Part shown: in pieces, positions 1 to 58,603 of the stretch
Layout of the letters: every line of letters starts with the position of its first letter
Numbering within the stretch: position 1 is the stretch's first letter
NCBI RefSeq assembly: GCF_014652235.1
Contig: NZ_BMYK01000012.1
Coordinates: 1 to 58,603 of the forward strand
Direction of reading: 5' to 3'
DNA length: 58,603 bases
Origin: Pseudorhodoferax aquiterrae
GTDB lineage: Bacteria > Pseudomonadota > Gammaproteobacteria > Burkholderiales > Burkholderiaceae_C
Notes under the pieces: generated by a model
The model's input: only the letters and a program-made list of their open reading frames with translations
Databases searched by the model: none
Told to the model about the DNA's origin: nothing
Translations under genes and position numbers: made by a program

Positions 1-149
1 GGGGCGGGCTGTGGATTTGTGGACGATGCGGCTGGCGCCGCACCGGCGGGCTTGCCGTGGACAACGCTGCGCGTTGCCCACCGCGCCCACCTCGCCCACA
101 AGCTCCACAGCCCTCCACTACCTACAGTCATCAAAGCTCAAAGATACAA

Positions 150-411
150 GGGTGTTTCCGAAATGAATAGACCCACGCCGGGGTGCCCTGCGGCCATGGG
201 CAAGGCGCGACACGCAGGCCGTGCTGCAGCCCGGCCAAGTGGCGCAACGCAGCCCATGGCCGCAGGGCGCCCCGGCCCGAAGGGTGCGGCCCCAGGGCAC
301 GCCCACTCGGCGTTGCAAGGCTTGTGCGGGCAGACAGCCCGCACGGCGCCTTGCGCCTTGATTGGCCGCGCCCTGGGGCCACACGTGGGCCTATTGATTT
401 CGGAAACACCC
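150..411. mobile_element. MITE-like element with terminal inverted repeats and nested hairpins
   Basis: The two ends are inverted copies of each other: 150-179 and the complement of 411-382 match at 26 of 30 bases, both starting GGGTGTTTCCGAAAT. Inside lies a second inverted pair, 180-201 against 252-273 (21 of 22 bases). A third is 288-298 against 370-380 (GGCCCCAGGGC). A tight hairpin has arms 315-331 and 337-354 around the loop AGACA. No transposase is encoded. No clear target-site duplication is visible at the outer edges. The architecture fits a non-autonomous miniature transposable element or a large structured intergenic repeat. The inference rests on symmetry alone, because no second copy is present in this window. 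Confidence 0.6.
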
Positions 412-556
412 TCTGAGAGAAGCGCTGCGCGTCGCGCGGGGTAGGACGCGGCGCCGCCCGCACGCCCCGCCTTCCACCAGGGAGTACAGTGTGTGCACAG
501 CCTCCTTCGTGCCCTGGCTGTCGAGCCACCGTCGACGCACCTGAAGGAGTTGCGCG

Positions 557-901
557 ATGCCGTTCGAACATGGGCCGGTTCCAGTGCCGAACCACCTGTT
601 GCGTGCACTGCAGGCCATCATGGGGCGGCGCTGGCCTGGCCTGCGGGACCCGGGTCCCGCGCAGCCAGGCGTCCCCCTGTCCGCGGCGCACAGGGCGTTC
701 TGGAGCCACAACCAGGTGCAGCCGTGCAAGCCCGCGCGGTCCGGCCCGTCCACCGCGGGCGATGGCCTCTGCGCGGACCAGACGCTCGGCCACCCCTGGC
801 CGGTGCCCGCCGGGCCGGCTCGCGCGCCGGGTGGAGAACACCCCGCGATGCCGCCCAGCGCCGGCATCGAGAGACGGTCGCCGCAGCTCGACCGGGACTG
901 A
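557..901 (+). CDS. possible small ORF, unknown (doubtful)
   Basis: This 114-codon frame starts with ATG nine bases after a GAAGGAG-like ribosome binding site (543-549) and runs toward the small gene at 927. The product is rich in Pro, Gly, Ala and Arg, has no recognisable domain, membrane segment or signal peptide, and resembles a chance frame in GC-rich DNA. Several frames on the other strand are equally open. The only support is the ribosome binding site and its orientation with the following two genes. The rest of 412-926 shows nothing else I can name. Confidence 0.22.
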   Translation: MPFEHGPVPVPNHLLRALQAIMGRRWPGLRDPGPAQPGVPLSAAHRAFWSHNQVQPCKPARSGPSTAGDGLCADQTLGHPWPVPAGPARAPGGEHPAMPPSAGIERRSPQLDRD

Positions 902-926
902 CCCGGTCCAACCCACCAAGGAATCC

Positions 927-1139
927 ATGGAACATCTGAGAACCTACACCGCCTGGCGGGCCGCCGAGTCCGCCGCGCGGGAGGCAGCGGACAACTTCGC
1001 CGCCGCGATCAGGGCGGGCAGGCACCCCTCGGAGCGGGAGATGGGCGAGCTGAGCCGCTTGCGCACCTCCGCGTCCGAAGCCTTGCAGAGGATGATCGAG
1101 CAGGCGCAGACCCTGCCTCGGCATTCCACGCGCGACTAG
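927..1139 (+). CDS. small helical protein of unknown function
   Basis: The 70-residue product starts at an ATG preceded by AAGGAA. It is predicted to be almost entirely helical and charged, with alternating Ala, Arg and Glu (for example AWRAAESAAREAADNF near the N-terminus), and has no membrane segment or signal peptide. I do not recognise a family. It ends 19 bases before the trypsin-like protease gene and is probably co-transcribed with it. That makes a regulatory or substrate partner of the protease conceivable, but this is only inference from position. Confidence 0.5.
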   Translation: MEHLRTYTAWRAAESAAREAADNFAAAIRAGRHPSEREMGELSRLRTSASEALQRMIEQAQTLPRHSTRD

Positions 1140-1158
1140 GGCGCCAGCGCAACACCGG

Positions 1159-1878
1159 ATGGCGGAATCGCTCCTCTTCACCACCGCCAGGGTGTCCACG
1201 TTCGATGGGCCACGCCTGCTGACCGGCGCGACGGGATTCTTCTTCGCGCGCGCGCAACGCCTCTTCCTCGTGACGAGCCGGCACGTGCTGCAGGACATCC
1301 CCAGCGAGCACAGGCCCAACCGCATCGAGGTCGAGTTCCACATCGATCCCATGGACCTGCGGCGCACGGCGACCCAGTCGATCTGGCTGTTCAAGAACGG
1401 CATCAGCCAGTGGCGCCAGGGTTCCGATTCCGGCGGCGACATCGATGTCGGCGTCGTCGAGATGGACAGGTCCGCGCTTCCGACCAGCGCCCACTTCCGT
1501 TGCTTCACACAGGCCCACTTGCAAAGCGAGCTGAGCGAGGTCGAGGTCGGAACCGGGCTTCTGGTGGTCGGCTTTCCGCTCGGGTTCCATGACACGACGC
1601 ACCGCCTGCCAGTCGTGCGGCACGCCGTCATCGCCTCGGCGTTCGGCATCCGCTTCCAGGGTCAGGGCTACTTCCTGACGGATGCGCGCACCCACCGGGG
1701 CACCAGCGGCGCGCCGGTGGTCATGCGCGACCCAGCATCGCGCGATGCCTTGCCATGGAAGCTCCTTGGCGTGCATTCGTCGCGCATCGACATCGGCACG
1801 CGCGACCGTCAGCTCGACGAGTCACTTGGCCTGAACGCCGCCTGGTATGCGGCCATCATCCTGACACTGACCGCATGA
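1159..1878 (+). CDS. trypsin-like serine protease, no signal peptide
   Basis: The 239-residue protein has the chymotrypsin-fold catalytic set: His42 in TSRHV, Asp96 in GGDIDVGVV (Asp94 is a less likely alternative), and Ser183 in GTSGAPV. The oxyanion-hole context around the serine is typical of S1/HtrA-type peptidases. There is no PDZ domain, and the N-terminus begins directly with the first beta strands, with no signal peptide or membrane anchor. The enzyme is therefore predicted to be cytosolic, unlike housekeeping DegP/DegS. It sits just downstream of a small helical protein. Cytosolic trypsin-like domains occur as effectors in some bacterial conflict systems, but no sensor or NTPase partner is visible here. 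The 204 bases after it (1879-2082) hold nothing I can identify. Confidence 0.75.
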   Translation: MAESLLFTTARVSTFDGPRLLTGATGFFFARAQRLFLVTSRHVLQDIPSEHRPNRIEVEFHIDPMDLRRTATQSIWLFKNGISQWRQGSDSGGDIDVGVVEMDRSALPTSAHFRCFTQAHLQSELSEVEVGTGLLVVGFPLGFHDTTHRLPVVRHAVIASAFGIRFQGQGYFLTDARTHRGTSGAPVVMRDPASRDALPWKLLGVHSSRIDIGTRDRQLDESLGLNAAWYAAIILTLTA

Positions 1879-2082
1879 CGGCGCGCCGGGCCCGATCGCC
1901 GGGTGGCGCGGGCGAACGGGCTTGCCGCCCGGCGCCGCAGCAGGCCGGCCATCGGTGTCGGCGGCGCGCGGCGCGCGGCGCGCCAACGTGGGTGGCGCGG
2001 GCCTGCCCACGCGCTGCCTGCGCGACAGCACAGACCACCCGTACCCACCAGAATCCGCAGCACCTCCACCACGTTCGCTGCC

Positions 2083-3051
2083 ATGCAAGCCCTGCGCGTC
2101 CATGCCTTCGACCAGCCGCCGCAGCTGGACACCCTGCCCTCCCCGGAGCCTGCCGCCGGAGAGGTGCGGGTGCGCGTGCAGGCCTGCGGCATCTCGTTCT
2201 TCGATCTGCTGATCGCGCGCGGCGCCTACCAATGGAAGCCGCCGCTGCCGTTCACGGTGGGCAGCGAGTTCGCCGGCACGGTCGATGCACTGGGCCCGGG
2301 CACCACCGGCTTCGCCATCGGCGACCGGGTCTGTGGTTCGCTGTCCATCGGCGCTTGGGCCGACCAGGTCTGCGTGCCGGCCAGCGCGCTGCAGCATGTG
2401 GCGCCGCAGGCCGCCATCGACGAGGCCGCCGTGCTGCTGACGCCCTACGGCACGGCCTTGTACGCGTTGCGCGAGCGCGGCCAGTTGCAGGCCGGCGAGA
2501 CGGTGCTGGTGCTGGGCGCGACGGGCAGCATCGGCGATGCCGGCGTGCAGACCGCCAAGGCGCTGGGCGCGCGCGTGATCGCCGCGGTCTCCGGCCCGGC
2601 CAAGCAGACCACGGCCCGGCTGGCCGGCGCCGACGAGATCGTCGACCTGCAGTCCGCCGACTGGAAGGACGCCGTGAAGGCGCTGGCCGGCCCGCGCGGC
2701 GTGGACGTGGTGCTGGACCCGGTCGGCGGCGAGGCCATGGACACCGCCTTCCGCACGCTGGGCTGGGGCGGCCGCCACCTCGTCGTGGGCTTCGCGGGCG
2801 GCAGCATCGGCAGCCTCAAGGCCAACCTGTGCATCGTCAAGGGTGCGTCGCTGGTCGGCGTGGACCTGCGCCAGTACCGCGAGCGCCAGCCCGAGCGCAT
2901 GCACGGGCTGCTGGCCGACGTAGCTGTCCTGCACGGCCAGGGCCGCGTGCGGCCGCGCATCGCCGCGCACTTTGCGCTCACGCAGGCGGACCAGGCCTTC
3001 GCGATGGCCGGCGCGCGCCAGACCACGGGGCGCGTGATTCTGGACTTCTGA
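2083..3051 (+). CDS. NAD(P)H:quinone oxidoreductase, zinc-independent MDR family
   Basis: This 322-residue medium-chain dehydrogenase/reductase has an N-terminal GroES-like domain (residues about 1-130) and a Rossmann domain with the dinucleotide motif VLVLGATGSIG near residue 145. The structural-zinc cysteine cluster and the catalytic zinc ligands of alcohol dehydrogenases are absent, which places it in the quinone oxidoreductase/zeta-crystallin branch (NADPH:quinone reductase or 2-alkenal reductase). The ATG at 2083 begins the conserved MQALRVHAFDQP start; the longer open frame upstream is low-complexity and unlikely to be coding. It converges on the hydrolase gene at 3058. The specific electron acceptor cannot be told from sequence. 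Confidence 0.85.
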   Translation: MQALRVHAFDQPPQLDTLPSPEPAAGEVRVRVQACGISFFDLLIARGAYQWKPPLPFTVGSEFAGTVDALGPGTTGFAIGDRVCGSLSIGAWADQVCVPASALQHVAPQAAIDEAAVLLTPYGTALYALRERGQLQAGETVLVLGATGSIGDAGVQTAKALGARVIAAVSGPAKQTTARLAGADEIVDLQSADWKDAVKALAGPRGVDVVLDPVGGEAMDTAFRTLGWGGRHLVVGFAGGSIGSLKANLCIVKGASLVGVDLRQYRERQPERMHGLLADVAVLHGQGRVRPRIAAHFALTQADQAFAMAGARQTTGRVILDF

Positions 3052-3057
3052 GGCCGC

Positions 3058-3696
3058 TCAGGTCCCGCCCACGTAGGGGTTGACCTGCCGCTCGCGGCCG
3101 AAGCTGCTTTCCGGCCCGTGGCCGGGGATGAACACGGTCTCGTCGCCCATGGGCCACAGGCGCTGCACGATGCTGTCCAGCAGCTGCTGGTGGTTGCCCT
3201 GGGGAAAGTCGGTGCGGCCGATGGAGCCGGCGAACAGCACGTCGCCGACGAAGGCGCGCTGGATCTCCGGCGCATGGAACACCACATGGCCCGGCGTGTG
3301 GCCGGGGCAGTGGCGCACGTGCAGTGTGTGGGCACCCAGCGTGACACTGTCGCCGTCGGCCAGCCAGCGCGTGGGCGTGAAGGCCTTCGCCGGGGGAAAG
3401 CCGAACATCCGGCTCTGCTGCGGCAGGCCGTCGATCCAGAACTGGTCGCCCGGGTGCGGGCCGACGATGGGCAGGCCCAGGCGTTCGGCCAGTTCGCCCG
3501 TGCCGCCGGCATGGTCGATGTGGGCATGGGTCAGCCAGATCTGTTCGAGCTTGAGGCCGCGTTCTTCGACGGCGGCCAGGATGCGGTCCAGGTCGCCACC
3601 GGGGTCGATGACGGCGGCCTGCAGGCTCGCGTCGTCCCAGACCAGGGAGCAGTTCTGCTGGAAGGCGGTGACGGGGATGGTGTGGTAGCGGAGCAT
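3058..3696 (-). CDS. glyoxalase II-like metallo-beta-lactamase-fold hydrolase
   Basis: The 212-residue protein has the THAHIDHAGG metal-binding motif (His57, His59, Asp61, His62), a second metal histidine in CPGHTPGH, the bridging Asp in FVGDVLF and the terminal IPGHG histidine. The short length and the lack of the glyoxalase II C-terminal helical domain match the YcbL-type single-domain hydroxyacylglutathione hydrolases. It probably hydrolyses a glutathione thioester such as S-lactoylglutathione. The start at 3696 (MLRYHTIPV) matches the family N-terminus. The frame stays open further upstream, but that part overlaps the LysR gene and is a shadow. Confidence 0.87.
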   Translation of the reverse strand: MLRYHTIPVTAFQQNCSLVWDDASLQAAVIDPGGDLDRILAAVEERGLKLEQIWLTHAHIDHAGGTGELAERLGLPIVGPHPGDQFWIDGLPQQSRMFGFPPAKAFTPTRWLADGDSVTLGAHTLHVRHCPGHTPGHVVFHAPEIQRAFVGDVLFAGSIGRTDFPQGNHQQLLDSIVQRLWPMGDETVFIPGHGPESSFGRERQVNPYVGGT

Positions 3697-3722
3697 GGGC
3701 AGGAAATGCTTTCGACAAGCGA

Positions 3723-4646
3723 CTAGGTTGTGGAGGGCATCTCGGCGTGCGCGATCACCTCGCGCACGCTGTCGGTGAAGGCGCCCACCAGCCGTGACTG
3801 GGGTGCATCGGGCGCGAGCAGCAGCGCCAGACGGATCGCAATGCGCGGCACGAACGGGCGCACCACGAGGCCTTGGGCCTCGCGCTCCTCCAATGCCGCG
3901 AGCGGATTGATGATGGCGGTGCCGAAGCCCGCACCGACCAGCGCACAGACGGAGGCGCCCAGGTCCGACTCCAGCACCGTGCGCGGGCGCGCGTTGGCGC
4001 CGGCGAACACCCGGTCCATGCGCTCGCGCGCCGAGCTTCCCATGGGAAACGAAACGAAGTCTTCCCCGTCCAGGTCGCGGGCGTGGATGGTGGGCTCCGC
4101 CGCCAGGCGATGGCCCTGCGGCAGCACGGCCACGCAATCCATGTCGAGCAGGGTCTCCACGCGCATGCCGGGCACGTCGTCGCCGTAGAGAACCGCGAGC
4201 CCCGCGTCACAGACACCCGCGCTGACCCAGGTGTTGACGGTACCCGCGGCGCCCGAATGGATCGTCACCAGCGTGGCCGGATGCAGCCGCTTGAAATGCG
4301 CCACCGCCTGGGTCAGCAGGCCGCCAGCGATGCGCGGCATCGCCGCGACCGCCAGCCGATCGCCGCTGAAGGTCTTGATGTTGGACGCTGCGACCTCCAG
4401 GCCGACGAGCCCGACGAAGGATTTCTCGACCTCCTGGAAGAACTGCTTGCCGTCGATCAGGGGCTCCAGGCGTGTGCCGCGGCGCTCGAACAGCAGGAAT
4501 CCCACGATGTCTTCCAGCTGCGCGATGAGGCGGCTGATCTGGGGCTGGGAGGTGTGCAGGCGCCTGGACGCTTCCGTCATCGATCCCGTCTGCATGACGA
4601 TGCGAAACGCTTCGATGTGCTTGAAGGTCATGCGCCGGCCGCTCAT
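3723..4646 (-). CDS. LysR-family transcriptional regulator
   Basis: The 307-residue protein has an N-terminal winged helix-turn-helix (residues about 6-65, with SMTEASRRLHTSQPQISR) followed by a periplasmic-binding-protein-like effector domain. It is divergent from the threonine-aldolase-like gene, and the 72-bp space contains a canonical TTGT-N11-ACAA box, so it very likely controls that gene and the Bug protein behind it. MTFKHIEAF at 4631 is an alternative start. Its effector is unknown; a beta-hydroxy amino acid would fit the neighbour. Confidence 0.9.
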   Translation of the reverse strand: MSGRRMTFKHIEAFRIVMQTGSMTEASRRLHTSQPQISRLIAQLEDIVGFLLFERRGTRLEPLIDGKQFFQEVEKSFVGLVGLEVAASNIKTFSGDRLAVAAMPRIAGGLLTQAVAHFKRLHPATLVTIHSGAAGTVNTWVSAGVCDAGLAVLYGDDVPGMRVETLLDMDCVAVLPQGHRLAAEPTIHARDLDGEDFVSFPMGSSARERMDRVFAGANARPRTVLESDLGASVCALVGAGFGTAIINPLAALEEREAQGLVVRPFVPRIAIRLALLLAPDAPQSRLVGAFTDSVREVIAHAEMPSTT

Positions 4647-4655
4647 ATATCACCA

Positions 4656-4674
4656 TTGTATGAAGCGCGCACAA
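4656..4674. promoter_or_regulatory. LysR-type operator TTGT-N11-ACAA
   Basis: TTGT at 4656-4659 and ACAA at 4671-4674 are separated by exactly 11 bases, the classic T-N11-A LysR recognition layout with extended symmetry. A second perfect palindrome, CGCATTATGCG, lies at 4678-4688. Both lie between the divergent LysR gene (start 4646) and the aldolase gene (start 4719). Confidence 0.6.
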
Positions 4675-4718
4675 CAACGCATTATGCGAATGAGGGCCGC
4701 GCGCGAATACTCCTGGCC

Positions 4719-5789
4719 ATGACCCCAAGCCAAGAGACAAGCCGTTCCGAAGCGGCCGCCGTGGACCTGCGAAGCGACACCGTGACCCTGCCGACGCCGG
4801 CGATGTACGAACGCATGCGGACCGCTGCGCTGGGCGACGATGGACTGGACGGCGACCCGACGGTGCGACAGCTCGAAGACGAAGCCGCCCGGATGCTCGG
4901 GAAAGAGGCCGGCCTGTTCGTCCCGACCGCCACGATGGGCAACCTGATCGCCGTGCTCTCGCACACCTCCCGTCAGGGGCAGGTGGCGATGGAGGCCAGC
5001 TCCCACATGTACATGTCGGAGCGTGCGGGGTCGACGTTCGGCGGTATCGCTTACGTCGGGATTCCCGGCGTGGCGGGCGCCATGGACCTGGGTGCGCTGG
5101 AAGAAGCGCTCCAGCGTCCCGGCACGCTCCGCACCGAGCTGGTGTGCATGGAAACCAGCCATGCCAACGCAGGTGGCGCGGTGCTGCCGCTCGACCACAT
5201 GCAAGCGGTGTGGTCGGCCGCCCAGGCGGCCGGCGCGCACGTGCACCTGGACGGAGCGCGCCTGTTCAACGCCGCCGTCGCGCTCGGCGTCCCACCGGAC
5301 GCGATCGCGCGGTACACGGACAGCACGGTGATCTGCCTGTCCAAGGGCCTGAGCGCCCCCGCAGGCTCGGTGATCGTCGGCTCGACCGCGACCATCCAGG
5401 GTGCGAAGAAGCTGCGCAAGATGCTCGGCGGTACGCAGCGGCAGATCGGTGTGGTGGCCGCTGCGGGCCTGGTGGCGCTCCAGACGCAGGTCGCCCGGCT
5501 GGCGCAGGACCACGCCCAGGCGCGCCGGCTCAGCGATGGGCTTCGCCGCATCGATCCGCAGTTCCGGGTCAACATCCCTGCGACGAACATCCTCATCGCC
5601 GAGCTCCCCGACACCGCCCCGGACAGCAGTGCGTGGGTGCGAGCACTCGCCCAGGGCGGCCTGCTCGTGCGTCCGAACGGGGCACGCCGGCTGCGCATGG
5701 TCACCCATCGCCATCTCGGCGCGCAGGCCATCGACCTGGCGCTCGAACGGTTCCAACGGCTTGTGCCGGTCCTGCTCGGCAAGGCCTGA
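4719..5789 (+). CDS. threonine aldolase-like PLP enzyme (beta-eliminating lyase family)
   Basis: The 356-residue fold-type I PLP enzyme has the low-specificity threonine aldolase hallmarks: DLRSDTVTLPTPAM at the N-terminus, GDDGLDGDPTV near residue 40, HLDGARLFNA with the PLP-binding Asp178, and the Schiff-base Lys209 in ICLSKGLSAP. Such enzymes cleave L-threonine or L-allo-threonine, and related beta-hydroxy-alpha-amino acids, to glycine and an aldehyde. The gene is divergent from a LysR regulator and followed 38 bp later by a Bug-type binding protein, suggesting that an imported compound is its substrate. Phenylserine-type or 3-hydroxyaspartate-type substrates are possible alternatives. Confidence 0.85.
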   Translation: MTPSQETSRSEAAAVDLRSDTVTLPTPAMYERMRTAALGDDGLDGDPTVRQLEDEAARMLGKEAGLFVPTATMGNLIAVLSHTSRQGQVAMEASSHMYMSERAGSTFGGIAYVGIPGVAGAMDLGALEEALQRPGTLRTELVCMETSHANAGGAVLPLDHMQAVWSAAQAAGAHVHLDGARLFNAAVALGVPPDAIARYTDSTVICLSKGLSAPAGSVIVGSTATIQGAKKLRKMLGGTQRQIGVVAAAGLVALQTQVARLAQDHAQARRLSDGLRRIDPQFRVNIPATNILIAELPDTAPDSSAWVRALAQGGLLVRPNGARRLRMVTHRHLGAQAIDLALERFQRLVPVLLGKA

Positions 5790-5827
5790 TCCGGCTGCCC
5801 CATTTCTTGTCCACTCTGGGAGTCTCC

Positions 5828-6805
5828 ATGTTCACCATCTCTCGCCGGGGCGTCCTCGCCTCGACTCTGGCGGCCACCGCCGCTTCGATCGGCGGCCCCG
5901 CACGCGCGAGCGGCTTCCCGAACAAGCCGATCAAGCTCGTGGTTCCCTACAGCCCCGGCGGAGGCTCGGACTTCGTCGCGCGCCTGTTCGCCCAGAAGCT
6001 CACCGAAACCCTGGGCTGGTCGGTCATCGTCGACAACAAGGCCGGTGCCTCGGGCATGATCGGCACGGACAGTGCCGCCAAGAGCCCTCCGGATGGCTAC
6101 ACCCTGTTGCTGGTGGACACCGCACACGCCACCAACGCCGCCGTCCAGCCCAAGCTGCCGTTCGATCCCATCTTGGACTTTGCGCCGATCACCCTGGTCG
6201 GATCCTCGCCCCAGTTGCTGGTGGCCCATCCGGGCCTGCAGGCCAACTCGCTCAAGGAGTTGCTGGCCATGCCGGCCAGCCAGGCCAGCACGCTGGCTGT
6301 CGGCACGCCCGGTCAGGGATCGGCGCCGCACCTGTTGTTCGAACAGCTCAAGTTCAAGACCGGCCTGGGCGCGGTGCACGTCCCGTACAAGGGAGGCGCG
6401 CTGGCCCTGTCGGATGCCGTCGGCGGACAGATTCCCATGGTGATCAACTCGATCCCCGCCTGCATGCCGCACATCCAGGCCAAGCGGCTCAAGGTCCTGG
6501 CGATCGCCACGGCCGCGCGCGATCCGAGGTTGCCGGGCGTGCCGACGTTTGCCGAGACGGTGCCCGGCTTCGAAGGCGCTGCCTGGTACGGTTTCGTCGC
6601 CCCCGCCAAGGTGCCGACGGAGGTGCTGCAGCAACTCGATGCGGCCATCGGCAAGGTCATGGACCTGCCGGACGTGAAGTCCAGGTTGGGCGAGGCGTTC
6701 ATCGACACGATGCCGCGCGGTCCTGCGGCTTTCGCGAAGTTCATGAACGACGACATCGCGCGCTGGCAGTCGATCGTGAAGCAGACGGGCTTCACCCTCA
6801 ACTGA
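5828..6805 (+). CDS. Bug-family tripartite tricarboxylate transporter binding protein
   Basis: The 325-residue periplasmic protein begins with a twin-arginine-like signal (SRRGVLASTLAATAA, cleavage near ARA-SG). It carries the Bug/TctC signature: FPNKPIKLVVPYSPGGGSD near the mature N-terminus, then PPDGYTLL. Bug proteins bind carboxylates or amino acids for TctABC-type transporters. No TctA or TctB membrane subunit is encoded nearby, so it is an orphan binding protein, as is common in Comamonadaceae and Bordetella. It follows the aldolase gene in the same direction and is probably co-regulated. A hairpin follows the stop codon. Confidence 0.9.
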   Translation: MFTISRRGVLASTLAATAASIGGPARASGFPNKPIKLVVPYSPGGGSDFVARLFAQKLTETLGWSVIVDNKAGASGMIGTDSAAKSPPDGYTLLLVDTAHATNAAVQPKLPFDPILDFAPITLVGSSPQLLVAHPGLQANSLKELLAMPASQASTLAVGTPGQGSAPHLLFEQLKFKTGLGAVHVPYKGGALALSDAVGGQIPMVINSIPACMPHIQAKRLKVLAIATAARDPRLPGVPTFAETVPGFEGAAWYGFVAPAKVPTEVLQQLDAAIGKVMDLPDVKSRLGEAFIDTMPRGPAAFAKFMNDDIARWQSIVKQTGFTLN

Positions 6806-6831
6806 AGCGCCGCCGGTTCTGCGGTGGCGAC

Positions 6832-6854
6832 CAGCCCGGGGCAGCGCCGGGCTG
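6832..6854. terminator. hairpin between convergent genes
   Basis: CAGCCCGG (6832-6839) and CCGGGCTG (6847-6854) form a perfect 8-bp stem around a 7-base loop. It lies between the convergent Bug-protein and LLM-oxidoreductase genes, where a bidirectional terminator is expected. There is no strong U tract. Confidence 0.5.
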
Positions 6855-6862
6855 CCTGCCTC

Positions 6863-7885
6863 TCAGCGCCAGCCCAGCGCCGGCGCCACCTGCGTCAGGA
6901 TCGTCTCGATCACATGCGCGTTGTAGTCCACGCCAAGCTGGTTGGGCACCGTCAGCAGCAGCGTGTCGGCCTCGGCGATGGCCTCGTCCTGCGCCAGCTG
7001 GCGCACCAGCGTCTCGGGCTCGGCCGCGTAGCTGCGGCCGAAGATGGCCTGGGTCCTGTCGTCGATGAAGCCGATCTGGTCGCCGTCCTGGCCGCTGCGG
7101 CCGAAGTACAGGCGGTCCATGTCGCTGACCAGCGCGAAGATGCTGCGGCTGACCGACACGCGCGGCGTGCGGCTGTGGCCGGCCTCCTGCCAGGCCGCGC
7201 GGTAGGCGCGGATCTGCTTGGCCTGCTGCACGTGGAAGGGTTCGCCCGTCTCGTCGTTCTTGAGCGTGGAGCTCTGCAGGTGCATGCCCAGCTTCGCCGC
7301 CCAGACCGCGGTGGCGTTCGAACTCGAGCCCCACCAGATGCGCTCGCGCAGGCCCGCAGCATGCGGCTCCACGCGCAGCAGGCCGGGCGGGTTCGGGAAC
7401 ATCGGCCGCGGGTTGGGCTGCGCGAAGCCCTCGCCCTTGAGCACGTCCAGCAAGACTTCGGTGTGCTGGCGCGCCATGTCGGCCTCGGTCTGGCCCTCGG
7501 CCGGCGCGTAGCCGAAGTGGCGCCAGCCATCGATGACCTGTTCGGGCGAGCCGCGGCTGATGCCCAGCTGCAGGCGGCCGCCGGCGATGAGATCGGCGGC
7601 ACCCGCGTCCTCGGCCATGTAGAGCGGGTTCTCGTAGCGCATGTCGATCACCGCGGTGCCGATCTCGATGCGCCGCGTCCTGGCGCCGATGGCCGCCAGC
7701 AGCGGGAACGGCGCGCTGAGCTGGCGCGCGAAATGGTGCACGCGGAAATAGGCGCCGTCTGCGCCGAGTTCCTCGGCCGCCACGGCCAGCTCGATGGACT
7801 GCAGCAGCGCGTCGGCGGCCGAGCGGGTCTGCGACTGGGGAGACGGCGTCCAGTGGCCGAACGAGAGGAATCCGATCTTCTTCAT
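6863..7885 (-). CDS. LLM-class flavin-dependent oxidoreductase
   Basis: The 340-residue protein has a bacterial-luciferase-like TIM barrel: KKIGFLSFGHW at the N-terminus, HHFARQLSAPFPLLAAIGART, GTAVIDMRYENPLY, and GGRLQLGISRGSPEQV. It is likely an FMN- or F420-type monooxygenase or oxidoreductase of unknown substrate. I chose the ATG at 7885; an in-frame ATG at 7894 gives MHAMKK and neither has a strong ribosome binding site. It is divergent from the lipoprotein gene at 8005, with a 119-bp shared promoter region in which I see no clear operator. Confidence 0.85.
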   Translation of the reverse strand: MKKIGFLSFGHWTPSPQSQTRSAADALLQSIELAVAAEELGADGAYFRVHHFARQLSAPFPLLAAIGARTRRIEIGTAVIDMRYENPLYMAEDAGAADLIAGGRLQLGISRGSPEQVIDGWRHFGYAPAEGQTEADMARQHTEVLLDVLKGEGFAQPNPRPMFPNPPGLLRVEPHAAGLRERIWWGSSSNATAVWAAKLGMHLQSSTLKNDETGEPFHVQQAKQIRAYRAAWQEAGHSRTPRVSVSRSIFALVSDMDRLYFGRSGQDGDQIGFIDDRTQAIFGRSYAAEPETLVRQLAQDEAIAEADTLLLTVPNQLGVDYNAHVIETILTQVAPALGWR

Positions 7886-8004
7886 GGCATGCATGGTGGA
7901 TGTCTTGCGGCGCGCACTATGCCCGGTTTCGAAAGGCACGGTGCGCGACACCGGCAAGCCGCAGTCCGCGCTACCCTCGGCCACCACAGACACAAGGAGA
8001 CGGG

Positions 8005-9024
8005 ATGAAGACGATCCAACGCCGTGCACCGGCCCTGGCTGCAGCCGCCGCGCTGGCCACCCTGGTCGGGTGCGCCACCGGCCCCACCGAGCCGCCGGCC
8101 TCGGCCGCCTCGGTGGCCCACCATGTGTCGCGCGCGTCCGCGCTGGCGGGCGAGGACCTCAAGTACCTGATGCCGGTCTGCAATCCGCAGCCGGCCCAGC
8201 GTGCCGCGGGCCCGGAGATCGAGGCCCTGCTGCAGCGCATGATCGCACGGCCGGCGCCCGCCCCGGCGCAGGTGTTCGACAACCTCTACTACGTGGGCTC
8301 GGCCTGGGTCAGCGCCTGGGTGCTCCGCACCAGCGAGGGCCTGATCCTCATCGACGCCCTGAACAACGCGGCCGAAGCCCAGGCGCTGATCGAGGGCGGC
8401 ATGAAGACGCTGGGCCTGGACCCGGCCCAGATCAAGTACCTGGTCATCACGCACGGCCATGGCGACCACTACGGCGCGGCCACGGCCCTGGTGCGCAAGT
8501 ACGGCGTGCGGCTGGTCGCCAGCGAGATCGACTGGCAGATGATGCAGACCACGCTGGAGTTCGATGCCGTCTCCTGGGACCGCCCGCCCCGGCGCGGCCC
8601 GCGCGACATCGGCGTGAAGGACGGCGACACGCTCACGCTGGGCGACACCACCATCGGTTTCAACGTCACGCCGGGCCACACGCTGGGCACGCTGTCGCCG
8701 GTGTTCGACGTGCGCACGCGCGGCCAGACGCACCGTGCGCTGATGTGGGGCGGCACCGCGTTCAATTTCGGCCGCGACATGCAGCGGCTGCAGAGCTACA
8801 TCGGCGAGACCGAGCGCATGCGCAAGCTGGTCGCGGACCAGCATGTCGATGTGCTGCTGTCCAACCACCCGGGCTCGGACGGCACGGTCGACAAGGTGGC
8901 CAAGCTCCAGCTCGCCTCGCCCGTCCATCCCTTCGTGGGCGGCCAGGCCACGGTCGACCGCGGCCTGCAGGTGCTGGGCGCGTGCGCGCGGGCGCAGCGC
9001 GACCGCTTTCTGAGCGCAACCTGA
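8005..9024 (+). CDS. metallo-beta-lactamase-fold lipoprotein, subclass B3-like
   Basis: The 339-residue protein starts with a signal peptide ending in a lipobox (TLVGC, Cys23), so it should be anchored in a membrane facing the periplasm. The metal motif THGHGDHYGAA supplies the HxHxDH ligands, with further histidines in TPGHTLG and SNHPGSDG, the spacing seen in subclass B3 metallo-beta-lactamases and their relatives. The start at 8005 follows AAGGAGAC. A B3-like fold and location do not prove beta-lactam hydrolysis: many homologues act as lactonases or other hydrolases, and the inserted segment after residue 180 differs from typical B3 enzymes. Confidence 0.82.
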   Translation: MKTIQRRAPALAAAAALATLVGCATGPTEPPASAASVAHHVSRASALAGEDLKYLMPVCNPQPAQRAAGPEIEALLQRMIARPAPAPAQVFDNLYYVGSAWVSAWVLRTSEGLILIDALNNAAEAQALIEGGMKTLGLDPAQIKYLVITHGHGDHYGAATALVRKYGVRLVASEIDWQMMQTTLEFDAVSWDRPPRRGPRDIGVKDGDTLTLGDTTIGFNVTPGHTLGTLSPVFDVRTRGQTHRALMWGGTAFNFGRDMQRLQSYIGETERMRKLVADQHVDVLLSNHPGSDGTVDKVAKLQLASPVHPFVGGQATVDRGLQVLGACARAQRDRFLSAT

Positions 9025-9164
9025 ACACAGGCGTCGTCGGCCTCGGCTGGCAGGGTCGGGGCGCCCGCTGACACGGCCGCCCACGGCCGGGTGCGATACT
9101 GAAACAAGGTGTGTCTCGCACCGGGGGCGCGCTGCCGCACAGCGCACGCACGAAAGGCAGTGCC

Positions 9165-11663
<2,499 letters not shown>

Positions 11664-11667
11664 AAGC

Positions 11668-12873
11668 TCAAGACAGGGCGCAGTGCCCGGCGCCCTCGCT
11701 GCAGGCCTGCACGGCGCGGTTGCGCCCCTGGGCCTTGGCCTGCAGCAAGGCCTGGTCGGCCCGGTCGAGCAGTTGCTCCAGCGGCGGCGCCCGGTCTTCC
11801 ATGCGGAAAATCGTGAAGCCCACCGAGAAGCTGAACGGCAGGCTGCGGCCGTCGCGCAGGCTCAGCGGCTGCTCGGTACGGTGCAGCACGCGCTGCACGA
11901 AGCGGTGCGCGCGCTCGCTGTCGCAATCGTGCAGCAGCAGGCAGAACTCCTCGCCACCGTAGCGGCCGGCCAGGTCATGCAGCCGGACGCTGCCGCTCAG
12001 CAGCCGCGCCGCATGGGCGATGACCTTGTCGCCCACCAGGTGGCCATGCGTGTCGTTGATGCGCTTGAAGTGGTCCAGGTCCAGCATGACCACGGCGAAG
12101 GCATCGCCGACGTTGGCCATCTGCAGCACGGCCTGCGCCTTCTCGAAGAACACGCCGCGCGCGTACAGGCCGGTCAGGCTGTCGCGCTGGTAGCTGTGCT
12201 GCAGTGCGACGCGTTGGCGCTCGTGCAGCATCGAGAAGAAGGCCAGCGAGCAGCTGGCCACAAACACCAGGCCCACCACCAGCATGGGATGGCCTGCGAG
12301 CACGCCCTGGTCGTCCGGGCGCCAGATGTCGCTGGCCGAAGACAGCGCGCGCAGCACGAAGCTGGCGGCCACCGCGAGCAGCAGGCCCAGGACCCAGGCT
12401 TCCGGCGCCGCGCGCTGGCGCCACTGGGGCAGGAACAGCCAGGCGCCGTGCAGCAGCAACAGACCCAGCCCCAGCGAAGCGATGGCCGCCAGCAAGGGAT
12501 AGGACGCCCGCCCCGCCTGCGCCAGCAGCAGCGCGGCCATGGTGAGCGCCACCAGCGCCCAGTTCCAGCGCGCGCGCCGCGGGCTGCCGCCGTCCAGCGC
12601 GGCAAAGCTCATGCCCATCACGGCCACGGCGCTCAGCACGAACAAATTCGGCACGATGTAGGCCAGTGCGCCCGGCAGCAGCGGCCGGGCCAGGAACGCA
12701 GCGGCCGCGGTGGCCACGCACAGCAGCGCGAGCGCCCACAGGCGCAGCGGACGCCGAAAACCCGGCATGCCGTGGGCCGCGCTCCAGGAGAACGTCGCCG
12801 TGAGCAGGGCGAACAGCCCGAGGAACACGAACAGCGCGCTAGGCGTGAGCGGGGGGGCGGGAAGCAGCGGCAC
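11668..12873 (-). CDS. membrane diguanylate cyclase (GGDEF)
   Basis: The 401-residue protein has about seven hydrophobic helices in residues 10-215 and a C-terminal GGDEF domain. The signature is GGEEF at residues 306-310, and the inhibitory I-site RLHD lies at 297-300, exactly five residues before it, so the enzyme should be active and feedback-inhibited by c-di-GMP. Metal-binding MLDLDHFKRIND is intact. There is no EAL domain. Translation starts at a GTG codon. The signal sensed by the membrane part is unknown. The tail-to-tail hybrid kinase could be functionally linked, but nothing shows it. Confidence 0.9.
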   Translation of the reverse strand: MPLLPAPPLTPSALFVFLGLFALLTATFSWSAAHGMPGFRRPLRLWALALLCVATAAAAFLARPLLPGALAYIVPNLFVLSAVAVMGMSFAALDGGSPRRARWNWALVALTMAALLLAQAGRASYPLLAAIASLGLGLLLLHGAWLFLPQWRQRAAPEAWVLGLLLAVAASFVLRALSSASDIWRPDDQGVLAGHPMLVVGLVFVASCSLAFFSMLHERQRVALQHSYQRDSLTGLYARGVFFEKAQAVLQMANVGDAFAVVMLDLDHFKRINDTHGHLVGDKVIAHAARLLSGSVRLHDLAGRYGGEEFCLLLHDCDSERAHRFVQRVLHRTEQPLSLRDGRSLPFSFSVGFTIFRMEDRAPPLEQLLDRADQALLQAKAQGRNRAVQACSEGAGHCALS

Positions 12874-12953
12874 GACAGAACCTGGTCAGGAAATATCTGG
12901 TTGCATTCTTACCGCTGTCGTTGTCGTCCCGGTGAACAGCTGCGAGCCGCGGC

Positions 12954-13865
12954 TCAATGCGCCCAGGGCGCCCGCGCGAAGGCCTGTGCCAGGTAGTCGG
13001 TCAAGGCCTGCACGCGCGCCGGCTTGGCGCGGCCCGGCGGTGTCACGATGTGCAGCGCGATCGGGTCGACCTGCCAGTGCGGCATGGCCTGCACGAGCCG
13101 GCCCGCGCGCAGGTCTTCCCAGGCCAGGAACTCGGGCTGCAGGGCCAGGCCCAGCCCGGCGCGCAGGGCCGGGGCCAGCGCCTCGGCGTTGTTCACACGC
13201 AGAGCCGAGGGCACGACCTGGGCGAACTCGCCGCCTTGCGCATGGCGAAAGCGCCAGGCCTCGCCCACGCGCGCGTGCACGTAGCGCAGCGCGCGGTGGC
13301 CGGCCAGGTCGCGCGGATGGTCCGGCTGGCCATGCTGCGCGAAGTAGGCCGGTGCGCCCACGAGCAGGATGCGCACGGCGCACAGGCGCCGCGCCAGCAG
13401 GCTGGAATCGGGCAGGCTGGAGATGCGCAGCGCGAGGTCGAAGCCGTCGGCCACCACGTCGGTCAGCGCGTCGCTGAAGTGCACGTCCAGCGTCACCTCG
13501 GGATGCTGCGCCATGAAGCCCGGCAGCACCGGCCCCAGGTGCGTGACGCCGAAGGACATGGGCGCGGCCACGCGGATGCTGCCGCGCAGGCTCTTGGACT
13601 GCTCGGTCACCTCGGCCTCCACGGCCTCGCCCTCCGCGAGGATGCGCGCGGCGCGCTCCAGCGCCAGCTCGCCGCTGGCCGTCAGCGACATCTTGCGCGA
13701 GGTACGGTGGAACAGCACCACGCGCAACCGCGCCTCCAGCCGCGTGATGGCCTTGGACACCGTGGGCTGCGAGACCACCAGATCGGCGGCGGCGCGCGCG
13801 AAGGAACCGGTCTCGGCCACCTTGGCGAAGATCGCCCAGGCCTCCAGGTCAGGCAGCTTGGACAT
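12954..13865 (-). CDS. LysR-family regulator divergent from pirin gene
   Basis: The 303-residue protein has the LysR winged helix-turn-helix at residues about 6-65 (SFARAAADLVVSQPTVSKAI) and an effector-binding domain of the CrgA/DsdC-like large LysR subgroup. It faces the pirin gene across 100 bp that contain two inverted repeats, the usual arrangement for autoregulation and control of the divergent operon. In beta- and gamma-proteobacteria LysR-pirin-isochorismatase-hydrolase clusters are recurrent; the inducer is generally unknown. Confidence 0.9.
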   Translation of the reverse strand: MSKLPDLEAWAIFAKVAETGSFARAAADLVVSQPTVSKAITRLEARLRVVLFHRTSRKMSLTASGELALERAARILAEGEAVEAEVTEQSKSLRGSIRVAAPMSFGVTHLGPVLPGFMAQHPEVTLDVHFSDALTDVVADGFDLALRISSLPDSSLLARRLCAVRILLVGAPAYFAQHGQPDHPRDLAGHRALRYVHARVGEAWRFRHAQGGEFAQVVPSALRVNNAEALAPALRAGLGLALQPEFLAWEDLRAGRLVQAMPHWQVDPIALHIVTPPGRAKPARVQALTDYLAQAFARAPWAH

Positions 13866-13875
13866 GCAATTTTGG

Positions 13876-13915
13876 GAATAGATCGTTTTCCATCTTTTCT
13901 ATTCTCTTATCGATC
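13876..13915. promoter_or_regulatory. candidate LysR operator dyads
   Basis: GAATAGA (13876-13882) is the exact inverted partner of TCTATTC (13898-13904), and GATCG (13881-13885) pairs with CGATC (13911-13915). Both dyads lie in the unusually A+T-rich gap between the divergent LysR and pirin genes. The assignment to this LysR is inferred from position. Confidence 0.45.
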
Positions 13916-13965
13916 ACGCCTTTCTAAAGTCTCTCCATCGCAACACGCACCGCAGGAGAAACACC

Positions 13966-14667
13966 ATGATCGAACGCCGCCCCTTCGCTGAACTCGGTGG
14001 AGAAAACCACGGCTGGCTGGACGCCAAGCACCACTTCTCGTTCGCCGGCTACCACGACCCGGCCCGCATGCACTGGGGTGCGCTGCGCGTCTGGAACGAC
14101 GACACCATCGCGCCCAACACCGGCTTCCCGCCGCACGGCCATGCCGACATGGAAATCATCACCTACGTGCGGGAAGGCGCCATCACGCACGAGGACAACC
14201 TGGGCAACAAGGGCCGCACCGAGGCCGGCGACGTGCAGGTCATGAGCGCGGGCAGCGGCATCCGCCACGCCGAGTACAACCGCGAGCCGGTCACCACGCG
14301 CATCTTCCAGATCTGGATCATGCCCAATGGCCGCGGCAAGCCGCCGGCCTGGGGTGCCAAGCCCTTCCCCAAGACCGACCGCGCCGGCCAGTTCGTGGCG
14401 CTGGCCAGCGGCCTGGAAGGCGACACCGACGCACTGCCGATCCGCACCGACGCCCGCGTCTCCGGTGCCACGCTGAAGGCCGGCCAGTCCACGACCTACC
14501 CGCTGGGCACGGGCCGTCGGGCCTACGTGGTGCCGGCCCAGGGCGCGGTCGAGATCGACGGCGTGCGCATCGACACCCGCGACGGCGCAGCCATCAAGGA
14601 CGTCGAGCGCTTCACGGTAACGGCACTGTCCGACGCCGAGGTCGTGCTCGTCGACTCCGCCGCCTGA
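13966..14667 (+). CDS. pirin family protein (YhaK/quercetinase-like)
   Basis: The 233-residue bicupin has the pirin N-terminal cupin with metal ligands in FPPHGHADMEI and an additional His in SGIRHAEYN. It matches the single-length YhaK/YhhW pirins, some of which show quercetin 2,3-dioxygenase activity and are considered redox-responsive. The second cupin is degenerate, as is usual. The gene follows GGAGAAACACC and leads a run of stress-type hydrolases (isochorismatase-like and chloroperoxidase-like) under a divergent LysR. Confidence 0.9.
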   Translation: MIERRPFAELGGENHGWLDAKHHFSFAGYHDPARMHWGALRVWNDDTIAPNTGFPPHGHADMEIITYVREGAITHEDNLGNKGRTEAGDVQVMSAGSGIRHAEYNREPVTTRIFQIWIMPNGRGKPPAWGAKPFPKTDRAGQFVALASGLEGDTDALPIRTDARVSGATLKAGQSTTYPLGTGRRAYVVPAQGAVEIDGVRIDTRDGAAIKDVERFTVTALSDAEVVLVDSAA

Positions 14668-14767
14668 GCACAAGCGTTCCAGGCACAGCACAAACCATCT
14701 AGTCCATCCCGGGGCAAGCACCTATGGTGCGCCCCAGCCTTTCCCACCACCACCAAGGAGTACCACC

Positions 14768-15421
14768 ATGGCCATCACCGCAACCCCCACCCCCGGCGCC
14801 AAGCTGCTGACGCCCCAGGACCACACGCTGGTCATGATCGACTTCCAGTCGCAGATGGCGTTCGCCACGCACTCGATCGACCCGGTGCAGCTGCGCTCCA
14901 ACGCCGCACTGGTGGCCAACGCCGCCGCCGGGTTCAAGGCCTCCACCATCCTGACCACGGTGGCCGAGAAGAGCTTCTCGGGCCCGATGTTCGAGGAGGT
15001 GACCGCGCCGTTCCCGGGCCTGAAGATGCTGGACCGCACCTCCATGAACACCTGGGAGGACGCGGCCGTGATCGCCCGCATCAACGAAATCGGCAAGAGC
15101 CGCATCGTGCTGGCCGGCCTGTGGACCAGCGTGTGCATCGTCGGCCCGGCCCTGTCGGCGCTGGACCAGGGCTTCGAGGTCTACGTGATCGCCGACGCCT
15201 GTGGCGACATCTCCACCGAAGCCCACAACCGCGCCATGGACCGCATGGTGCAGGCCGGCGCCCGCCCAATCACGGCGCTGCAGTACCTGCTGGAGATGCA
15301 GCGCGACTGGGCCCGCACCGACACCTACGACATGACGACCGGCATCGCCAAGAAGTTCGGCGGCGGCTACGGCATCGGCATCACCTACGCCAAGACCATG
15401 TTCGGCGCCCACGAAGGCTAA
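14768..15421 (+). CDS. isochorismatase-like cysteine hydrolase (YcaC type)
   Basis: The 217-residue protein has the cysteine-hydrolase triad elements: Asp in MIDFQSQM, a Lys after the second strand (TVAEKSF) and the nucleophile Cys in TSVCIVG. Overall sequence matches the YcaC subgroup, whose physiological substrate is not established. It has a strong AAGGAG site and follows the pirin gene by 100 bp. A run of hairpins after it (15440-15552) may separate it from the next gene transcriptionally. Confidence 0.85.
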   Translation: MAITATPTPGAKLLTPQDHTLVMIDFQSQMAFATHSIDPVQLRSNAALVANAAAGFKASTILTTVAEKSFSGPMFEEVTAPFPGLKMLDRTSMNTWEDAAVIARINEIGKSRIVLAGLWTSVCIVGPALSALDQGFEVYVIADACGDISTEAHNRAMDRMVQAGARPITALQYLLEMQRDWARTDTYDMTTGIAKKFGGGYGIGITYAKTMFGAHEG

Positions 15422-15439
15422 AAACAGGCCCACCCCTTT

Positions 15440-15552
15440 GGCTGGCTCACTGCGTGTAGCCAGCCCATCCCCCTCAAGGGGCGCACCCGGCGGCCTGGCA
15501 GAGCCAGTTCCGCGGGTGCCCCCGCATGGCCTGCTCCGCGGCCTTCGGAGCA
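15440..15552. repeat. intergenic cluster of four short hairpins
   Basis: Four perfect inverted repeats lie end to end: GGCTGGCT/AGCCAGCC (15440-15447 and 15458-15465), CCCC-TCAA-GGGG (15470-15481), GCACCCG/CGGGTGC (15483-15489 and 15513-15519) and TGCTCCG/CGGAGCA (15532-15538 and 15546-15552). This is the look of REP-like multi-hairpin elements found between genes in Comamonadaceae. It may act as a terminator or mRNA-stability element. Confidence 0.5.
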
Positions 15553-15614
15553 GCAGCATGCAAGCCTAGCGTTAACCCCGGCGCGCAGCGCCACCATTGA
15601 ACCGGAGCACACAC

Positions 15615-16451
15615 ATGAGCACCATCGTCACCGCCGACGGCACCGCGATCTTCTACAAGGACTGGGGCCCCAAGGACGCCCAGCCCATCATGTTCCACCA
15701 CGGCTGGCCGCTGTCCTCGGACGACTGGGACGCGCAGATGCTGTTCTTCGTGCAGCGCGGTTTCCGCGTCGTGGCGCACGACCGGCGCGGCCACGGCCGC
15801 TCGGCCCAGGTCAGCGAAGGCCACGACATGGACCACTACGCGGCCGATGCCTTCGCGGTGGCCGAGCACCTGGACCTGCGCAACGCCGTGCACGTGGGCC
15901 ATTCCACGGGCGGTGGCGAGGTGGCGCGCTATGTCGCCAAGCATGGCCAGCCCGCAGGCCGCGTGGCCAAGGCGGTGCTGGTGTCGGCCGTGCCGCCGCT
16001 CATGCTCAAGACCGCCAGCAACCCCGAAGGCCTGCCGATGGAGGTGTTCGACGGCTTCCGTGCCGGCGTGGCGGGCAACCGCGCCCAGACCTTCCTGGAC
16101 GTGCCCACGGGCCCGTTCTACGGCTTCAACCGGCCCGGCGCGACCGTGCACGAAGGCGTGATCCGCAACTGGTGGCGCCAGGGCATGATGGGCAGCGCCA
16201 AGGCCCACTACGACGGCATCAAGGCCTTCTCGGAGACCGACCAGACCGAGGACCTGAAGGCCATCACCGTGCCCACGCTGGTGCTGCACGGCGACGACGA
16301 CCAGATCGTGCCGATCGCGGACTCCGCGCTCAAGTCGGTCAAGCTGCTCCAGAACGGCACGCTCAAGGTCTATCCGGGCTATTCGCACGGCATGCTGACG
16401 GTGAACGCCGACGTGCTGAACGCCGACATCCTGGCCTTCATCCAAGGCTGA
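15615..16451 (+). CDS. alpha/beta hydrolase, non-heme chloroperoxidase/perhydrolase type
   Basis: The 278-residue alpha/beta hydrolase has the nucleophile in GHSTGGGE, the acid in LHGDDDQIVP and the catalytic His in YPGYSHGM. The HHGWPLSSDDWD oxyanion region and overall length are typical of cofactor-free haloperoxidases/perhydrolases, which form peracids from carboxylic acids and H2O2 but often act as esterases in vivo. The start at 15615 follows GGAG. It belongs to the pirin-associated cluster, consistent with an oxidative-stress setting. Confidence 0.9.
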   Translation: MSTIVTADGTAIFYKDWGPKDAQPIMFHHGWPLSSDDWDAQMLFFVQRGFRVVAHDRRGHGRSAQVSEGHDMDHYAADAFAVAEHLDLRNAVHVGHSTGGGEVARYVAKHGQPAGRVAKAVLVSAVPPLMLKTASNPEGLPMEVFDGFRAGVAGNRAQTFLDVPTGPFYGFNRPGATVHEGVIRNWWRQGMMGSAKAHYDGIKAFSETDQTEDLKAITVPTLVLHGDDDQIVPIADSALKSVKLLQNGTLKVYPGYSHGMLTVNADVLNADILAFIQG

Positions 16452-16455
16452 CGCG

Positions 16456-18345
16456 ATGACTGCCGGCCAGGACTTCGCCGATGTGGTGCTGCGCGGTGGC
16501 CGCTTCACCACGCTCAACCGCGCCCAGCCCACGGCCACGGCCGTGGCCATCCGCGGCGGCCGCTTCGCCGCCGTGGGCAGCGACGCGCAGGCCATGGCCC
16601 TGGCCGGCCCGGCCACGCGCGTCATCGACCTGCAGGGCCGCAGCGTGCTGCCCGGCCTGATCGACAACCACCTGCACATCATCCGCGGGGGTCTGAACTT
16701 CAACCTGGAACTGCGCTGGGACGGTGTGAAGAGCCTGGCCGACGCCATGGCCATGCTGAAGGCCCAGGTGGCCATCACGCCCGCACCGCAATGGGTGCGC
16801 GTGGTGGGCGGCTTCACCGAGCACCAGTTCGCCGAGAAGCGCCTGCCCACCATCGCCGAGCTCAATGCGGTGGCGCCGGACACGCCGGTGTTCCTGCTGC
16901 ACCTGTACGACCGCGCGCTGCTCAACGGCGCCGCGCTGCGCGCCGTGGGCTACACCAAGGACACGCCCGCCCCGCCCGGCGGCGAGATCGTGCGCGACGC
17001 GGCCGGCAACCCCACGGGCCTGCTGCTGGCCAAGCCCAACGCGAGCATCCTGTACGCCACGCTGGCCAAGGGCCCCAAGCTGCCCTACGAGTACCAGCTC
17101 AACTCCACGCGCCACTTCATGCGCGAGCTGAACCGCCTGGGCGTGACGGGCGCGATCGACGCGGGCGGGGGTTTCCAGAACTACCCGGACGACTACCAGG
17201 TCATCCAGGAACTGGCCGACCAGGATCAGCTGACCATCCGCCTGGCCTACAACCTGTTCACGCAAAAGCCCAAGCAGGAGAAGGCCGACTTCCTGAACTG
17301 GACCGCCACCTCGCAGTACAAGCAGGGCACGGACTACTTCCGCCACAACGGCGCGGGCGAGATGCTGGTGTTCTCGGCCGCCGACTTCGAGGACTTCCGC
17401 CAGCCGCGGCCCGACATGGCGCCCGAGATGGAGGGCGACCTGGAAGAGGTGGTGACCCTCCTCGCGCAGAACCGCTGGCCCTGGCGCCTGCACGCCACCT
17501 ACGACGAGACCATCAGCCGCGCGCTCGACGTGTTCGAGAAGGTCAACCAGGACGTGCCGCTGGCGGGCCTGCACTGGTTCTTCGACCACTGCGAGACCAT
17601 CTCGGAGAAGTCCATCGACCGCATCGCGGCGCTGGGCGGCGGCATCGCCGTGCAGCACCGCATGGCCTACCAGGGCGAGTACTTCGTGGAGCGCTACGGC
17701 GCCGGCGCGGCCGAGGCCACGCCGCCCGTCAAGCGCATGCTGGAGAAAGGCGCCAGGGTCTCGGCCGGCACCGACGCCACGCGCGTGGCCTCCTACAACC
17801 CCTGGGTCTCGCTGTCCTGGCTTGTCACGGGCAAGACCGTGGGCGGGTTGCAGATCACGCCGCAGCGCAACTGCCTGGACCGCGAGACCGCGCTGCGCAT
17901 GTGGACCGAGAACGTGACCTGGTTCAGCAACGAGGAAGGCAAGAAGGGCCGCATCGAGGTCGGCCAGTTCGCCGACCTCGTGGTGCCCGACCGCGACTTC
18001 TTCGCCTGCCCCGAGTCCGAGATCGCCGACACCACGGCGCTGCTCACCATGGTGGGCGGCAAGGTGGTCTATGCGGCCGGCGCCTTCGCCAGCCACGACG
18101 CCGGCGCACCGCCGCCGGCCATGCCCGACTGGTCGCCCGTGCGCCGCTTCGGCGGCTACGGCAACTGGGGCGAACAGGGCGCGCCGCTGCAGGCGACCTT
18201 GCGCCAGGCCGCTGCGGCCTGTGCCTGCGCCAACGACTGCAAGGTCCACGGCCACCAGCACGCCACGGCCTGGACGAGCAAGCTGCCGATCAGCGACCTG
18301 AAGGGCTTCTGGGGCGCGCTGGGCTGCGCGTGCTGGGCGGTCTGA
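16456..18345 (+). CDS. YtcJ-type amidohydrolase with cysteine-rich C-terminal tail
   Basis: The 629-residue protein has the amidohydrolase 3 layout: N-terminal beta-sandwich strands, the DNHLH metal motif near residue 74, a central TIM barrel, the RLHATYDET His region, SAGTDATR with the metal Asp, and the C-terminal strand GQFADLVV. Relatives hydrolyse N-substituted formamides or other amides. Unusually, about 90 residues extend beyond the normal end, finishing with a Cys/His-rich tail (AAACACANDC, then VHGHQH and GCACW). It starts 4 bp after the chloroperoxidase stop and overlaps the next gene by a TGATG, so it is translationally coupled. Confidence 0.85.
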   Translation: MTAGQDFADVVLRGGRFTTLNRAQPTATAVAIRGGRFAAVGSDAQAMALAGPATRVIDLQGRSVLPGLIDNHLHIIRGGLNFNLELRWDGVKSLADAMAMLKAQVAITPAPQWVRVVGGFTEHQFAEKRLPTIAELNAVAPDTPVFLLHLYDRALLNGAALRAVGYTKDTPAPPGGEIVRDAAGNPTGLLLAKPNASILYATLAKGPKLPYEYQLNSTRHFMRELNRLGVTGAIDAGGGFQNYPDDYQVIQELADQDQLTIRLAYNLFTQKPKQEKADFLNWTATSQYKQGTDYFRHNGAGEMLVFSAADFEDFRQPRPDMAPEMEGDLEEVVTLLAQNRWPWRLHATYDETISRALDVFEKVNQDVPLAGLHWFFDHCETISEKSIDRIAALGGGIAVQHRMAYQGEYFVERYGAGAAEATPPVKRMLEKGARVSAGTDATRVASYNPWVSLSWLVTGKTVGGLQITPQRNCLDRETALRMWTENVTWFSNEEGKKGRIEVGQFADLVVPDRDFFACPESEIADTTALLTMVGGKVVYAAGAFASHDAGAPPPAMPDWSPVRRFGGYGNWGEQGAPLQATLRQAAAACACANDCKVHGHQHATAWTSKLPISDLKGFWGALGCACWAV

Positions 18346-18734
18346 TGGAAGTCGTCGCGTCGCCGTGGGTGCAGGGCCTGGCGCTGTTGCTGCTGTGCTC
18401 GGCCTACCTGCAGGGCGCGTTCGACAAGGCGCGGGACTTTCCCGCCGCCGTGGCCGAGATGCGGCAGTTCGGCCTGGCGCCCGCAGCACCCCTGGCCGCG
18501 GCCACCATCGCGCTGGAGGCCGTGGCCTCCGTGATGGTGGTCAGCGGCTGGGGCCGCTGGCTCGGCGCGCTGGCGCTGTGCGGTTTCACGCTGCTGGCCA
18601 CCGTGCTCGCGGCGCCCTTCTGGTCCGTTCCGGCGCCGCAACGCCGGCCCATGGCCAACACATTCTTCGAACACCTGGGACTCGCAGGCGCTTTCCTGCT
18701 GGTCGCCATCCACGACCTGGGCACCACGCCATGA
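18345..18734 (+). CDS. DoxX-like small membrane protein
   Basis: The 129-residue protein has about four hydrophobic helices (residues 8-22, 45-68, 72-93 and 108-123) and the DoxX-like pattern YLQGAFDKARDFPAAVAEM followed by GWGRWLGALAL. DoxX-family proteins are integral membrane subunits often associated with redox enzymes. It is coupled to the amidohydrolase upstream (TGATG) and overlaps the MFS gene downstream by ATGA, so the three form one unit. Confidence 0.75.
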   Translation: MEVVASPWVQGLALLLLCSAYLQGAFDKARDFPAAVAEMRQFGLAPAAPLAAATIALEAVASVMVVSGWGRWLGALALCGFTLLATVLAAPFWSVPAPQRRPMANTFFEHLGLAGAFLLVAIHDLGTTP

Positions 18735-20359
18735 GTACCGCACCCGCTTCTTCCGGCAGCTTCGCGCCGCTGCGCCAACCCATCTTCGCCGTGCTGTGGA
18801 CCGCCACGGTGCTGGGCAACATCGGCAGCTTCATGCGCGACGTGGCCAGCGCCTGGATGGTGACCGAGCTGTCGGCCAGCCCCACGGCCGTGGCGCTGAT
18901 CCAGACCGCAGCCACGCTGCCGATCTTCCTGCTGGCCATCCCCGCGGGCGTGCTGTCCGACATCCTGGACCGGCGCCGCTTCCTGATCGGCATCCAGGTG
19001 CTGCTGGCGCTGGTCAGCGGCGCACTGCTGCTGCTGGCCCACACGCAGACGCTGACCGTGGAATACCTCGTCGCGCTGACCTTCCTGGGCGGCGTGGGCG
19101 CGGCGCTGATGGGGCCGACCTGGCAGTCCATCGTGCCCGAGCTCGTGCCGCGGCAGGACCTCAAGAACGCCGTGGCGCTGAACTCGCTGGGCATCAACAT
19201 CGCGCGCGCGCTCGGCCCCGCGGTCGGCGGCCTGCTGCTGGCCAGCTTCGGCGCCGCGGCGGCCTACGGCGCCGACGTGCTGAGCTACGTGTTCGTGATC
19301 GCCGCGCTGCTGTGGTGGAAGCGCCCGCCCACGGTGGACAGCGCACTGTCCGAGCAGTTCTTCGGTGCCTTCCGCGCCGGCATCCGCTACGCGCGGGCCA
19401 GCCGCGAGCTGCACGTGGTGCTGCTGCGCGCCGCCGTGTTCTTCCTGTTCGCCAGCGCGGTCTGGGCGCTGCTGCCGCTGGTGGCGCGCCAGATGCTACA
19501 GGGCACGGCCGGCTTTTACGGCGTGATGCTGGGGGCCGTGGGCGCCGGCGCCATCGGCGGCGCGCTGCTGCTGCCGCGGCTGCGCCAGCGCCTGGACGCC
19601 GACGGCCTGGTGCTGCTGGCCGCGCTGCTGGCGGCAGGCATGATGGCCGCGCTGTCCTTCGCGCCGCCCCAATGGCTGGCCGTGCTGCTCATGCTGGTGC
19701 TGGGCGTGGGCTGGATCGTGGCGCTGACCACGCTCAACGGCGTGGCCCAGGCCGTGCTGCCCAACTGGGTGCGCGGCCGCGGCCTGGCCATCTACCTGAT
19801 GGTGTTCAACGGCGCCATGGCCGCCGGCAGCCTGGCATGGGGCCTGGTGGCGCAGCAGATCGGCGTGCCGCTGGCGCTGCTGGTCGGCGCGGTCGGCCTG
19901 GTGGCGATCGGCGTCGTGTTCCACCGCGTCAAGCTGCCCACGGGCGAGGCCGACCTGCAGCCGGCCAACCACTGGCCCGAGCCGATGCTGACGGCGCCCG
20001 TCGCGCACGACCGCGGCCCGGTCGTGGTGCAGGTGGAGTACCGCGTGCGGCGTGCCGACCTGCCGGCCTTCCTGCAGGCCATGCAGGCCGTGGAGCGCGA
20101 ACGCCGGCGCGACGGCGCCTACGCCTGGGGCGTGGCCGAGCACACCGGCGAGCCCGAGCGCGTGATCGAGTGGTTCATGGTGGAGTCCTGGGCCGAGCAC
20201 CTGCGCCAGCACCACCGCGTGTCCAAGGCCGATGCCGACCTGCAGGCCCAGGCGCTGCGCTGGCACATCGGGCCGGACCAGCCGGTCGTCCACCACTTCC
20301 TGGCGCTGGACCCGCGCCAGCCGCCGGCCGAAACCGCCGTGCCCGCCCACGCACACTGA
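18731..20359 (+). CDS. MFS_3 (EntS-like) transporter with C-terminal ABM-like domain
   Basis: The 542-residue protein has about twelve membrane helices in residues 15-410, matching the MFS_3 exporter group. The loop motif DILDRRRFL follows TM2, and MGPTWQSIVPELV follows TM4. From about residue 430 a soluble domain resembles the antibiotic-biosynthesis-monooxygenase (dimeric alpha/beta barrel) fold, with VVVQVEYRV, the WGVAEHTGEPER turn and IEWFMVESWAEHLRQH. This fusion is seen in other proteobacterial MFS_3 proteins. The transported compound is unknown; position suggests a product or toxic intermediate of the amidohydrolase unit. Confidence 0.85.
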   Translation: MSTAPASSGSFAPLRQPIFAVLWTATVLGNIGSFMRDVASAWMVTELSASPTAVALIQTAATLPIFLLAIPAGVLSDILDRRRFLIGIQVLLALVSGALLLLAHTQTLTVEYLVALTFLGGVGAALMGPTWQSIVPELVPRQDLKNAVALNSLGINIARALGPAVGGLLLASFGAAAAYGADVLSYVFVIAALLWWKRPPTVDSALSEQFFGAFRAGIRYARASRELHVVLLRAAVFFLFASAVWALLPLVARQMLQGTAGFYGVMLGAVGAGAIGGALLLPRLRQRLDADGLVLLAALLAAGMMAALSFAPPQWLAVLLMLVLGVGWIVALTTLNGVAQAVLPNWVRGRGLAIYLMVFNGAMAAGSLAWGLVAQQIGVPLALLVGAVGLVAIGVVFHRVKLPTGEADLQPANHWPEPMLTAPVAHDRGPVVVQVEYRVRRADLPAFLQAMQAVERERRRDGAYAWGVAEHTGEPERVIEWFMVESWAEHLRQHHRVSKADADLQAQALRWHIGPDQPVVHHFLALDPRQPPAETAVPAHAH

Positions 20360-20370
20360 ACCGCCGAGGC

Positions 20371-20415
20371 AGGCCGCCATCCCCCCTGGGGCGCGGGGGG
20401 CGCTGCGCGCGGCCT
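20371..20415. terminator. hairpin after the MFS operon
   Basis: AGGCCGC (20371-20377) pairs with GCGGCCT (20409-20415), and inside it CCCCCC (20381-20386) pairs with GGGGGG (20395-20400). It lies in the 69-bp gap between the MFS gene and the AraC gene and probably terminates the upstream operon. The same CCCCCC...GGGGGG core is common between genes in this family of bacteria. Confidence 0.45.
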
Positions 20416-20428
20416 CCACAATCGGCGG

Positions 20429-21325
20429 GTGACCGCTGCCCTACCCGCCCACGCTGCCCCGACCGCCGACGCCCTCGGCTGCACCGCCGCCCACCTGCAC
20501 GCCAGCCAGGACCTGCAGGCCGAAGGCATGCAGATCTACCGCCGCCGCTCGTCGGACCGCGCCATGGGCCAGGTGGCGACGGCCGCCAGCGGACGTGGTT
20601 ACCTGGTCGGCATCTCGCTGGCCGCCGGCCATGCGCGCCGCGTGCTGCAGGGGCGCGGCGGCGAGACCTACCACTTCGGTTCCAGCGCCGTCTACATCCG
20701 CAGCTTCGCCGACGACTACCGCGCGGACATCTGCACCCCCTTCGACTTCGTGCTGCTGGAGCTTCCGCCGGCCCTGTTCGACCGTGCAAGCGGCGGCCAT
20801 TGCGGCCGGCGCGTGGCCGGCCTGCGCACCAGCACCGCGGTGGAAGATCCCGTGCTCGCCGGGCTGGGCCGGGCGCTGCTGCCGTCGCTGGCACGGCCGC
20901 AGGAGGCCAGCCCCCTGTTCCTGGGCCAGATGGCCACGGTCATCGAAACCCACCTGATCGAACGCCACGGCGACGGCCTGGCCGACGCGCCGCCCATCGG
21001 CGGCCTGGCGCGGCGGCACGAGCGCCTGGCCAAGGAGATGCTGGCCAGCCGGCTCGACGGCAAGTTGTCGATGGCCGAGATCGCGTCCGCCTGCGGCCTG
21101 TCGCGCAGCCACTTCGCGCGCGCCTTCCGCGCCAGCACCGGCCAGTCGCCCACGCAATGGCTGCAGGCGCAGCGCGTGGACACGGCCTGCGCGCTGATGG
21201 CGCAGCCGGGCCGTACGCTGGCCGAGGTCGCCGCGGCCTGCGGCTTCGCCGACCAGAGCCACTTCGCCCGGGTGTTCCGGCAGCTGAAGGGAATGGCGCC
21301 GAACCGCTGGCGCCAGTTGCGCTAG
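20429..21325 (+). CDS. AraC-family regulator (AraC-binding-like N-terminal domain)
   Basis: The 298-residue protein starts at GTG. The N-terminal about 180 residues resemble the AraC-binding-like (cupin_6) ligand domain of FeaR/XylS-type regulators. The C-terminus holds two helix-turn-helix motifs (KLSMAEIASACGLSRSHFARAF and RTLAEVAAACGFADQSHF, in part), ending in the usual PNRWRQLR. No adjacent divergent target is present; the upstream MFS/amidohydrolase unit is a possible target. Its stop codon overlaps that of the convergent DedA gene. Confidence 0.88.
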   Translation: MTAALPAHAAPTADALGCTAAHLHASQDLQAEGMQIYRRRSSDRAMGQVATAASGRGYLVGISLAAGHARRVLQGRGGETYHFGSSAVYIRSFADDYRADICTPFDFVLLELPPALFDRASGGHCGRRVAGLRTSTAVEDPVLAGLGRALLPSLARPQEASPLFLGQMATVIETHLIERHGDGLADAPPIGGLARRHERLAKEMLASRLDGKLSMAEIASACGLSRSHFARAFRASTGQSPTQWLQAQRVDTACALMAQPGRTLAEVAAACGFADQSHFARVFRQLKGMAPNRWRQLR

Positions 21326-21966
21326 GCGGCGCCCATGCCAGGAGCCTCTTCCTCGCCGAGTTCGGCACCGTGGCGGTGCCACCAGCGCCAGACCAGGAAG
21401 CCCGCCAGGCCCAGCGCGGCCAGAGCGGCCAGAGCCATGCCGGCCGCGGCCAGGCCGTCCAGCAGCGTGCCGAGCTGACGGCTGAACACCGCGCCCAGCG
21501 CCAGGTACAGGGCCGACCAGAGCGCGCTGGCCAACGCGTCGTTCAAAAGGAAGCGGCGCGTGGACATGCCCAGCGCACCGGCCATGGGCGCGGCGACCAC
21601 CGACACGCCCGGCACGAACTTGGCGGCCAGCAAGGCGCCACCGCCATGGCGGGCCATCAGGTTCTCGCTGCCGACCACGCAGGAGTCGGGCGAGAGCGAG
21701 AAGCGGCAGAGCAGGCCCAGGATGCGGTGGCCGTAGCGCCGGCCCGCCAGGTACCACACGCCGTCGCCCAGCACGTTGGCGACGGTGGCCACGGCCAGCG
21801 CCGGCAGCCACAGCGCCAGCAGGCCGCCCGGCATGCCCATCGCCACGCCGCCGGCCACCACCAGCAAGGGCGCGGCCGGCAGCGGCAGCCCGGCCCGTGC
21901 CGCCAGCGTGACGGCGAAGACGAGCGCCAGCCCGTACTCGACCATCAGTGACGACAAGACTTGCAT
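21322..21966 (-). CDS. DedA/SNARE-associated (VTT) family membrane protein
   Basis: The 214-residue protein has four to five hydrophobic helices and the VTT-domain signature: GDGVWYLAGRRYG, then AKFVPGVSVVAAPMAGALGM, with the conserved Arg and Gly residues. DedA proteins are thought to be lipid scramblases/flippases and support membrane homeostasis. It overlaps the AraC gene end to end by 4 bp and is followed on the same strand upstream by a small exported-protein gene. Confidence 0.88.
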   Translation of the reverse strand: MQVLSSLMVEYGLALVFAVTLAARAGLPLPAAPLLVVAGGVAMGMPGGLLALWLPALAVATVANVLGDGVWYLAGRRYGHRILGLLCRFSLSPDSCVVGSENLMARHGGGALLAAKFVPGVSVVAAPMAGALGMSTRRFLLNDALASALWSALYLALGAVFSRQLGTLLDGLAAAGMALAALAALGLAGFLVWRWWHRHGAELGEEEAPGMGAA

Positions 21967-22012
21967 GGACCGGAGCTCCGTGGGTGGAAGAAAAAAGGAA
22001 AGGGAACAGGCC

Positions 22013-22165
22013 TCAGGCGGCCGGGTTGCCCATCACGCAGGCGCACTGCAGCGGCGGATGCGAGGGCGTGGACGGTGCGGACGACGAGGCGGGCAGGCTG
22101 CCGGCCCAGGCGATGTTGGCGGCGGCGCCCAGGATGGCGAGGGTGAGTGCAACGGCGTTTTTCAT
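22013..22165 (-). CDS. possible small exported protein
   Basis: The 50-residue product begins with a textbook signal peptide (MKNAVALTLAILGAAANIAWA, in part), leaving a mature peptide of about 28 residues rich in Ser and Pro with two cysteines (CACVMG) near the end. It lacks a good ribosome binding site. It is divergent from putA, with 192 bp between the starts, and would share the PutA operator region. I do not recognise a family, and it is too short to be sure it is real. Confidence 0.4.
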   Translation of the reverse strand: MKNAVALTLAILGAAANIAWAGSLPASSSAPSTPSHPPLQCACVMGNPAA

Positions 22166-22296
22166 GATGGGAGGACTGTAGGCGGGCAAGCCCCGCAGAT
22201 AAATCCCACGCCGAGCAACGCGCTGTTTCCAAAACAGCAAACAAGCCTCTGTCGATCCGGGCGAACCCGGATGCCCTGGCACGCTGCTTGCAATAT

Positions 22297-22328
22297 GGTT
22301 GCACCTCCCGTTTTGACAAGGTGCAACC
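22297..22328. promoter_or_regulatory. putative PutA autoregulatory operator
   Basis: GGTTGCACCT (22297-22306) and AGGTGCAACC (22319-22328) are perfect inverted copies separated by 12 bases, 30 bp before the putA start. The core GTTGCA is the half-site recognised by the ribbon-helix-helix domain of E. coli PutA. As the PutA encoded here retains that domain, autorepression of the operon in the absence of proline is the likely function. Confidence 0.75.
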
Positions 22329-22357
22329 CGCGCTCCTGGCGCGCGTGCAGGTGAAAG

Positions 22358-25300
22358 ATGAGTTTGACGACATTGGGCATCAAGGTGGATGAACTGTTCC
22401 GCTCCCGGCTGAAGGCCGCGGCGGAGGCCGTGGGGCGCAGCCCGCACTGGTTCATCAAGCAGGCCGTGCTGAGTGCGATCGAAAAGGTCGAAGGCGGCTT
22501 CGTGCCGGGGCGACTGGTGGGCGCAGGCGAGCTCGGCACCGCCATGGACGGTCTTGCGCACCTCGAAGGTGCAACCGAAGTATTCAGCAGCGCCACAACG
22601 GTGCAACCTTTTCTGATCTTCGCCCAGGGAGTTGCACCCCAGTCGGTGCGGCGCGCCGCCATCACGGCCGCTTACCGCCGTCCGGAGCCCGAATGCGTGC
22701 CGCTGTTGCTGGGCCTGGCGCGCCAGCCGGCCGCGGCCACCGCCAAGGCCGAGGCCCTGGCGCGCAAGCTCGTGACGGCGCTGCGCGCGCGCGGCACCGG
22801 CGGCGGCGTGGAAGGCCTGCTGCAGGAATTCTCCCTGTCCAGCCAGGAGGGCGTGGCACTGATGTGCATGGCCGAAGCCCTGCTGCGCATCCCCGACCGG
22901 GCCACGCGCGACGCGCTGATCCGCGACAAGATCAGCCAGGGCGACTGGCAGTCGCATGTGGGCCACTCGCCCTCGCTGTTCGTGAACGCCGCCACCTGGG
23001 GCCTGCTGCTGACCGGCAAGCTGGTGTCCACCAGCAGCGAGAAGTCGCTGTCCTCGGCCCTGTCGCGGCTGATCGGCAAGGGCGGCGAGCCGCTGATCCG
23101 CAAGGGCGTGGACACGGCCATGCGCGTGATGGGCGAGCAGTTCGTGACGGGCGAGACCATCTCCTCGGCCCTGGCCAATGCCCGCAAGCTGGAGGCCAGG
23201 GGCTTTCGCTACTCCTACGACATGCTGGGCGAGGCCGCCACCACGGCCGAGGACGCGGCGCGCTACCTGGGCCTGTACGAGCAGGCCATCCACGCCATCG
23301 GCCGCGCCAGCGCGGGCCGCGGCATCTACGAGGGCCCCGGCATCTCGATCAAGCTGTCGGCGCTGCACCCGCGCTACGCGCGTGCCCAGCACGAGCGCGT
23401 GGTCGGCGAGCTGCTGCCGCGCGTGCGCGCACTGGCCCTGCTGGCGCGCCGCTACGACATTGGCCTGAACATCGACGCCGAGGAGGCCGACCGGCTGGAA
23501 CTCTCGCTGGACCTGCTCGAGGCCCTGTGCTTCGACCCCGAGCTGCAGGGCTGGGACGGCATCGGCTTCGTGGTGCAGGCCTACCAGAAGCGCTGCCCCT
23601 TCGTGATCGACCACCTGGTCGAGCTGGCCCAGCGCAGCGGCCGGCGCCTGATGGTGCGGCTGGTCAAGGGCGCCTACTGGGACAGCGAGATCAAGCGCGC
23701 CCAGGTCGACGGCCTGGAGGACTACCCGGTGTTCACGCGCAAGCTGCACACCGACATCTCCTACCTGGCCTGCGCGCGCAAGCTGCTGGCCCAGCCCCAG
23801 GCCATCTACCCGCAGTTCGCCACCCACAACGCCTACACGCTGGCCGCCATCTACCAGATGGCCGGCAACAACTACTACCCCGGACAGTACGAGTTCCAGT
23901 GCCTGCACGGCATGGGCGAGCCGCTCTACGAGGAGGTGGTGGGCGCCGTGGCCGACGGCAAGCTGGCGCGGCCCTGCCGCATCTATGCGCCGGTCGGCAC
24001 GCACGAAACGCTGCTGGCCTACCTGGTGCGCCGGCTGCTCGAGAACGGCGCCAACACCTCCTTCGTGAACCAGATCGCCGACCCGCGCGTGCCGGTGGAC
24101 GCGCTGGTCGCCGACCCGGTGGCCGCGGCCGAGCGCGCCCAGCCGCTGGGCGCGCCGCACGAGCGCATCCCGCTGCCGCGCGACCTGTTCCCGGACCGCG
24201 CCAACTCCGCCGGGCTGGACCTGTCCAACGAACAGCGCCTGGCCTCGCTGGCCACCGCACTCTTGGGCAGCACCGGCCGGGCCTGGCAGGCCGGCCCGAC
24301 CGGTTGCGGCTGGGACGCCGCCCGCGCCCAGCCCGTGCGCAACCCGGCCGACCGGCGCGACGTGGTCGGCCACGTGCTCGAAGCCAGCACGGACCAGGTC
24401 GACGCCGCGCTCGCGGCGGCCCAGGATGCCGCGCCGATCTGGCAGTCCACCCCGCCGGCCGAACGCGCGCGCTGCCTGGAGCGGGCCGCCGATGCGCTGG
24501 AGGGGCAGATGCAGCAGCTGCTGGGCCTGATCGTGCGCGAGGCCGGCAAGACCCTGCCCAACGCCATCGCCGAGGTGCGCGAGGCGGTGGACTTCCTGCG
24601 CTACTACGCGGCCCAGGCCCGCGCCGAGCTGGCCGCCGGCACCGAATTGCCGCTGGGCCCGGTGCTGTGCATCAGCCCCTGGAACTTCCCGCTGGCCATC
24701 TTCACGGGCCAGCTGGCCGCGGCGCTGGCGGCCGGCAATGTGGTGCTGGCCAAGCCGGCCGAGCAGACGCCGCTGGTCGCCGCCTGCGCGGTCGAGATCC
24801 TGCACACCGCCGGTGTGCCGCACGGCGCGCTGCAGCTGCTGCCCGGTCCCGGCGAGACCGTGGGCGCACGCCTGGTGGCCGACCCGCGCGTGCGCGGCGT
24901 GATGTTCACGGGCTCCACCGAGGTGGCGCGCCTCATCGCACGCCAGCTGGCCGAGCGCCTGGACGACCAGGGCCGCACCATCCCGCTGATCGCCGAGACC
25001 GGCGGCCAGAACGCCATGGTGGTGGATTCCTCGGCCCTGCCCGAGCAGGTGGTGCTGGACGTGCTGCAGTCGGCCTACGACTCGGCCGGCCAGCGCTGCT
25101 CGGCGCTGCGCCTTTTGTGCCTGCAGGAGGACGTGGCCGACCGCATGCTGGCCATGCTGCGCGGTGCGCTGCACGAGCTGGCCGTGGGCAACCCCGACCG
25201 GCTGGAGACCGACGTGGGCCCGGTCATCGACGAGGCCGCGCGCGAGGCGATCGAGAAGCACGTCGCGGCCATGGCCGCGGCCGGTTGCCGCGTCGAGCGG

Positions 25301-26164
25301 CTGGCGCTGCCGGCCGCCTGCGCGCAGGGCAGCTTCGTGGCGCCGGCCCTGGTGGAGATCGACAGCCCGGCCCGGCTCGAGCGCGAGGTCTTCGGCCCCG
25401 TGCTGCACGTGCTGCGCTACCGGCGCGGCGCCCTGCCCCAGCTCATCGACGCCATCAACGCCACCGGCTACGGCCTGACCTTCGGCCTGCACACGCGCAT
25501 CGACGAGACCATCGCCCAGGTGACGGCGCGCATCCACGCCGGCAACGTGTACGTGAACCGCAACGTGGTGGGTGCCGTGGTCGGCGTGCAGCCCTTCGGC
25601 GGCGAAGGCCTCTCGGGCACCGGCCCCAAGGCCGGCGGCCCGCTGTACCTGCACCGGCTGCTGGCCGCCGGACCGCGCCCCGCGCTGCGCCTGCGCGAGC
25701 CCACCGTGCTGCCCGGCCCGACCGGCGAGCGCAACCTGTACAGCCTGGCCCCGCGCGGCACGGTGTTGTGCGTGGCAGCCACGCCGGCCGGTGCGCAGGC
25801 GCAGTGGGAGGCCGCGCGCGCCACCGGCAACCGCGTGCTGTGGACCGACACACCGGCCGCGCGCGCGCAGCTGGCGGCCTTGCCCGAGGCCGAGCGCGCC
25901 GAGGCGCGTGTGCTGGCAGCGGACCAGGCCCTGGCCGCCGACATCCAAGCCGCGCTGTTCGAGGGCGACCCCGACGCGCTGCGCGCGCTGAACCGCCAGC
26001 TGGCACAGCGCGACGGCCCCATCCTGTCCGTGCAGGGCCTGGCCAGCGACGAGATCGCCAGCGGCCGCGGCCGCTACGCGCTGGAGCGGCTCGTCGTCGA
26101 GCGCGCCGTCAGCACCAACACCGCGGCCGCCGGCGGCAACGCCTCGCTCATGGCCATCGGCTGA
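22358..26164 (+). CDS. putA: trifunctional proline utilization protein PutA
   Basis: The 1,268-residue protein oxidises proline to glutamate in two steps. Residues about 1-48 form a ribbon-helix-helix DNA-binding domain (GIKVDELFRSRLK, then SPHWFIKQAVLSAIEK), so it can also be a repressor. The FAD-dependent proline dehydrogenase domain covers about 100-570 (SIKLSALHPRY, VKGAYWDSEIKRAQ, YPQFATHNA). The P5C dehydrogenase domain covers about 620-1110, with the general-base Glu in IAETGGQNAM and the nucleophile Cys in AGQRCSALR. The C-terminal tail ends NTAAAGGNASLMAIG, as in E. coli PutA. It is the first gene of a unit continuing with a Liv-type transporter and proC. Codons around residues 70-94 are atypically A+T-rich and spell repeated operator half-sites. 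Confidence 0.97.
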   Translation: MSLTTLGIKVDELFRSRLKAAAEAVGRSPHWFIKQAVLSAIEKVEGGFVPGRLVGAGELGTAMDGLAHLEGATEVFSSATTVQPFLIFAQGVAPQSVRRAAITAAYRRPEPECVPLLLGLARQPAAATAKAEALARKLVTALRARGTGGGVEGLLQEFSLSSQEGVALMCMAEALLRIPDRATRDALIRDKISQGDWQSHVGHSPSLFVNAATWGLLLTGKLVSTSSEKSLSSALSRLIGKGGEPLIRKGVDTAMRVMGEQFVTGETISSALANARKLEARGFRYSYDMLGEAATTAEDAARYLGLYEQAIHAIGRASAGRGIYEGPGISIKLSALHPRYARAQHERVVGELLPRVRALALLARRYDIGLNIDAEEADRLELSLDLLEALCFDPELQGWDGIGFVVQAYQKRCPFVIDHLVELAQRSGRRLMVRLVKGAYWDSEIKRAQVDGLEDYPVFTRKLHTDISYLACARKLLAQPQAIYPQFATHNAYTLAAIYQMAGNNYYPGQYEFQCLHGMGEPLYEEVVGAVADGKLARPCRIYAPVGTHETLLAYLVRRLLENGANTSFVNQIADPRVPVDALVADPVAAAERAQPLGAPHERIPLPRDLFPDRANSAGLDLSNEQRLASLATALLGSTGRAWQAGPTGCGWDAARAQPVRNPADRRDVVGHVLEASTDQVDAALAAAQDAAPIWQSTPPAERARCLERAADALEGQMQQLLGLIVREAGKTLPNAIAEVREAVDFLRYYAAQARAELAAGTELPLGPVLCISPWNFPLAIFTGQLAAALAAGNVVLAKPAEQTPLVAACAVEILHTAGVPHGALQLLPGPGETVGARLVADPRVRGVMFTGSTEVARLIARQLAERLDDQGRTIPLIAETGGQNAMVVDSSALPEQVVLDVLQSAYDSAGQRCSALRLLCLQEDVADRMLAMLRGALHELAVGNPDRLETDVGPVIDEAAREAIEKHVAAMAAAGCRVERLALPAACAQGSFVAPALVEIDSPARLEREVFGPVLHVLRYRRGALPQLIDAINATGYGLTFGLHTRIDETIAQVTARIHAGNVYVNRNVVGAVVGVQPFGGEGLSGTGPKAGGPLYLHRLLAAGPRPALRLREPTVLPGPTGERNLYSLAPRGTVLCVAATPAGAQAQWEAARATGNRVLWTDTPAARAQLAALPEAERAEARVLAADQALAADIQAALFEGDPDALRALNRQLAQRDGPILSVQGLASDEIASGRGRYALERLVVERAVSTNTAAAGGNASLMAIG
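22567..22639. promoter_or_regulatory. cluster of three PutA half-sites inside putA
   Basis: AGGTGCAACC (22567-22576), GGTGCAACC (22600-22608) and the inverted GTTGCACCC (22631-22639) repeat the arms of the upstream operator within the region encoding the linker after the DNA-binding domain (residues about 70-94). The codons used there (GGT, GCA, GTA, CAA, GTT) are rare in this GC-rich genome. That suggests the bases are kept for DNA recognition rather than coding. Confidence 0.6.
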
Positions 26165-26244
26165 TGCCGCGCACCCCGTTTCCCAACCCGCGGCCACCGG
26201 CCGCATCCTTCCCAACCAACGAGCACCCAAGGAGTCTCGCCACC

Positions 26245-27357
26245 ATGTCTTTGCACCGCCGCCATGCCCTCGCCCTCGCCACGCTGGGCCTTTGCGCCTG
26301 GACCTCCCATGCCCACGCGCAGGACAGCATCCGCATGGGTGCCGTGCTCTCGCTGACCGGCTCCAACGCCACCGTGGGCGAGGACGTGCGCCGCGCCGTG
26401 GCGCTGGCCGCCGACAAGGTCAACGCCCAGGGCGGCGTGATGGGCAAGAAGTTCGAGGTCGTGATCGAGGACTCGGGCGGCAACGCCACCACGGCCCTGA
26501 ACGCCGCGCGCAAGCTGGTCACGGTGGACAAGGTGCCGGTCATCATCGGCGAGTACTCCTCGGGCATCACGCTGCCGATGGCGCAGTACATCGTCAAGGA
26601 GGGCGTGGCCCACATCAACATCGCCAGCACCAGCGTGAAGATCCGCGACCTGGGCGCCACCTCGTTCAACCTGATCGGCCTGGAGAACCTGGGCAACAAG
26701 TTCTCGGCCGCCGACACCTGGGCCCTGGGCTACCGCAAGGTCGCCATGCTGGCGCCCAACAATGCCTACGGCCAGGGCGTGGCCCACGGCTTCAAGGAAG
26801 AGTTCGAGAAGCTGGGCGGCAAGATCGTCACCGAGCTGCTCTACACGCAGGGCCAGTCCACCTACCGCCGCGAGCTGCAGCAGATGGCGCGCAGCCAGCC
26901 CGACGCCTACATCTACACCGCCTACGGCCAGGAGTCGGCCGTCATCAACCGCGAGGCCTTCGAGCTGGGCCTGCGCCAGCAGCCCTGGTACGCCATCCTG
27001 CTCAGCATGAGCCTGTCGGACACGCCCGCCGACATCGCCAAGGGCCAGCTCGGCATGGAGGTGGGCAACGTCTACGGCGAGGCCGGCAAGGCCTATGCCG
27101 AGGCCTTCGCCGCCAAGTACAAGGAAGGCATCAAGACCTCCTACACCGGCTACGCCTACGACGCCGTGCTGCTGACGGCCGCCGCCATGAACAAGGCCAA
27201 GTCCACCGACACCGCCGCGGTGCAGGCCGCCCTCAAGGAGATCGGCAAGGGCGGCTACGTGGGCGTGACCGGCCCCATCGTGCTGGACGCCGAGCGCCAG
27301 CGCGTCGACCCGCCCTACGCCAAGCTCAAGTACGACGGCAAGGTCGTCCCGCGCTGA
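26245..27357 (+). CDS. Liv-type ABC transporter substrate-binding protein
   Basis: The 370-residue periplasmic protein has a signal peptide cleaved near AHA-QD and the type I periplasmic-binding fold of LivJ/LivK relatives: IRMGAVLSLTG at the mature start, NAQGGVMGKK and APNNAYGQGVA. A strong AAGGAG precedes the ATG. As the first transporter gene behind putA it most likely binds proline or related amino acids. The 80 bp between putA and this gene contain no obvious terminator, and a strong hairpin lies after it. Confidence 0.9.
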   Translation: MSLHRRHALALATLGLCAWTSHAHAQDSIRMGAVLSLTGSNATVGEDVRRAVALAADKVNAQGGVMGKKFEVVIEDSGGNATTALNAARKLVTVDKVPVIIGEYSSGITLPMAQYIVKEGVAHINIASTSVKIRDLGATSFNLIGLENLGNKFSAADTWALGYRKVAMLAPNNAYGQGVAHGFKEEFEKLGGKIVTELLYTQGQSTYRRELQQMARSQPDAYIYTAYGQESAVINREAFELGLRQQPWYAILLSMSLSDTPADIAKGQLGMEVGNVYGEAGKAYAEAFAAKYKEGIKTSYTGYAYDAVLLTAAAMNKAKSTDTAAVQAALKEIGKGGYVGVTGPIVLDAERQRVDPPYAKLKYDGKVVPR

Positions 27358-27371
27358 TCCTGCGCCACGCC

Positions 27372-27395
27372 CGCGCCCGGCGCATGCCGGGCGCG
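27372..27395. terminator. hairpin between binding-protein and permease genes
   Basis: CGCGCCCGGC (27372-27381) and GCCGGGCGCG (27386-27395) make a perfect 10-bp stem with a 4-base loop, followed by GCTTT. Placed after the binding-protein gene and before the permease genes, it probably acts as a partial terminator or a 3' stabiliser giving excess binding protein, as known for other ABC operons. Confidence 0.6.
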
Positions 27396-27427
27396 GCTTT
27401 CCCGCATCCGCCGCACGGCCGCAACCC

Positions 27428-28321
27428 ATGCTCCAACTCCTCATCGACACCTTGCTGCGCGCGTCCGACCTGGCCCTGGTCGCGCTCGGCCTGTCCACCG
27501 TCTACGGACTGGTGAAGTTCCCCAACATCGCCCATGTGCAGATCGCCATGGTCGGTGCCTACGCCGCCTTCGCGCTGCACGCCGCGGCGCTGCCGCTGCC
27601 GCTGGCCATCGCGCTGGCCAGCGTGGCCACCGGCGCGCTCGCGCTGGCGCTGCACGTGGCCGTGTTCCAGCGCCTGCTGCGCGGCGGCCCGGCCATCGCC
27701 ATGATCGGTTCGCTGGCCGTGGCCATGCTGATCGTGGCCGGCGTGCAGGGCTTCGCGGGCTCCTTCCCGCGCATGTTCAACCTGCCGCTGGCCCAGCCCA
27801 TCGTGCTCGGCACGGCGCGCATCTCGCAGACCCAGCTGTGGGCCATGTCGGTCACGGGGGTGCTGCTGGCGCTGTTCGCGCTGCTGCTGTTCGCCACGCG
27901 GGCCGGCCGCGCACTGCGGGCCATGGCCTCCAACGCGCCGCTGGCCGCCGCCTCGGGCCTGCAGGCGGGCCGGCTCACGCTGGGCGTGAGCTTCGGCAGC
28001 GGCGCGCTGGCCGGCCTGGGGGGCAGCCTGCTGGCGCTGTCCACCGGCGCCCACGTGCAGCTGGGCAACGACCTCCTGCTGCCGGTGTTCGCCGCCGCCA
28101 TCCTGGGCGGGCTGGGCAACCCGCTGGGCGCCGTGGCCGGCGCCGTGCTGATCGCGCTGGCCGAGACGCTGTTCACCAACCTGAACTTCGGCTGGGCGGT
28201 CGGCCGGGAGCTCGCCTTCCTGCCGGTGGCCTACATCGGTGCCGCCTCGTTCCTGATCCTGCTGCTGGCCCTGCTGTTCAAGCCCTACGGCCTGTTCGAC
28301 CGTGAGGTGCGCCGTGTTTGA
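27428..28321 (+). CDS. Liv-type ABC transporter permease (LivH family)
   Basis: The 297-residue membrane protein has about eight hydrophobic helices and the LivH pattern STVYGLVKFPNIAHVQ at the N-terminus, with AAILGGLGNPLGAVAGA near the C-terminus. It would pair with the LivM-type protein encoded 8 bp into its own 3' end. It belongs to the transporter between putA and proC, so it probably imports proline or related amino acids. Confidence 0.9.
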   Translation: MLQLLIDTLLRASDLALVALGLSTVYGLVKFPNIAHVQIAMVGAYAAFALHAAALPLPLAIALASVATGALALALHVAVFQRLLRGGPAIAMIGSLAVAMLIVAGVQGFAGSFPRMFNLPLAQPIVLGTARISQTQLWAMSVTGVLLALFALLLFATRAGRALRAMASNAPLAAASGLQAGRLTLGVSFGSGALAGLGGSLLALSTGAHVQLGNDLLLPVFAAAILGGLGNPLGAVAGAVLIALAETLFTNLNFGWAVGRELAFLPVAYIGAASFLILLLALLFKPYGLFDREVRRV

Positions 28322-29197
28322 TTTCCTGCTGTCTTCCCTGACCTTCGCCGGCATCTACGCGCTGATGGCGCTGGGCCTGAACCTGCAGGCCGGCTACGCC
28401 GGATTGCTGAACTTCGGCAACATCGCCTTCGCCGGCCTGGGTGCCTACGCCACCGGCATCGTGGTGCAGGCCGGCGGCCCGGCCTGGGCCGGCGCGGCCA
28501 CCGGCATCGCGCTGGCCATGGCGCTGGGCTGGTGCATCGCGCGGCTCGGGCGCCAGCTCGGCTCGGACTACTGGGGCATCGCCACGCTGGCCATCGCCGA
28601 GATCCTGCGCACCGTGGCCACCAACGAGGGCTGGCTCACGGGCGGGGCCAATGGCATCACGTCCATCCCCTCGCTGTTCGAAGGCCTGGCACGGCCCTGG
28701 AACGCGGTGGCCTTCCTGGCCTTCGTGCTGGGCCTGGTGGCGCTGGCCGCCTGGGGCTGCAGCCGGCTGGGCAGCGGCCGTTTCGGCCGCGCGCTGCGGC
28801 TCATGCGCGAGGAACCCAAGCTCGCGGCCTGCATGGGCTACGACCTGCAGTCGCTCAAGTCGCGCGCCGTCATGGGCGGCGCCGCGCTGACGGCCATCGC
28901 GGGCTCGCTCTACGCCCACTACATGAGCTTCGCCGGGCCCGACTACATGCTGGCGGCCGAGACCTTCCTGCTCTGGACCATGGTCATGATCGGCGGCCTG
29001 GGCAACATTGCCGGCGTGCTGGTCGGCGTGCTGGTGGTGCAGGCGGCGCACACGCTGGTGCCGTTCGCCAAGGACCATTTCCAGTTCAGCTCGGACACGG
29101 CCGGCGCCATGCGCATCGGCCTGATCGGCCTGATCCTGCTGGCCTGCCTGCTGTGGCGCAGCGAGGGCCTGGTGCCCGAAAAACTCCGGAAGATCCC

Positions 29198-29201
<4 letters not shown>
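28314..29201 (+). CDS. Liv-type ABC transporter permease (LivM family)
   Basis: The 295-residue membrane protein has the LivM signature LGLNLQAGYAGLLNFGNIAFAGLGAYA (in part), then LTGGANGITSIPSLF and MIGGLGNIAGVLVG. I prefer the GTG at 28314, six bases after GAGG and overlapping the livH end; a GTG at 28302 is the alternative. Its stop overlaps the start of the ATPase gene by ATGA, indicating translational coupling. Confidence 0.9.
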
Positions 29202-29991
<790 letters not shown>

Positions 29992-29995
<4 letters not shown>

Positions 29996-30711
29996 TCGAG
30001 GTGCGCGACGTGGTGGCCGGCTACAGCCGGGAGGTGGACATCTTGAAGGGCATCGCCCTGGATGCGCGCGAGCGCGAGATCGTGACGCTGCTGGGCCCCA
30101 ACGGCTGCGGCAAGTCCACGCTGCTCAAGACCATCGCCGGCTTCCTGCTGCCGCGCCAGGGCAGCATCCGGCTCGAGGGCGCGGAAGTGGCGCAGCGCAC
30201 GGCCCCGGACAAGGTGCGCCATCTGGGCGTGGGCTTCGTGCCGCAGACCGAGAACGTGTTCAGCGTGCTCTCGGTGCGCGAGAACCTGCAGGTCGGCGGG
30301 CATTACCTGCCGCGCGACAAGGTCGCCGCGCGCATGGACGAGCTCTGCACGCTCTACCCCGTGCTGGGCCGCAAGCTCAAGTCGCCGGCCGCGGCGCTGT
30401 CGGGCGGCGAACGCCAGATCCTGGCGCTGGCGCGCGCGCTGATGCCGCGCCCGCGCATGCTGCTGCTGGACGAGCCCTCGGCCGGCCTGTCGCCCAAGGT
30501 GCTGCACGAGGTCTTCGACGCCATCGTGCGCGTGCGCGAGCAGGAGGGCGTGACGGTGCTCATGGTCGAGCAGAACGCGATGGAGGCGCTGCGCATCTCC
30601 GACAGGGCCTACGTGCTGTCCATGGGGCAGGTGGCGCTGGAAGGCCGCGCCGCGGAGCTGCTGCGCGACCCGCAGATGCGCGCGCTGTACCTGGGCGGGC
30701 GGACGCAATGA
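29992..30711 (+). CDS. Liv-type ABC transporter ATPase (LivF family)
   Basis: The 239-residue ATPase has Walker A GPNGCGKST, signature LSGGERQ, Walker B LLLDEPSAGLSP and the LivF-type MVEQNAMEAL switch region. It starts within the end of the livG-type gene and its own end overlaps the proC start (ATGA), tying amino acid uptake to proC expression. Confidence 0.92.
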
Positions 30712-31538
30712 TGCAGGCGCACGAACGCATCGGCTTCGTCGGCGGCGGCAACATGGCCAGTGCCATCCTGGGCGGCCTGCTGCGCGGCGGCATGGACCCC
30801 GCGGCGGTCACGGTGGTGGAACCCCATGCGCCGGCGCGCGCACAGCTGCGCGCAACGCTCGGCGTGCAGGCGGATGCGCTGCCGGTGCCGGCGCTGGCCG
30901 GGTGCGCGGTGGTGGTCTGGGCCGTCAAGCCGCAGCAGCTGCAAGCCGCGGCGCAGGCCTGCGCGGGCCGCGTGGCGGGCGCGCTGCAGCTCAGCATCGC
31001 GGCCGGCATCCCCTGCGCGGCCGTGGCGCGCTGGACCGGCGCGCAGCGCGTGGTGCGCGCCATGCCCAACACGCCGGCCCTGGTGGGCCAGGGCATGACC
31101 GGGCTGTACGCCGATGCAGCGGTCGGTGCGGACGACCGCGCCCGCGTGGCGCGCCTGCTGGCGCCCACGGGCGCGCTGCTGTGGGTGCCGCGCGAGGCCG
31201 ACCTGGACGCCGTGACCGCGCTGTCGGGCTCGGGCCCGGCCTACGTGTTCTACCTGATGGAGGCGCTGGTGCAGGCCGGTGCGCAGATGGGGCTGGCGCC
31301 GGCCGACGCACTGCAGCTCGTGGGCCGCACCTTCGCAGGCGCGGCGGCCATGGCGCTGGACAGCCCGGAGCCGCTGGCACGGCTGCGCGAGCGGGTCACC
31401 TCGCCGGGCGGCACCACCTTCGCGGCGCTGGAGCACCTGGCACAGGCCGGCGTGGCGCAGCAGCTCGGCGCCGCGGCGCTGCGCGCGCGCCAGCGTGCCG
31501 AGACGCTGTCGCGCGAGCTCGTGGACAGCCCCACCTGA
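30708..31538 (+). CDS. proC: pyrroline-5-carboxylate reductase
   Basis: The 276-residue enzyme has the N-terminal Rossmann motif IGFVGGGNMASAILGGLL, the VVRAMPNTPALVGQGMTG region and the C-terminal dimerisation helices with ALSGSGPAYVFYLMEAL (in part) and RERVTSPGGTT. It reduces P5C to proline with NAD(P)H, the last step of proline synthesis. It is translationally coupled to a transporter operon headed by putA, which runs the opposite reaction. A hydroxyproline- or ornithine-related imino acid is a possible alternative substrate. This copy may not be the only proC in the genome. Confidence 0.92.
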   Translation: MMQAHERIGFVGGGNMASAILGGLLRGGMDPAAVTVVEPHAPARAQLRATLGVQADALPVPALAGCAVVVWAVKPQQLQAAAQACAGRVAGALQLSIAAGIPCAAVARWTGAQRVVRAMPNTPALVGQGMTGLYADAAVGADDRARVARLLAPTGALLWVPREADLDAVTALSGSGPAYVFYLMEALVQAGAQMGLAPADALQLVGRTFAGAAAMALDSPEPLARLRERVTSPGGTTFAALEHLAQAGVAQQLGAAALRARQRAETLSRELVDSPT

Positions 31539-31616
31539 AGCAGGCGCGGAGATGGCGCGCGCCATCCAGGGCGCGGCGCTGCCAGGGGCCACGCGCAAGG
31601 CCATGGCCATCGCGCG

Positions 31617-32564
31617 TCAATGCTGCCGCGGCACCGGGGGCCGCGTGGGCGTGGATGCGCGGCCCGCGCGCTGGAACGTCGTGACGCAAAAGCCCAGCAG
31701 AATGAGCAGGAAGCCCGCGACGTGGAACGCGCGCACGGGCTCCCCGAGCGCGGCGAAGGCCAGCAGCGCGGTGAACAGCGCGACGAGGTGGAACGAGACA
31801 CCCGTCACCGTCGCGCCCAGCGTGGCGACGCAGCGGCCCCAGAGAATGAACGCGAACAGCGATGCGAAAACGCCGATGTAGAGCACGGCACCGAGCGACG
31901 CCGGGTCCGTCGGGATGCGCGCGCCGCGCGCGAGTTCGACGGCCCAGAAGGGCGCCAGCACCAGCAGGCCCGCGGCGATGGTGGCCGCCAGGAACACCAG
32001 CGGGCTGATGCTGGCGGGCTTGCGCCGCAGCAGCACGGAGTAGACGGCGTAGTTGGCGACCGCCACCAGCACCAGCCATTCGCCTCCATCGAATCGCAGC
32101 GCGGCAAAGCTCGCCATGTCGCCGCGGGCGGCGATCCAGGCGATTCCCACGAACGAGATGGCGATGCCGAGCAGCGCCTTCCAGGTGATGCGCTCGGCGC
32201 CCAGCAGCACCGCAGCCAGCGGCACCATGAGCGGCAAGGTCGAATTGAGGAACGCGACGCTGGCAGCCGGCACGGTCTGCAGCGCAAGGTAGCCGAGGGC
32301 GTTGTAGCCGGCGATCCCGAAGGCCCCGCAGGCCAGCACCAGGGCCCAGTGCTGCGCCAGCAGCCCACGTTCACGCAAGGCAGGCCGCCAGACGAACGGT
32401 GCCAGCACCACCAGTGCGACGACCCAGCGGCCGACCGCCAGGGACACCGGTGGGAACACGGGCCCGAGCGCACGCCCCAGCACGAGGTTGCCGGCCCAGA
32501 AGACGGGCGGGAGCCACAGGAGCCAGACCGGCCGCGCCCACAGCGCGAGCAACGCGGCGCGCAT
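31617..32564 (-). CDS. EamA/DMT-family transporter
   Basis: The 315-residue protein has ten predicted membrane helices in two EamA repeats, with FWAGNLVLGRALGPVFPP in TM1 and the LPLMVPLAAVLLGAERIT hallmark (residues about 115) at the end of the first repeat. Such RhaT/YdcZ-like drug/metabolite transporters usually export amino acids or small metabolites. I chose the ATG at 32564 (MRAALLALWARP). It converges with proC across 78 bp. It lies 128 bp behind the AraC gene on the same strand, which may regulate it. Confidence 0.87.
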   Translation of the reverse strand: MRAALLALWARPVWLLWLPPVFWAGNLVLGRALGPVFPPVSLAVGRWVVALVVLAPFVWRPALRERGLLAQHWALVLACGAFGIAGYNALGYLALQTVPAASVAFLNSTLPLMVPLAAVLLGAERITWKALLGIAISFVGIAWIAARGDMASFAALRFDGGEWLVLVAVANYAVYSVLLRRKPASISPLVFLAATIAAGLLVLAPFWAVELARGARIPTDPASLGAVLYIGVFASLFAFILWGRCVATLGATVTGVSFHLVALFTALLAFAALGEPVRAFHVAGFLLILLGFCVTTFQRAGRASTPTRPPVPRQH

Positions 32565-32692
32565 CACAGGCCCGGCCGTGCGCCGCGGGACCGGATCCCG
32601 CAAATCGGCGCACCGGGTGTCAGGAGTTCGAAAGGTCGCGTCATGGCATGCCTTGCTGGAGGGCCCCCAGCATGGCAGGACGGCGCGCCTTG

Positions 32693-33556
32693 CTATTGGT
32701 CGGAATTGAGAGCGGCGCGGCCCCGGCGCGGGTGCGCGTCGACGTATTGGAGCGGCGTCATGCCGAAGCTGCGCTTGAAGTGCTTGTTCAAGGCGCTTTG
32801 GTCGTAGAAGCCGCAGGCGAGCGCGGCCTCGACCACGCACTGGCCCGCCTGCAATCGGCGCAGCGCGGCCCGCAGGCGCCACTGTGTCAGGTAGGCATGT
32901 GGCGTCAGGCCGAACCTCCGCCTGAAAGCGACGATCAACTGGAATGGTGTCAGCCCTGCGGCCCTGCCCATGTCCTCCAGCGTCAGACTGTCCGCATAGC
33001 GCTCACGCAGCAGTTCCAGGGCCGGCGCCAGCGCGGCTGCGTCACCGGGCGCACCGGGAATGCGTGGCGCCGCCTGCCCATGCCTGCACAGCAGGTCGCC
33101 GAAAGCGCGCACGAGCACTTCGCGCTGGAACAGCGCATCGTGTGGCGCTCCGTCCAGCGCGCGGTGGAGCGCCATGAAGCGCGTGACGAGGTCCTGGTCC
33201 GGCACGAGGTTGGACGTGAAGTAGCCGGGCCGGTCGGCGCCAAGCGCGCCCAGCAGGTCCTCGATGGCCGGCCGGGCCAGGTAGAACGCGCGGTAGCGCC
33301 AGCGCGGGCTGCCGCCCATCCGCCCCGAATGCGGCTCCGAGGGGTTGAAGACCAGCAGGGCCCGGGGATGGGCGATGTGCGCGCGGCCACGGCTCTTGAA
33401 CTCCGAACCGCCGACTTCCGTCACCGCGACGACCAGCGAATCGTGCACATGGGGCGCGTAGTCGTGCGTCGTGAAATCGGCCTGCAGCAGGTCCATGGCG
33501 GGCAGGCCAGGCGCATGCCAGTAGCGCGAGGTGTTGCGGGGATCCAGGCGCGCCAC
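32693..33556 (-). CDS. AraC-family regulator (AraC-binding cupin)
   Basis: The 287-residue protein has an N-terminal cupin sensor (HDYAPHVHDSLVVAV, NPSEPHSGRMG) and a C-terminal AraC DNA-binding domain with two helix-turn-helix motifs (LTLEDMGRAAGLTPFQL and VVEAALACGFYDQSALNKHF). Regulators of this architecture often control a neighbouring LysE/EamA exporter, and the EamA gene lies immediately downstream. It starts at GTG, seven bases after AAGGAG. It is 51 bp behind the last gene of the Liv operon on the same strand. Confidence 0.88.
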   Translation of the reverse strand: MARLDPRNTSRYWHAPGLPAMDLLQADFTTHDYAPHVHDSLVVAVTEVGGSEFKSRGRAHIAHPRALLVFNPSEPHSGRMGGSPRWRYRAFYLARPAIEDLLGALGADRPGYFTSNLVPDQDLVTRFMALHRALDGAPHDALFQREVLVRAFGDLLCRHGQAAPRIPGAPGDAAALAPALELLRERYADSLTLEDMGRAAGLTPFQLIVAFRRRFGLTPHAYLTQWRLRAALRRLQAGQCVVEAALACGFYDQSALNKHFKRSFGMTPLQYVDAHPRRGRAALNSDQ

Positions 33557-33607
33557 CGGCAGCTCCTTCCATCGCAGCAGGGGGCGCTGCAGCGCGGATG
33601 GTAGCGC

Positions 33608-34312
33608 TCACCCCCCCAGGTAGGCCGCCCGCACGCCTTCGTCGGCCAGCATCTCGGCACCCGTGCCCTGGCGCACGATGCGCCCGTTGGTCAGCAGGTA
33701 GGCGCGGTCGCACATCTGCAGCGCGGCATAGGCGTTCTGCTCGACCATGAGCACGGTCGTGCCCTCGCGCCGGACCTCCTGCACGAGTTCGAAGATCATC
33801 TCGACGAAGTTGGGCGCCAGGCCCAGCGAGGGCTCGTCGAACATCACCAGGCGCGGGCGCGACATCAGCGCGCGCGCGATGGCCAGCATCTGCTGCTCGC
33901 CGCCGGACAGCGTGCCGGCGGCCTGGCCGGCGCGTTCGCGCAGGCGCGGGAACTTGTCGAACAGGCGCTCCATGTCCTGGCGCATGCGCTGGCGGTCGCT
34001 GCGGCGGTAGCCGCCCATCTCCAGGTTCTCGCGCACGGTGAGCTGCGGGAACACGCGCCGGCCCTCGGGGCAGTGCGCGATGCCGCGGTCGATGATCTGC
34101 GCCGGCAGGGCCCCGGAAATCCTGTAGCCGTCGAAGTGGATGCTGCCGGTCGTGAGCGGTTCCAGCCCGCTGATGGCGCGCAGCGTGGTCGACTTGCCGG
34201 CGCCGTTGGCGCCGATCAGCACCACGAGTTCACCCTCGTGCACTTCCAGTGTGATGCGGTCCACACCCAGGGTGGCGCCGTAGCGCACGGACACCTGTTC
34301 AAGCTTGAGCAT
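33608..34312 (-). CDS. Liv-type ABC transporter ATPase (LivF family), catabolic operon
   Basis: The 234-residue ATPase has Walker A GANGAGKST, signature LSGGEQQ, Walker B VMFDEPSLGLAP and MVEQNAYAAL. It is the last gene of the long minus-strand unit that starts with the SDR gene at 44338. Its start overlaps the LivG-type gene by 14 bp. With the other four transporter genes it probably imports the substrate of the molybdenum hydroxylase. Confidence 0.92.
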   Translation of the reverse strand: MLKLEQVSVRYGATLGVDRITLEVHEGELVVLIGANGAGKSTTLRAISGLEPLTTGSIHFDGYRISGALPAQIIDRGIAHCPEGRRVFPQLTVRENLEMGGYRRSDRQRMRQDMERLFDKFPRLRERAGQAAGTLSGGEQQMLAIARALMSRPRLVMFDEPSLGLAPNFVEMIFELVQEVRREGTTVLMVEQNAYAALQMCDRAYLLTNGRIVRQGTGAEMLADEGVRAAYLGG

Positions 34313-35078
34313 GCTGCAGCCCCGATCCGAGGTAGGCGCGAATGACTTCCGGGTCCTGCTGGATGGCCTTGGGGCCGCCCGTGGCGATGCGCTTGCCGTG
34401 GTTGAGCACGACGATGTGGTCGGAGATCGACATCACCATGTGCATGTCGTGCTCCACCAGCAGCACGGTGACGCCGCTGTCGCGGATGCGGCGCACCATC
34501 TCCTTGAAGGCGTCGGTCTCCGACGGGTTCAGGCCCGCGGCCGGCTCGTCCAGCAGCAGCACGCGCGGCTGCGCGGCCAGTGCCAGGCCCACGCCCAGCA
34601 GGCGCTGCTCGCCGTACGACAGGCTGCTGGCCAGCTCGTCGGCGCGCGACTGCAGGCCCAGGAAGCCGAGCATGGCGTGGGCCTGGGCGCGCAGCTCTTC
34701 TTCCTCGCGGCGAAAGCCCGTGCCGCGCAACAGCGCCTGCAGCACGCCGCTGCGGCCGCGCAGGTGCAGGCCCGTGAGCAGGTTGTCGAACACCGTGCAG
34801 CCCGCGAACACGCTGGTGCGCTGGAAGCTGCGCACCAGGCCGCGCTGGGCGATGCGGTCGGGCGACAGGCCCGTCACGTCCTCGCCGAACAGGAACACGC
34901 GGCCCGCGGTCGGGCGCATGTAGCCCGAGATCGCGTTGAAGGTGGTGGTCTTGCCGGCACCGTTGGGGCCGATCAGGCTCACGATCTGGCCCGCTTCGAC
35001 GGCAAAGCCCAGCTGGTCGACGGCGCGCAGGCCGGCGATCTGGATCGTGAGGTCTTCCAGGCGCAGGACTTCGCTCAT
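34299..35078 (-). CDS. Liv-type ABC transporter ATPase (LivG family), catabolic operon
   Basis: The 259-residue ATPase has Walker A GPNGAGKTT, RSFQRTSVF after the Q loop, LSYGEQR as a slightly altered signature, Walker B LLLDEPAAGLNP and LVEHDMHMVM. The long inter-motif insert is characteristic of LivG. It overlaps the LivM-type gene upstream by 4 bp. Confidence 0.92.
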   Translation of the reverse strand: MSEVLRLEDLTIQIAGLRAVDQLGFAVEAGQIVSLIGPNGAGKTTTFNAISGYMRPTAGRVFLFGEDVTGLSPDRIAQRGLVRSFQRTSVFAGCTVFDNLLTGLHLRGRSGVLQALLRGTGFRREEEELRAQAHAMLGFLGLQSRADELASSLSYGEQRLLGVGLALAAQPRVLLLDEPAAGLNPSETDAFKEMVRRIRDSGVTVLLVEHDMHMVMSISDHIVVLNHGKRIATGGPKAIQQDPEVIRAYLGSGLQHAQA

Positions 35079-36115
35079 GCAGCTTCTCCAGCCACCGTGG
35101 CGCGCGGCGCAGCCGCTTCGGCCGCAGGCTTCCTGCGGAACAGGCCGGACAGCGCCGGCACGATGCCGCGCGGCATGAAGACCAGGATCAGGACCATGAG
35201 CGCGCCGTACAGCATCCACTGCACCTCGGGCTTGAGCGTGCCGCGCAGCAGCTCGGGCAGCAGGCCGAACAGCAGCCCGCCCACCACCGGCCCGGCCAGC
35301 GTGCCCTTGCCGCCGACGATGACCATGATGACCATGGTGATCGTGAACATGAACATGAAGACGTCGGGGTCGATGATGCGCACCGTGTGCGCGTAGAGCC
35401 CGCCCGCGGCGCCCGCGATGGCGGCGGCGCCGACGGCTGCGATGCGCAGGTAGTGCGTGACGGGCACGCCGATCGAGCGCGCCAGCGTCTCGTTCTCGCG
35501 CAGCGCGACCATGGCGCGGCCCGTGCGGCTGTGCACCAGGCCCGCGACGACCAGCCAGGCCAGCACGGCCACGGCCAGCACCAGCCAGTAGGTCTGGGCC
35601 TTGGTCACGAGATCGACCACGCCGGAAGGCAGCCACAGCGTGAGCGGCGGGATGTTGTTGAGCGCCATCGGCCCCTCGGTCAGGTCGACCCAGTTGGTGG
35701 CCACCATGCGCATGACCTGGGCGAAGCTGATGGTCACGATCACGAAGTAGGCGCCGCGCACGCGGAAGGCCAGCTTGCCGACCAGCCAGCCGAACAGGCC
35801 GGCCACCACGATGCCGCTGCCGAACGCCAGCCATACCGGCTTGGGCGCGACGACGAAGGGCTCGTCCAGGCCCGGCAGCGACACGTCGAAGCCCAGCGAC
35901 AGCAGCGCGCTGGTGTAGGCACCGATGCCGAAGAAGGCCACGTGGCCCAGGCTCAGCTGGCCCGTGTAGCCCAGCAGCAGGTTCAGGCTGATGGCCGCCA
36001 CGATGAAGATGCCGGCCGATGCGACGACCGACAGCACGTAGGGATCGGGCCACCAGAACGGCAGGCCGGCCAGCACCAGCACGCTGGCCGCGAACAAGAC
36101 GACGGAGGGCTTCAT
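35075..36115 (-). CDS. Liv-type ABC transporter permease (LivM family), catabolic operon
   Basis: The 346-residue membrane protein has the LivM core SLNLLLGYTGQLSLGHVAF with FGIGAYTSALL, then LTEGPMALNNIPP and MVIVGGKGTLAGPVVG. Its C-terminus carries an Ala-rich charged tail. The chosen ATG overlaps the stop of the LivH-type gene (4 bp). Confidence 0.92.
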   Translation of the reverse strand: MKPSVVLFAASVLVLAGLPFWWPDPYVLSVVASAGIFIVAAISLNLLLGYTGQLSLGHVAFFGIGAYTSALLSLGFDVSLPGLDEPFVVAPKPVWLAFGSGIVVAGLFGWLVGKLAFRVRGAYFVIVTISFAQVMRMVATNWVDLTEGPMALNNIPPLTLWLPSGVVDLVTKAQTYWLVLAVAVLAWLVVAGLVHSRTGRAMVALRENETLARSIGVPVTHYLRIAAVGAAAIAGAAGGLYAHTVRIIDPDVFMFMFTITMVIMVIVGGKGTLAGPVVGGLLFGLLPELLRGTLKPEVQWMLYGALMVLILVFMPRGIVPALSGLFRRKPAAEAAAPRATVAGEAA

Positions 36116-36984
36116 CCCACACGCTCCTTCATGACGAACAGGCCCTGGGGCCGCAGCAGCATCACGCCCAGGATCACGAGAAAGCCGATCGCGTCGCGGT
36201 AGGCGGTGGAGATGTAGCCGGCGCCGAACTCCTCGATCAGCGCGAGCGCGAAGCCGCCCAGCGCAGCACCGGCCAGGTTGCCGAGACCACCCAGGATCAC
36301 GATGGCGAAGGCCTTCAGGCTCGCCAGGTCGCCCATGGTCGGGTTGACCACGAACACCGGCGCGAGCAGCGCGCCGGCCACGGCCGCCAGGCACGAGCCC
36401 AGCGCGAAGGTCAGCGTGTAGATGCGCGAGACGTTGACGCCGACGATCTTGGCCGCGTCCTTGTCCTGGAAGGTGGCCCGCATCGACAGCCCCAGCCGCG
36501 AGCGTTCGATGAGCAGGTAGAAGGCCACCAGCAGCACCAGCGCCGTGACGAGCACGAACAGCCGGATCGGCGAGACCGAGACCGCGCCCAGCACGATGGG
36601 CTCCTGCGAGAACGGCGAGGGCACGGCCTTGGCCACGCCGCCCCAGGCCAGCAGTTCGGCGTTCTGCAGCACGATCATCACGCCGATCATGATCAGCATG
36701 ACCTCGTCGATGGCCGCCAGGTTGCGCCGGCGCAGCAGCAGCCATTCGATGGCCGCGCCGGCCGCCAGGCCGACCGCGGCGGCCATCAGCACCGCGCCGA
36801 AGTAGTTCAGGCCCAGCAGCGACACGAAGCCGAAGGCCACGTAGGCACCCAGCGTGTACAGCTCGCCGTGCGCCATGTTGACCACCTTCATGATGCCGAA
36901 GATCAGCGTGAGGCCGATGCCCAGCAGCGCGTAGGTGGCCCCCAGCACGAGGCCGTTGAGCAGGTGTTGGAGGAACTGGTCCAC
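36112..36984 (-). CDS. Liv-type ABC transporter permease (LivH family), catabolic operon
   Basis: The 290-residue membrane protein has the LivH pattern GLTLIFGIMKVVNMAHGEL near residue 30 and VVNPTMGDLASLKAFAIV with ILGGLGNLAGA near residue 225. The best start is the GTG at 36984 (VDQFLQHLLNG), 16 bp after the binding-protein gene; the frame upstream of it is a shadow of that gene. Confidence 0.9.
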   Translation of the reverse strand: MDQFLQHLLNGLVLGATYALLGIGLTLIFGIMKVVNMAHGELYTLGAYVAFGFVSLLGLNYFGAVLMAAAVGLAAGAAIEWLLLRRRNLAAIDEVMLIMIGVMIVLQNAELLAWGGVAKAVPSPFSQEPIVLGAVSVSPIRLFVLVTALVLLVAFYLLIERSRLGLSMRATFQDKDAAKIVGVNVSRIYTLTFALGSCLAAVAGALLAPVFVVNPTMGDLASLKAFAIVILGGLGNLAGAALGGFALALIEEFGAGYISTAYRDAIGFLVILGVMLLRPQGLFVMKERVG

Positions 36985-37000
36985 GCCGGTGCCCTGTGCC

Positions 37001-38158
37001 TTACTTGACCGAGACGGTGCCGTCTTTGAGCTCGACGACGTAGATGCTGGGCTCGTTCTGGCCGCTCTCCTTGCCGGCCGGGCCTTCCTTGACGAAGTGC
37101 ACGTCGCCGTTGACCCCCTTGACCTGCACCTTCCACAGTGCATCGCGGATAGCGGCGGGCTCGGCCTTGCCGGCGAGCTTGAGCGCCTCGACGATGGTCA
37201 GGATGCCGTCGAAGCCGCGGAAGCCCTCGGTCTGGCCGGCGAAGTCGAACTTCTTCGCGTCCCAGGCGTCGGCGAACTCCTTGGCGACCGCGGGGTACTG
37301 CGCGCGCGCCACTTCCCAGGGTGCGAAGAACAGCAGGTGCTGGCTGGCGTAGCCCTTCGGGCCCGGCGTCTTGAGCAGCGGCTCGGGGAAGGAGCCGCCC
37401 GTGGTGATGATGCGCTGGGGCAGGCGCTGCTCGCCGGCCTGGCGGATCGCCAGCGTGAGCTGCTCGATGCCCGAGGTGACGATCACGGTGTCCGAACCGG
37501 TGGACTTCAGCGCGGCCAGCTGGGCCGACAGGTCGGTCGCGTCGGGCGCCATGGTCTCGGTGCGGCCCACGGCCACGCCCTTGGCCTCGAACATCTTCTT
37601 GAACTCGGCCGCGGCGCCCAGGCCCCAGTCGTTGTTGACCGACAGGAAGTCGACCTTCTTGATCGCCGGCGTGAAGGTGTCGATCTTCTTGCCGAAGGCG
37701 CTGGCCTCCATGGCCGAGGTCGGGCTGATGCGGAAGATCCAGGGGTTGCCGGCCGTGGTGATCTTGCCGGAGGAGGCCGTCTCCACCACCATGGGCACGC
37801 CGTACTCCATGAGCTTGGGCATCACCGCGAGCGTGAAGGTGGAGCTCCAGGCGCCCATCAGCACCGGCACCTTGTCCTTGAGGATCAGCTTCTCGACCGA
37901 GTTGACGGCCTCGCGCGGGTTGGACTTGTTGTCCTCGATCACGAGCTCGATCGGCTTGCCCAGCACGCCGCCCTTCTTGTTGACGAGTTCGGCGGCGATG
38001 CGTGCGCCGTTGGTCACGTAGGTGCCCGAGGCGGCGACGGGGCCGGTCAGCGGCTGGGTGATGCCGATCTTGATGGTGTCCTGCGCGAGCGCGGGAACGG
38101 CGAGGGCGACCAGGGCCGCGGCGGCCAGCGCGCTGCGCAGGAGATGGGACGGGTTCAT
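37001..38158 (-). CDS. Liv-type substrate-binding protein, catabolic operon
   Basis: The 385-residue periplasmic protein has a signal peptide ending ALA-QD and the type I binding-protein fold (IKIGITQPLTGPVAASG, NKKGGVLGKPIEL, NNDWGLGAAAEFKK). Its closest architecture is that of Liv-like proteins that bind aromatic or heterocyclic acids as well as amino acids. It follows the CoxG-like gene by 42 bp in the same operon, suggesting that it recognises the compound oxidised by the molybdenum hydroxylase. It differs markedly from the binding protein at 26245. Confidence 0.92.
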   Translation of the reverse strand: MNPSHLLRSALAAAALVALAVPALAQDTIKIGITQPLTGPVAASGTYVTNGARIAAELVNKKGGVLGKPIELVIEDNKSNPREAVNSVEKLILKDKVPVLMGAWSSTFTLAVMPKLMEYGVPMVVETASSGKITTAGNPWIFRISPTSAMEASAFGKKIDTFTPAIKKVDFLSVNNDWGLGAAAEFKKMFEAKGVAVGRTETMAPDATDLSAQLAALKSTGSDTVIVTSGIEQLTLAIRQAGEQRLPQRIITTGGSFPEPLLKTPGPKGYASQHLLFFAPWEVARAQYPAVAKEFADAWDAKKFDFAGQTEGFRGFDGILTIVEALKLAGKAEPAAIRDALWKVQVKGVNGDVHFVKEGPAGKESGQNEPSIYVVELKDGTVSVK

Positions 38159-38200
38159 GGCAATGCTTCCTTGGGACGGTGGGGAATTCGGTGCGGGGGA

Positions 38201-38863
38201 TCAGCCGCGGCGTGCGAACAGGCCGCGGAACCAGAGCTTGAGCAGGCTCCACAGGTCGATGGCGGCGGCCGGCGCAGGCGCTGAGGCGCGCGGCGCGGCC
38301 GGCGGCACCGGCGCCGGGAAGACGGTGGGTGCGCAGGCGACCGAGGCGGCGGCGGCCTGTGCGGCCGCGTCCTGCGCGGCATCCACCGGCGGCGCGGGCG
38401 CCTGCACGGCCTGCGGTAGCCGGGCCTGCAGGTTGTCGGCGAACTGGCGGGTCAGCTGCTCGGCCAGGGCGCGGACGATGCCTTCGCGGCTGAACTGCGC
38501 GAGCGATCCCGTGATCGCGAAGTCCACTGCCAGCGTCACGCGCGTGCCGACCGGGTCGGGCCACAGCGCGAAGCTGGCCTGGCCTTTCACGCGGCTGTTG
38601 CTCCGGGCATCGACGGCCGCGCCGGCGAAGCTGCCGCTCTGCGCGGCCTCGTCCAGCGCGAGCTGGCCCTGGCCTGCGAAGCCGGCCGCAATCGGCCCGA
38701 GCTTGACCTTGAACAGCAGCGGGATCTCGGCGCCGTCCACGACTTCGGCACCGGGCTTGATCGATGCGCCGGGCAGGCAATCGACCATGAGCCGCACGTC
38801 GTGGAAGGCCTGCCAGACGCGCGCGGGCTCGGCGGCCAGGGTGAAGGATTGCTCAAGCTGCAT
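38201..38863 (-). CDS. CoxG-like SRPBCC protein
   Basis: The 220-residue protein has an N-terminal SRPBCC/CoxG domain (residues 1-145) with FTLAAEPARVWQAFHDV, then LPGASIKPG. A Pro/Ala-rich linker leads to a C-terminal amphipathic stretch (LWSLLKLWFRGLFARRG), probably a membrane-anchoring tail. CoxG recruits CO dehydrogenase to the membrane in carboxydotrophs, and homologues accompany many other molybdenum hydroxylases. It overlaps the iron-sulfur subunit gene by 11 bp. Confidence 0.87.
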   Translation of the reverse strand: MQLEQSFTLAAEPARVWQAFHDVRLMVDCLPGASIKPGAEVVDGAEIPLLFKVKLGPIAAGFAGQGQLALDEAAQSGSFAGAAVDARSNSRVKGQASFALWPDPVGTRVTLAVDFAITGSLAQFSREGIVRALAEQLTRQFADNLQARLPQAVQAPAPPVDAAQDAAAQAAAASVACAPTVFPAPVPPAAPRASAPAPAAAIDLWSLLKLWFRGLFARRG

Positions 38864-39386
38864 GCGCGGCCTCCGTGGAAGCGGTGTGGGCGCGCTCGCG
38901 CAGCACGCGGGCGATGGCCTGCACGATGCCCTGGTAGCCCGTGCAGCGGCACAGGTTGCCGGCCAGTTCCTCGCGGATGCGCGCCTCGTCGGCCTGCGGC
39001 AGGCGCAGCACGATGTCGCGCGCCGTCATCAGCATGCCGGGCGTGCAGTAGCCGCACTGCAGTGCGTGTTCGGCCGAGAAGGCGGCACGCAGCTGGGCCA
39101 TCACGGCGTCGTCGTCGAAGGCCTCCAGCGTGCGCACCTGGCGGCCGACGAAGCGCACGGCCGATTGCAGGCAACTGCGCTGCGGCGCGCCGTCCACCTC
39201 GACCGTGCAGGCGCCGCAGACACCGTGCTCGCAGCCCAGGTGCGTGGCCGTCAGGCCGCAGTGCTCGCGCAGCGCGTCGGCCAGGTGGGTGCGCGGCTCC
39301 AGTTCGAGCGCGTGGGTGCGGCCGTTGACGCAGAGCGCGAAGCGCTCGGTCGCGACCGGCGGGAAGTCCAGGAAGGGGGTGTTCAT
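38853..39386 (-). CDS. molybdenum hydroxylase, 2Fe-2S small subunit
   Basis: The 177-residue protein has the plant-type ferredoxin cluster motif CEHGVCGAC with a downstream Cys in RSCLQ, and the second, alpha-helical 2Fe-2S site CGYCTPGM with CRCTGY. Both clusters are complete, so it can pass electrons from the molybdenum centre to FAD. The ATG overlaps the FAD-subunit stop. Confidence 0.95.
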   Translation of the reverse strand: MNTPFLDFPPVATERFALCVNGRTHALELEPRTHLADALREHCGLTATHLGCEHGVCGACTVEVDGAPQRSCLQSAVRFVGRQVRTLEAFDDDAVMAQLRAAFSAEHALQCGYCTPGMLMTARDIVLRLPQADEARIREELAGNLCRCTGYQGIVQAIARVLRERAHTASTEAAHAA

Positions 39387-40201
39387 CACGGCGTCTCCAG
39401 GTCGCGCAGGGCCAGCCGCAGCATCTCGGCCAGCATGGATTGGCGGGTGGCGTCCAGGCCCAGCTCTTGTGCGTCCAGCCAGCGCGCGCGCTCGGCGTCA
39501 CCGGCCAGGCGGGCGAGCAGGCCGGCCTCTTCGACCACGCGCGGCGGGCCGTCCAACGCGCCGAGCACCACGCGCTCGGTGCCATCGGCCGGGTCGATCA
39601 GGCAGCCGGCCAGCGCGTTGGCGAATTCGCCGGTCTTGCGGCAGAACTTGCGCCAGGCCCAGCGCGTGGCAGCCGAGCGGCGCGGCACGCGCACGGCGGT
39701 CAGCAGCTCGCCCTCGGCCAGGCAGGTCTCGAAGGCCGAGGCCATGAATGCGGCGGCCGGCACTTCGCGTGCGCCGCCGGGGCCGGCGAGCAGGCAGGTG
39801 GCGCCCAGCAGCGGCATGGCGTTGACCCAGTCGGCCGCCGGGTCGGCATGGCACAGGCTGCCGCCCAGCGTGCCGCGGTTGCGCACGGCGCGGTAGGCGA
39901 TGCCGCGGGCCACGCTGGGCATGAGGCCGCGCGTCGGGTCGGGCACCTGGCCGTCCTCGATCCACGCATGCGTGACCATGGCGCCGAAGCGCACCGCGTC
40001 TGGCGTTTCGTGCACGGCGCGCAGTTCTTCGATCGCATCGAGGTCGAGCAAGGTCTCGGGCTGGGCAAGGCGCAGGTTCAGCATGGCGCCCAGCGACTGG
40101 CCACCGGCGATGGGCTTGACGCCCCAGCCACCGTCGGCCAGACGCGCATGCAAAGCGGCCAGCGCGGCCGGCCGCTCCAGCGTGTAGGCAGCGGACTTCA
40201 T
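39386..40201 (-). CDS. molybdenum hydroxylase, FAD-binding medium subunit
   Basis: The 271-residue protein belongs to the CoxM/XdhB FAD family, with the FAD motifs IAGGQSLGAML (residues about 31-41) and RNRGTLGGSLCHADPAAD (about 108-125). The C-terminal CO-dehydrogenase flavoprotein domain is present. It is coupled to both partner genes by overlapping start/stop codons, consistent with an (LMS)2 complex in the cytoplasm. Confidence 0.94.
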   Translation of the reverse strand: MKSAAYTLERPAALAALHARLADGGWGVKPIAGGQSLGAMLNLRLAQPETLLDLDAIEELRAVHETPDAVRFGAMVTHAWIEDGQVPDPTRGLMPSVARGIAYRAVRNRGTLGGSLCHADPAADWVNAMPLLGATCLLAGPGGAREVPAAAFMASAFETCLAEGELLTAVRVPRRSAATRWAWRKFCRKTGEFANALAGCLIDPADGTERVVLGALDGPPRVVEEAGLLARLAGDAERARWLDAQELGLDATRQSMLAEMLRLALRDLETP

Positions 40202-42576
40202 GCGCGGGCCTCCTGCGCAGCGGCGAGTGCGGCCAGCACCCGCTCCGGACTGGCGGGGCAGGCGGTCAGCTCCGCGCCCAGCGCGAACAGCGCGTCGTTG
40301 ACGGCGTTGACGATGGCGGCCGGCGGCGCGATGGCTCCGCCCTCGCCGATGCCCTTCTGGCCGAACAGGCTGTGCGGGCTGGGCGTTTCCATGTGCAGCA
40401 CCTTGAGCGGCGGCATCTCGCCGGCGCCAGGCAAGAGGTAGTCGGCCAGCGTGGAGGCCAGCGGCTGGCCCTCGGCGTCGAACGGCATCTCTTCGTAGAG
40501 GGCCGTGCCGATGCCCTGGGCCAGGCCGCCGATCAACTGGCCTTCGACGATGAGCGGGTTCAGCAGCACGCCGCCGTCCTCGCAGATCGCGTAGTCGAGC
40601 AGGCGCACCTGGCCGGTGGCGGTGTCCACCTCGACCGCGCAGGCATGGCAGGCGTAGCTGAAGGTGCCGGTGTCGGGCTGGGTCTTGTAGCCCACCACGA
40701 TCTCCAGGCCGCCGGGGTCGATCCCGGGCGGGATCTTCTGCGGCGCGCGGTACCAGGTGCGCGCGATGTCGGCCAGCGTCAGCGCGTTGGCACCGTCAGC
40801 CGTGTGGAAGCTGCCGCCCTGCAGGCGCAGCGTTTCGGCCGGCACCTCCAGCAGCACGGCGGCCATGGCGCGCATGCGTTCAGCCAGCGCCCTCGCGGCG
40901 GTGCCGACCGCGCCGCCCGACATCACGGCGCAGCGCGATCCCCAGGTGCCCGTGGAGTACGGCGACTGCGCCGTGTCGCCGTGCACCAGGCGCACCTGGG
41001 CGATAGCGATGCCCAGCACGCTGTGGGCGACCTGGGCCATCGAGGTCTCCATGCCCTGGCCGTGCGAGTGCGCGCCCAGCCGCAGCTCCAGCACGCCATC
41101 GGGCGTGAAGCGCGCTGCGCACTGCTCGTAGCCCGGCACCATGGGGATGCCCCAGCCGTGGTAGACCGAGGTGCCGTGGGCGCCCTGCTCGCAGAACACG
41201 GCCAGGCCCAGACCGATGCGACGGCCACCCGGCGCGGCATGGGCCTCACGCTGGCGGGCGCGCCAGGCGTCCCAGCCCAGCGCGGCGATGGCCTGGTCCA
41301 TGGCCTGCAGGTAGTCGCCCGAGTCGAACAGCTTGTTCGTGATGTTCGTGAACGGCATGGCGCTGGCCGGCACCAGGCTCTTGCGCCGGACCTCGTGCGG
41401 CTCCAGGCCGAGCTCGCGCGCGGCAGCGTCCAGCATGAGCTCCAGCGCGAAGCACACGCCCGTGCGCGCCACTCCGCGGTAGGGCAGGATGGGCGGCTTG
41501 TTGGTGGCGGCCGAACGCGTGCGGCAGCGGAACCAGTCCATCTGGTAGGGGCCGGGCAGGATGGAGCCGACCTGCGCGGCCTCCAGGCAGGCCGTGAACG
41601 GGTAGGAGGAATAGGCCCCCGAGTCGACCACGGCGTCGCACTCGATGCCGACCAGCCGGCCGTCGGCCTCGACCGTGACCGCGATGTCGTAGGCATGCTC
41701 GCGGCAGTTGGCGTTGGCGCTGAGCTGCTCGCGCCGGTCTTCGAGCCAGCGCACCGGGCGGCGCAGGTGCCGCGCCAGCCAGGCGCAGCAGATCTCCTCG
41801 GGCAGCAGGATGCCCTTGTAGCCGAAGCCGCCGCCGACATCGGGCGAGATCACGCGCACCCGGCCCTGGTCCAGGCCCAGGCATTCCGCCAGGCCCGTGC
41901 GGTTGATGTGCGGCAGCTGGGCGGCCGAGTACATGACGAGCTGGTCCAGGCGGTGGTCCCACCAGCACAGCACGGCCCGGCCTTCGAGCGGCGCCATGCA
42001 CTGGCGGGAGGTGCGCAGCTGGCGGCGCACGGTGTGGCCGGGAACATCGCTCTGCGCGAGCTTGCGGTCCACATGGGTCTCGGCGAAGACGTTGTCGGCC
42101 CAGTCCTCGTGCAGCCGGGTGGAGGCAGCCATCGCGGCGTGCATGTCGGCCAGCACCGGCAGTTCGGCGTAGTCCACCTCGACCCCTGCTGCGATGTCCT
42201 CGGCGCGGGCCCGCGTGGGCGCGACGCAGGCCGCGACCAGCTCGCCCACGTGCCGGACCTTGTCCTGCGCCAGCGGCCATTGCACCGAGCGCTTGAAGCC
42301 CGGCAGCGCCGAGGCGGCCAGGATGGGCTGCACGCCGGCCAGGTCGGCCATGGTGTAGACCATGGCCTCGCAGCCGGCCGGCTTGGCGATGCCGTGGATG
42401 CGGGCATGGGCCAGCGGCGCGCGCACGAAGGCCACGTCCAGCATGTCGGGCATGCGGATGTCGCCGACGTACTGGCCGCGGCCCAGCAACAGGCGCTGGT
42501 CTTCCTTGCGCTGCACGCGCTGGCCGATGCCCTGGCCGGTGGGCTGCAGCAGATGGGGCGAGGTGGGGGCGTTCAT
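40198..42576 (-). CDS. molybdenum hydroxylase, molybdopterin-binding large subunit
   Basis: The 792-residue protein contains the aldehyde oxidase/xanthine dehydrogenase a/b hammerhead (residues about 28-140) and molybdopterin domain. Visible elements are VGGGFGYKG at about 247-255, PYRGVARTG at about 365-373 and the terminal catalytic-glutamate loop KGIGEGGAIAPP. It lacks the AYRCSFR active-site loop with the Cu-binding cysteine that defines true CO dehydrogenase, and the segment also differs from form II AYRGAGR. It is therefore expected to hydroxylate an organic substrate, probably an N-heterocycle or aldehyde. No MoCD-maturation genes (coxD/E/F, xdhC) lie in the window. Confidence 0.93.
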   Translation of the reverse strand: MNAPTSPHLLQPTGQGIGQRVQRKEDQRLLLGRGQYVGDIRMPDMLDVAFVRAPLAHARIHGIAKPAGCEAMVYTMADLAGVQPILAASALPGFKRSVQWPLAQDKVRHVGELVAACVAPTRARAEDIAAGVEVDYAELPVLADMHAAMAASTRLHEDWADNVFAETHVDRKLAQSDVPGHTVRRQLRTSRQCMAPLEGRAVLCWWDHRLDQLVMYSAAQLPHINRTGLAECLGLDQGRVRVISPDVGGGFGYKGILLPEEICCAWLARHLRRPVRWLEDRREQLSANANCREHAYDIAVTVEADGRLVGIECDAVVDSGAYSSYPFTACLEAAQVGSILPGPYQMDWFRCRTRSAATNKPPILPYRGVARTGVCFALELMLDAAARELGLEPHEVRRKSLVPASAMPFTNITNKLFDSGDYLQAMDQAIAALGWDAWRARQREAHAAPGGRRIGLGLAVFCEQGAHGTSVYHGWGIPMVPGYEQCAARFTPDGVLELRLGAHSHGQGMETSMAQVAHSVLGIAIAQVRLVHGDTAQSPYSTGTWGSRCAVMSGGAVGTAARALAERMRAMAAVLLEVPAETLRLQGGSFHTADGANALTLADIARTWYRAPQKIPPGIDPGGLEIVVGYKTQPDTGTFSYACHACAVEVDTATGQVRLLDYAICEDGGVLLNPLIVEGQLIGGLAQGIGTALYEEMPFDAEGQPLASTLADYLLPGAGEMPPLKVLHMETPSPHSLFGQKGIGEGGAIAPPAAIVNAVNDALFALGAELTACPASPERVLAALAAAQEARA

Positions 42577-42600
42577 CGTGGTGTCTCGGGGGCTGTGCGC

Positions 42601-43575
42601 TCAGACGCGGGTCTGGCGGTACTTCTCGGTGCGGTAGTCGCCCGAGCGCACGGGCGGGTACTTGGCTTCGCCGGGCGGCGCCACGCACTCGACCAGCGCG
42701 TCGTAGTTCGGGTGGTGGAAGAAGGCGATGGAGATGCGCTGCGCGGCCGGCCCGGCCTCGGCCGGCGGGTTCACGACGCGGTGCACGTTGGAGACCCAGC
42801 GGTCGTTGGTCCAGCGCATCAGCAGGTCGCCGATGTTGACGACGAAGGTGTCGGGCGCGGTCTCCACGGGCAGCCATTCGCCCTGGCGCGTGCAGACCTG
42901 CAGGCCGCCCGCGGTGTTCTCGCCGTTCAGGATGGTCAGCAGGCCGTAGTCGGTGTGGGCACCGGCGCGCAGCTGGCCGGGCTCGGGCGCGACCTTCTGC
43001 TCGGGGTAGAAGTTGATGCGCATCGCCGTGATGTGGCGGTCGATCTTGTCGTCGAAGAAGTCCTCGGGGATGCCCAGGGCCAGTGCGACCAGCGACATCA
43101 TTTCGCCCGTGAGCCGCTCCATCTGCGCGTAGTAGGCCGCGGCGGCTTCGGCGAAGCCGGGCTGCGCGGCGGGCCAGCGGTTCGGGATGAAATAGCCACG
43201 GCCCTCCTCGCCCGTGAAGTAGGGTTCGTCGGGCCAGTGCTCGCGGCCGAAGTGGTAGTACTCCTTGAGGTCGCCGGGCGCGTCGCCGGCGTTGCCGCGC
43301 GACAGCGCGTCGAAGCCCAGGGCGCGGTAGCCGCGCGGCACCCTGGGGTCCTGCGGCGCAGCGTCCAGCTTGGTGGCCAGCGGCAGGTTGAAGAAGTGCT
43401 TGGCGTGGCCACGCAGCGCATCGATGGTCTGCAACGGCACGCCGTGGCCTCGGATGGTGAAGAAGCCGATGTCGGTGCAGGCCGCTTCCATGGCGCGGGC
43501 CGCGCGCAGGCGCTCGTCGGCGCGGCCGTGCAGCGCGGCGGCCAGGTCGATGACAGGGATGGCACTGGTCGTCAT
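42601..43575 (-). CDS. isopenicillin-N-synthase-like Fe(II)/2-oxoglutarate oxygenase
   Basis: The 324-residue protein has the DIOX_N domain at the N-terminus (IPVIDLAAAL, GFFTIRGHGVP) and a double-stranded beta-helix core with the iron ligands in AHTDYGLLT and NVHRVV. The 2-oxoglutarate-binding Arg lies in RISIAFF. These soluble oxygenases hydroxylate or desaturate small molecules. It lies between the SDR and molybdenum hydroxylase genes (7 and 24 bp gaps), so two distinct oxygen-inserting chemistries are encoded in one operon. Nothing in the sequence fixes its substrate. Confidence 0.92.
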   Translation of the reverse strand: MTTSAIPVIDLAAALHGRADERLRAARAMEAACTDIGFFTIRGHGVPLQTIDALRGHAKHFFNLPLATKLDAAPQDPRVPRGYRALGFDALSRGNAGDAPGDLKEYYHFGREHWPDEPYFTGEEGRGYFIPNRWPAAQPGFAEAAAAYYAQMERLTGEMMSLVALALGIPEDFFDDKIDRHITAMRINFYPEQKVAPEPGQLRAGAHTDYGLLTILNGENTAGGLQVCTRQGEWLPVETAPDTFVVNIGDLLMRWTNDRWVSNVHRVVNPPAEAGPAAQRISIAFFHHPNYDALVECVAPPGEAKYPPVRSGDYRTEKYRQTRV

Positions 43576-43582
43576 GGCCGCC

Positions 43583-44338
43583 TCAGTGGAAGTAGGCGCC
43601 GCCGTCCACCACCAGCGTCTGGCCGGTGATGAAGGCCGACGGCGCGTCGGCGAAGAACTCGATGGCGCCGACCAGGTCGTCCGGCAGCATGTCGCGCGCC
43701 AGCACGCGGCCGCGCAGCGAGGGGCCCTTGACGCCCTCGACCAGCACCGGGTTGGCCAGTGCGCCGTCGCTGAGCGTGAAGCCCGGCGCCACGCTGTTGA
43801 CCAGCACCTTGTGCACGCCCAGCTCGGTCGCCAGCGCACGCGTGAGCGAGATCACCGCGCCCTTGCTCGCCACGTAGTGCGCCATGCCCGGGTTGCCCTT
43901 GAAGGCCACGCCCGAGGAGATGTTGACGATGCGCCCGCCGCCGGCGCGCTGGAAGGCCGGCAGCACGGCCTTGCAGGTGAGGAACACCCCCACCACGTTG
44001 ACGCCCAGCACCTGGTTCCATTCGGCCACCGTGAGCTGCTCGAAGGGCTTGGGCGTCAGCGAGGAATAGATTCCGGCGTTGTTGACCAGCACGTCGATGC
44101 GCCCGTACAACGCCTCGGCCTGGGCGGCCATGGCCTCGACCTGCTCGGGGCTGGAGACGTCCACCGTCACGCCCAGCGCGTCGACGCCCTGCCCGCGCAG
44201 CCGCTCGGCCGCGGCGTCGGCGCCATTGCGGTCGGCCACCACCACCTTGGCGCCGCGCGCGCCGAACCGTTGCGCGACGGCGTAGCCGATGCCCTGTGCC
44301 GCCCCCGTGACGATCGCCACCGCTTGTTCCAGACCCAT
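43583..44338 (-). CDS. short-chain dehydrogenase/reductase
   Basis: The 251-residue SDR has the cofactor motif TGAAQGIG, the NNAG structural motif, catalytic Ser in NISSG and YVASK supplying Tyr and Lys, with an acidic residue (VADRN) favouring NAD over NADP. It is the first gene of the 11-gene minus-strand operon. The ATG at 44338 has an AGGAG ten bases upstream. Its likely role is oxidation of an alcohol made by one of the neighbouring hydroxylating enzymes. Confidence 0.92.
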   Translation of the reverse strand: MGLEQAVAIVTGAAQGIGYAVAQRFGARGAKVVVADRNGADAAAERLRGQGVDALGVTVDVSSPEQVEAMAAQAEALYGRIDVLVNNAGIYSSLTPKPFEQLTVAEWNQVLGVNVVGVFLTCKAVLPAFQRAGGGRIVNISSGVAFKGNPGMAHYVASKGAVISLTRALATELGVHKVLVNSVAPGFTLSDGALANPVLVEGVKGPSLRGRVLARDMLPDDLVGAIEFFADAPSAFITGQTLVVDGGAYFH

Positions 44339-44380
44339 GTTCACCGTGCTCCTGTCAGTTGCACGGCACACAGCAACTGC

Positions 44381-44403
44381 CATGCCACTAAGGCAATGGC
44401 ATG
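44381..44403. promoter_or_regulatory. inverted repeat in the leader of the SDR operon
   Basis: CATGCCA (44381-44387) and TGGCATG (44397-44403) are exact inverted copies separated by 9 bases, 43 bp before the SDR start. It could be an operator for a second regulator or a leader hairpin. Confidence 0.35.
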
Positions 44404-44459
44404 CAGCAGTCTCTGATCCAGGTCATTGAAACAAAAAGATTTTTTCTGCGCTCAACTAC

Positions 44460-44471
44460 GTGGTGCACCAC
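44460..44471. promoter_or_regulatory. 12-bp perfect palindrome, candidate MarR operator
   Basis: GTGGTGCACCAC is a perfect palindrome in the 227-bp space between the SDR operon start and the end of the MarR gene, followed directly by CATATATG. The related sequence GTGCGGTACACCAC occurs in front of the oppositely oriented amidohydrolase operon, so both units may be controlled by the same regulator. Confidence 0.5.
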
Positions 44472-44565
44472 ATATATGGGGCCGGCGCGAGGCCTGGGGT
44501 GCACCGATGTGGCGCGCCGCCGCCGCCTTCAAACCAAAACGGGGCACACCATCGGTCGCTGTCCG

Positions 44566-45075
44566 TCAGCGCAGCTTCCAGGGCACCACGCTGGTGTCGT
44601 TGTGCGATTCCACGAGCTGGATCAGCTGCAGCATGAAGCGCTCGCGTTCGCCCTCCGGCAGGTAGGCGATGGTGCGGTCGTGGGCACGCTGGGCCGCACC
44701 GTCCATGCGCTTGGCCAGCGCCCGCCCCTTGCGCGCGATGCGCACCAGCTTCACGCGCCGGTCGGCCTCGGACTGGCGGCGCTCGACCAGGCCGCGCGCC
44801 TCCAGCCGCGGCAGCACCTCGGCCACGCTGGTGCGCTCCAGGCCGACCTCGTAGGCCAGCGTGTTCTGGTCCATCTCGCCATGCTCGGCCAGCACCGTCA
44901 GCAGGCTGTACTGCACGGGCGTGACGTTGTATTGCTGGGTTTCCTCGGTGAACAGCCAGGTGTGGATCTGGTGCAGCCGGCGGATCAGGAAGCCGGGCCG
45001 GGCGAACAGCGCGGAACGCTCGCAGTAGTGGTCCAGCTGGGCGCGGACCGGCCGGGGATCGTGTTCTTCTGTCAT
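44566..45075 (-). CDS. MarR-family transcriptional regulator
   Basis: The 169-residue protein has the MarR winged helix-turn-helix (residues about 50-110: NVTPVQYSLLTVLAEHG, the recognition segment LERTSVAEVLPRLEARGLVERR in part, and the wing DRRVKLVRI) between dimerisation helices. It sits between the two divergent catabolic units and is the natural candidate for their common repressor. An upstream TTG in frame would add two residues; ATG 45075 is preferred. Confidence 0.92.
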   Translation of the reverse strand: MTEEHDPRPVRAQLDHYCERSALFARPGFLIRRLHQIHTWLFTEETQQYNVTPVQYSLLTVLAEHGEMDQNTLAYEVGLERTSVAEVLPRLEARGLVERRQSEADRRVKLVRIARKGRALAKRMDGAAQRAHDRTIAYLPEGERERFMLQLIQLVESHNDTSVVPWKLR

Positions 45076-45134
45076 GCGCAAAGTCTAGCCGCGCCCCGCC
45101 TTGGCGCCTGCACCAGAACGGCGCCTGCCGGCTG

Positions 45135-45157
45135 GCACAAATTGTGCGGTACACCAC
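45135..45157. promoter_or_regulatory. overlapping palindromes, candidate MarR operator of the plus-strand unit
   Basis: GCACAA-A-TTGTGC (45135-45147) is a perfect 6+1+6 palindrome, and the overlapping GTGCGGTACACCAC (45144-45157) resembles the palindrome at 44460. They lie in the 121-bp gap between the MarR start and the amidohydrolase start, where autorepression and divergent control would act. Confidence 0.5.
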
Positions 45158-45196
45158 CTATCAGCTCTCACTACCGCACAGGAAGCAGGCAAGACA

Positions 45197-46465
45197 ATGA
45201 CCAGCATGGTTCTGCAAGGGGGCCGGGTGATCGACCCCGGCGCCGGCCGCGACGGCCTATTCGACGTTCTCGTCACCGACGGGCGCATCGCCGCCATCGG
45301 CAACGACCTGGGTGCCGCCGTGCCGGCCGACGCCCAGCGGGTGGACTGCCGCGGCAAACTGGTGCTGCCCGGCCTGATCGACACCCACGGCCACGTCTAC
45401 CAGGGCGTCACGGGCCGCTTCGGCATGAACGCCGACCTGTGCGGCGTGCGCTCGGGCGTGACCACGCTCATCGACCAGGGCGGCCCGAGCTGCATCACGC
45501 TGCCGGGCTTTCGTCAGTACGTGGCCGAGCCCTCGCACACGCGCGTGCTGGCCTTCCTGTCGGCCTACCTGGTCGGCGGCCTGGAGGGCCACTACTACCC
45601 CGAGCTGTACCGGCCCGAGTGCCTGGACGTGGACGCCACCGTGAAGTCCGCGCGCCAGAACCGCGATCTGGTGCGCGGCCTGAAGGCCCATGCCGAGATC
45701 GGCGGCTTCGCGCGCTGGGGCGTGCAGGTCATGCGCATCGCCGCGCGCATCGGCCGCGAGGCCGCGCTGCCCGTCTACATCCACTTCGGCCAGCTGTGGC
45801 CCAAGCCCGAGGCCGGCGGCCTGCCCGTGAACCCCGATTCCATCTTCAACCAGGTGGTGGAGATGCTCAAGCCCGGCGACATCCTGGCCCATCCGTTCAG
45901 CCGCCACCCGGGCGGGTTCGTCGAGGAAGACGGCAAGCTGCATCCGCTGGTGCCCGAGGCCGTGGCGCGCGGGCTCAAGATCGACGTGGGCCACGGCTCG
46001 CACTTCAGCTACAAGACGGCGCGCATCGTGCTGGACGCCGGCATCGTGCCCGACACGCTGGGGGCCGACATGCACGGCTACAACACCGCCGTGCCGCAGC
46101 CGGCCGGCACGCCCGACAGCCACCCGGACGAGGAAGACCACCTGTTCAAGGGCAAGACGCGCTTCGGCCTGGTCTCGGCCATGACCAGCATGCTGGCGCT
46201 GGGCCTGCCGCTCACGCACGTGGTGGACATGGTCACGCGCAACGCGGCCCGCATGGCCGGCCTGGAGGGCGAACTCGGCACGCTCCAGGTCGGCGGCGTG
46301 GCCGACGTGAGCGTGCTCAACGACGAGCGCGGCCGCTGGCGGATGGCCGACAACGAGGGCACGCAGGTCATCGCCGAGCGGCTGCTGACGCCGGCCTTCT
46401 GCCTGCGCGCGGGCCGGCGCTTCGAGGCCGACGCCTCCATCCTGCCGGTGGCGCAGGAAGCATGA
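45197..46465 (+). CDS. dihydroorotase-like amidohydrolase
   Basis: The 422-residue enzyme has the cyclic-amidohydrolase layout: N-terminal strands (LQGGRVIDPGAGRDG), the HxH metal pair in GLIDTHGHVYQ, further metal histidines in VYIHFGQ and ILAHPFSRH, and a C-terminal GGVADVSVL strand. It resembles the amidohydrolase/deacetylase (Ef0837-like) branch rather than pyrimidine dihydroorotase, so a cyclic amide, a hydantoin-like ring or an N-acyl amino acid is plausible. The start 45197 follows AGGAAGCAGG. It heads the plus-strand unit divergent from the MarR gene and overlaps the next gene by 4 bp. Confidence 0.9.
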   Translation: MTSMVLQGGRVIDPGAGRDGLFDVLVTDGRIAAIGNDLGAAVPADAQRVDCRGKLVLPGLIDTHGHVYQGVTGRFGMNADLCGVRSGVTTLIDQGGPSCITLPGFRQYVAEPSHTRVLAFLSAYLVGGLEGHYYPELYRPECLDVDATVKSARQNRDLVRGLKAHAEIGGFARWGVQVMRIAARIGREAALPVYIHFGQLWPKPEAGGLPVNPDSIFNQVVEMLKPGDILAHPFSRHPGGFVEEDGKLHPLVPEAVARGLKIDVGHGSHFSYKTARIVLDAGIVPDTLGADMHGYNTAVPQPAGTPDSHPDEEDHLFKGKTRFGLVSAMTSMLALGLPLTHVVDMVTRNAARMAGLEGELGTLQVGGVADVSVLNDERGRWRMADNEGTQVIAERLLTPAFCLRAGRRFEADASILPVAQEA

Positions 46466-48063
46466 CGCAGCCCGTACGCGGCCGCCGCGGCATGGCGGTC
46501 GCCCCCCACGCGCTGGCCTCGCAGTCGGCTCTCGCAGTCCTGCGCGAAGGCGGCAATGCCATCGAGGCCATGGTGGCCGCGGCCGCCACCATCGCCGTCG
46601 CCTACCCGCACATGAACGGCATCGGCGGCGACAGCTTCTGGCTGGTCGGCCTGCCGGGCGCTGGCGGGACCGAGGTGGTGGGCATCGACGCCTGCGGCGC
46701 CAGCGCCGCGGCCGTGCGGCCCGAGGACTACGCCGGGCGCAGCGCCATCCCGTTCCGCGGCGGCTCGGCCGCCATCACCGTGGCCGGCACGCTGGCGGGC
46801 TGGGACCAGGCGCTGGCGCTGAGCCGCACGCGGCTGGGCGGGCGCCTGCCGCTGTCCCGCCTGCTGGCCGACGCCATCGACGGCGCGCGCCACGGCGTGC
46901 CCGTGACCGTGAGCCAGCACCGCAACAGCGCCGCCAAGCAGGCGGAGCTGCAGGACATTGCCGGTTTCGCCGAGACCTTCCTGCCCGGCGGCCAGGCGCC
47001 GGCCGCGGGCGGCCTGTTCCGGCAGCCGCGGCTGGCCGCCACCTTCGAGCAGCTGGCCCGCGCCGGGCTGGACGACTTCTACCGCGGCGATCTGGCCCGC
47101 AGCCTGGCACGCGACCTGCGGGCCGTGGGCAGCCCGCTGGCGCTGGACGACCTGGCACAGCACCGCGCACGGCTGGTGGAGCCGCTGCGGCTGGCGCACC
47201 GCGCCGGCACCGTCTACAACATGCCGCCGCCCACGCAGGGCCTGGTCTCGCTGATCATCCTCGGCTTGATGGACCGTCTGGGCGTGGAGCGCTTCGACCA
47301 CCTCGGCGCCGACTACGTGCACGCGGCGGCCGAATCGGTCAAGCAGGCCTTCTCCGTGCGCGACGGCCACATCACCGACCCCGGCTGCATGGCGGTGGAC
47401 CCGGCCAGCTTCCTGCAGCCGGCCGCGCTCGACGCCATGGCCGCACGCATCGACATGGGCCGCGCGGCCGCCTGGGGCCAAGGCAAAGGACCGGCCGACA
47501 CGGTCTGGATGGGCGTGGTCGATGGCCAGGGCCGTGCGGTCTCGATGATCCAGAGCATCTACCATGAGTTCGGCTCGGGCCTGGTGCTGGCCGAGAGCGG
47601 CGTGAACTGGCAGAACCGCGGCGCCTCGTTCTCGCTGGACCCCGGCCACATCAACACCCTCGCGCCGCGCAAGAAGCCCTTCCACACGCTGAACCCGGCG
47701 CTGGCGCTGCTGGACGACGGCCGCACCATGGTCTACGGCAACATGGGCGGCGACGGCCAGCCGCAGAGCCAGTCGGCCGTGTTCACGCGCTGCGTGGTGC
47801 ACGGGCTGGACCCGCAGGCCGCCATCGCCGCGCCGCGCTGGCTGCTGGGCCGCACCTGGGGCCAGAGCAGCGACACGCTCAAGCTCGAGAACCGCTTCCC
47901 CGAAGCCACCGTGCAGGAACTGCGCGCCCGTGGGCACGCCGTGGAGGTGCTGGGCGCCTTCGACGAAACCTTCGGCCATGCCGGCTGCATCCTGCGCGAC
48001 GCCGCGGGCACCTGCACCGGCGGCTTCGACCCCCGCTCCGACGGCGCCGTCGCCGCGTTCTGA
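46462..48063 (+). CDS. gamma-glutamyltransferase-like Ntn hydrolase (YwrD type)
   Basis: The 533-residue protein has the gamma-glutamyltranspeptidase fold: VLREGGNAIEAMVAAA and NGIGGDSFWLV in the large subunit, and a likely autoprocessing Thr in the segment DTVWMGVVD, aligned with the TTHYSVVD site of E. coli GGT. The later GESG-like AESGVNWQNRG and the PFHTLNPALAL region are also present. There is no signal peptide, unlike periplasmic GGT, so it acts in the cytoplasm. Its likely task is hydrolysis of a gamma-glutamyl-like or other amide intermediate. It is coupled to the amidohydrolase and to the DUF1116 gene (TGATG). Confidence 0.9.
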   Translation: MTQPVRGRRGMAVAPHALASQSALAVLREGGNAIEAMVAAAATIAVAYPHMNGIGGDSFWLVGLPGAGGTEVVGIDACGASAAAVRPEDYAGRSAIPFRGGSAAITVAGTLAGWDQALALSRTRLGGRLPLSRLLADAIDGARHGVPVTVSQHRNSAAKQAELQDIAGFAETFLPGGQAPAAGGLFRQPRLAATFEQLARAGLDDFYRGDLARSLARDLRAVGSPLALDDLAQHRARLVEPLRLAHRAGTVYNMPPPTQGLVSLIILGLMDRLGVERFDHLGADYVHAAAESVKQAFSVRDGHITDPGCMAVDPASFLQPAALDAMAARIDMGRAAAWGQGKGPADTVWMGVVDGQGRAVSMIQSIYHEFGSGLVLAESGVNWQNRGASFSLDPGHINTLAPRKKPFHTLNPALALLDDGRTMVYGNMGGDGQPQSQSAVFTRCVVHGLDPQAAIAAPRWLLGRTWGQSSDTLKLENRFPEATVQELRARGHAVEVLGAFDETFGHAGCILRDAAGTCTGGFDPRSDGAVAAF

Positions 48064-49166
48064 TGACCACGCCCACCGACTTCTCCGCCTGGGCCGCCCC
48101 GTTCGCGGGCGCCGCCTGGCGCAACGTGGTGCGCCGCCACGTGGCACTGCCGCATCTGGGCCGCGACGTGCTGCTGCACGCCGGCCCGCCCTTCGAGGGC
48201 GCGCCGCCCGCACCCGTGCGCCAGGCGGCCGTGCAGGCCCTGCTGTTCGAAGGCCTCGCCGACGACGCGGCCGCGGCCCAGGCGCTGCTGGCGACAGGCG
48301 CGGTGCGCCTCGTGCCCGCGCAGGACCATGGCGTGGCCACGCCGCTGGCCCAGGTGGTCTCGGCCGCGATGCCCTTGGCCGAGGTCGGCGATGGCAGCAC
48401 CCAAGCCTGGGCGCCATTGGTCGAAGGGCCGCCGCCCGCGCTGCGCTTCGGCACCAGCGACCCGGCCGCGCTGCCGCGCCTGCAGGCCGTCACCGAGCTG
48501 GGCCTGCAGCGCCTGGCGCCGCTGCTGCAGGCACAGCCGCTGCCCCTGGCTCCCGTGATCGCCCAGGCGCTGGCCGAAGGCGACGAATGCCATGGCCGCA
48601 CGGGCGCGGCCAACGCGGCCCTGCTGGAGCGGCTCGACGGGCTGGCGGACGCCGATCGCGCACTGCTGGCCGGCAGCCCGGGCTTCGTGCTGACCATCCT
48701 GATGGCGGCCGCGGCCTGGCGCATGCGCCAGCCCGGCGCGCACATCGCGGCCGCCGGCGGCAACGGCCTGCGTTTCGGCCTGCGCCTGCACGGCGAAACG
48801 CACTGGCGCGCCATCGGTGCGACGCCTCCCACCGGAACGCGGTTTCCCGCGCACGCGGGTGCTGCGGCGCTGGGCGCGATCGGCGACAGCGCCGTGCTCG
48901 ACTTCTGCGGCCTGGGCGGCCAGGCCCTGCTGGCCGCGCCGGCCCTGTGCGAGGAATGGCGCGGCTCGCTGCCGTCCGACCTCGCGCAGCGCCGCGCGGC
49001 CGTCAGCGACGCCGCCACGGGCCTGGTCGCGCCCCACAGCGTCGCCGCGAGCGGCCTGCCACCGCTGGTCAACCTGGCCGTGCTCGACGCGTCCGGCGCG
49101 GCCGGACTGATCGGCCGCGGCTGGTACGCGCCGGATCCTGCCCTGTTCCACCCCCTCCCCCGCTGA
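48063..49166 (+). CDS. DUF1116 protein (AllG/YlbE-like)
   Basis: The 367-residue protein matches the DUF1116 pattern: VTPLAQVVS-like ATPLAQVVSAAMPLAEVGDG, then the acidic APLVEGPPPALRFG, PVIAQALAEGDECHGRTGAAN and a glycine-rich AAAGGNGLRFGLRL. In E. coli the family members YlbE (AllG) and YahG lie next to FdrA-type proteins, and AllFGH has been linked to oxamate carbamoyltransfer in anaerobic allantoin use. Here neither FdrA/AllF nor AllH is encoded in the window. At 367 residues it is shorter than YlbE. A carbamoyl-transfer step in the pathway is inferred, not shown. Confidence 0.8.
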   Translation: MTTPTDFSAWAAPFAGAAWRNVVRRHVALPHLGRDVLLHAGPPFEGAPPAPVRQAAVQALLFEGLADDAAAAQALLATGAVRLVPAQDHGVATPLAQVVSAAMPLAEVGDGSTQAWAPLVEGPPPALRFGTSDPAALPRLQAVTELGLQRLAPLLQAQPLPLAPVIAQALAEGDECHGRTGAANAALLERLDGLADADRALLAGSPGFVLTILMAAAAWRMRQPGAHIAAAGGNGLRFGLRLHGETHWRAIGATPPTGTRFPAHAGAAALGAIGDSAVLDFCGLGGQALLAAPALCEEWRGSLPSDLAQRRAAVSDAATGLVAPHSVAASGLPPLVNLAVLDASGAAGLIGRGWYAPDPALFHPLPR

Positions 49167-49178
49167 AGGACCCACGCC

Positions 49179-50213
49179 ATGAAGCTGTCTTCGCTCTCCC
49201 GCCTGCGCACTGCCGCTCTGCTGACGCTGGCCACCCTGGCCGGCGCCGCCGGCGCGCAGCAGCCGACCAAGCTGCGCTTCGCGCTCGACTGGGTCTTCCA
49301 GGGCCCGCAGGCGCCGTTCCTGGTGCCGCACCACAACGGCTGCTACCAGAAGGCCGGGCTGGACGTGACCACCGACCGCGGCTTCGGCTCGGGCGACACC
49401 GTGGTCAAGGTCGGCGCCGGCACCTACGACGTCGGCTTCGCCGACATCAACGCGATGGTCGAGTACAACGCCAAGCAGACCCGGCCCGAGGACCGGCTGA
49501 TCGCCTTCTTCATGGTCTACGACGGCGCCGCGCTGTCCATCATCACGCGCAAGGACACCGGCGTCGCCAAGCCGGCCGACCTGGTCGGCAAGACCATCGC
49601 GGCGCCGCCCGGCGATGCCTCGCGCCGGCTGTTCCCGGCGCTGGCCCAGGCCAACGGCTTCGACGCCGGCGCCGTGAAATGGATGAACGTGGCGCCCGAG
49701 CTGCGCGAGACCATGCTCGCGCGCAAGCAGGCCGATGCCATCAGCGGCGCGGCCTTCACGGGCTACATGGGTGCGCGCGCGGTCGGCGTGCCCAAGGACG
49801 AGCTGGTCGTGATGCGCTTCCCGCAGTTCGGCTCCACGCTCTACGGCAGCGCGCTGGTGACCAAGCGCGCATTCGCCGCCAGCCATGGCCCGGCGCTGAC
49901 GGCGCTGGCCCAGTGCGTGGCCGAGGGCATCGTGACCAGCATCCGCCAGCCGGCCAGCGCCATCGAGGCCCTGTACCAGCGCGACAAGCTCATCAACCGC
50001 GAGGTCGAGCAGGAGCGCCTGCAGCTGTCGCTGGACTGGTCCATCGTGACCCCCTGGACCCGCGCCAACGGCCTCGGCGGCGTCGACCCGGTGCGGCTGG
50101 GCAAATCGATGCAGGAAGTGGCATCGGCGCTGAACATCGCGGCGCCCGACGCGGCCGAGGTGTTCACCACGCAGTACCTGCCGCCGGCCGAGCGGCGCGC
50201 CGTGCCGAAGTAG
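49179..50213 (+). CDS. NMT1/TauA-type ABC substrate-binding protein (orphan)
   Basis: The 344-residue periplasmic protein has a signal peptide ending AGA-QQ and the NMT1/THI5-like fold (LDWVFQGPQAPFLVP, CYQKAGLDV, VGAGTYDVGFADINAM). Relatives bind sulfonates, pyrimidine precursors, nitriles and aromatic acids. It is 12 bp behind the DUF1116 gene with an AAGGA site, but no matching permease or ATPase is present, so it may use components encoded elsewhere. A GCCGCCG/CGGCGGC hairpin (50224-50248) follows and may end the unit. Confidence 0.9.
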   Translation: MKLSSLSRLRTAALLTLATLAGAAGAQQPTKLRFALDWVFQGPQAPFLVPHHNGCYQKAGLDVTTDRGFGSGDTVVKVGAGTYDVGFADINAMVEYNAKQTRPEDRLIAFFMVYDGAALSIITRKDTGVAKPADLVGKTIAAPPGDASRRLFPALAQANGFDAGAVKWMNVAPELRETMLARKQADAISGAAFTGYMGARAVGVPKDELVVMRFPQFGSTLYGSALVTKRAFAASHGPALTALAQCVAEGIVTSIRQPASAIEALYQRDKLINREVEQERLQLSLDWSIVTPWTRANGLGGVDPVRLGKSMQEVASALNIAAPDAAEVFTTQYLPPAERRAVPK

Positions 50214-50295
50214 AGACCGCCCTGCCGCCGCGCCGACCCGCCGGCGGCGCACGGCCGTCCATTCCAGCCTGTCGATTGGTTCCCAGGCTGCACCA

Positions 50296-50360
50296 TTGAA
50301 GCTGGATATATTTTCAGTATTTCGTCGAAAAGCTGTATGCTTGAACAGCCATTCAAGGAG
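50296..50360 (+). promoter_or_regulatory. A+T-rich promoter region and strong RBS
   Basis: An A+T-rich stretch (TTGAAG at 50296, TATATTTTCAGTATTTC, TATGCT near 50336) ends in AAGGAG at 50355-50360, six bases before the ATG at 50367. Such low GC content is rare in this window, and the stretch likely contains the promoter of the small gene behind it. The exact -35 and -10 are uncertain. Confidence 0.4.
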
Positions 50361-50366
50361 CTTTCG

Positions 50367-50672
50367 ATGGACACCCTACTCGACACCGCCTACCTGGTCG
50401 CCCTGGTCGAACCGGCCTTGCCAGAGCCCATCCGCATGCAGGCCGAACTGCGCTACTGCCGCGAACTGGAGCGCCGCCTGGGCACCCCGGACGACGTGGC
50501 CCACGCGCTGCGCGCGATCGCGCGCGTGGCCGCGCTCGAGGACGAACCCGGCACCGAAGCCCAGACCCTGCTCGTGCAGTGGCGGCTGGCCAACCATGCG
50601 GCGCGCCAGTTCGCCGTGCAGGACCTGCCGCAGGCGGCTGCCCAGGCGCGCTTCGAGGTGCGGCTGGGGTAG
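50367..50672 (+). CDS. conserved-looking small protein of unknown function
   Basis: The 101-residue soluble protein is mostly helical (ELRYCRELERRLGTPDDVAHALRAI in part) and ends with a strand-like RFEVRLG. There is no signal peptide. The strong ribosome binding site, A+T-rich promoter and codon bias argue that it is real. I do not recognise a family. It stands alone between the catabolic unit and a large sensor kinase, 147 bp before that gene. Confidence 0.6.
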   Translation: MDTLLDTAYLVALVEPALPEPIRMQAELRYCRELERRLGTPDDVAHALRAIARVAALEDEPGTEAQTLLVQWRLANHAARQFAVQDLPQAAAQARFEVRLG

Positions 50673-50819
50673 CGCCCGCATCCGCACTTTGGTGGAAAGC
50701 CGTCGGCACGCTGCGGAACGGGATGTGCAAACCCGCGTTGTGCATTGGCGCGGCGATCTCTACATTTGCCCGAAAACATTGGTGCAACTTTCGAGCGAAG
50801 GGAACCGCAAGAGCGAACC

Positions 50820-54536
<3,717 letters not shown>

Positions 54537-54573
54537 ACGTCGCGGCTTGCGGCACGCGCCGCGCCGTTAGAGC

Positions 54574-55032
54574 TCAAGCGTAGGGATCGTCGAAACCCAG
54601 GCGCGCCATGATCTCGCGCTCGCGCGCTTCCATGGCCTCGGCGTCGGCTTCGCCGGTCTCGTGGTCCCAGCCCTGGGCGTGCAGCGTGCCGTGCACGAGC
54701 AGGTGCGCGTAGTGCGCCTGCAGCGTCTTGCCGTTCTCGCGCGCCTCCCTGGCGACGACGGGCGCGCAGAGGACGAGGTCGGCCGTGACCACGGGCTCCT
54801 GCGTGTAGTCGAAGGTCAGCACGTTGGTGGCGTAGTCGCGCTGGCGGTAGTCGCGGTTCAGCGCCTGGCCTTCCTCGGCACCGACGATGCGCACGGTGAT
54901 CTCGGCGTCGCGCTCCAGCGCGTGGCGGATCCAGCGCGCGACCTTGTGGCGCGGCAGCGCGGCCCGGTGTTCGGCCACACCGTCGAAGGCGGCGAACTGC
55001 AGCGACAGCTGCAGCCCGTTCAACCCGCTCAT
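54574..55032 (-). CDS. ybeY: endoribonuclease YbeY
   Basis: The 152-residue protein has the UPF0054 zinc motif [12 protein letters not shown] and the preceding [10 protein letters not shown] region. YbeY takes part in 16S rRNA 3'-end maturation and 70S ribosome quality control. It overlaps the phoH gene by 4 bp, the standard phoH-ybeY order in proteobacteria. Confidence 0.96.
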
Positions 55033-56033
55033 CGCGCACCCCGGCGCGCGCGCACCACCTGCTCGGCCGCGTCGCGCCCGGTGTCGTCCACCTCGCCGCC
55101 GCGACCGCGCGCGTCGTAGGCGTCGACGATGCGCGCCACCAGCGGATGGCGCACCACGTCGGCGCTGGTCAGCCGCGAGATCGCGATGCCCTTGACGCGC
55201 TTGAGCACGCGCTCCGCATCGATGAGGCCCGACAACTGCTGCTTGGGCAGGTCGATCTGGCTCACGTCGCCGGTGACCACCGCTTTGGCGCCGAAGCCGA
55301 TGCGCGTCAGGAACATCTTCATCTGTTCGGGCGTGGTGTTCTGCGCTTCGTCCAGGATCACGAAGGCGTTGTTGAGCGTGCGCCCGCGCATGAAGGCCAG
55401 CGGTGCGATCTCCAGCGCGTTGCGCTCGAAGCACTTGGCCACGCGCTCGGCACCCATCAGGTCGTACAGCGCGTCGTAGAGCGGGCGCAGGTAGGGGTCG
55501 ATCTTCTGTGCCAGGTCGCCCGGCAGAAAGCCCAGGCGCTCGCCGGCCTCCACGGCCGGACGCGTCAGCACGATGCGCTGCACGGCCGAGCGCTCCAGCG
55601 CGTCGACCGCGCAGGCCACGGCCAGGTAGGTCTTGCCGGTGCCGGCCGGGCCGATGCCGAAGGTGATGTCGTGGCGGGCGATGTTGTCCAGGTAGGTGGC
55701 CTGGTTGGCCGTGCGGGCCTTCAGGTCGCCGCGGCGCGTCAGCAGCGACGGGCCTTCGGGTCCACCCGACACATCGCCGTCGCCGTCGCCGGCCAGCATC
55801 AGCTGCACGGTGTCGGTGGCGATCGGGCGGGCGGCGATCTCGTACATGGCCTGCAGCACCTCCAGCGCGCGCTGGGCCTGGGCTTTGGGGCCGTCGATCT
55901 TGAACTGCTCATGGCGGTGCGCGATCTTGACCTGCAGCGCGGCCTCGATCTGGCGCAGGTGCGCGTCCATGGGGCCGCACACATGGTCCAGCCGGGTGTT
56001 GTTGGGGGGCGTGAAGTTGTGGCGGACGATCAT
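55029..56033 (-). CDS. phoH: PhoH family ATPase
   Basis: The 334-residue protein (PhoH/YbeZ) has Walker [12 protein letters not shown] at about residues 128-138, [16 protein letters not shown], the Walker [21 protein letters not shown] (in part) and [11 protein letters not shown]. The N-terminal KH-like segment is present. YbeZ partners with YbeY in rRNA processing. The ATG at 56033 ([10 protein letters not shown]) is preferred to 56069, which would overlap the start of ruvA. Its promoter region is shared with ruvA (34 bp). Confidence 0.94.
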
Positions 56034-56067
56034 GGGGCGCGATTGTCGCCGCGTACCATCCGCCTCC

Positions 56068-56643
56068 ATGATCGGACGATTGCAAGGCCTTTTGGCCGAG
56101 AAGAACCCGCCCCAGGTGCTGGTGGACTGCCAGGGCGTGGGCTACGAGGTCGACGTGCCCATGAGCACCTTCTACAACCTGCCCGCGCTGGGCGAGCGCG
56201 TGACGCTGCTCACGCACTTCATCGTGCGCGAGGACGCGCAGCTGCTGTTCGGCTTCGGCACCGCGGCCGAGCGCAACACCTTCCGCCAGCTCATCAAGAT
56301 CACCGGCGTGGGCCCGCGCACGGCGCTGGGCGTGCTGTCCGGCCTGGGCGTGGCCGACCTGGCGCAGGCCGTCACGCTGCAGGAGAGCGGCCGGCTCGTC
56401 AAGGTGCCCGGCATCGGCAAGAAGATCGCCGAGCGGCTGCTGCTGGAGCTCAAGGGCAAGCTGGGCGCCGACATCGGCGCGCACGCCGTGGCCACCACCG
56501 ACCACCAGGCCGACATCCTGCAGGCGCTGCTGGCGCTGGGCTACAGCGACAAGGAAGCCGCCGCTGCGCTGAAGGCGCTGCCCAAGGACGTGGGCGTCAG
56601 CGAGGGCATCAAGCTCGCGCTGAAGGCCTTGAGCAAGGCGTAG
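56068..56643 (+). CDS. ruvA: Holliday junction branch migration protein RuvA
   Basis: The 191-residue protein has the OB-fold N-terminus ([24 protein letters not shown]), the tandem helix-hairpin-helix motifs ([33 protein letters not shown]) and the C-terminal RuvB-contact domain ([12 protein letters not shown]). It binds four-way junctions with RuvB. Neither ruvB nor ruvC is adjacent, as usual for Burkholderiales. Confidence 0.97.
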
Positions 56644-56661
56644 GGCAGGTCTCGTCGCGGC

Positions 56662-56733
56662 GGGCTGGCGCGGACCGGGGGCATGGCCTGGCTCTCGTCC
56701 CTGGCGGGCGGCCCCCAGGCCGCGCCAGCGCCC
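56662..56733. terminator. large hairpin between ruvA and soxZ
   Basis: GCTGGCGCGG (56664-56673) pairs perfectly with CCGCGCCAGC (56720-56729), with an inner GGGGGC/GCCCCC pair. It lies between the convergent ruvA and soxZ genes and may terminate both. Confidence 0.45.
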
Positions 56734-56762
56734 GGCGCGGGCCGCATCTGACAGGACCGGCG

Positions 56763-57074
56763 TCAGGCGACGGTGGCTTCGTCCGTGCGGGTGGCGCCGC
56801 GGTTGTCGGTCCAGCTCACGCTGAGCTTGTCGCCGGACCTGGCGCCCTTGAGCGTGAAGCGCAGCAAGGGGTTCCTGGACACGCCCGGCCCCCACTGGGC
56901 ACGCAGCACGGGCTTGCCGTTGAGCAGGGCCGTCACCTCGGTGATGTGCCAGGCCGGCAGCAGCTTGCCGGCCGCGTCCTTGCGCTGGCCGCTTTCCATC
57001 TCGTGCGCCATCAGCACGCGCACGACGGTGTTGGCGCCGCTGGTCTGGGTCCGGATGCGGCTCGGTTCGGCCAT
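56763..57074 (-). CDS. soxZ: thiosulfate oxidation carrier protein SoxZ
   Basis: The 103-residue immunoglobulin-like protein matches SoxZ (RVLMAHEMESGQRKD, TALLNGKPVLRAQWGPGVSRNP in part, DKLSVSWTDNRG). SoxZ forms the SoxYZ carrier to which sulfur intermediates are attached. It follows soxY by 41 bp. Confidence 0.93.
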   Translation of the reverse strand: MAEPSRIRTQTSGANTVVRVLMAHEMESGQRKDAAGKLLPAWHITEVTALLNGKPVLRAQWGPGVSRNPLLRFTLKGARSGDKLSVSWTDNRGATRTDEATVA

Positions 57075-57115
57075 GGCTGCTGGTCCTCGGAATCTGGTCG
57101 GTGGATGCGGCGGAC

Positions 57116-57571
57116 TCAGGCGCCGCAACCGCCCAGGGTGACGCGCACGTCGCGGCGGGCGAAGAAGGCCTTGCCGTCGCGCGTGATGGCCACGGCGTAG
57201 ACGTCCGAGCTCTGGCTCATCTTGGCGTTGATGGAGAAGTTCGGCTCCAGCGCCTCGTTCAGTTCGAACATGGCCACCAGCGCATGGGGGTTGCGCTCCA
57301 CCAGCAACAGCAGCTGGCGCGCGTCCGGCAGCGTGGTGCCCAGCGTCATCTGCACGACGGCGCCGTTCTCGGCGATCTCGGGCGTGGCGAGCGTGACGTC
57401 CCGGCTCTCCACCGGCACGCTGCCGCCGAAGGCCTTGGCCGCCTCCGCGACGCTCTTGGCCTCGAAGGCGGCCTTGTTGAAAGCCAGGGCCGCGCGCGGC
57501 AGCAGGCCAGCGCTGGCCAGCAGGCCGGCCACGGCCAGGCCGTGGTGCAAGGTGTCGCGTCGGGTGGGCAT
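57116..57571 (-). CDS. soxY: thiosulfate oxidation carrier protein SoxY
   Basis: The 151-residue protein has a signal with a twin-arginine-like start (PTRRDTLHHGLAVAGLL) ending near ALA-F, and the SoxY swinging arm with the carrier cysteine at the C-terminus. The tail reads GGCGA instead of the usual GGCGG; the Cys itself is kept. No other sox gene (soxAX, soxB, soxCD) lies in the window, so it belongs either to a minimal soxYZ pair or to a cluster continued elsewhere. Confidence 0.93.
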   Translation of the reverse strand: MPTRRDTLHHGLAVAGLLASAGLLPRAALAFNKAAFEAKSVAEAAKAFGGSVPVESRDVTLATPEIAENGAVVQMTLGTTLPDARQLLLLVERNPHALVAMFELNEALEPNFSINAKMSQSSDVYAVAITRDGKAFFARRDVRVTLGGCGA

Positions 57572-57651
57572 GGCAATGGCGGGGTGCGGCTCGGCGAGGG
57601 GACCGTACTCTAAGCCAAAGCCGGCTGGCCCTGGCCGCCGCCGGCGTGCGA

Positions 57652-58603
57652 CTACTGCGCGTCGCGCACGATGCGCCCGTTGAGCGCCTGCACGGGCCGT
57701 GCATTGGCCGGGAACAGCTGCGCGAACAGGCGCAGCTGCGCGGCGCTCAGCGTCACGGGCTGCTTGAGCACCATCCAGAGCACGCCCTCGGTGCAGGGCG
57801 GCTGGGTCAGCGAGCCGAAGAACTGGTAGTAGCGCTGGTCCGCGGGCAGCAGCGTGGACAGGTCGATCCAGGCAAGCGGCATGCGCACCATGTCGCCGGC
57901 GTCCAGCGGGATGTAGGTCCAGACCCGTTCGATGAAGGGGTTCTCCGCGCCGGGCTGCAGCAGCACGGCCACGATGGCGGTCTGGCCCTGCGCGTTGCGG
58001 TGCACCAGGTGCACGCCCATGGCGAAGCCCTTGTGGTCGACCACTTCCTCGGCGGGGTGCTGGAAGTCGAAGGACTCCAGCCGCCAGCTGCTGCCGCGCA
58101 CCTGCAGCAGGTTCTCGCCCTGCACCTCGACGCGGATGGTGCGCCCGTCGTGCACCACGGTGCCGGTGCTGGGTCGGTAGTCGAAACCCAGCGCCTCGTT
58201 CGGCCCCTGCAGCGCGGCCGAGGCCTCGATGTGGATGGGCGACTGGCGCTGGCCGCTGCCGCAGAGCTGGTACTCGGGCCGCAGGCGGGCCCAGGCCTGC
58301 GGACCGCCCGGGCCGCTGTAGGCCCAGGGCGGGGGCGGGCCCGCAGGCTTGCGTTCTTCGGCCGACGCGCCGTCGCGCGGCAGGCGGGCATGCACCGGAA
58401 TCGGCAGGCCCAGTGCGATGGCGCGGGCACGTTCGTACTGGCGCTGGACCTGCTCGTCGCTGGCGCGCGCCGGTGGCCGGGCGACCACCGGCGGCGGCGC
58501 GGCCTCGGCAGCACGCGCCGCCGGTGCCTGGCGCGGCGGCGGCACCTCGTCCTGGGCGATGGCCTGGACCCGGCGCGCCGGCGCCGACGCCGCGGCGGCG
58601 CGG
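57652..58603 (-). CDS. alpha-carbonic-anhydrase-like protein lacking zinc ligands (5' cut by window edge)
   Basis: At least 317 residues are open to the window edge, beginning with an Ala/Pro-rich region and a helical segment (EQVQRQYERARAIAL) before the alpha-carbonic anhydrase domain. That domain includes WAYSGPGGPQAWARL, CGSGQRQSPIHI, HLVHRNAQG, and GSLTQPPCTEGVLW with the Thr199 equivalent. The zinc motif, normally FHFH, reads FDFQ (58060-58071), so the equivalents of His94 and His96 are Asp and Gln. The third ligand, in VHLVH, is kept, and the Glu117 equivalent is Gly. It is probably catalytically dead as a CO2 hydratase. The true start lies beyond the window. Confidence 0.85.
   Translation of the reverse strand, partial: RAAAASAPARRVQAIAQDEVPPPRQAPAARAAEAAPPPVVARPPARASDEQVQRQYERARAIALGLPIPVHARLPRDGASAEERKPAGPPPPWAYSGPGGPQAWARLRPEYQLCGSGQRQSPIHIEASAALQGPNEALGFDYRPSTGTVVHDGRTIRVEVQGENLLQVRGSSWRLESFDFQHPAEEVVDHKGFAMGVHLVHRNAQGQTAIVAVLLQPGAENPFIERVWTYIPLDAGDMVRMPLAWIDLSTLLPADQRYYQFFGSLTQPPCTEGVLWMVLKQPVTLSAAQLRLFAQLFPANARPVQALNGRIVRDAQ

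Follow-up and report, generated by a model that had tools for sequence, protein, structure and literature searches.

A candidate MarR-controlled pathway for a small N-heterocycle with oxalurate/oxamate-like end steps in Pseudorhodoferax aquiterrae

The hpxWXYZ genes of Klebsiella form an oxalurate/oxamate operon. The COG3964 enzymes described so far are ester or amide hydrolases and are not known to be cyclic imidases. Role names for HpxY and HpxW are given in PMC12625717. In E. coli, AllG works within an AllFGH complex for which all three genes are needed, according to PMC11326118. The atzDGEHF operon for cyanuric acid comprises a ring-opening hydrolase, then an amidase and then a decarboxylating step of the AtzH/HpxZ type (DUF3225; PMC6219798). 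Parabanic acid is hydrolysed spontaneously to oxaluric acid at neutral or alkaline pH (PMC5703782), and a Burkholderia ntrC mutant is impaired in parabanate use (PMC5491218 and PMC5703782); neither paper has a bearing on the genes discussed here. Among the open-access PMC papers listed in the searches, no description of the gene set presented below was recognised.

The window, i.e., the whole stretch of P. aquiterrae DNA analysed, is 58,603 nucleotides long and carries 16 genes at positions 33608-50213, all with a coding-like composition (GC3 0.90-0.97). The named genes gave Pfam matches above the cut-offs, and the gene set of the preliminary description, two divergent units around a MarR gene with 11 packed genes on the minus strand, was found to be complete. 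The minus unit (LivF, LivG, LivM, LivH, LivK, CoxG, CoxS, CoxM, CoxL, DIOX and SDR) is spaced by overlaps or gaps of at most 42 bp, while the plus unit holds four genes, i.e., amidohydrolase (AHase), GGT, AllG/DUF1116 and NMT1, the first two joined by an ATGA overlap. Between the units lies the MarR gene, with 227 bp separating it from SDR and 121 bp from AHase. The features are as follows:

33608..34312, minus: LivF-type ABC ATPase (PF00005, 113.7 bits)
34299..35078, minus: LivG-type ABC ATPase (PF00005 and BCA_ABC_TP_C; start per gene call)
35075..36115, minus: LivM-type permease (PF02653, 151.9 bits; start per gene call)
36112..36984, minus: LivH-type permease (PF02653, 155.8 bits; start per gene call)
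37001..38158, minus: LivK-type periplasmic binding protein (PF13458, 210.1 bits)
38201..38863, minus: CoxG/SRPBCC protein (PF06240, 33.4 bits, cut-off 22.2)
38853..39389, minus: CoxS-like 2Fe-2S subunit of a molybdenum hydroxylase (PF01799, PF00111; cysteine motifs by eye)
39386..40201, minus: CoxM-like FAD subunit of the hydroxylase (PF00941, 135.5 bits)
40198..42576, minus: CoxL-class molybdopterin subunit of the hydroxylase (PF20256, PF02738, PF01315; loop PYRGVAR)
42601..43575, minus: 2-oxoglutarate/Fe(II) oxygenase, DIOX (DIOX_N and 2OG-FeII_Oxy, matched on a longer frame)
43583..44338, minus: SDR dehydrogenase (PF00106, 198.4 bits; YVASK motif by eye)
44460..44471, no strand: putative operator 1 ahead of the SDR gene; GTGGTGCACCAC, a perfect palindrome (motif enrichment with permuted controls)
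44566..45075, minus: MarR-family regulator (PF01047, 53.0 bits)
45146..45157, no strand: putative operator 2 ahead of the AHase gene; GCGGTACACCAC, with one mismatch
45197..46465, plus: COG3964/PRK09237-type metal-dependent amidohydrolase, AHase (NF006689, 421 bits, cut-off 371; PDB 2ogj)
46462..48063, plus: HpxW-type GGT-family hydrolase (PF01019, 416.7 bits; best solved relative 5hft)
48063..49166, plus: short AllG (DUF1116) protein (PF06545, 108.3 bits, cut-off 27; fold of 3clq)
49179..50213, plus: NMT1/THI5-like periplasmic binding protein (PF09084, 78.3 bits)

The putative MarR operator GTGGTnnACCAC precedes both units. In loci outside the window's own group the motif was 7.9-fold denser in intergenic than in coding DNA (65 matches in 154,761 bp versus 60 in 1,133,638 bp), and nine permuted control palindromes gave 0-16 intergenic matches with intergenic/coding ratios of 0-2.9; an operator-like site was missing upstream of 17 of 44 AHase genes. 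Perfect operators were not enriched genome-wide, with four places compared to six for the control pattern, and the extension of the regulon across the genome was therefore dropped. Both units look jointly controlled by MarR through one putative operator, which agrees with their earlier description as one regulon.

The core of the cluster is kept in dozens of bacteria and recurs in other families and classes, which makes the grouping more than a chance arrangement. Among 70 related loci collected with AllG as the search anchor, 20 of them cut short by contig ends, AHase was present in 55, CoxL and MarR in 43 each and GGT in 14. The SDR gene was found in 10 loci (only five at 70% identity or more), the 2OG oxygenase in five and NMT1 in six (four at 79% or more), and the transporters vary from locus to locus; what is conserved is not the whole 16-gene combination, and on this point the preliminary description is not supported as it stood. 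In 27 of 71 loci AHase, CoxL and AllG belong to one run of genes on the same strand, with no gap above 300 bp, and this co-linearity favours the view that both units serve one pathway. The preliminary description would have been refuted had the units rarely been found together in other genomes, and this test did not refute it. The stretch from CoxG to NMT1 recurs in four more Variovorax/Pseudorhodoferax loci (L033-L036), Cupriavidus plantarum (L037) carries CoxLMS-CoxG-LivKHMGF-AHase-AllG on one strand, and in Stutzerimonas (L091) SDR, DIOX and LivKHMGF at 66-78% identity lie near AHase-CoxLMS-CoxG-AllG. In an order sample of 300 genomes, seven were classed as short-AllG, leaving aside G427 (below the cut-off), G583:C110 (of unclear type, 185 bits) and G606:C66 (partial); all seven have AHase within 4 kb. 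In an eighth (G555) a contig ends in an AllG fragment of 124 residues, and canonical AllG was never found with an AHase match on the same contig. AHase occurred without AllG in six of 14 genomes, some of them on short contigs.

The oxygenases of the upper half appear exchangeable in the related loci, where Mo-hydroxylase, Rieske or flavin oxygenases stand alongside the common amidohydrolase-AllG core (counted as sequence clusters, with one or two members per cluster run against Pfam or NCBIfam). Among solved structures CoxL is closest to quinoline 2-oxidoreductase (E 1.4e-145); two CO dehydrogenases come next and, in fourth place, an enzyme acting on 6-hydroxypseudooxynicotine. CoxL falls below the cut-offs of all 13 NCBIfam models listed, CODH and XDH included. 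Aerobic CO dehydrogenase was rejected (530.9 versus 950 and 449.8 versus 991 bits with the NCBIfam large-subunit models), the loop reading PYRGVAR where CO dehydrogenases have AYxCSFR, and so was xanthine dehydrogenase (at best 367.1 versus 780 bits with the NCBIfam XDH models, for XdhA). The preliminary description had an IPNS-like oxygenase; the oxygenase residues HxD...H...RxS are there (HTD, SNVHRV and RISI, by eye), and the closest solved relative is thymine dioxygenase (E 1.1e-42), IPNS ranking far lower. For the substitute Rieske oxygenase the best solved relatives are SxtT/SxtDIOX, then methylxanthine demethylases. An R. ruber plasmid on which a pair of DUF1116 genes occurs together with Rieske-type enzymes, formate dehydrogenase and malate synthase G did not reveal the substrate. 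The enzyme called dihydroorotase-like is indeed an amidohydrolase, but it passes NF006689 of the COG3964/PRK09237 type (421.1 versus 371 bits) and no dihydroorotase model was among the 25 best matches listed. Its best PDB match, 2ogj (E 3.1e-50), which we take to be the COG3964 amidohydrolase Atu3266, is labelled dihydroorotase in its PDB record. Allantoinase was rejected, the score of 45 bits being far under the NCBIfam cut-off of 358.

The best solved relative of the GGT is 5hft, which bears only the database name gamma-glutamyltranspeptidase and is presumably HpxW of K. pneumoniae. Thr347, the predicted nucleophile, where the B chain of 5hft starts, is invariant in 19 aligned sequences including that of the window, and no signal peptide was seen by eye. 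The protein is 53-55% identical to the GGTs of four AllF-kinase-AllG clusters, in which GGT lies directly downstream of AllG and, in three of the four, a class-V-type aminotransferase is nearby (Pfam run on one); we propose that it is an oxamate amidohydrolase of the HpxW type. A separate HpxZ-family gene (the tested member being an HpxZ equivalog, 185 versus 135 bits) is present in 13 loci and adjoins AllG in 11; loci other than that of the window have the HpxZ family together with GGT. Beyond these 13 loci, 10 of 73 AllG genes carry a fused HpxZ-family domain, the total of 73 counting one contig twice, as L026 and as L099. The tested amidase of the related loci is of the PRK08310 type (525 versus 391 bits) and below the AtzE models; the HpxZ and amidase counts represent sequence clusters, with Pfam or NCBIfam applied to only one or two members of each. 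In the cluster of the window neither HpxZ nor the c11-type amidase was found; HpxZ (214.8 bits) lies elsewhere in the same genome, on contig C4, where an amidase match precedes it at a distance of about 1 kb. Because related GGTs follow AllG in canonical clusters and AllG is fused to HpxZ, the lower half looks oxalurate/oxamate-type and has named relatives in the hpx/all oxalurate branch, which narrows the earlier statement that no named pathway has this combination. No oxalyl-CoA decarboxylase match exceeded the cut-off in the genome; oxalate use by that route was rejected, and oxalate might be a dead end.

The DUF1116 protein can be named more closely as Pfam AllG, "oxamate carbamoyltransferase subunit" (108.3 bits). 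It resembles the 3clq structure (TM 0.83 by query length), and the fold search for a distant AllG superfamily returned only 3clq chains at E <=0.001. In an unrooted tree with some long branches flagged, six canonical AllGs fall on one side of a 100/100 branch and the window AllG on the other (L026 and L099 left out, L112-L114 added, L112 being identical to L069). The AllG alignment covered the window and 69 loci and omitted L025 as well as L026 and L099, both of which have irregular reading frames. Short AllG has CH..NAVGPM versus AQ..VVTPL in canonical AllG and RNG versus GNG, while the core motifs GD.H.R, NG and GDS are common to both in nine sequences. Matches to AllF, AllH and the kinase were found near short AllG in none of the 70 loci, and AllH in two of 50 short-AllG genomes tested (50 of the 70 loci). 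A canonical AllFGH complex with distant partners is not supported, since in the genome of the window the best AllF match covers 140 residues at 23% (E 7.7e-4) and AllH has none. As the E. coli complex needs all three genes, the reaction of short AllG may differ.

We suggest, with a probability of roughly 0.45, that the locus encodes a MarR-controlled pathway by which a small N-heterocycle serves as a nitrogen source, with steps via oxalurate and oxamate. The heterocycle would most likely be a cyclic ureide or imide with a five-membered ring, or the aromatic precursor of one; our best guess for the substrate is a cyclic ureide or imide degraded through these two compounds. The purine, pyrimidine or hydantoin derivatives named earlier as candidate substrates are likewise a guess. 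The ring compound would be imported by the Liv-type ABC system, its carbon next to nitrogen could be oxidised by the CoxL-class hydroxylase, as judged at the level of the enzyme class, a saturated ring carbon could be hydroxylated by the 2OG oxygenase, and the SDR might turn the alcohol into a ketone. The metal amidohydrolase would then open the parabanate-like cyclic imide to an N-carbamoyl or N-acyl oxamate, e.g., oxalurate. From fusion and operon context, short AllG, elsewhere with HpxZ and amidase, may convert N-carbamoyl oxamate to oxamate, which the HpxW-type hydrolase, by homology and context, would split into oxalate and ammonia. The succession proposed earlier, from import through ring oxidation and ring opening to deamidation and carbamoyl handling, fits, with deamidation now assigned to the HpxW-type GGT and carbamoyl handling to the AllG and HpxZ families of oxalurate catabolism. 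We regard a bolder view as speculative and rather unlikely. In it, short AllG, acting alone or fused to HpxZ and without AllF/AllH, would be a new enzyme that decarbamoylates oxalurate-like compounds. It would close an aerobic route, widespread and so far unnamed, where Mo hydroxylase, Rieske or flavin oxygenases replace one another in preparing rings of the imidazolone, hydantoin or a similar cyclic ureide type; the COG3964 amidohydrolase would open these rings, and nitrogen would be salvaged via oxamate. Parabanate hydrolyses by itself and an enzyme for exactly that step would hardly be needed, which lowers the weight of both the parabanate/oxalurate pathway and the stand-alone AllG reading.

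The solved relatives of CoxL, the resemblance of the substitute Rieske enzymes to N-demethylases among others and the differences between short and canonical AllG at conserved motifs would also suit a single pathway that degrades a different type of ring (pyridine, pyrazine, pyrimidine or a methylated heterocycle). GGT and AllG would then have been re-specialised for other small amides or for N-carbamoyl acids, and neither oxalurate nor oxamate would be an intermediate. We take this seriously while holding it somewhat unlikely, given that the same AllG repeatedly has an HpxZ-family protein as its neighbour or fusion partner and that the GGT is close to those of canonical AllF-kinase-AllG clusters. 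Short AllG might instead be non-catalytic, a structural partner of HpxZ/amidase or of the AHase step, as the fusion to HpxZ and the standing of E. coli AllG as one of three needed subunits (PMC11326118) could indicate; the shared core motifs and the many AllG-keeping loci where HpxZ and the amidase were not seen make this improbable.

Ordinary purine/allantoin catabolism, with xanthine dehydrogenase and allantoinase as the Mo hydroxylase and amidohydrolase, is favoured by the overlap of the lower enzymes with those of hpx and all, and Rieske and Mo oxygenases alternate in purine oxidation too. It was already disfavoured by the CoxL and AHase scores (367 versus 780 and 45 versus 358 bits) and is a slight prospect, with E. 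coli AllD and AllE matched in 0 of 70 loci and AllC in three. That two unrelated units share only a regulator's neighbourhood would accord with their divergence in the window and with AHase genes lacking AllG, but the co-linear loci and the same putative operator before both units largely refute it and leave it barely credible.

If borne out, the pathway would assign a function to a large subfamily of AllG/DUF1116 proteins that occurs without the partners required in E. coli, and would account for the fusion of AllG with HpxZ. It would also define a regulon with a putative operator whose inducer could be screened directly, place the COG3964 amidohydrolases, which carry dihydroorotase annotations, in a metabolic context, and reveal another way for environmental bacteria to recover nitrogen from ring compounds.

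Compared with the E. coli allFGHK oxamate branch (oxamic transcarbamylase and carbamate kinase), the locus shares an AllG-family protein with common core motifs, and in relatives of the window's family a GGT of this kind is the last gene of four canonical-type clusters; in contrast, short AllG falls outside the canonical clade, no match to its partners was found nearby, and the window has a Mo hydroxylase and a COG3964 amidohydrolase alongside. The closest solved CoxL relative and the three-subunit layout with CoxG recall the CoxL-class N-heterocycle hydroxylases such as quinoline 2-oxidoreductase, whereas no further quinoline-pathway gene was recognised at the locus. The AHase is like the COG3964 amidohydrolases (Atu3266) in its best PDB match and its NF006689 score, but in these loci it goes together with AllG and with genes for Mo hydroxylase or Rieske enzymes. 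With Klebsiella hpxWXYZ the wider set of loci shares the HpxW-type GGT, the HpxZ family, partly AllG-fused, and an amidase, while the window-type loci differ in the presence of AllG, the oxygenases, AHase and the amidase type. The atzDGEHF operon has a similar succession of ring-opening hydrolase, amidase and AtzH/HpxZ-type step, although the window-type loci have another ring-opening enzyme and AllG alongside. The end steps resemble those of known systems.

The genes at 33608-50213 form two divergent units, and all 16 genes that the preliminary description had named were recovered where it placed them, with coding-like composition and clear family matches.

33608-44338, minus strand: unit of 11 genes, from the SDR gene (start 44338) to the gene for the ABC transporter protein LivF (end 33608)
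between the two units: MarR regulator gene
45197-50213, plus strand: unit of 4 genes

A row of genes elsewhere in the window (22373-31538) encodes a PutA-type proline dehydrogenase/aldehyde dehydrogenase, another Liv-type binding protein along with ABC proteins, and a member of the P5CR family. Downstream of the plus unit, 50868-54536 encodes a large hybrid histidine kinase that bears CHASE and several PAS domains; the same family follows likewise in all but one of the four near relatives from Variovorax/Pseudorhodoferax.

We put the probability that the cluster genes serve one pathway at about 0.9. Named genomes were scanned with an alignment of the window's DUF1116 protein (short AllG, as distinct from the canonical AllG of AllF-kinase-AllG clusters) and four relatives, which yielded 70 loci, all with AllG because it was the search anchor; other genes were scored by tblastn (E ≤1e-8, query coverage ≥40%). 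The COG3964/PRK09237-type metal-dependent amidohydrolase (AHase) was present in 55/70 loci, the molybdenum hydroxylase subunits CoxS, CoxM and CoxL in 46, 45 and 43, CoxG and MarR in 43 each, the HpxW-type GGT-family hydrolase in 14, SDR in 10, NMT1 in 6 and the 2-oxoglutarate (2OG)/Fe(II) oxygenase in 5, and E. coli AllF, AllH and carbamate kinase in none; flanks were limited to 10 kb and 20 of the loci were cut by contig ends, therefore true gene presence may be higher. With the window included, 56/71 loci contain AHase as well as AllG, and 27/71 have AHase, CoxL and AllG in one same-strand run.

A 300-genome sample of the order provided a check without the AllG anchor. AHase (E ≤1e-60) was detected in 15 of these genomes, in 14 at ≥62% identity, and the AllG family in 29. 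AHase lies within 4 kb in 7/7 genomes classed by score as carrying short-type AllG, and no canonical AllG shared a contig with an AHase match in this sample. Among the 14 AHase genomes, AllG lies nearby in seven, counting the window's own, and is present as a fragment at a contig end in an eighth; none was seen near AHase in the remaining six, some of whose contigs are short. Among the AHase loci lacking AllG, L105 and L106 carry CoxLMS, L110 other CoxL-type genes and L111 a Rieske-like pair, assigned by likeness to a tested gene of L114; no oxygenase was recognised in L107 and L108, in a set where some contigs are short. In Xylophilus sp. ASV27, one contig sampled twice (L026, L099), AHase is split into two frames and ABC-ATPase sequence opens the AllG frame; this cluster looks decayed or rearranged.

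In E. coli, AllF, AllG and AllH are all required together (PMC11326118). Neither AllF (best match 23% over 140 residues) nor AllH was found in the window genome, and AllH was found in 2/50 short-AllG genomes tested. In an unrooted tree with some long branches flagged, a fully supported branch sets six canonical AllGs apart from the short AllG of the window. In a nine-sequence alignment, short AllGs keep LHAG, RxG, GD.H.R, NG and GDS and diverge at the CH..NAVGPM segment and RNG, and the short AllG model (pLDDT 96) has 3clq chains as its sole matches at E ≤0.001.

For the lower half of the pathway we lean towards an oxalurate/oxamate type. Within the same bacterial family, four loci (L027, L029-L031) have AllF, carbamate kinase and AllG, then directly a GGT 53-55% identical to that of the window; L029-L031 carry an unassigned gene between kinase and AllG. 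A fifth AllF-kinase-AllG locus, L028, stops just past AllG. Beside the clusters of L029-L031 lies a class-V-type aminotransferase (Pfam run on the L029 one), which fits ureidoglycine-glyoxylate transamination, a source of oxalurate, and these clusters probably represent an oxalurate-to-oxalate route. The best solved match of the window GGT is 5hft, which we take to be Klebsiella HpxW; Thr347, equivalent to the start of its B chain, is invariant in 19/19 aligned sequences. An HpxZ-family gene occurs together with AllG in 13 loci, adjoining it in 11, and 10/73 AllG genes are fused to an HpxZ-family domain, all ten in loci with one amidase family (c11). Single members scored against NCBIfam as HpxZ equivalog (185 vs 135 bits) and PRK08310 amidase (525 vs 391 bits). 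In the window's own genome HpxZ lies on another contig, with an amidase match ~1 kb before it. The DUF3225 protein AtzH is reported to convert 1,3-dicarboxyurea to allophanate (PMC6219798), and by analogy HpxZ would decarboxylate an N-carboxy-oxamate.

Enzyme class and order suggest that a ring compound would be imported and oxidised by the Mo hydroxylase, after which the 2OG oxygenase would hydroxylate a saturated carbon, the SDR would oxidise the product, and AHase would open a cyclic imide or ureide to oxalurate or an analogue. From homology and context, short AllG would then decarbamoylate this product and GGT could finally convert oxamate to oxalate and ammonia. Spontaneous hydrolysis at neutral pH (PMC5703782) speaks against parabanate itself as the AHase substrate. 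That the ring is a hydantoin, an imidazolone or another cyclic ureide of this kind is a doubtful guess.

Each unit is preceded by a putative operator: the palindrome GTGGTGCACCAC at 44460 for the minus unit and, at 45146, the same motif with one mismatch for the plus unit. Outside the window and the four loci nearest to it, and with ≤1 mismatch allowed, intergenic DNA held 65 operator-like sites in 154,761 bp and coding DNA 60 in 1,133,638 bp, which makes the sites 7.9-fold denser between genes; the remaining nine palindromes obtained by half-site permutation gave 0-16 intergenic matches and ratios of 0-2.9. A putative site lies ≤400 bp upstream of 27/44 AHase genes with enough upstream DNA and is absent from 17/44; transporter, Rieske, PhyH and other genes likewise have such sites upstream. 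Perfect sites are not commoner than a reversed control in the window's own genome (4 vs 6 places), therefore the regulon looks local. We infer that MarR binds these putative operators.

The oxygenase accompanying the AHase-AllG core differs between the 71 loci. Testing one member per family and counting genes anywhere in the locus, even outside the operon, we found CoxL in 46/71 (one also with a luciferase-family gene). A VanA-type Rieske oxygenase and its reductase occur in 10 loci and another Rieske type in 4; one locus has only a luciferase-type flavin oxygenase, and in 10 no member of these families was seen. Transporters vary as well, among Liv, cystine/arginine and NMT1 types. The window-type 2OG oxygenase with SDR was confined to the window's own group and Stutzerimonas azotifigens (L091), there alongside a Liv system 66-78% identical to the window's; a PhyH-type 2OG oxygenase occurs elsewhere, in 17/74 loci. 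An independently annotated Caballeronia sp. M1242 plasmid carries, in this order, MarR, amidohydrolase, XDH-family large, FAD and 2Fe-2S subunits, SRPBCC and DUF1116, followed by hpxZ, amidase, PhyH and ABC genes.

Other gene neighbourhoods were also seen. In Rhodobacterales (L046, L047, L054), short AllG and amidase are accompanied by a class I/II aminotransferase, a Rieske oxygenase and a gene of the aspartoacylase family (Pfam run on L054), by an aldehyde dehydrogenase-like gene recognised by eye, and by an unassigned 200-residue family (c24) directly before AllG; this may be a further AllG pathway, one that begins with an amino acid. The Rhodococcus ruber MSA14 plasmid pmega_2 (L116, L120, L121; typed conjugative) has two DUF1116 genes, two ring-hydroxylating oxygenase/VanB-type reductase pairs, formate dehydrogenase and malate synthase G, a possible actinobacterial counterpart. 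DUF1989 (UAAP-type) genes (c27, c49) lie near MarR or an ABC transporter in L048, L055, L062, L073, L086, L088, L096 and L102, with an allantoate-amidohydrolase-type M20 gene (c53) in L062, L073 and L088; these neighbours hint at guanidine- or ureide-like substrates.

Among the matches listed, no description of this gene set was recognised in the open-access literature. The component parts are of known kinds; what is new is their union, together with an AllG that lacks its partners and an oxidation step that can be exchanged.
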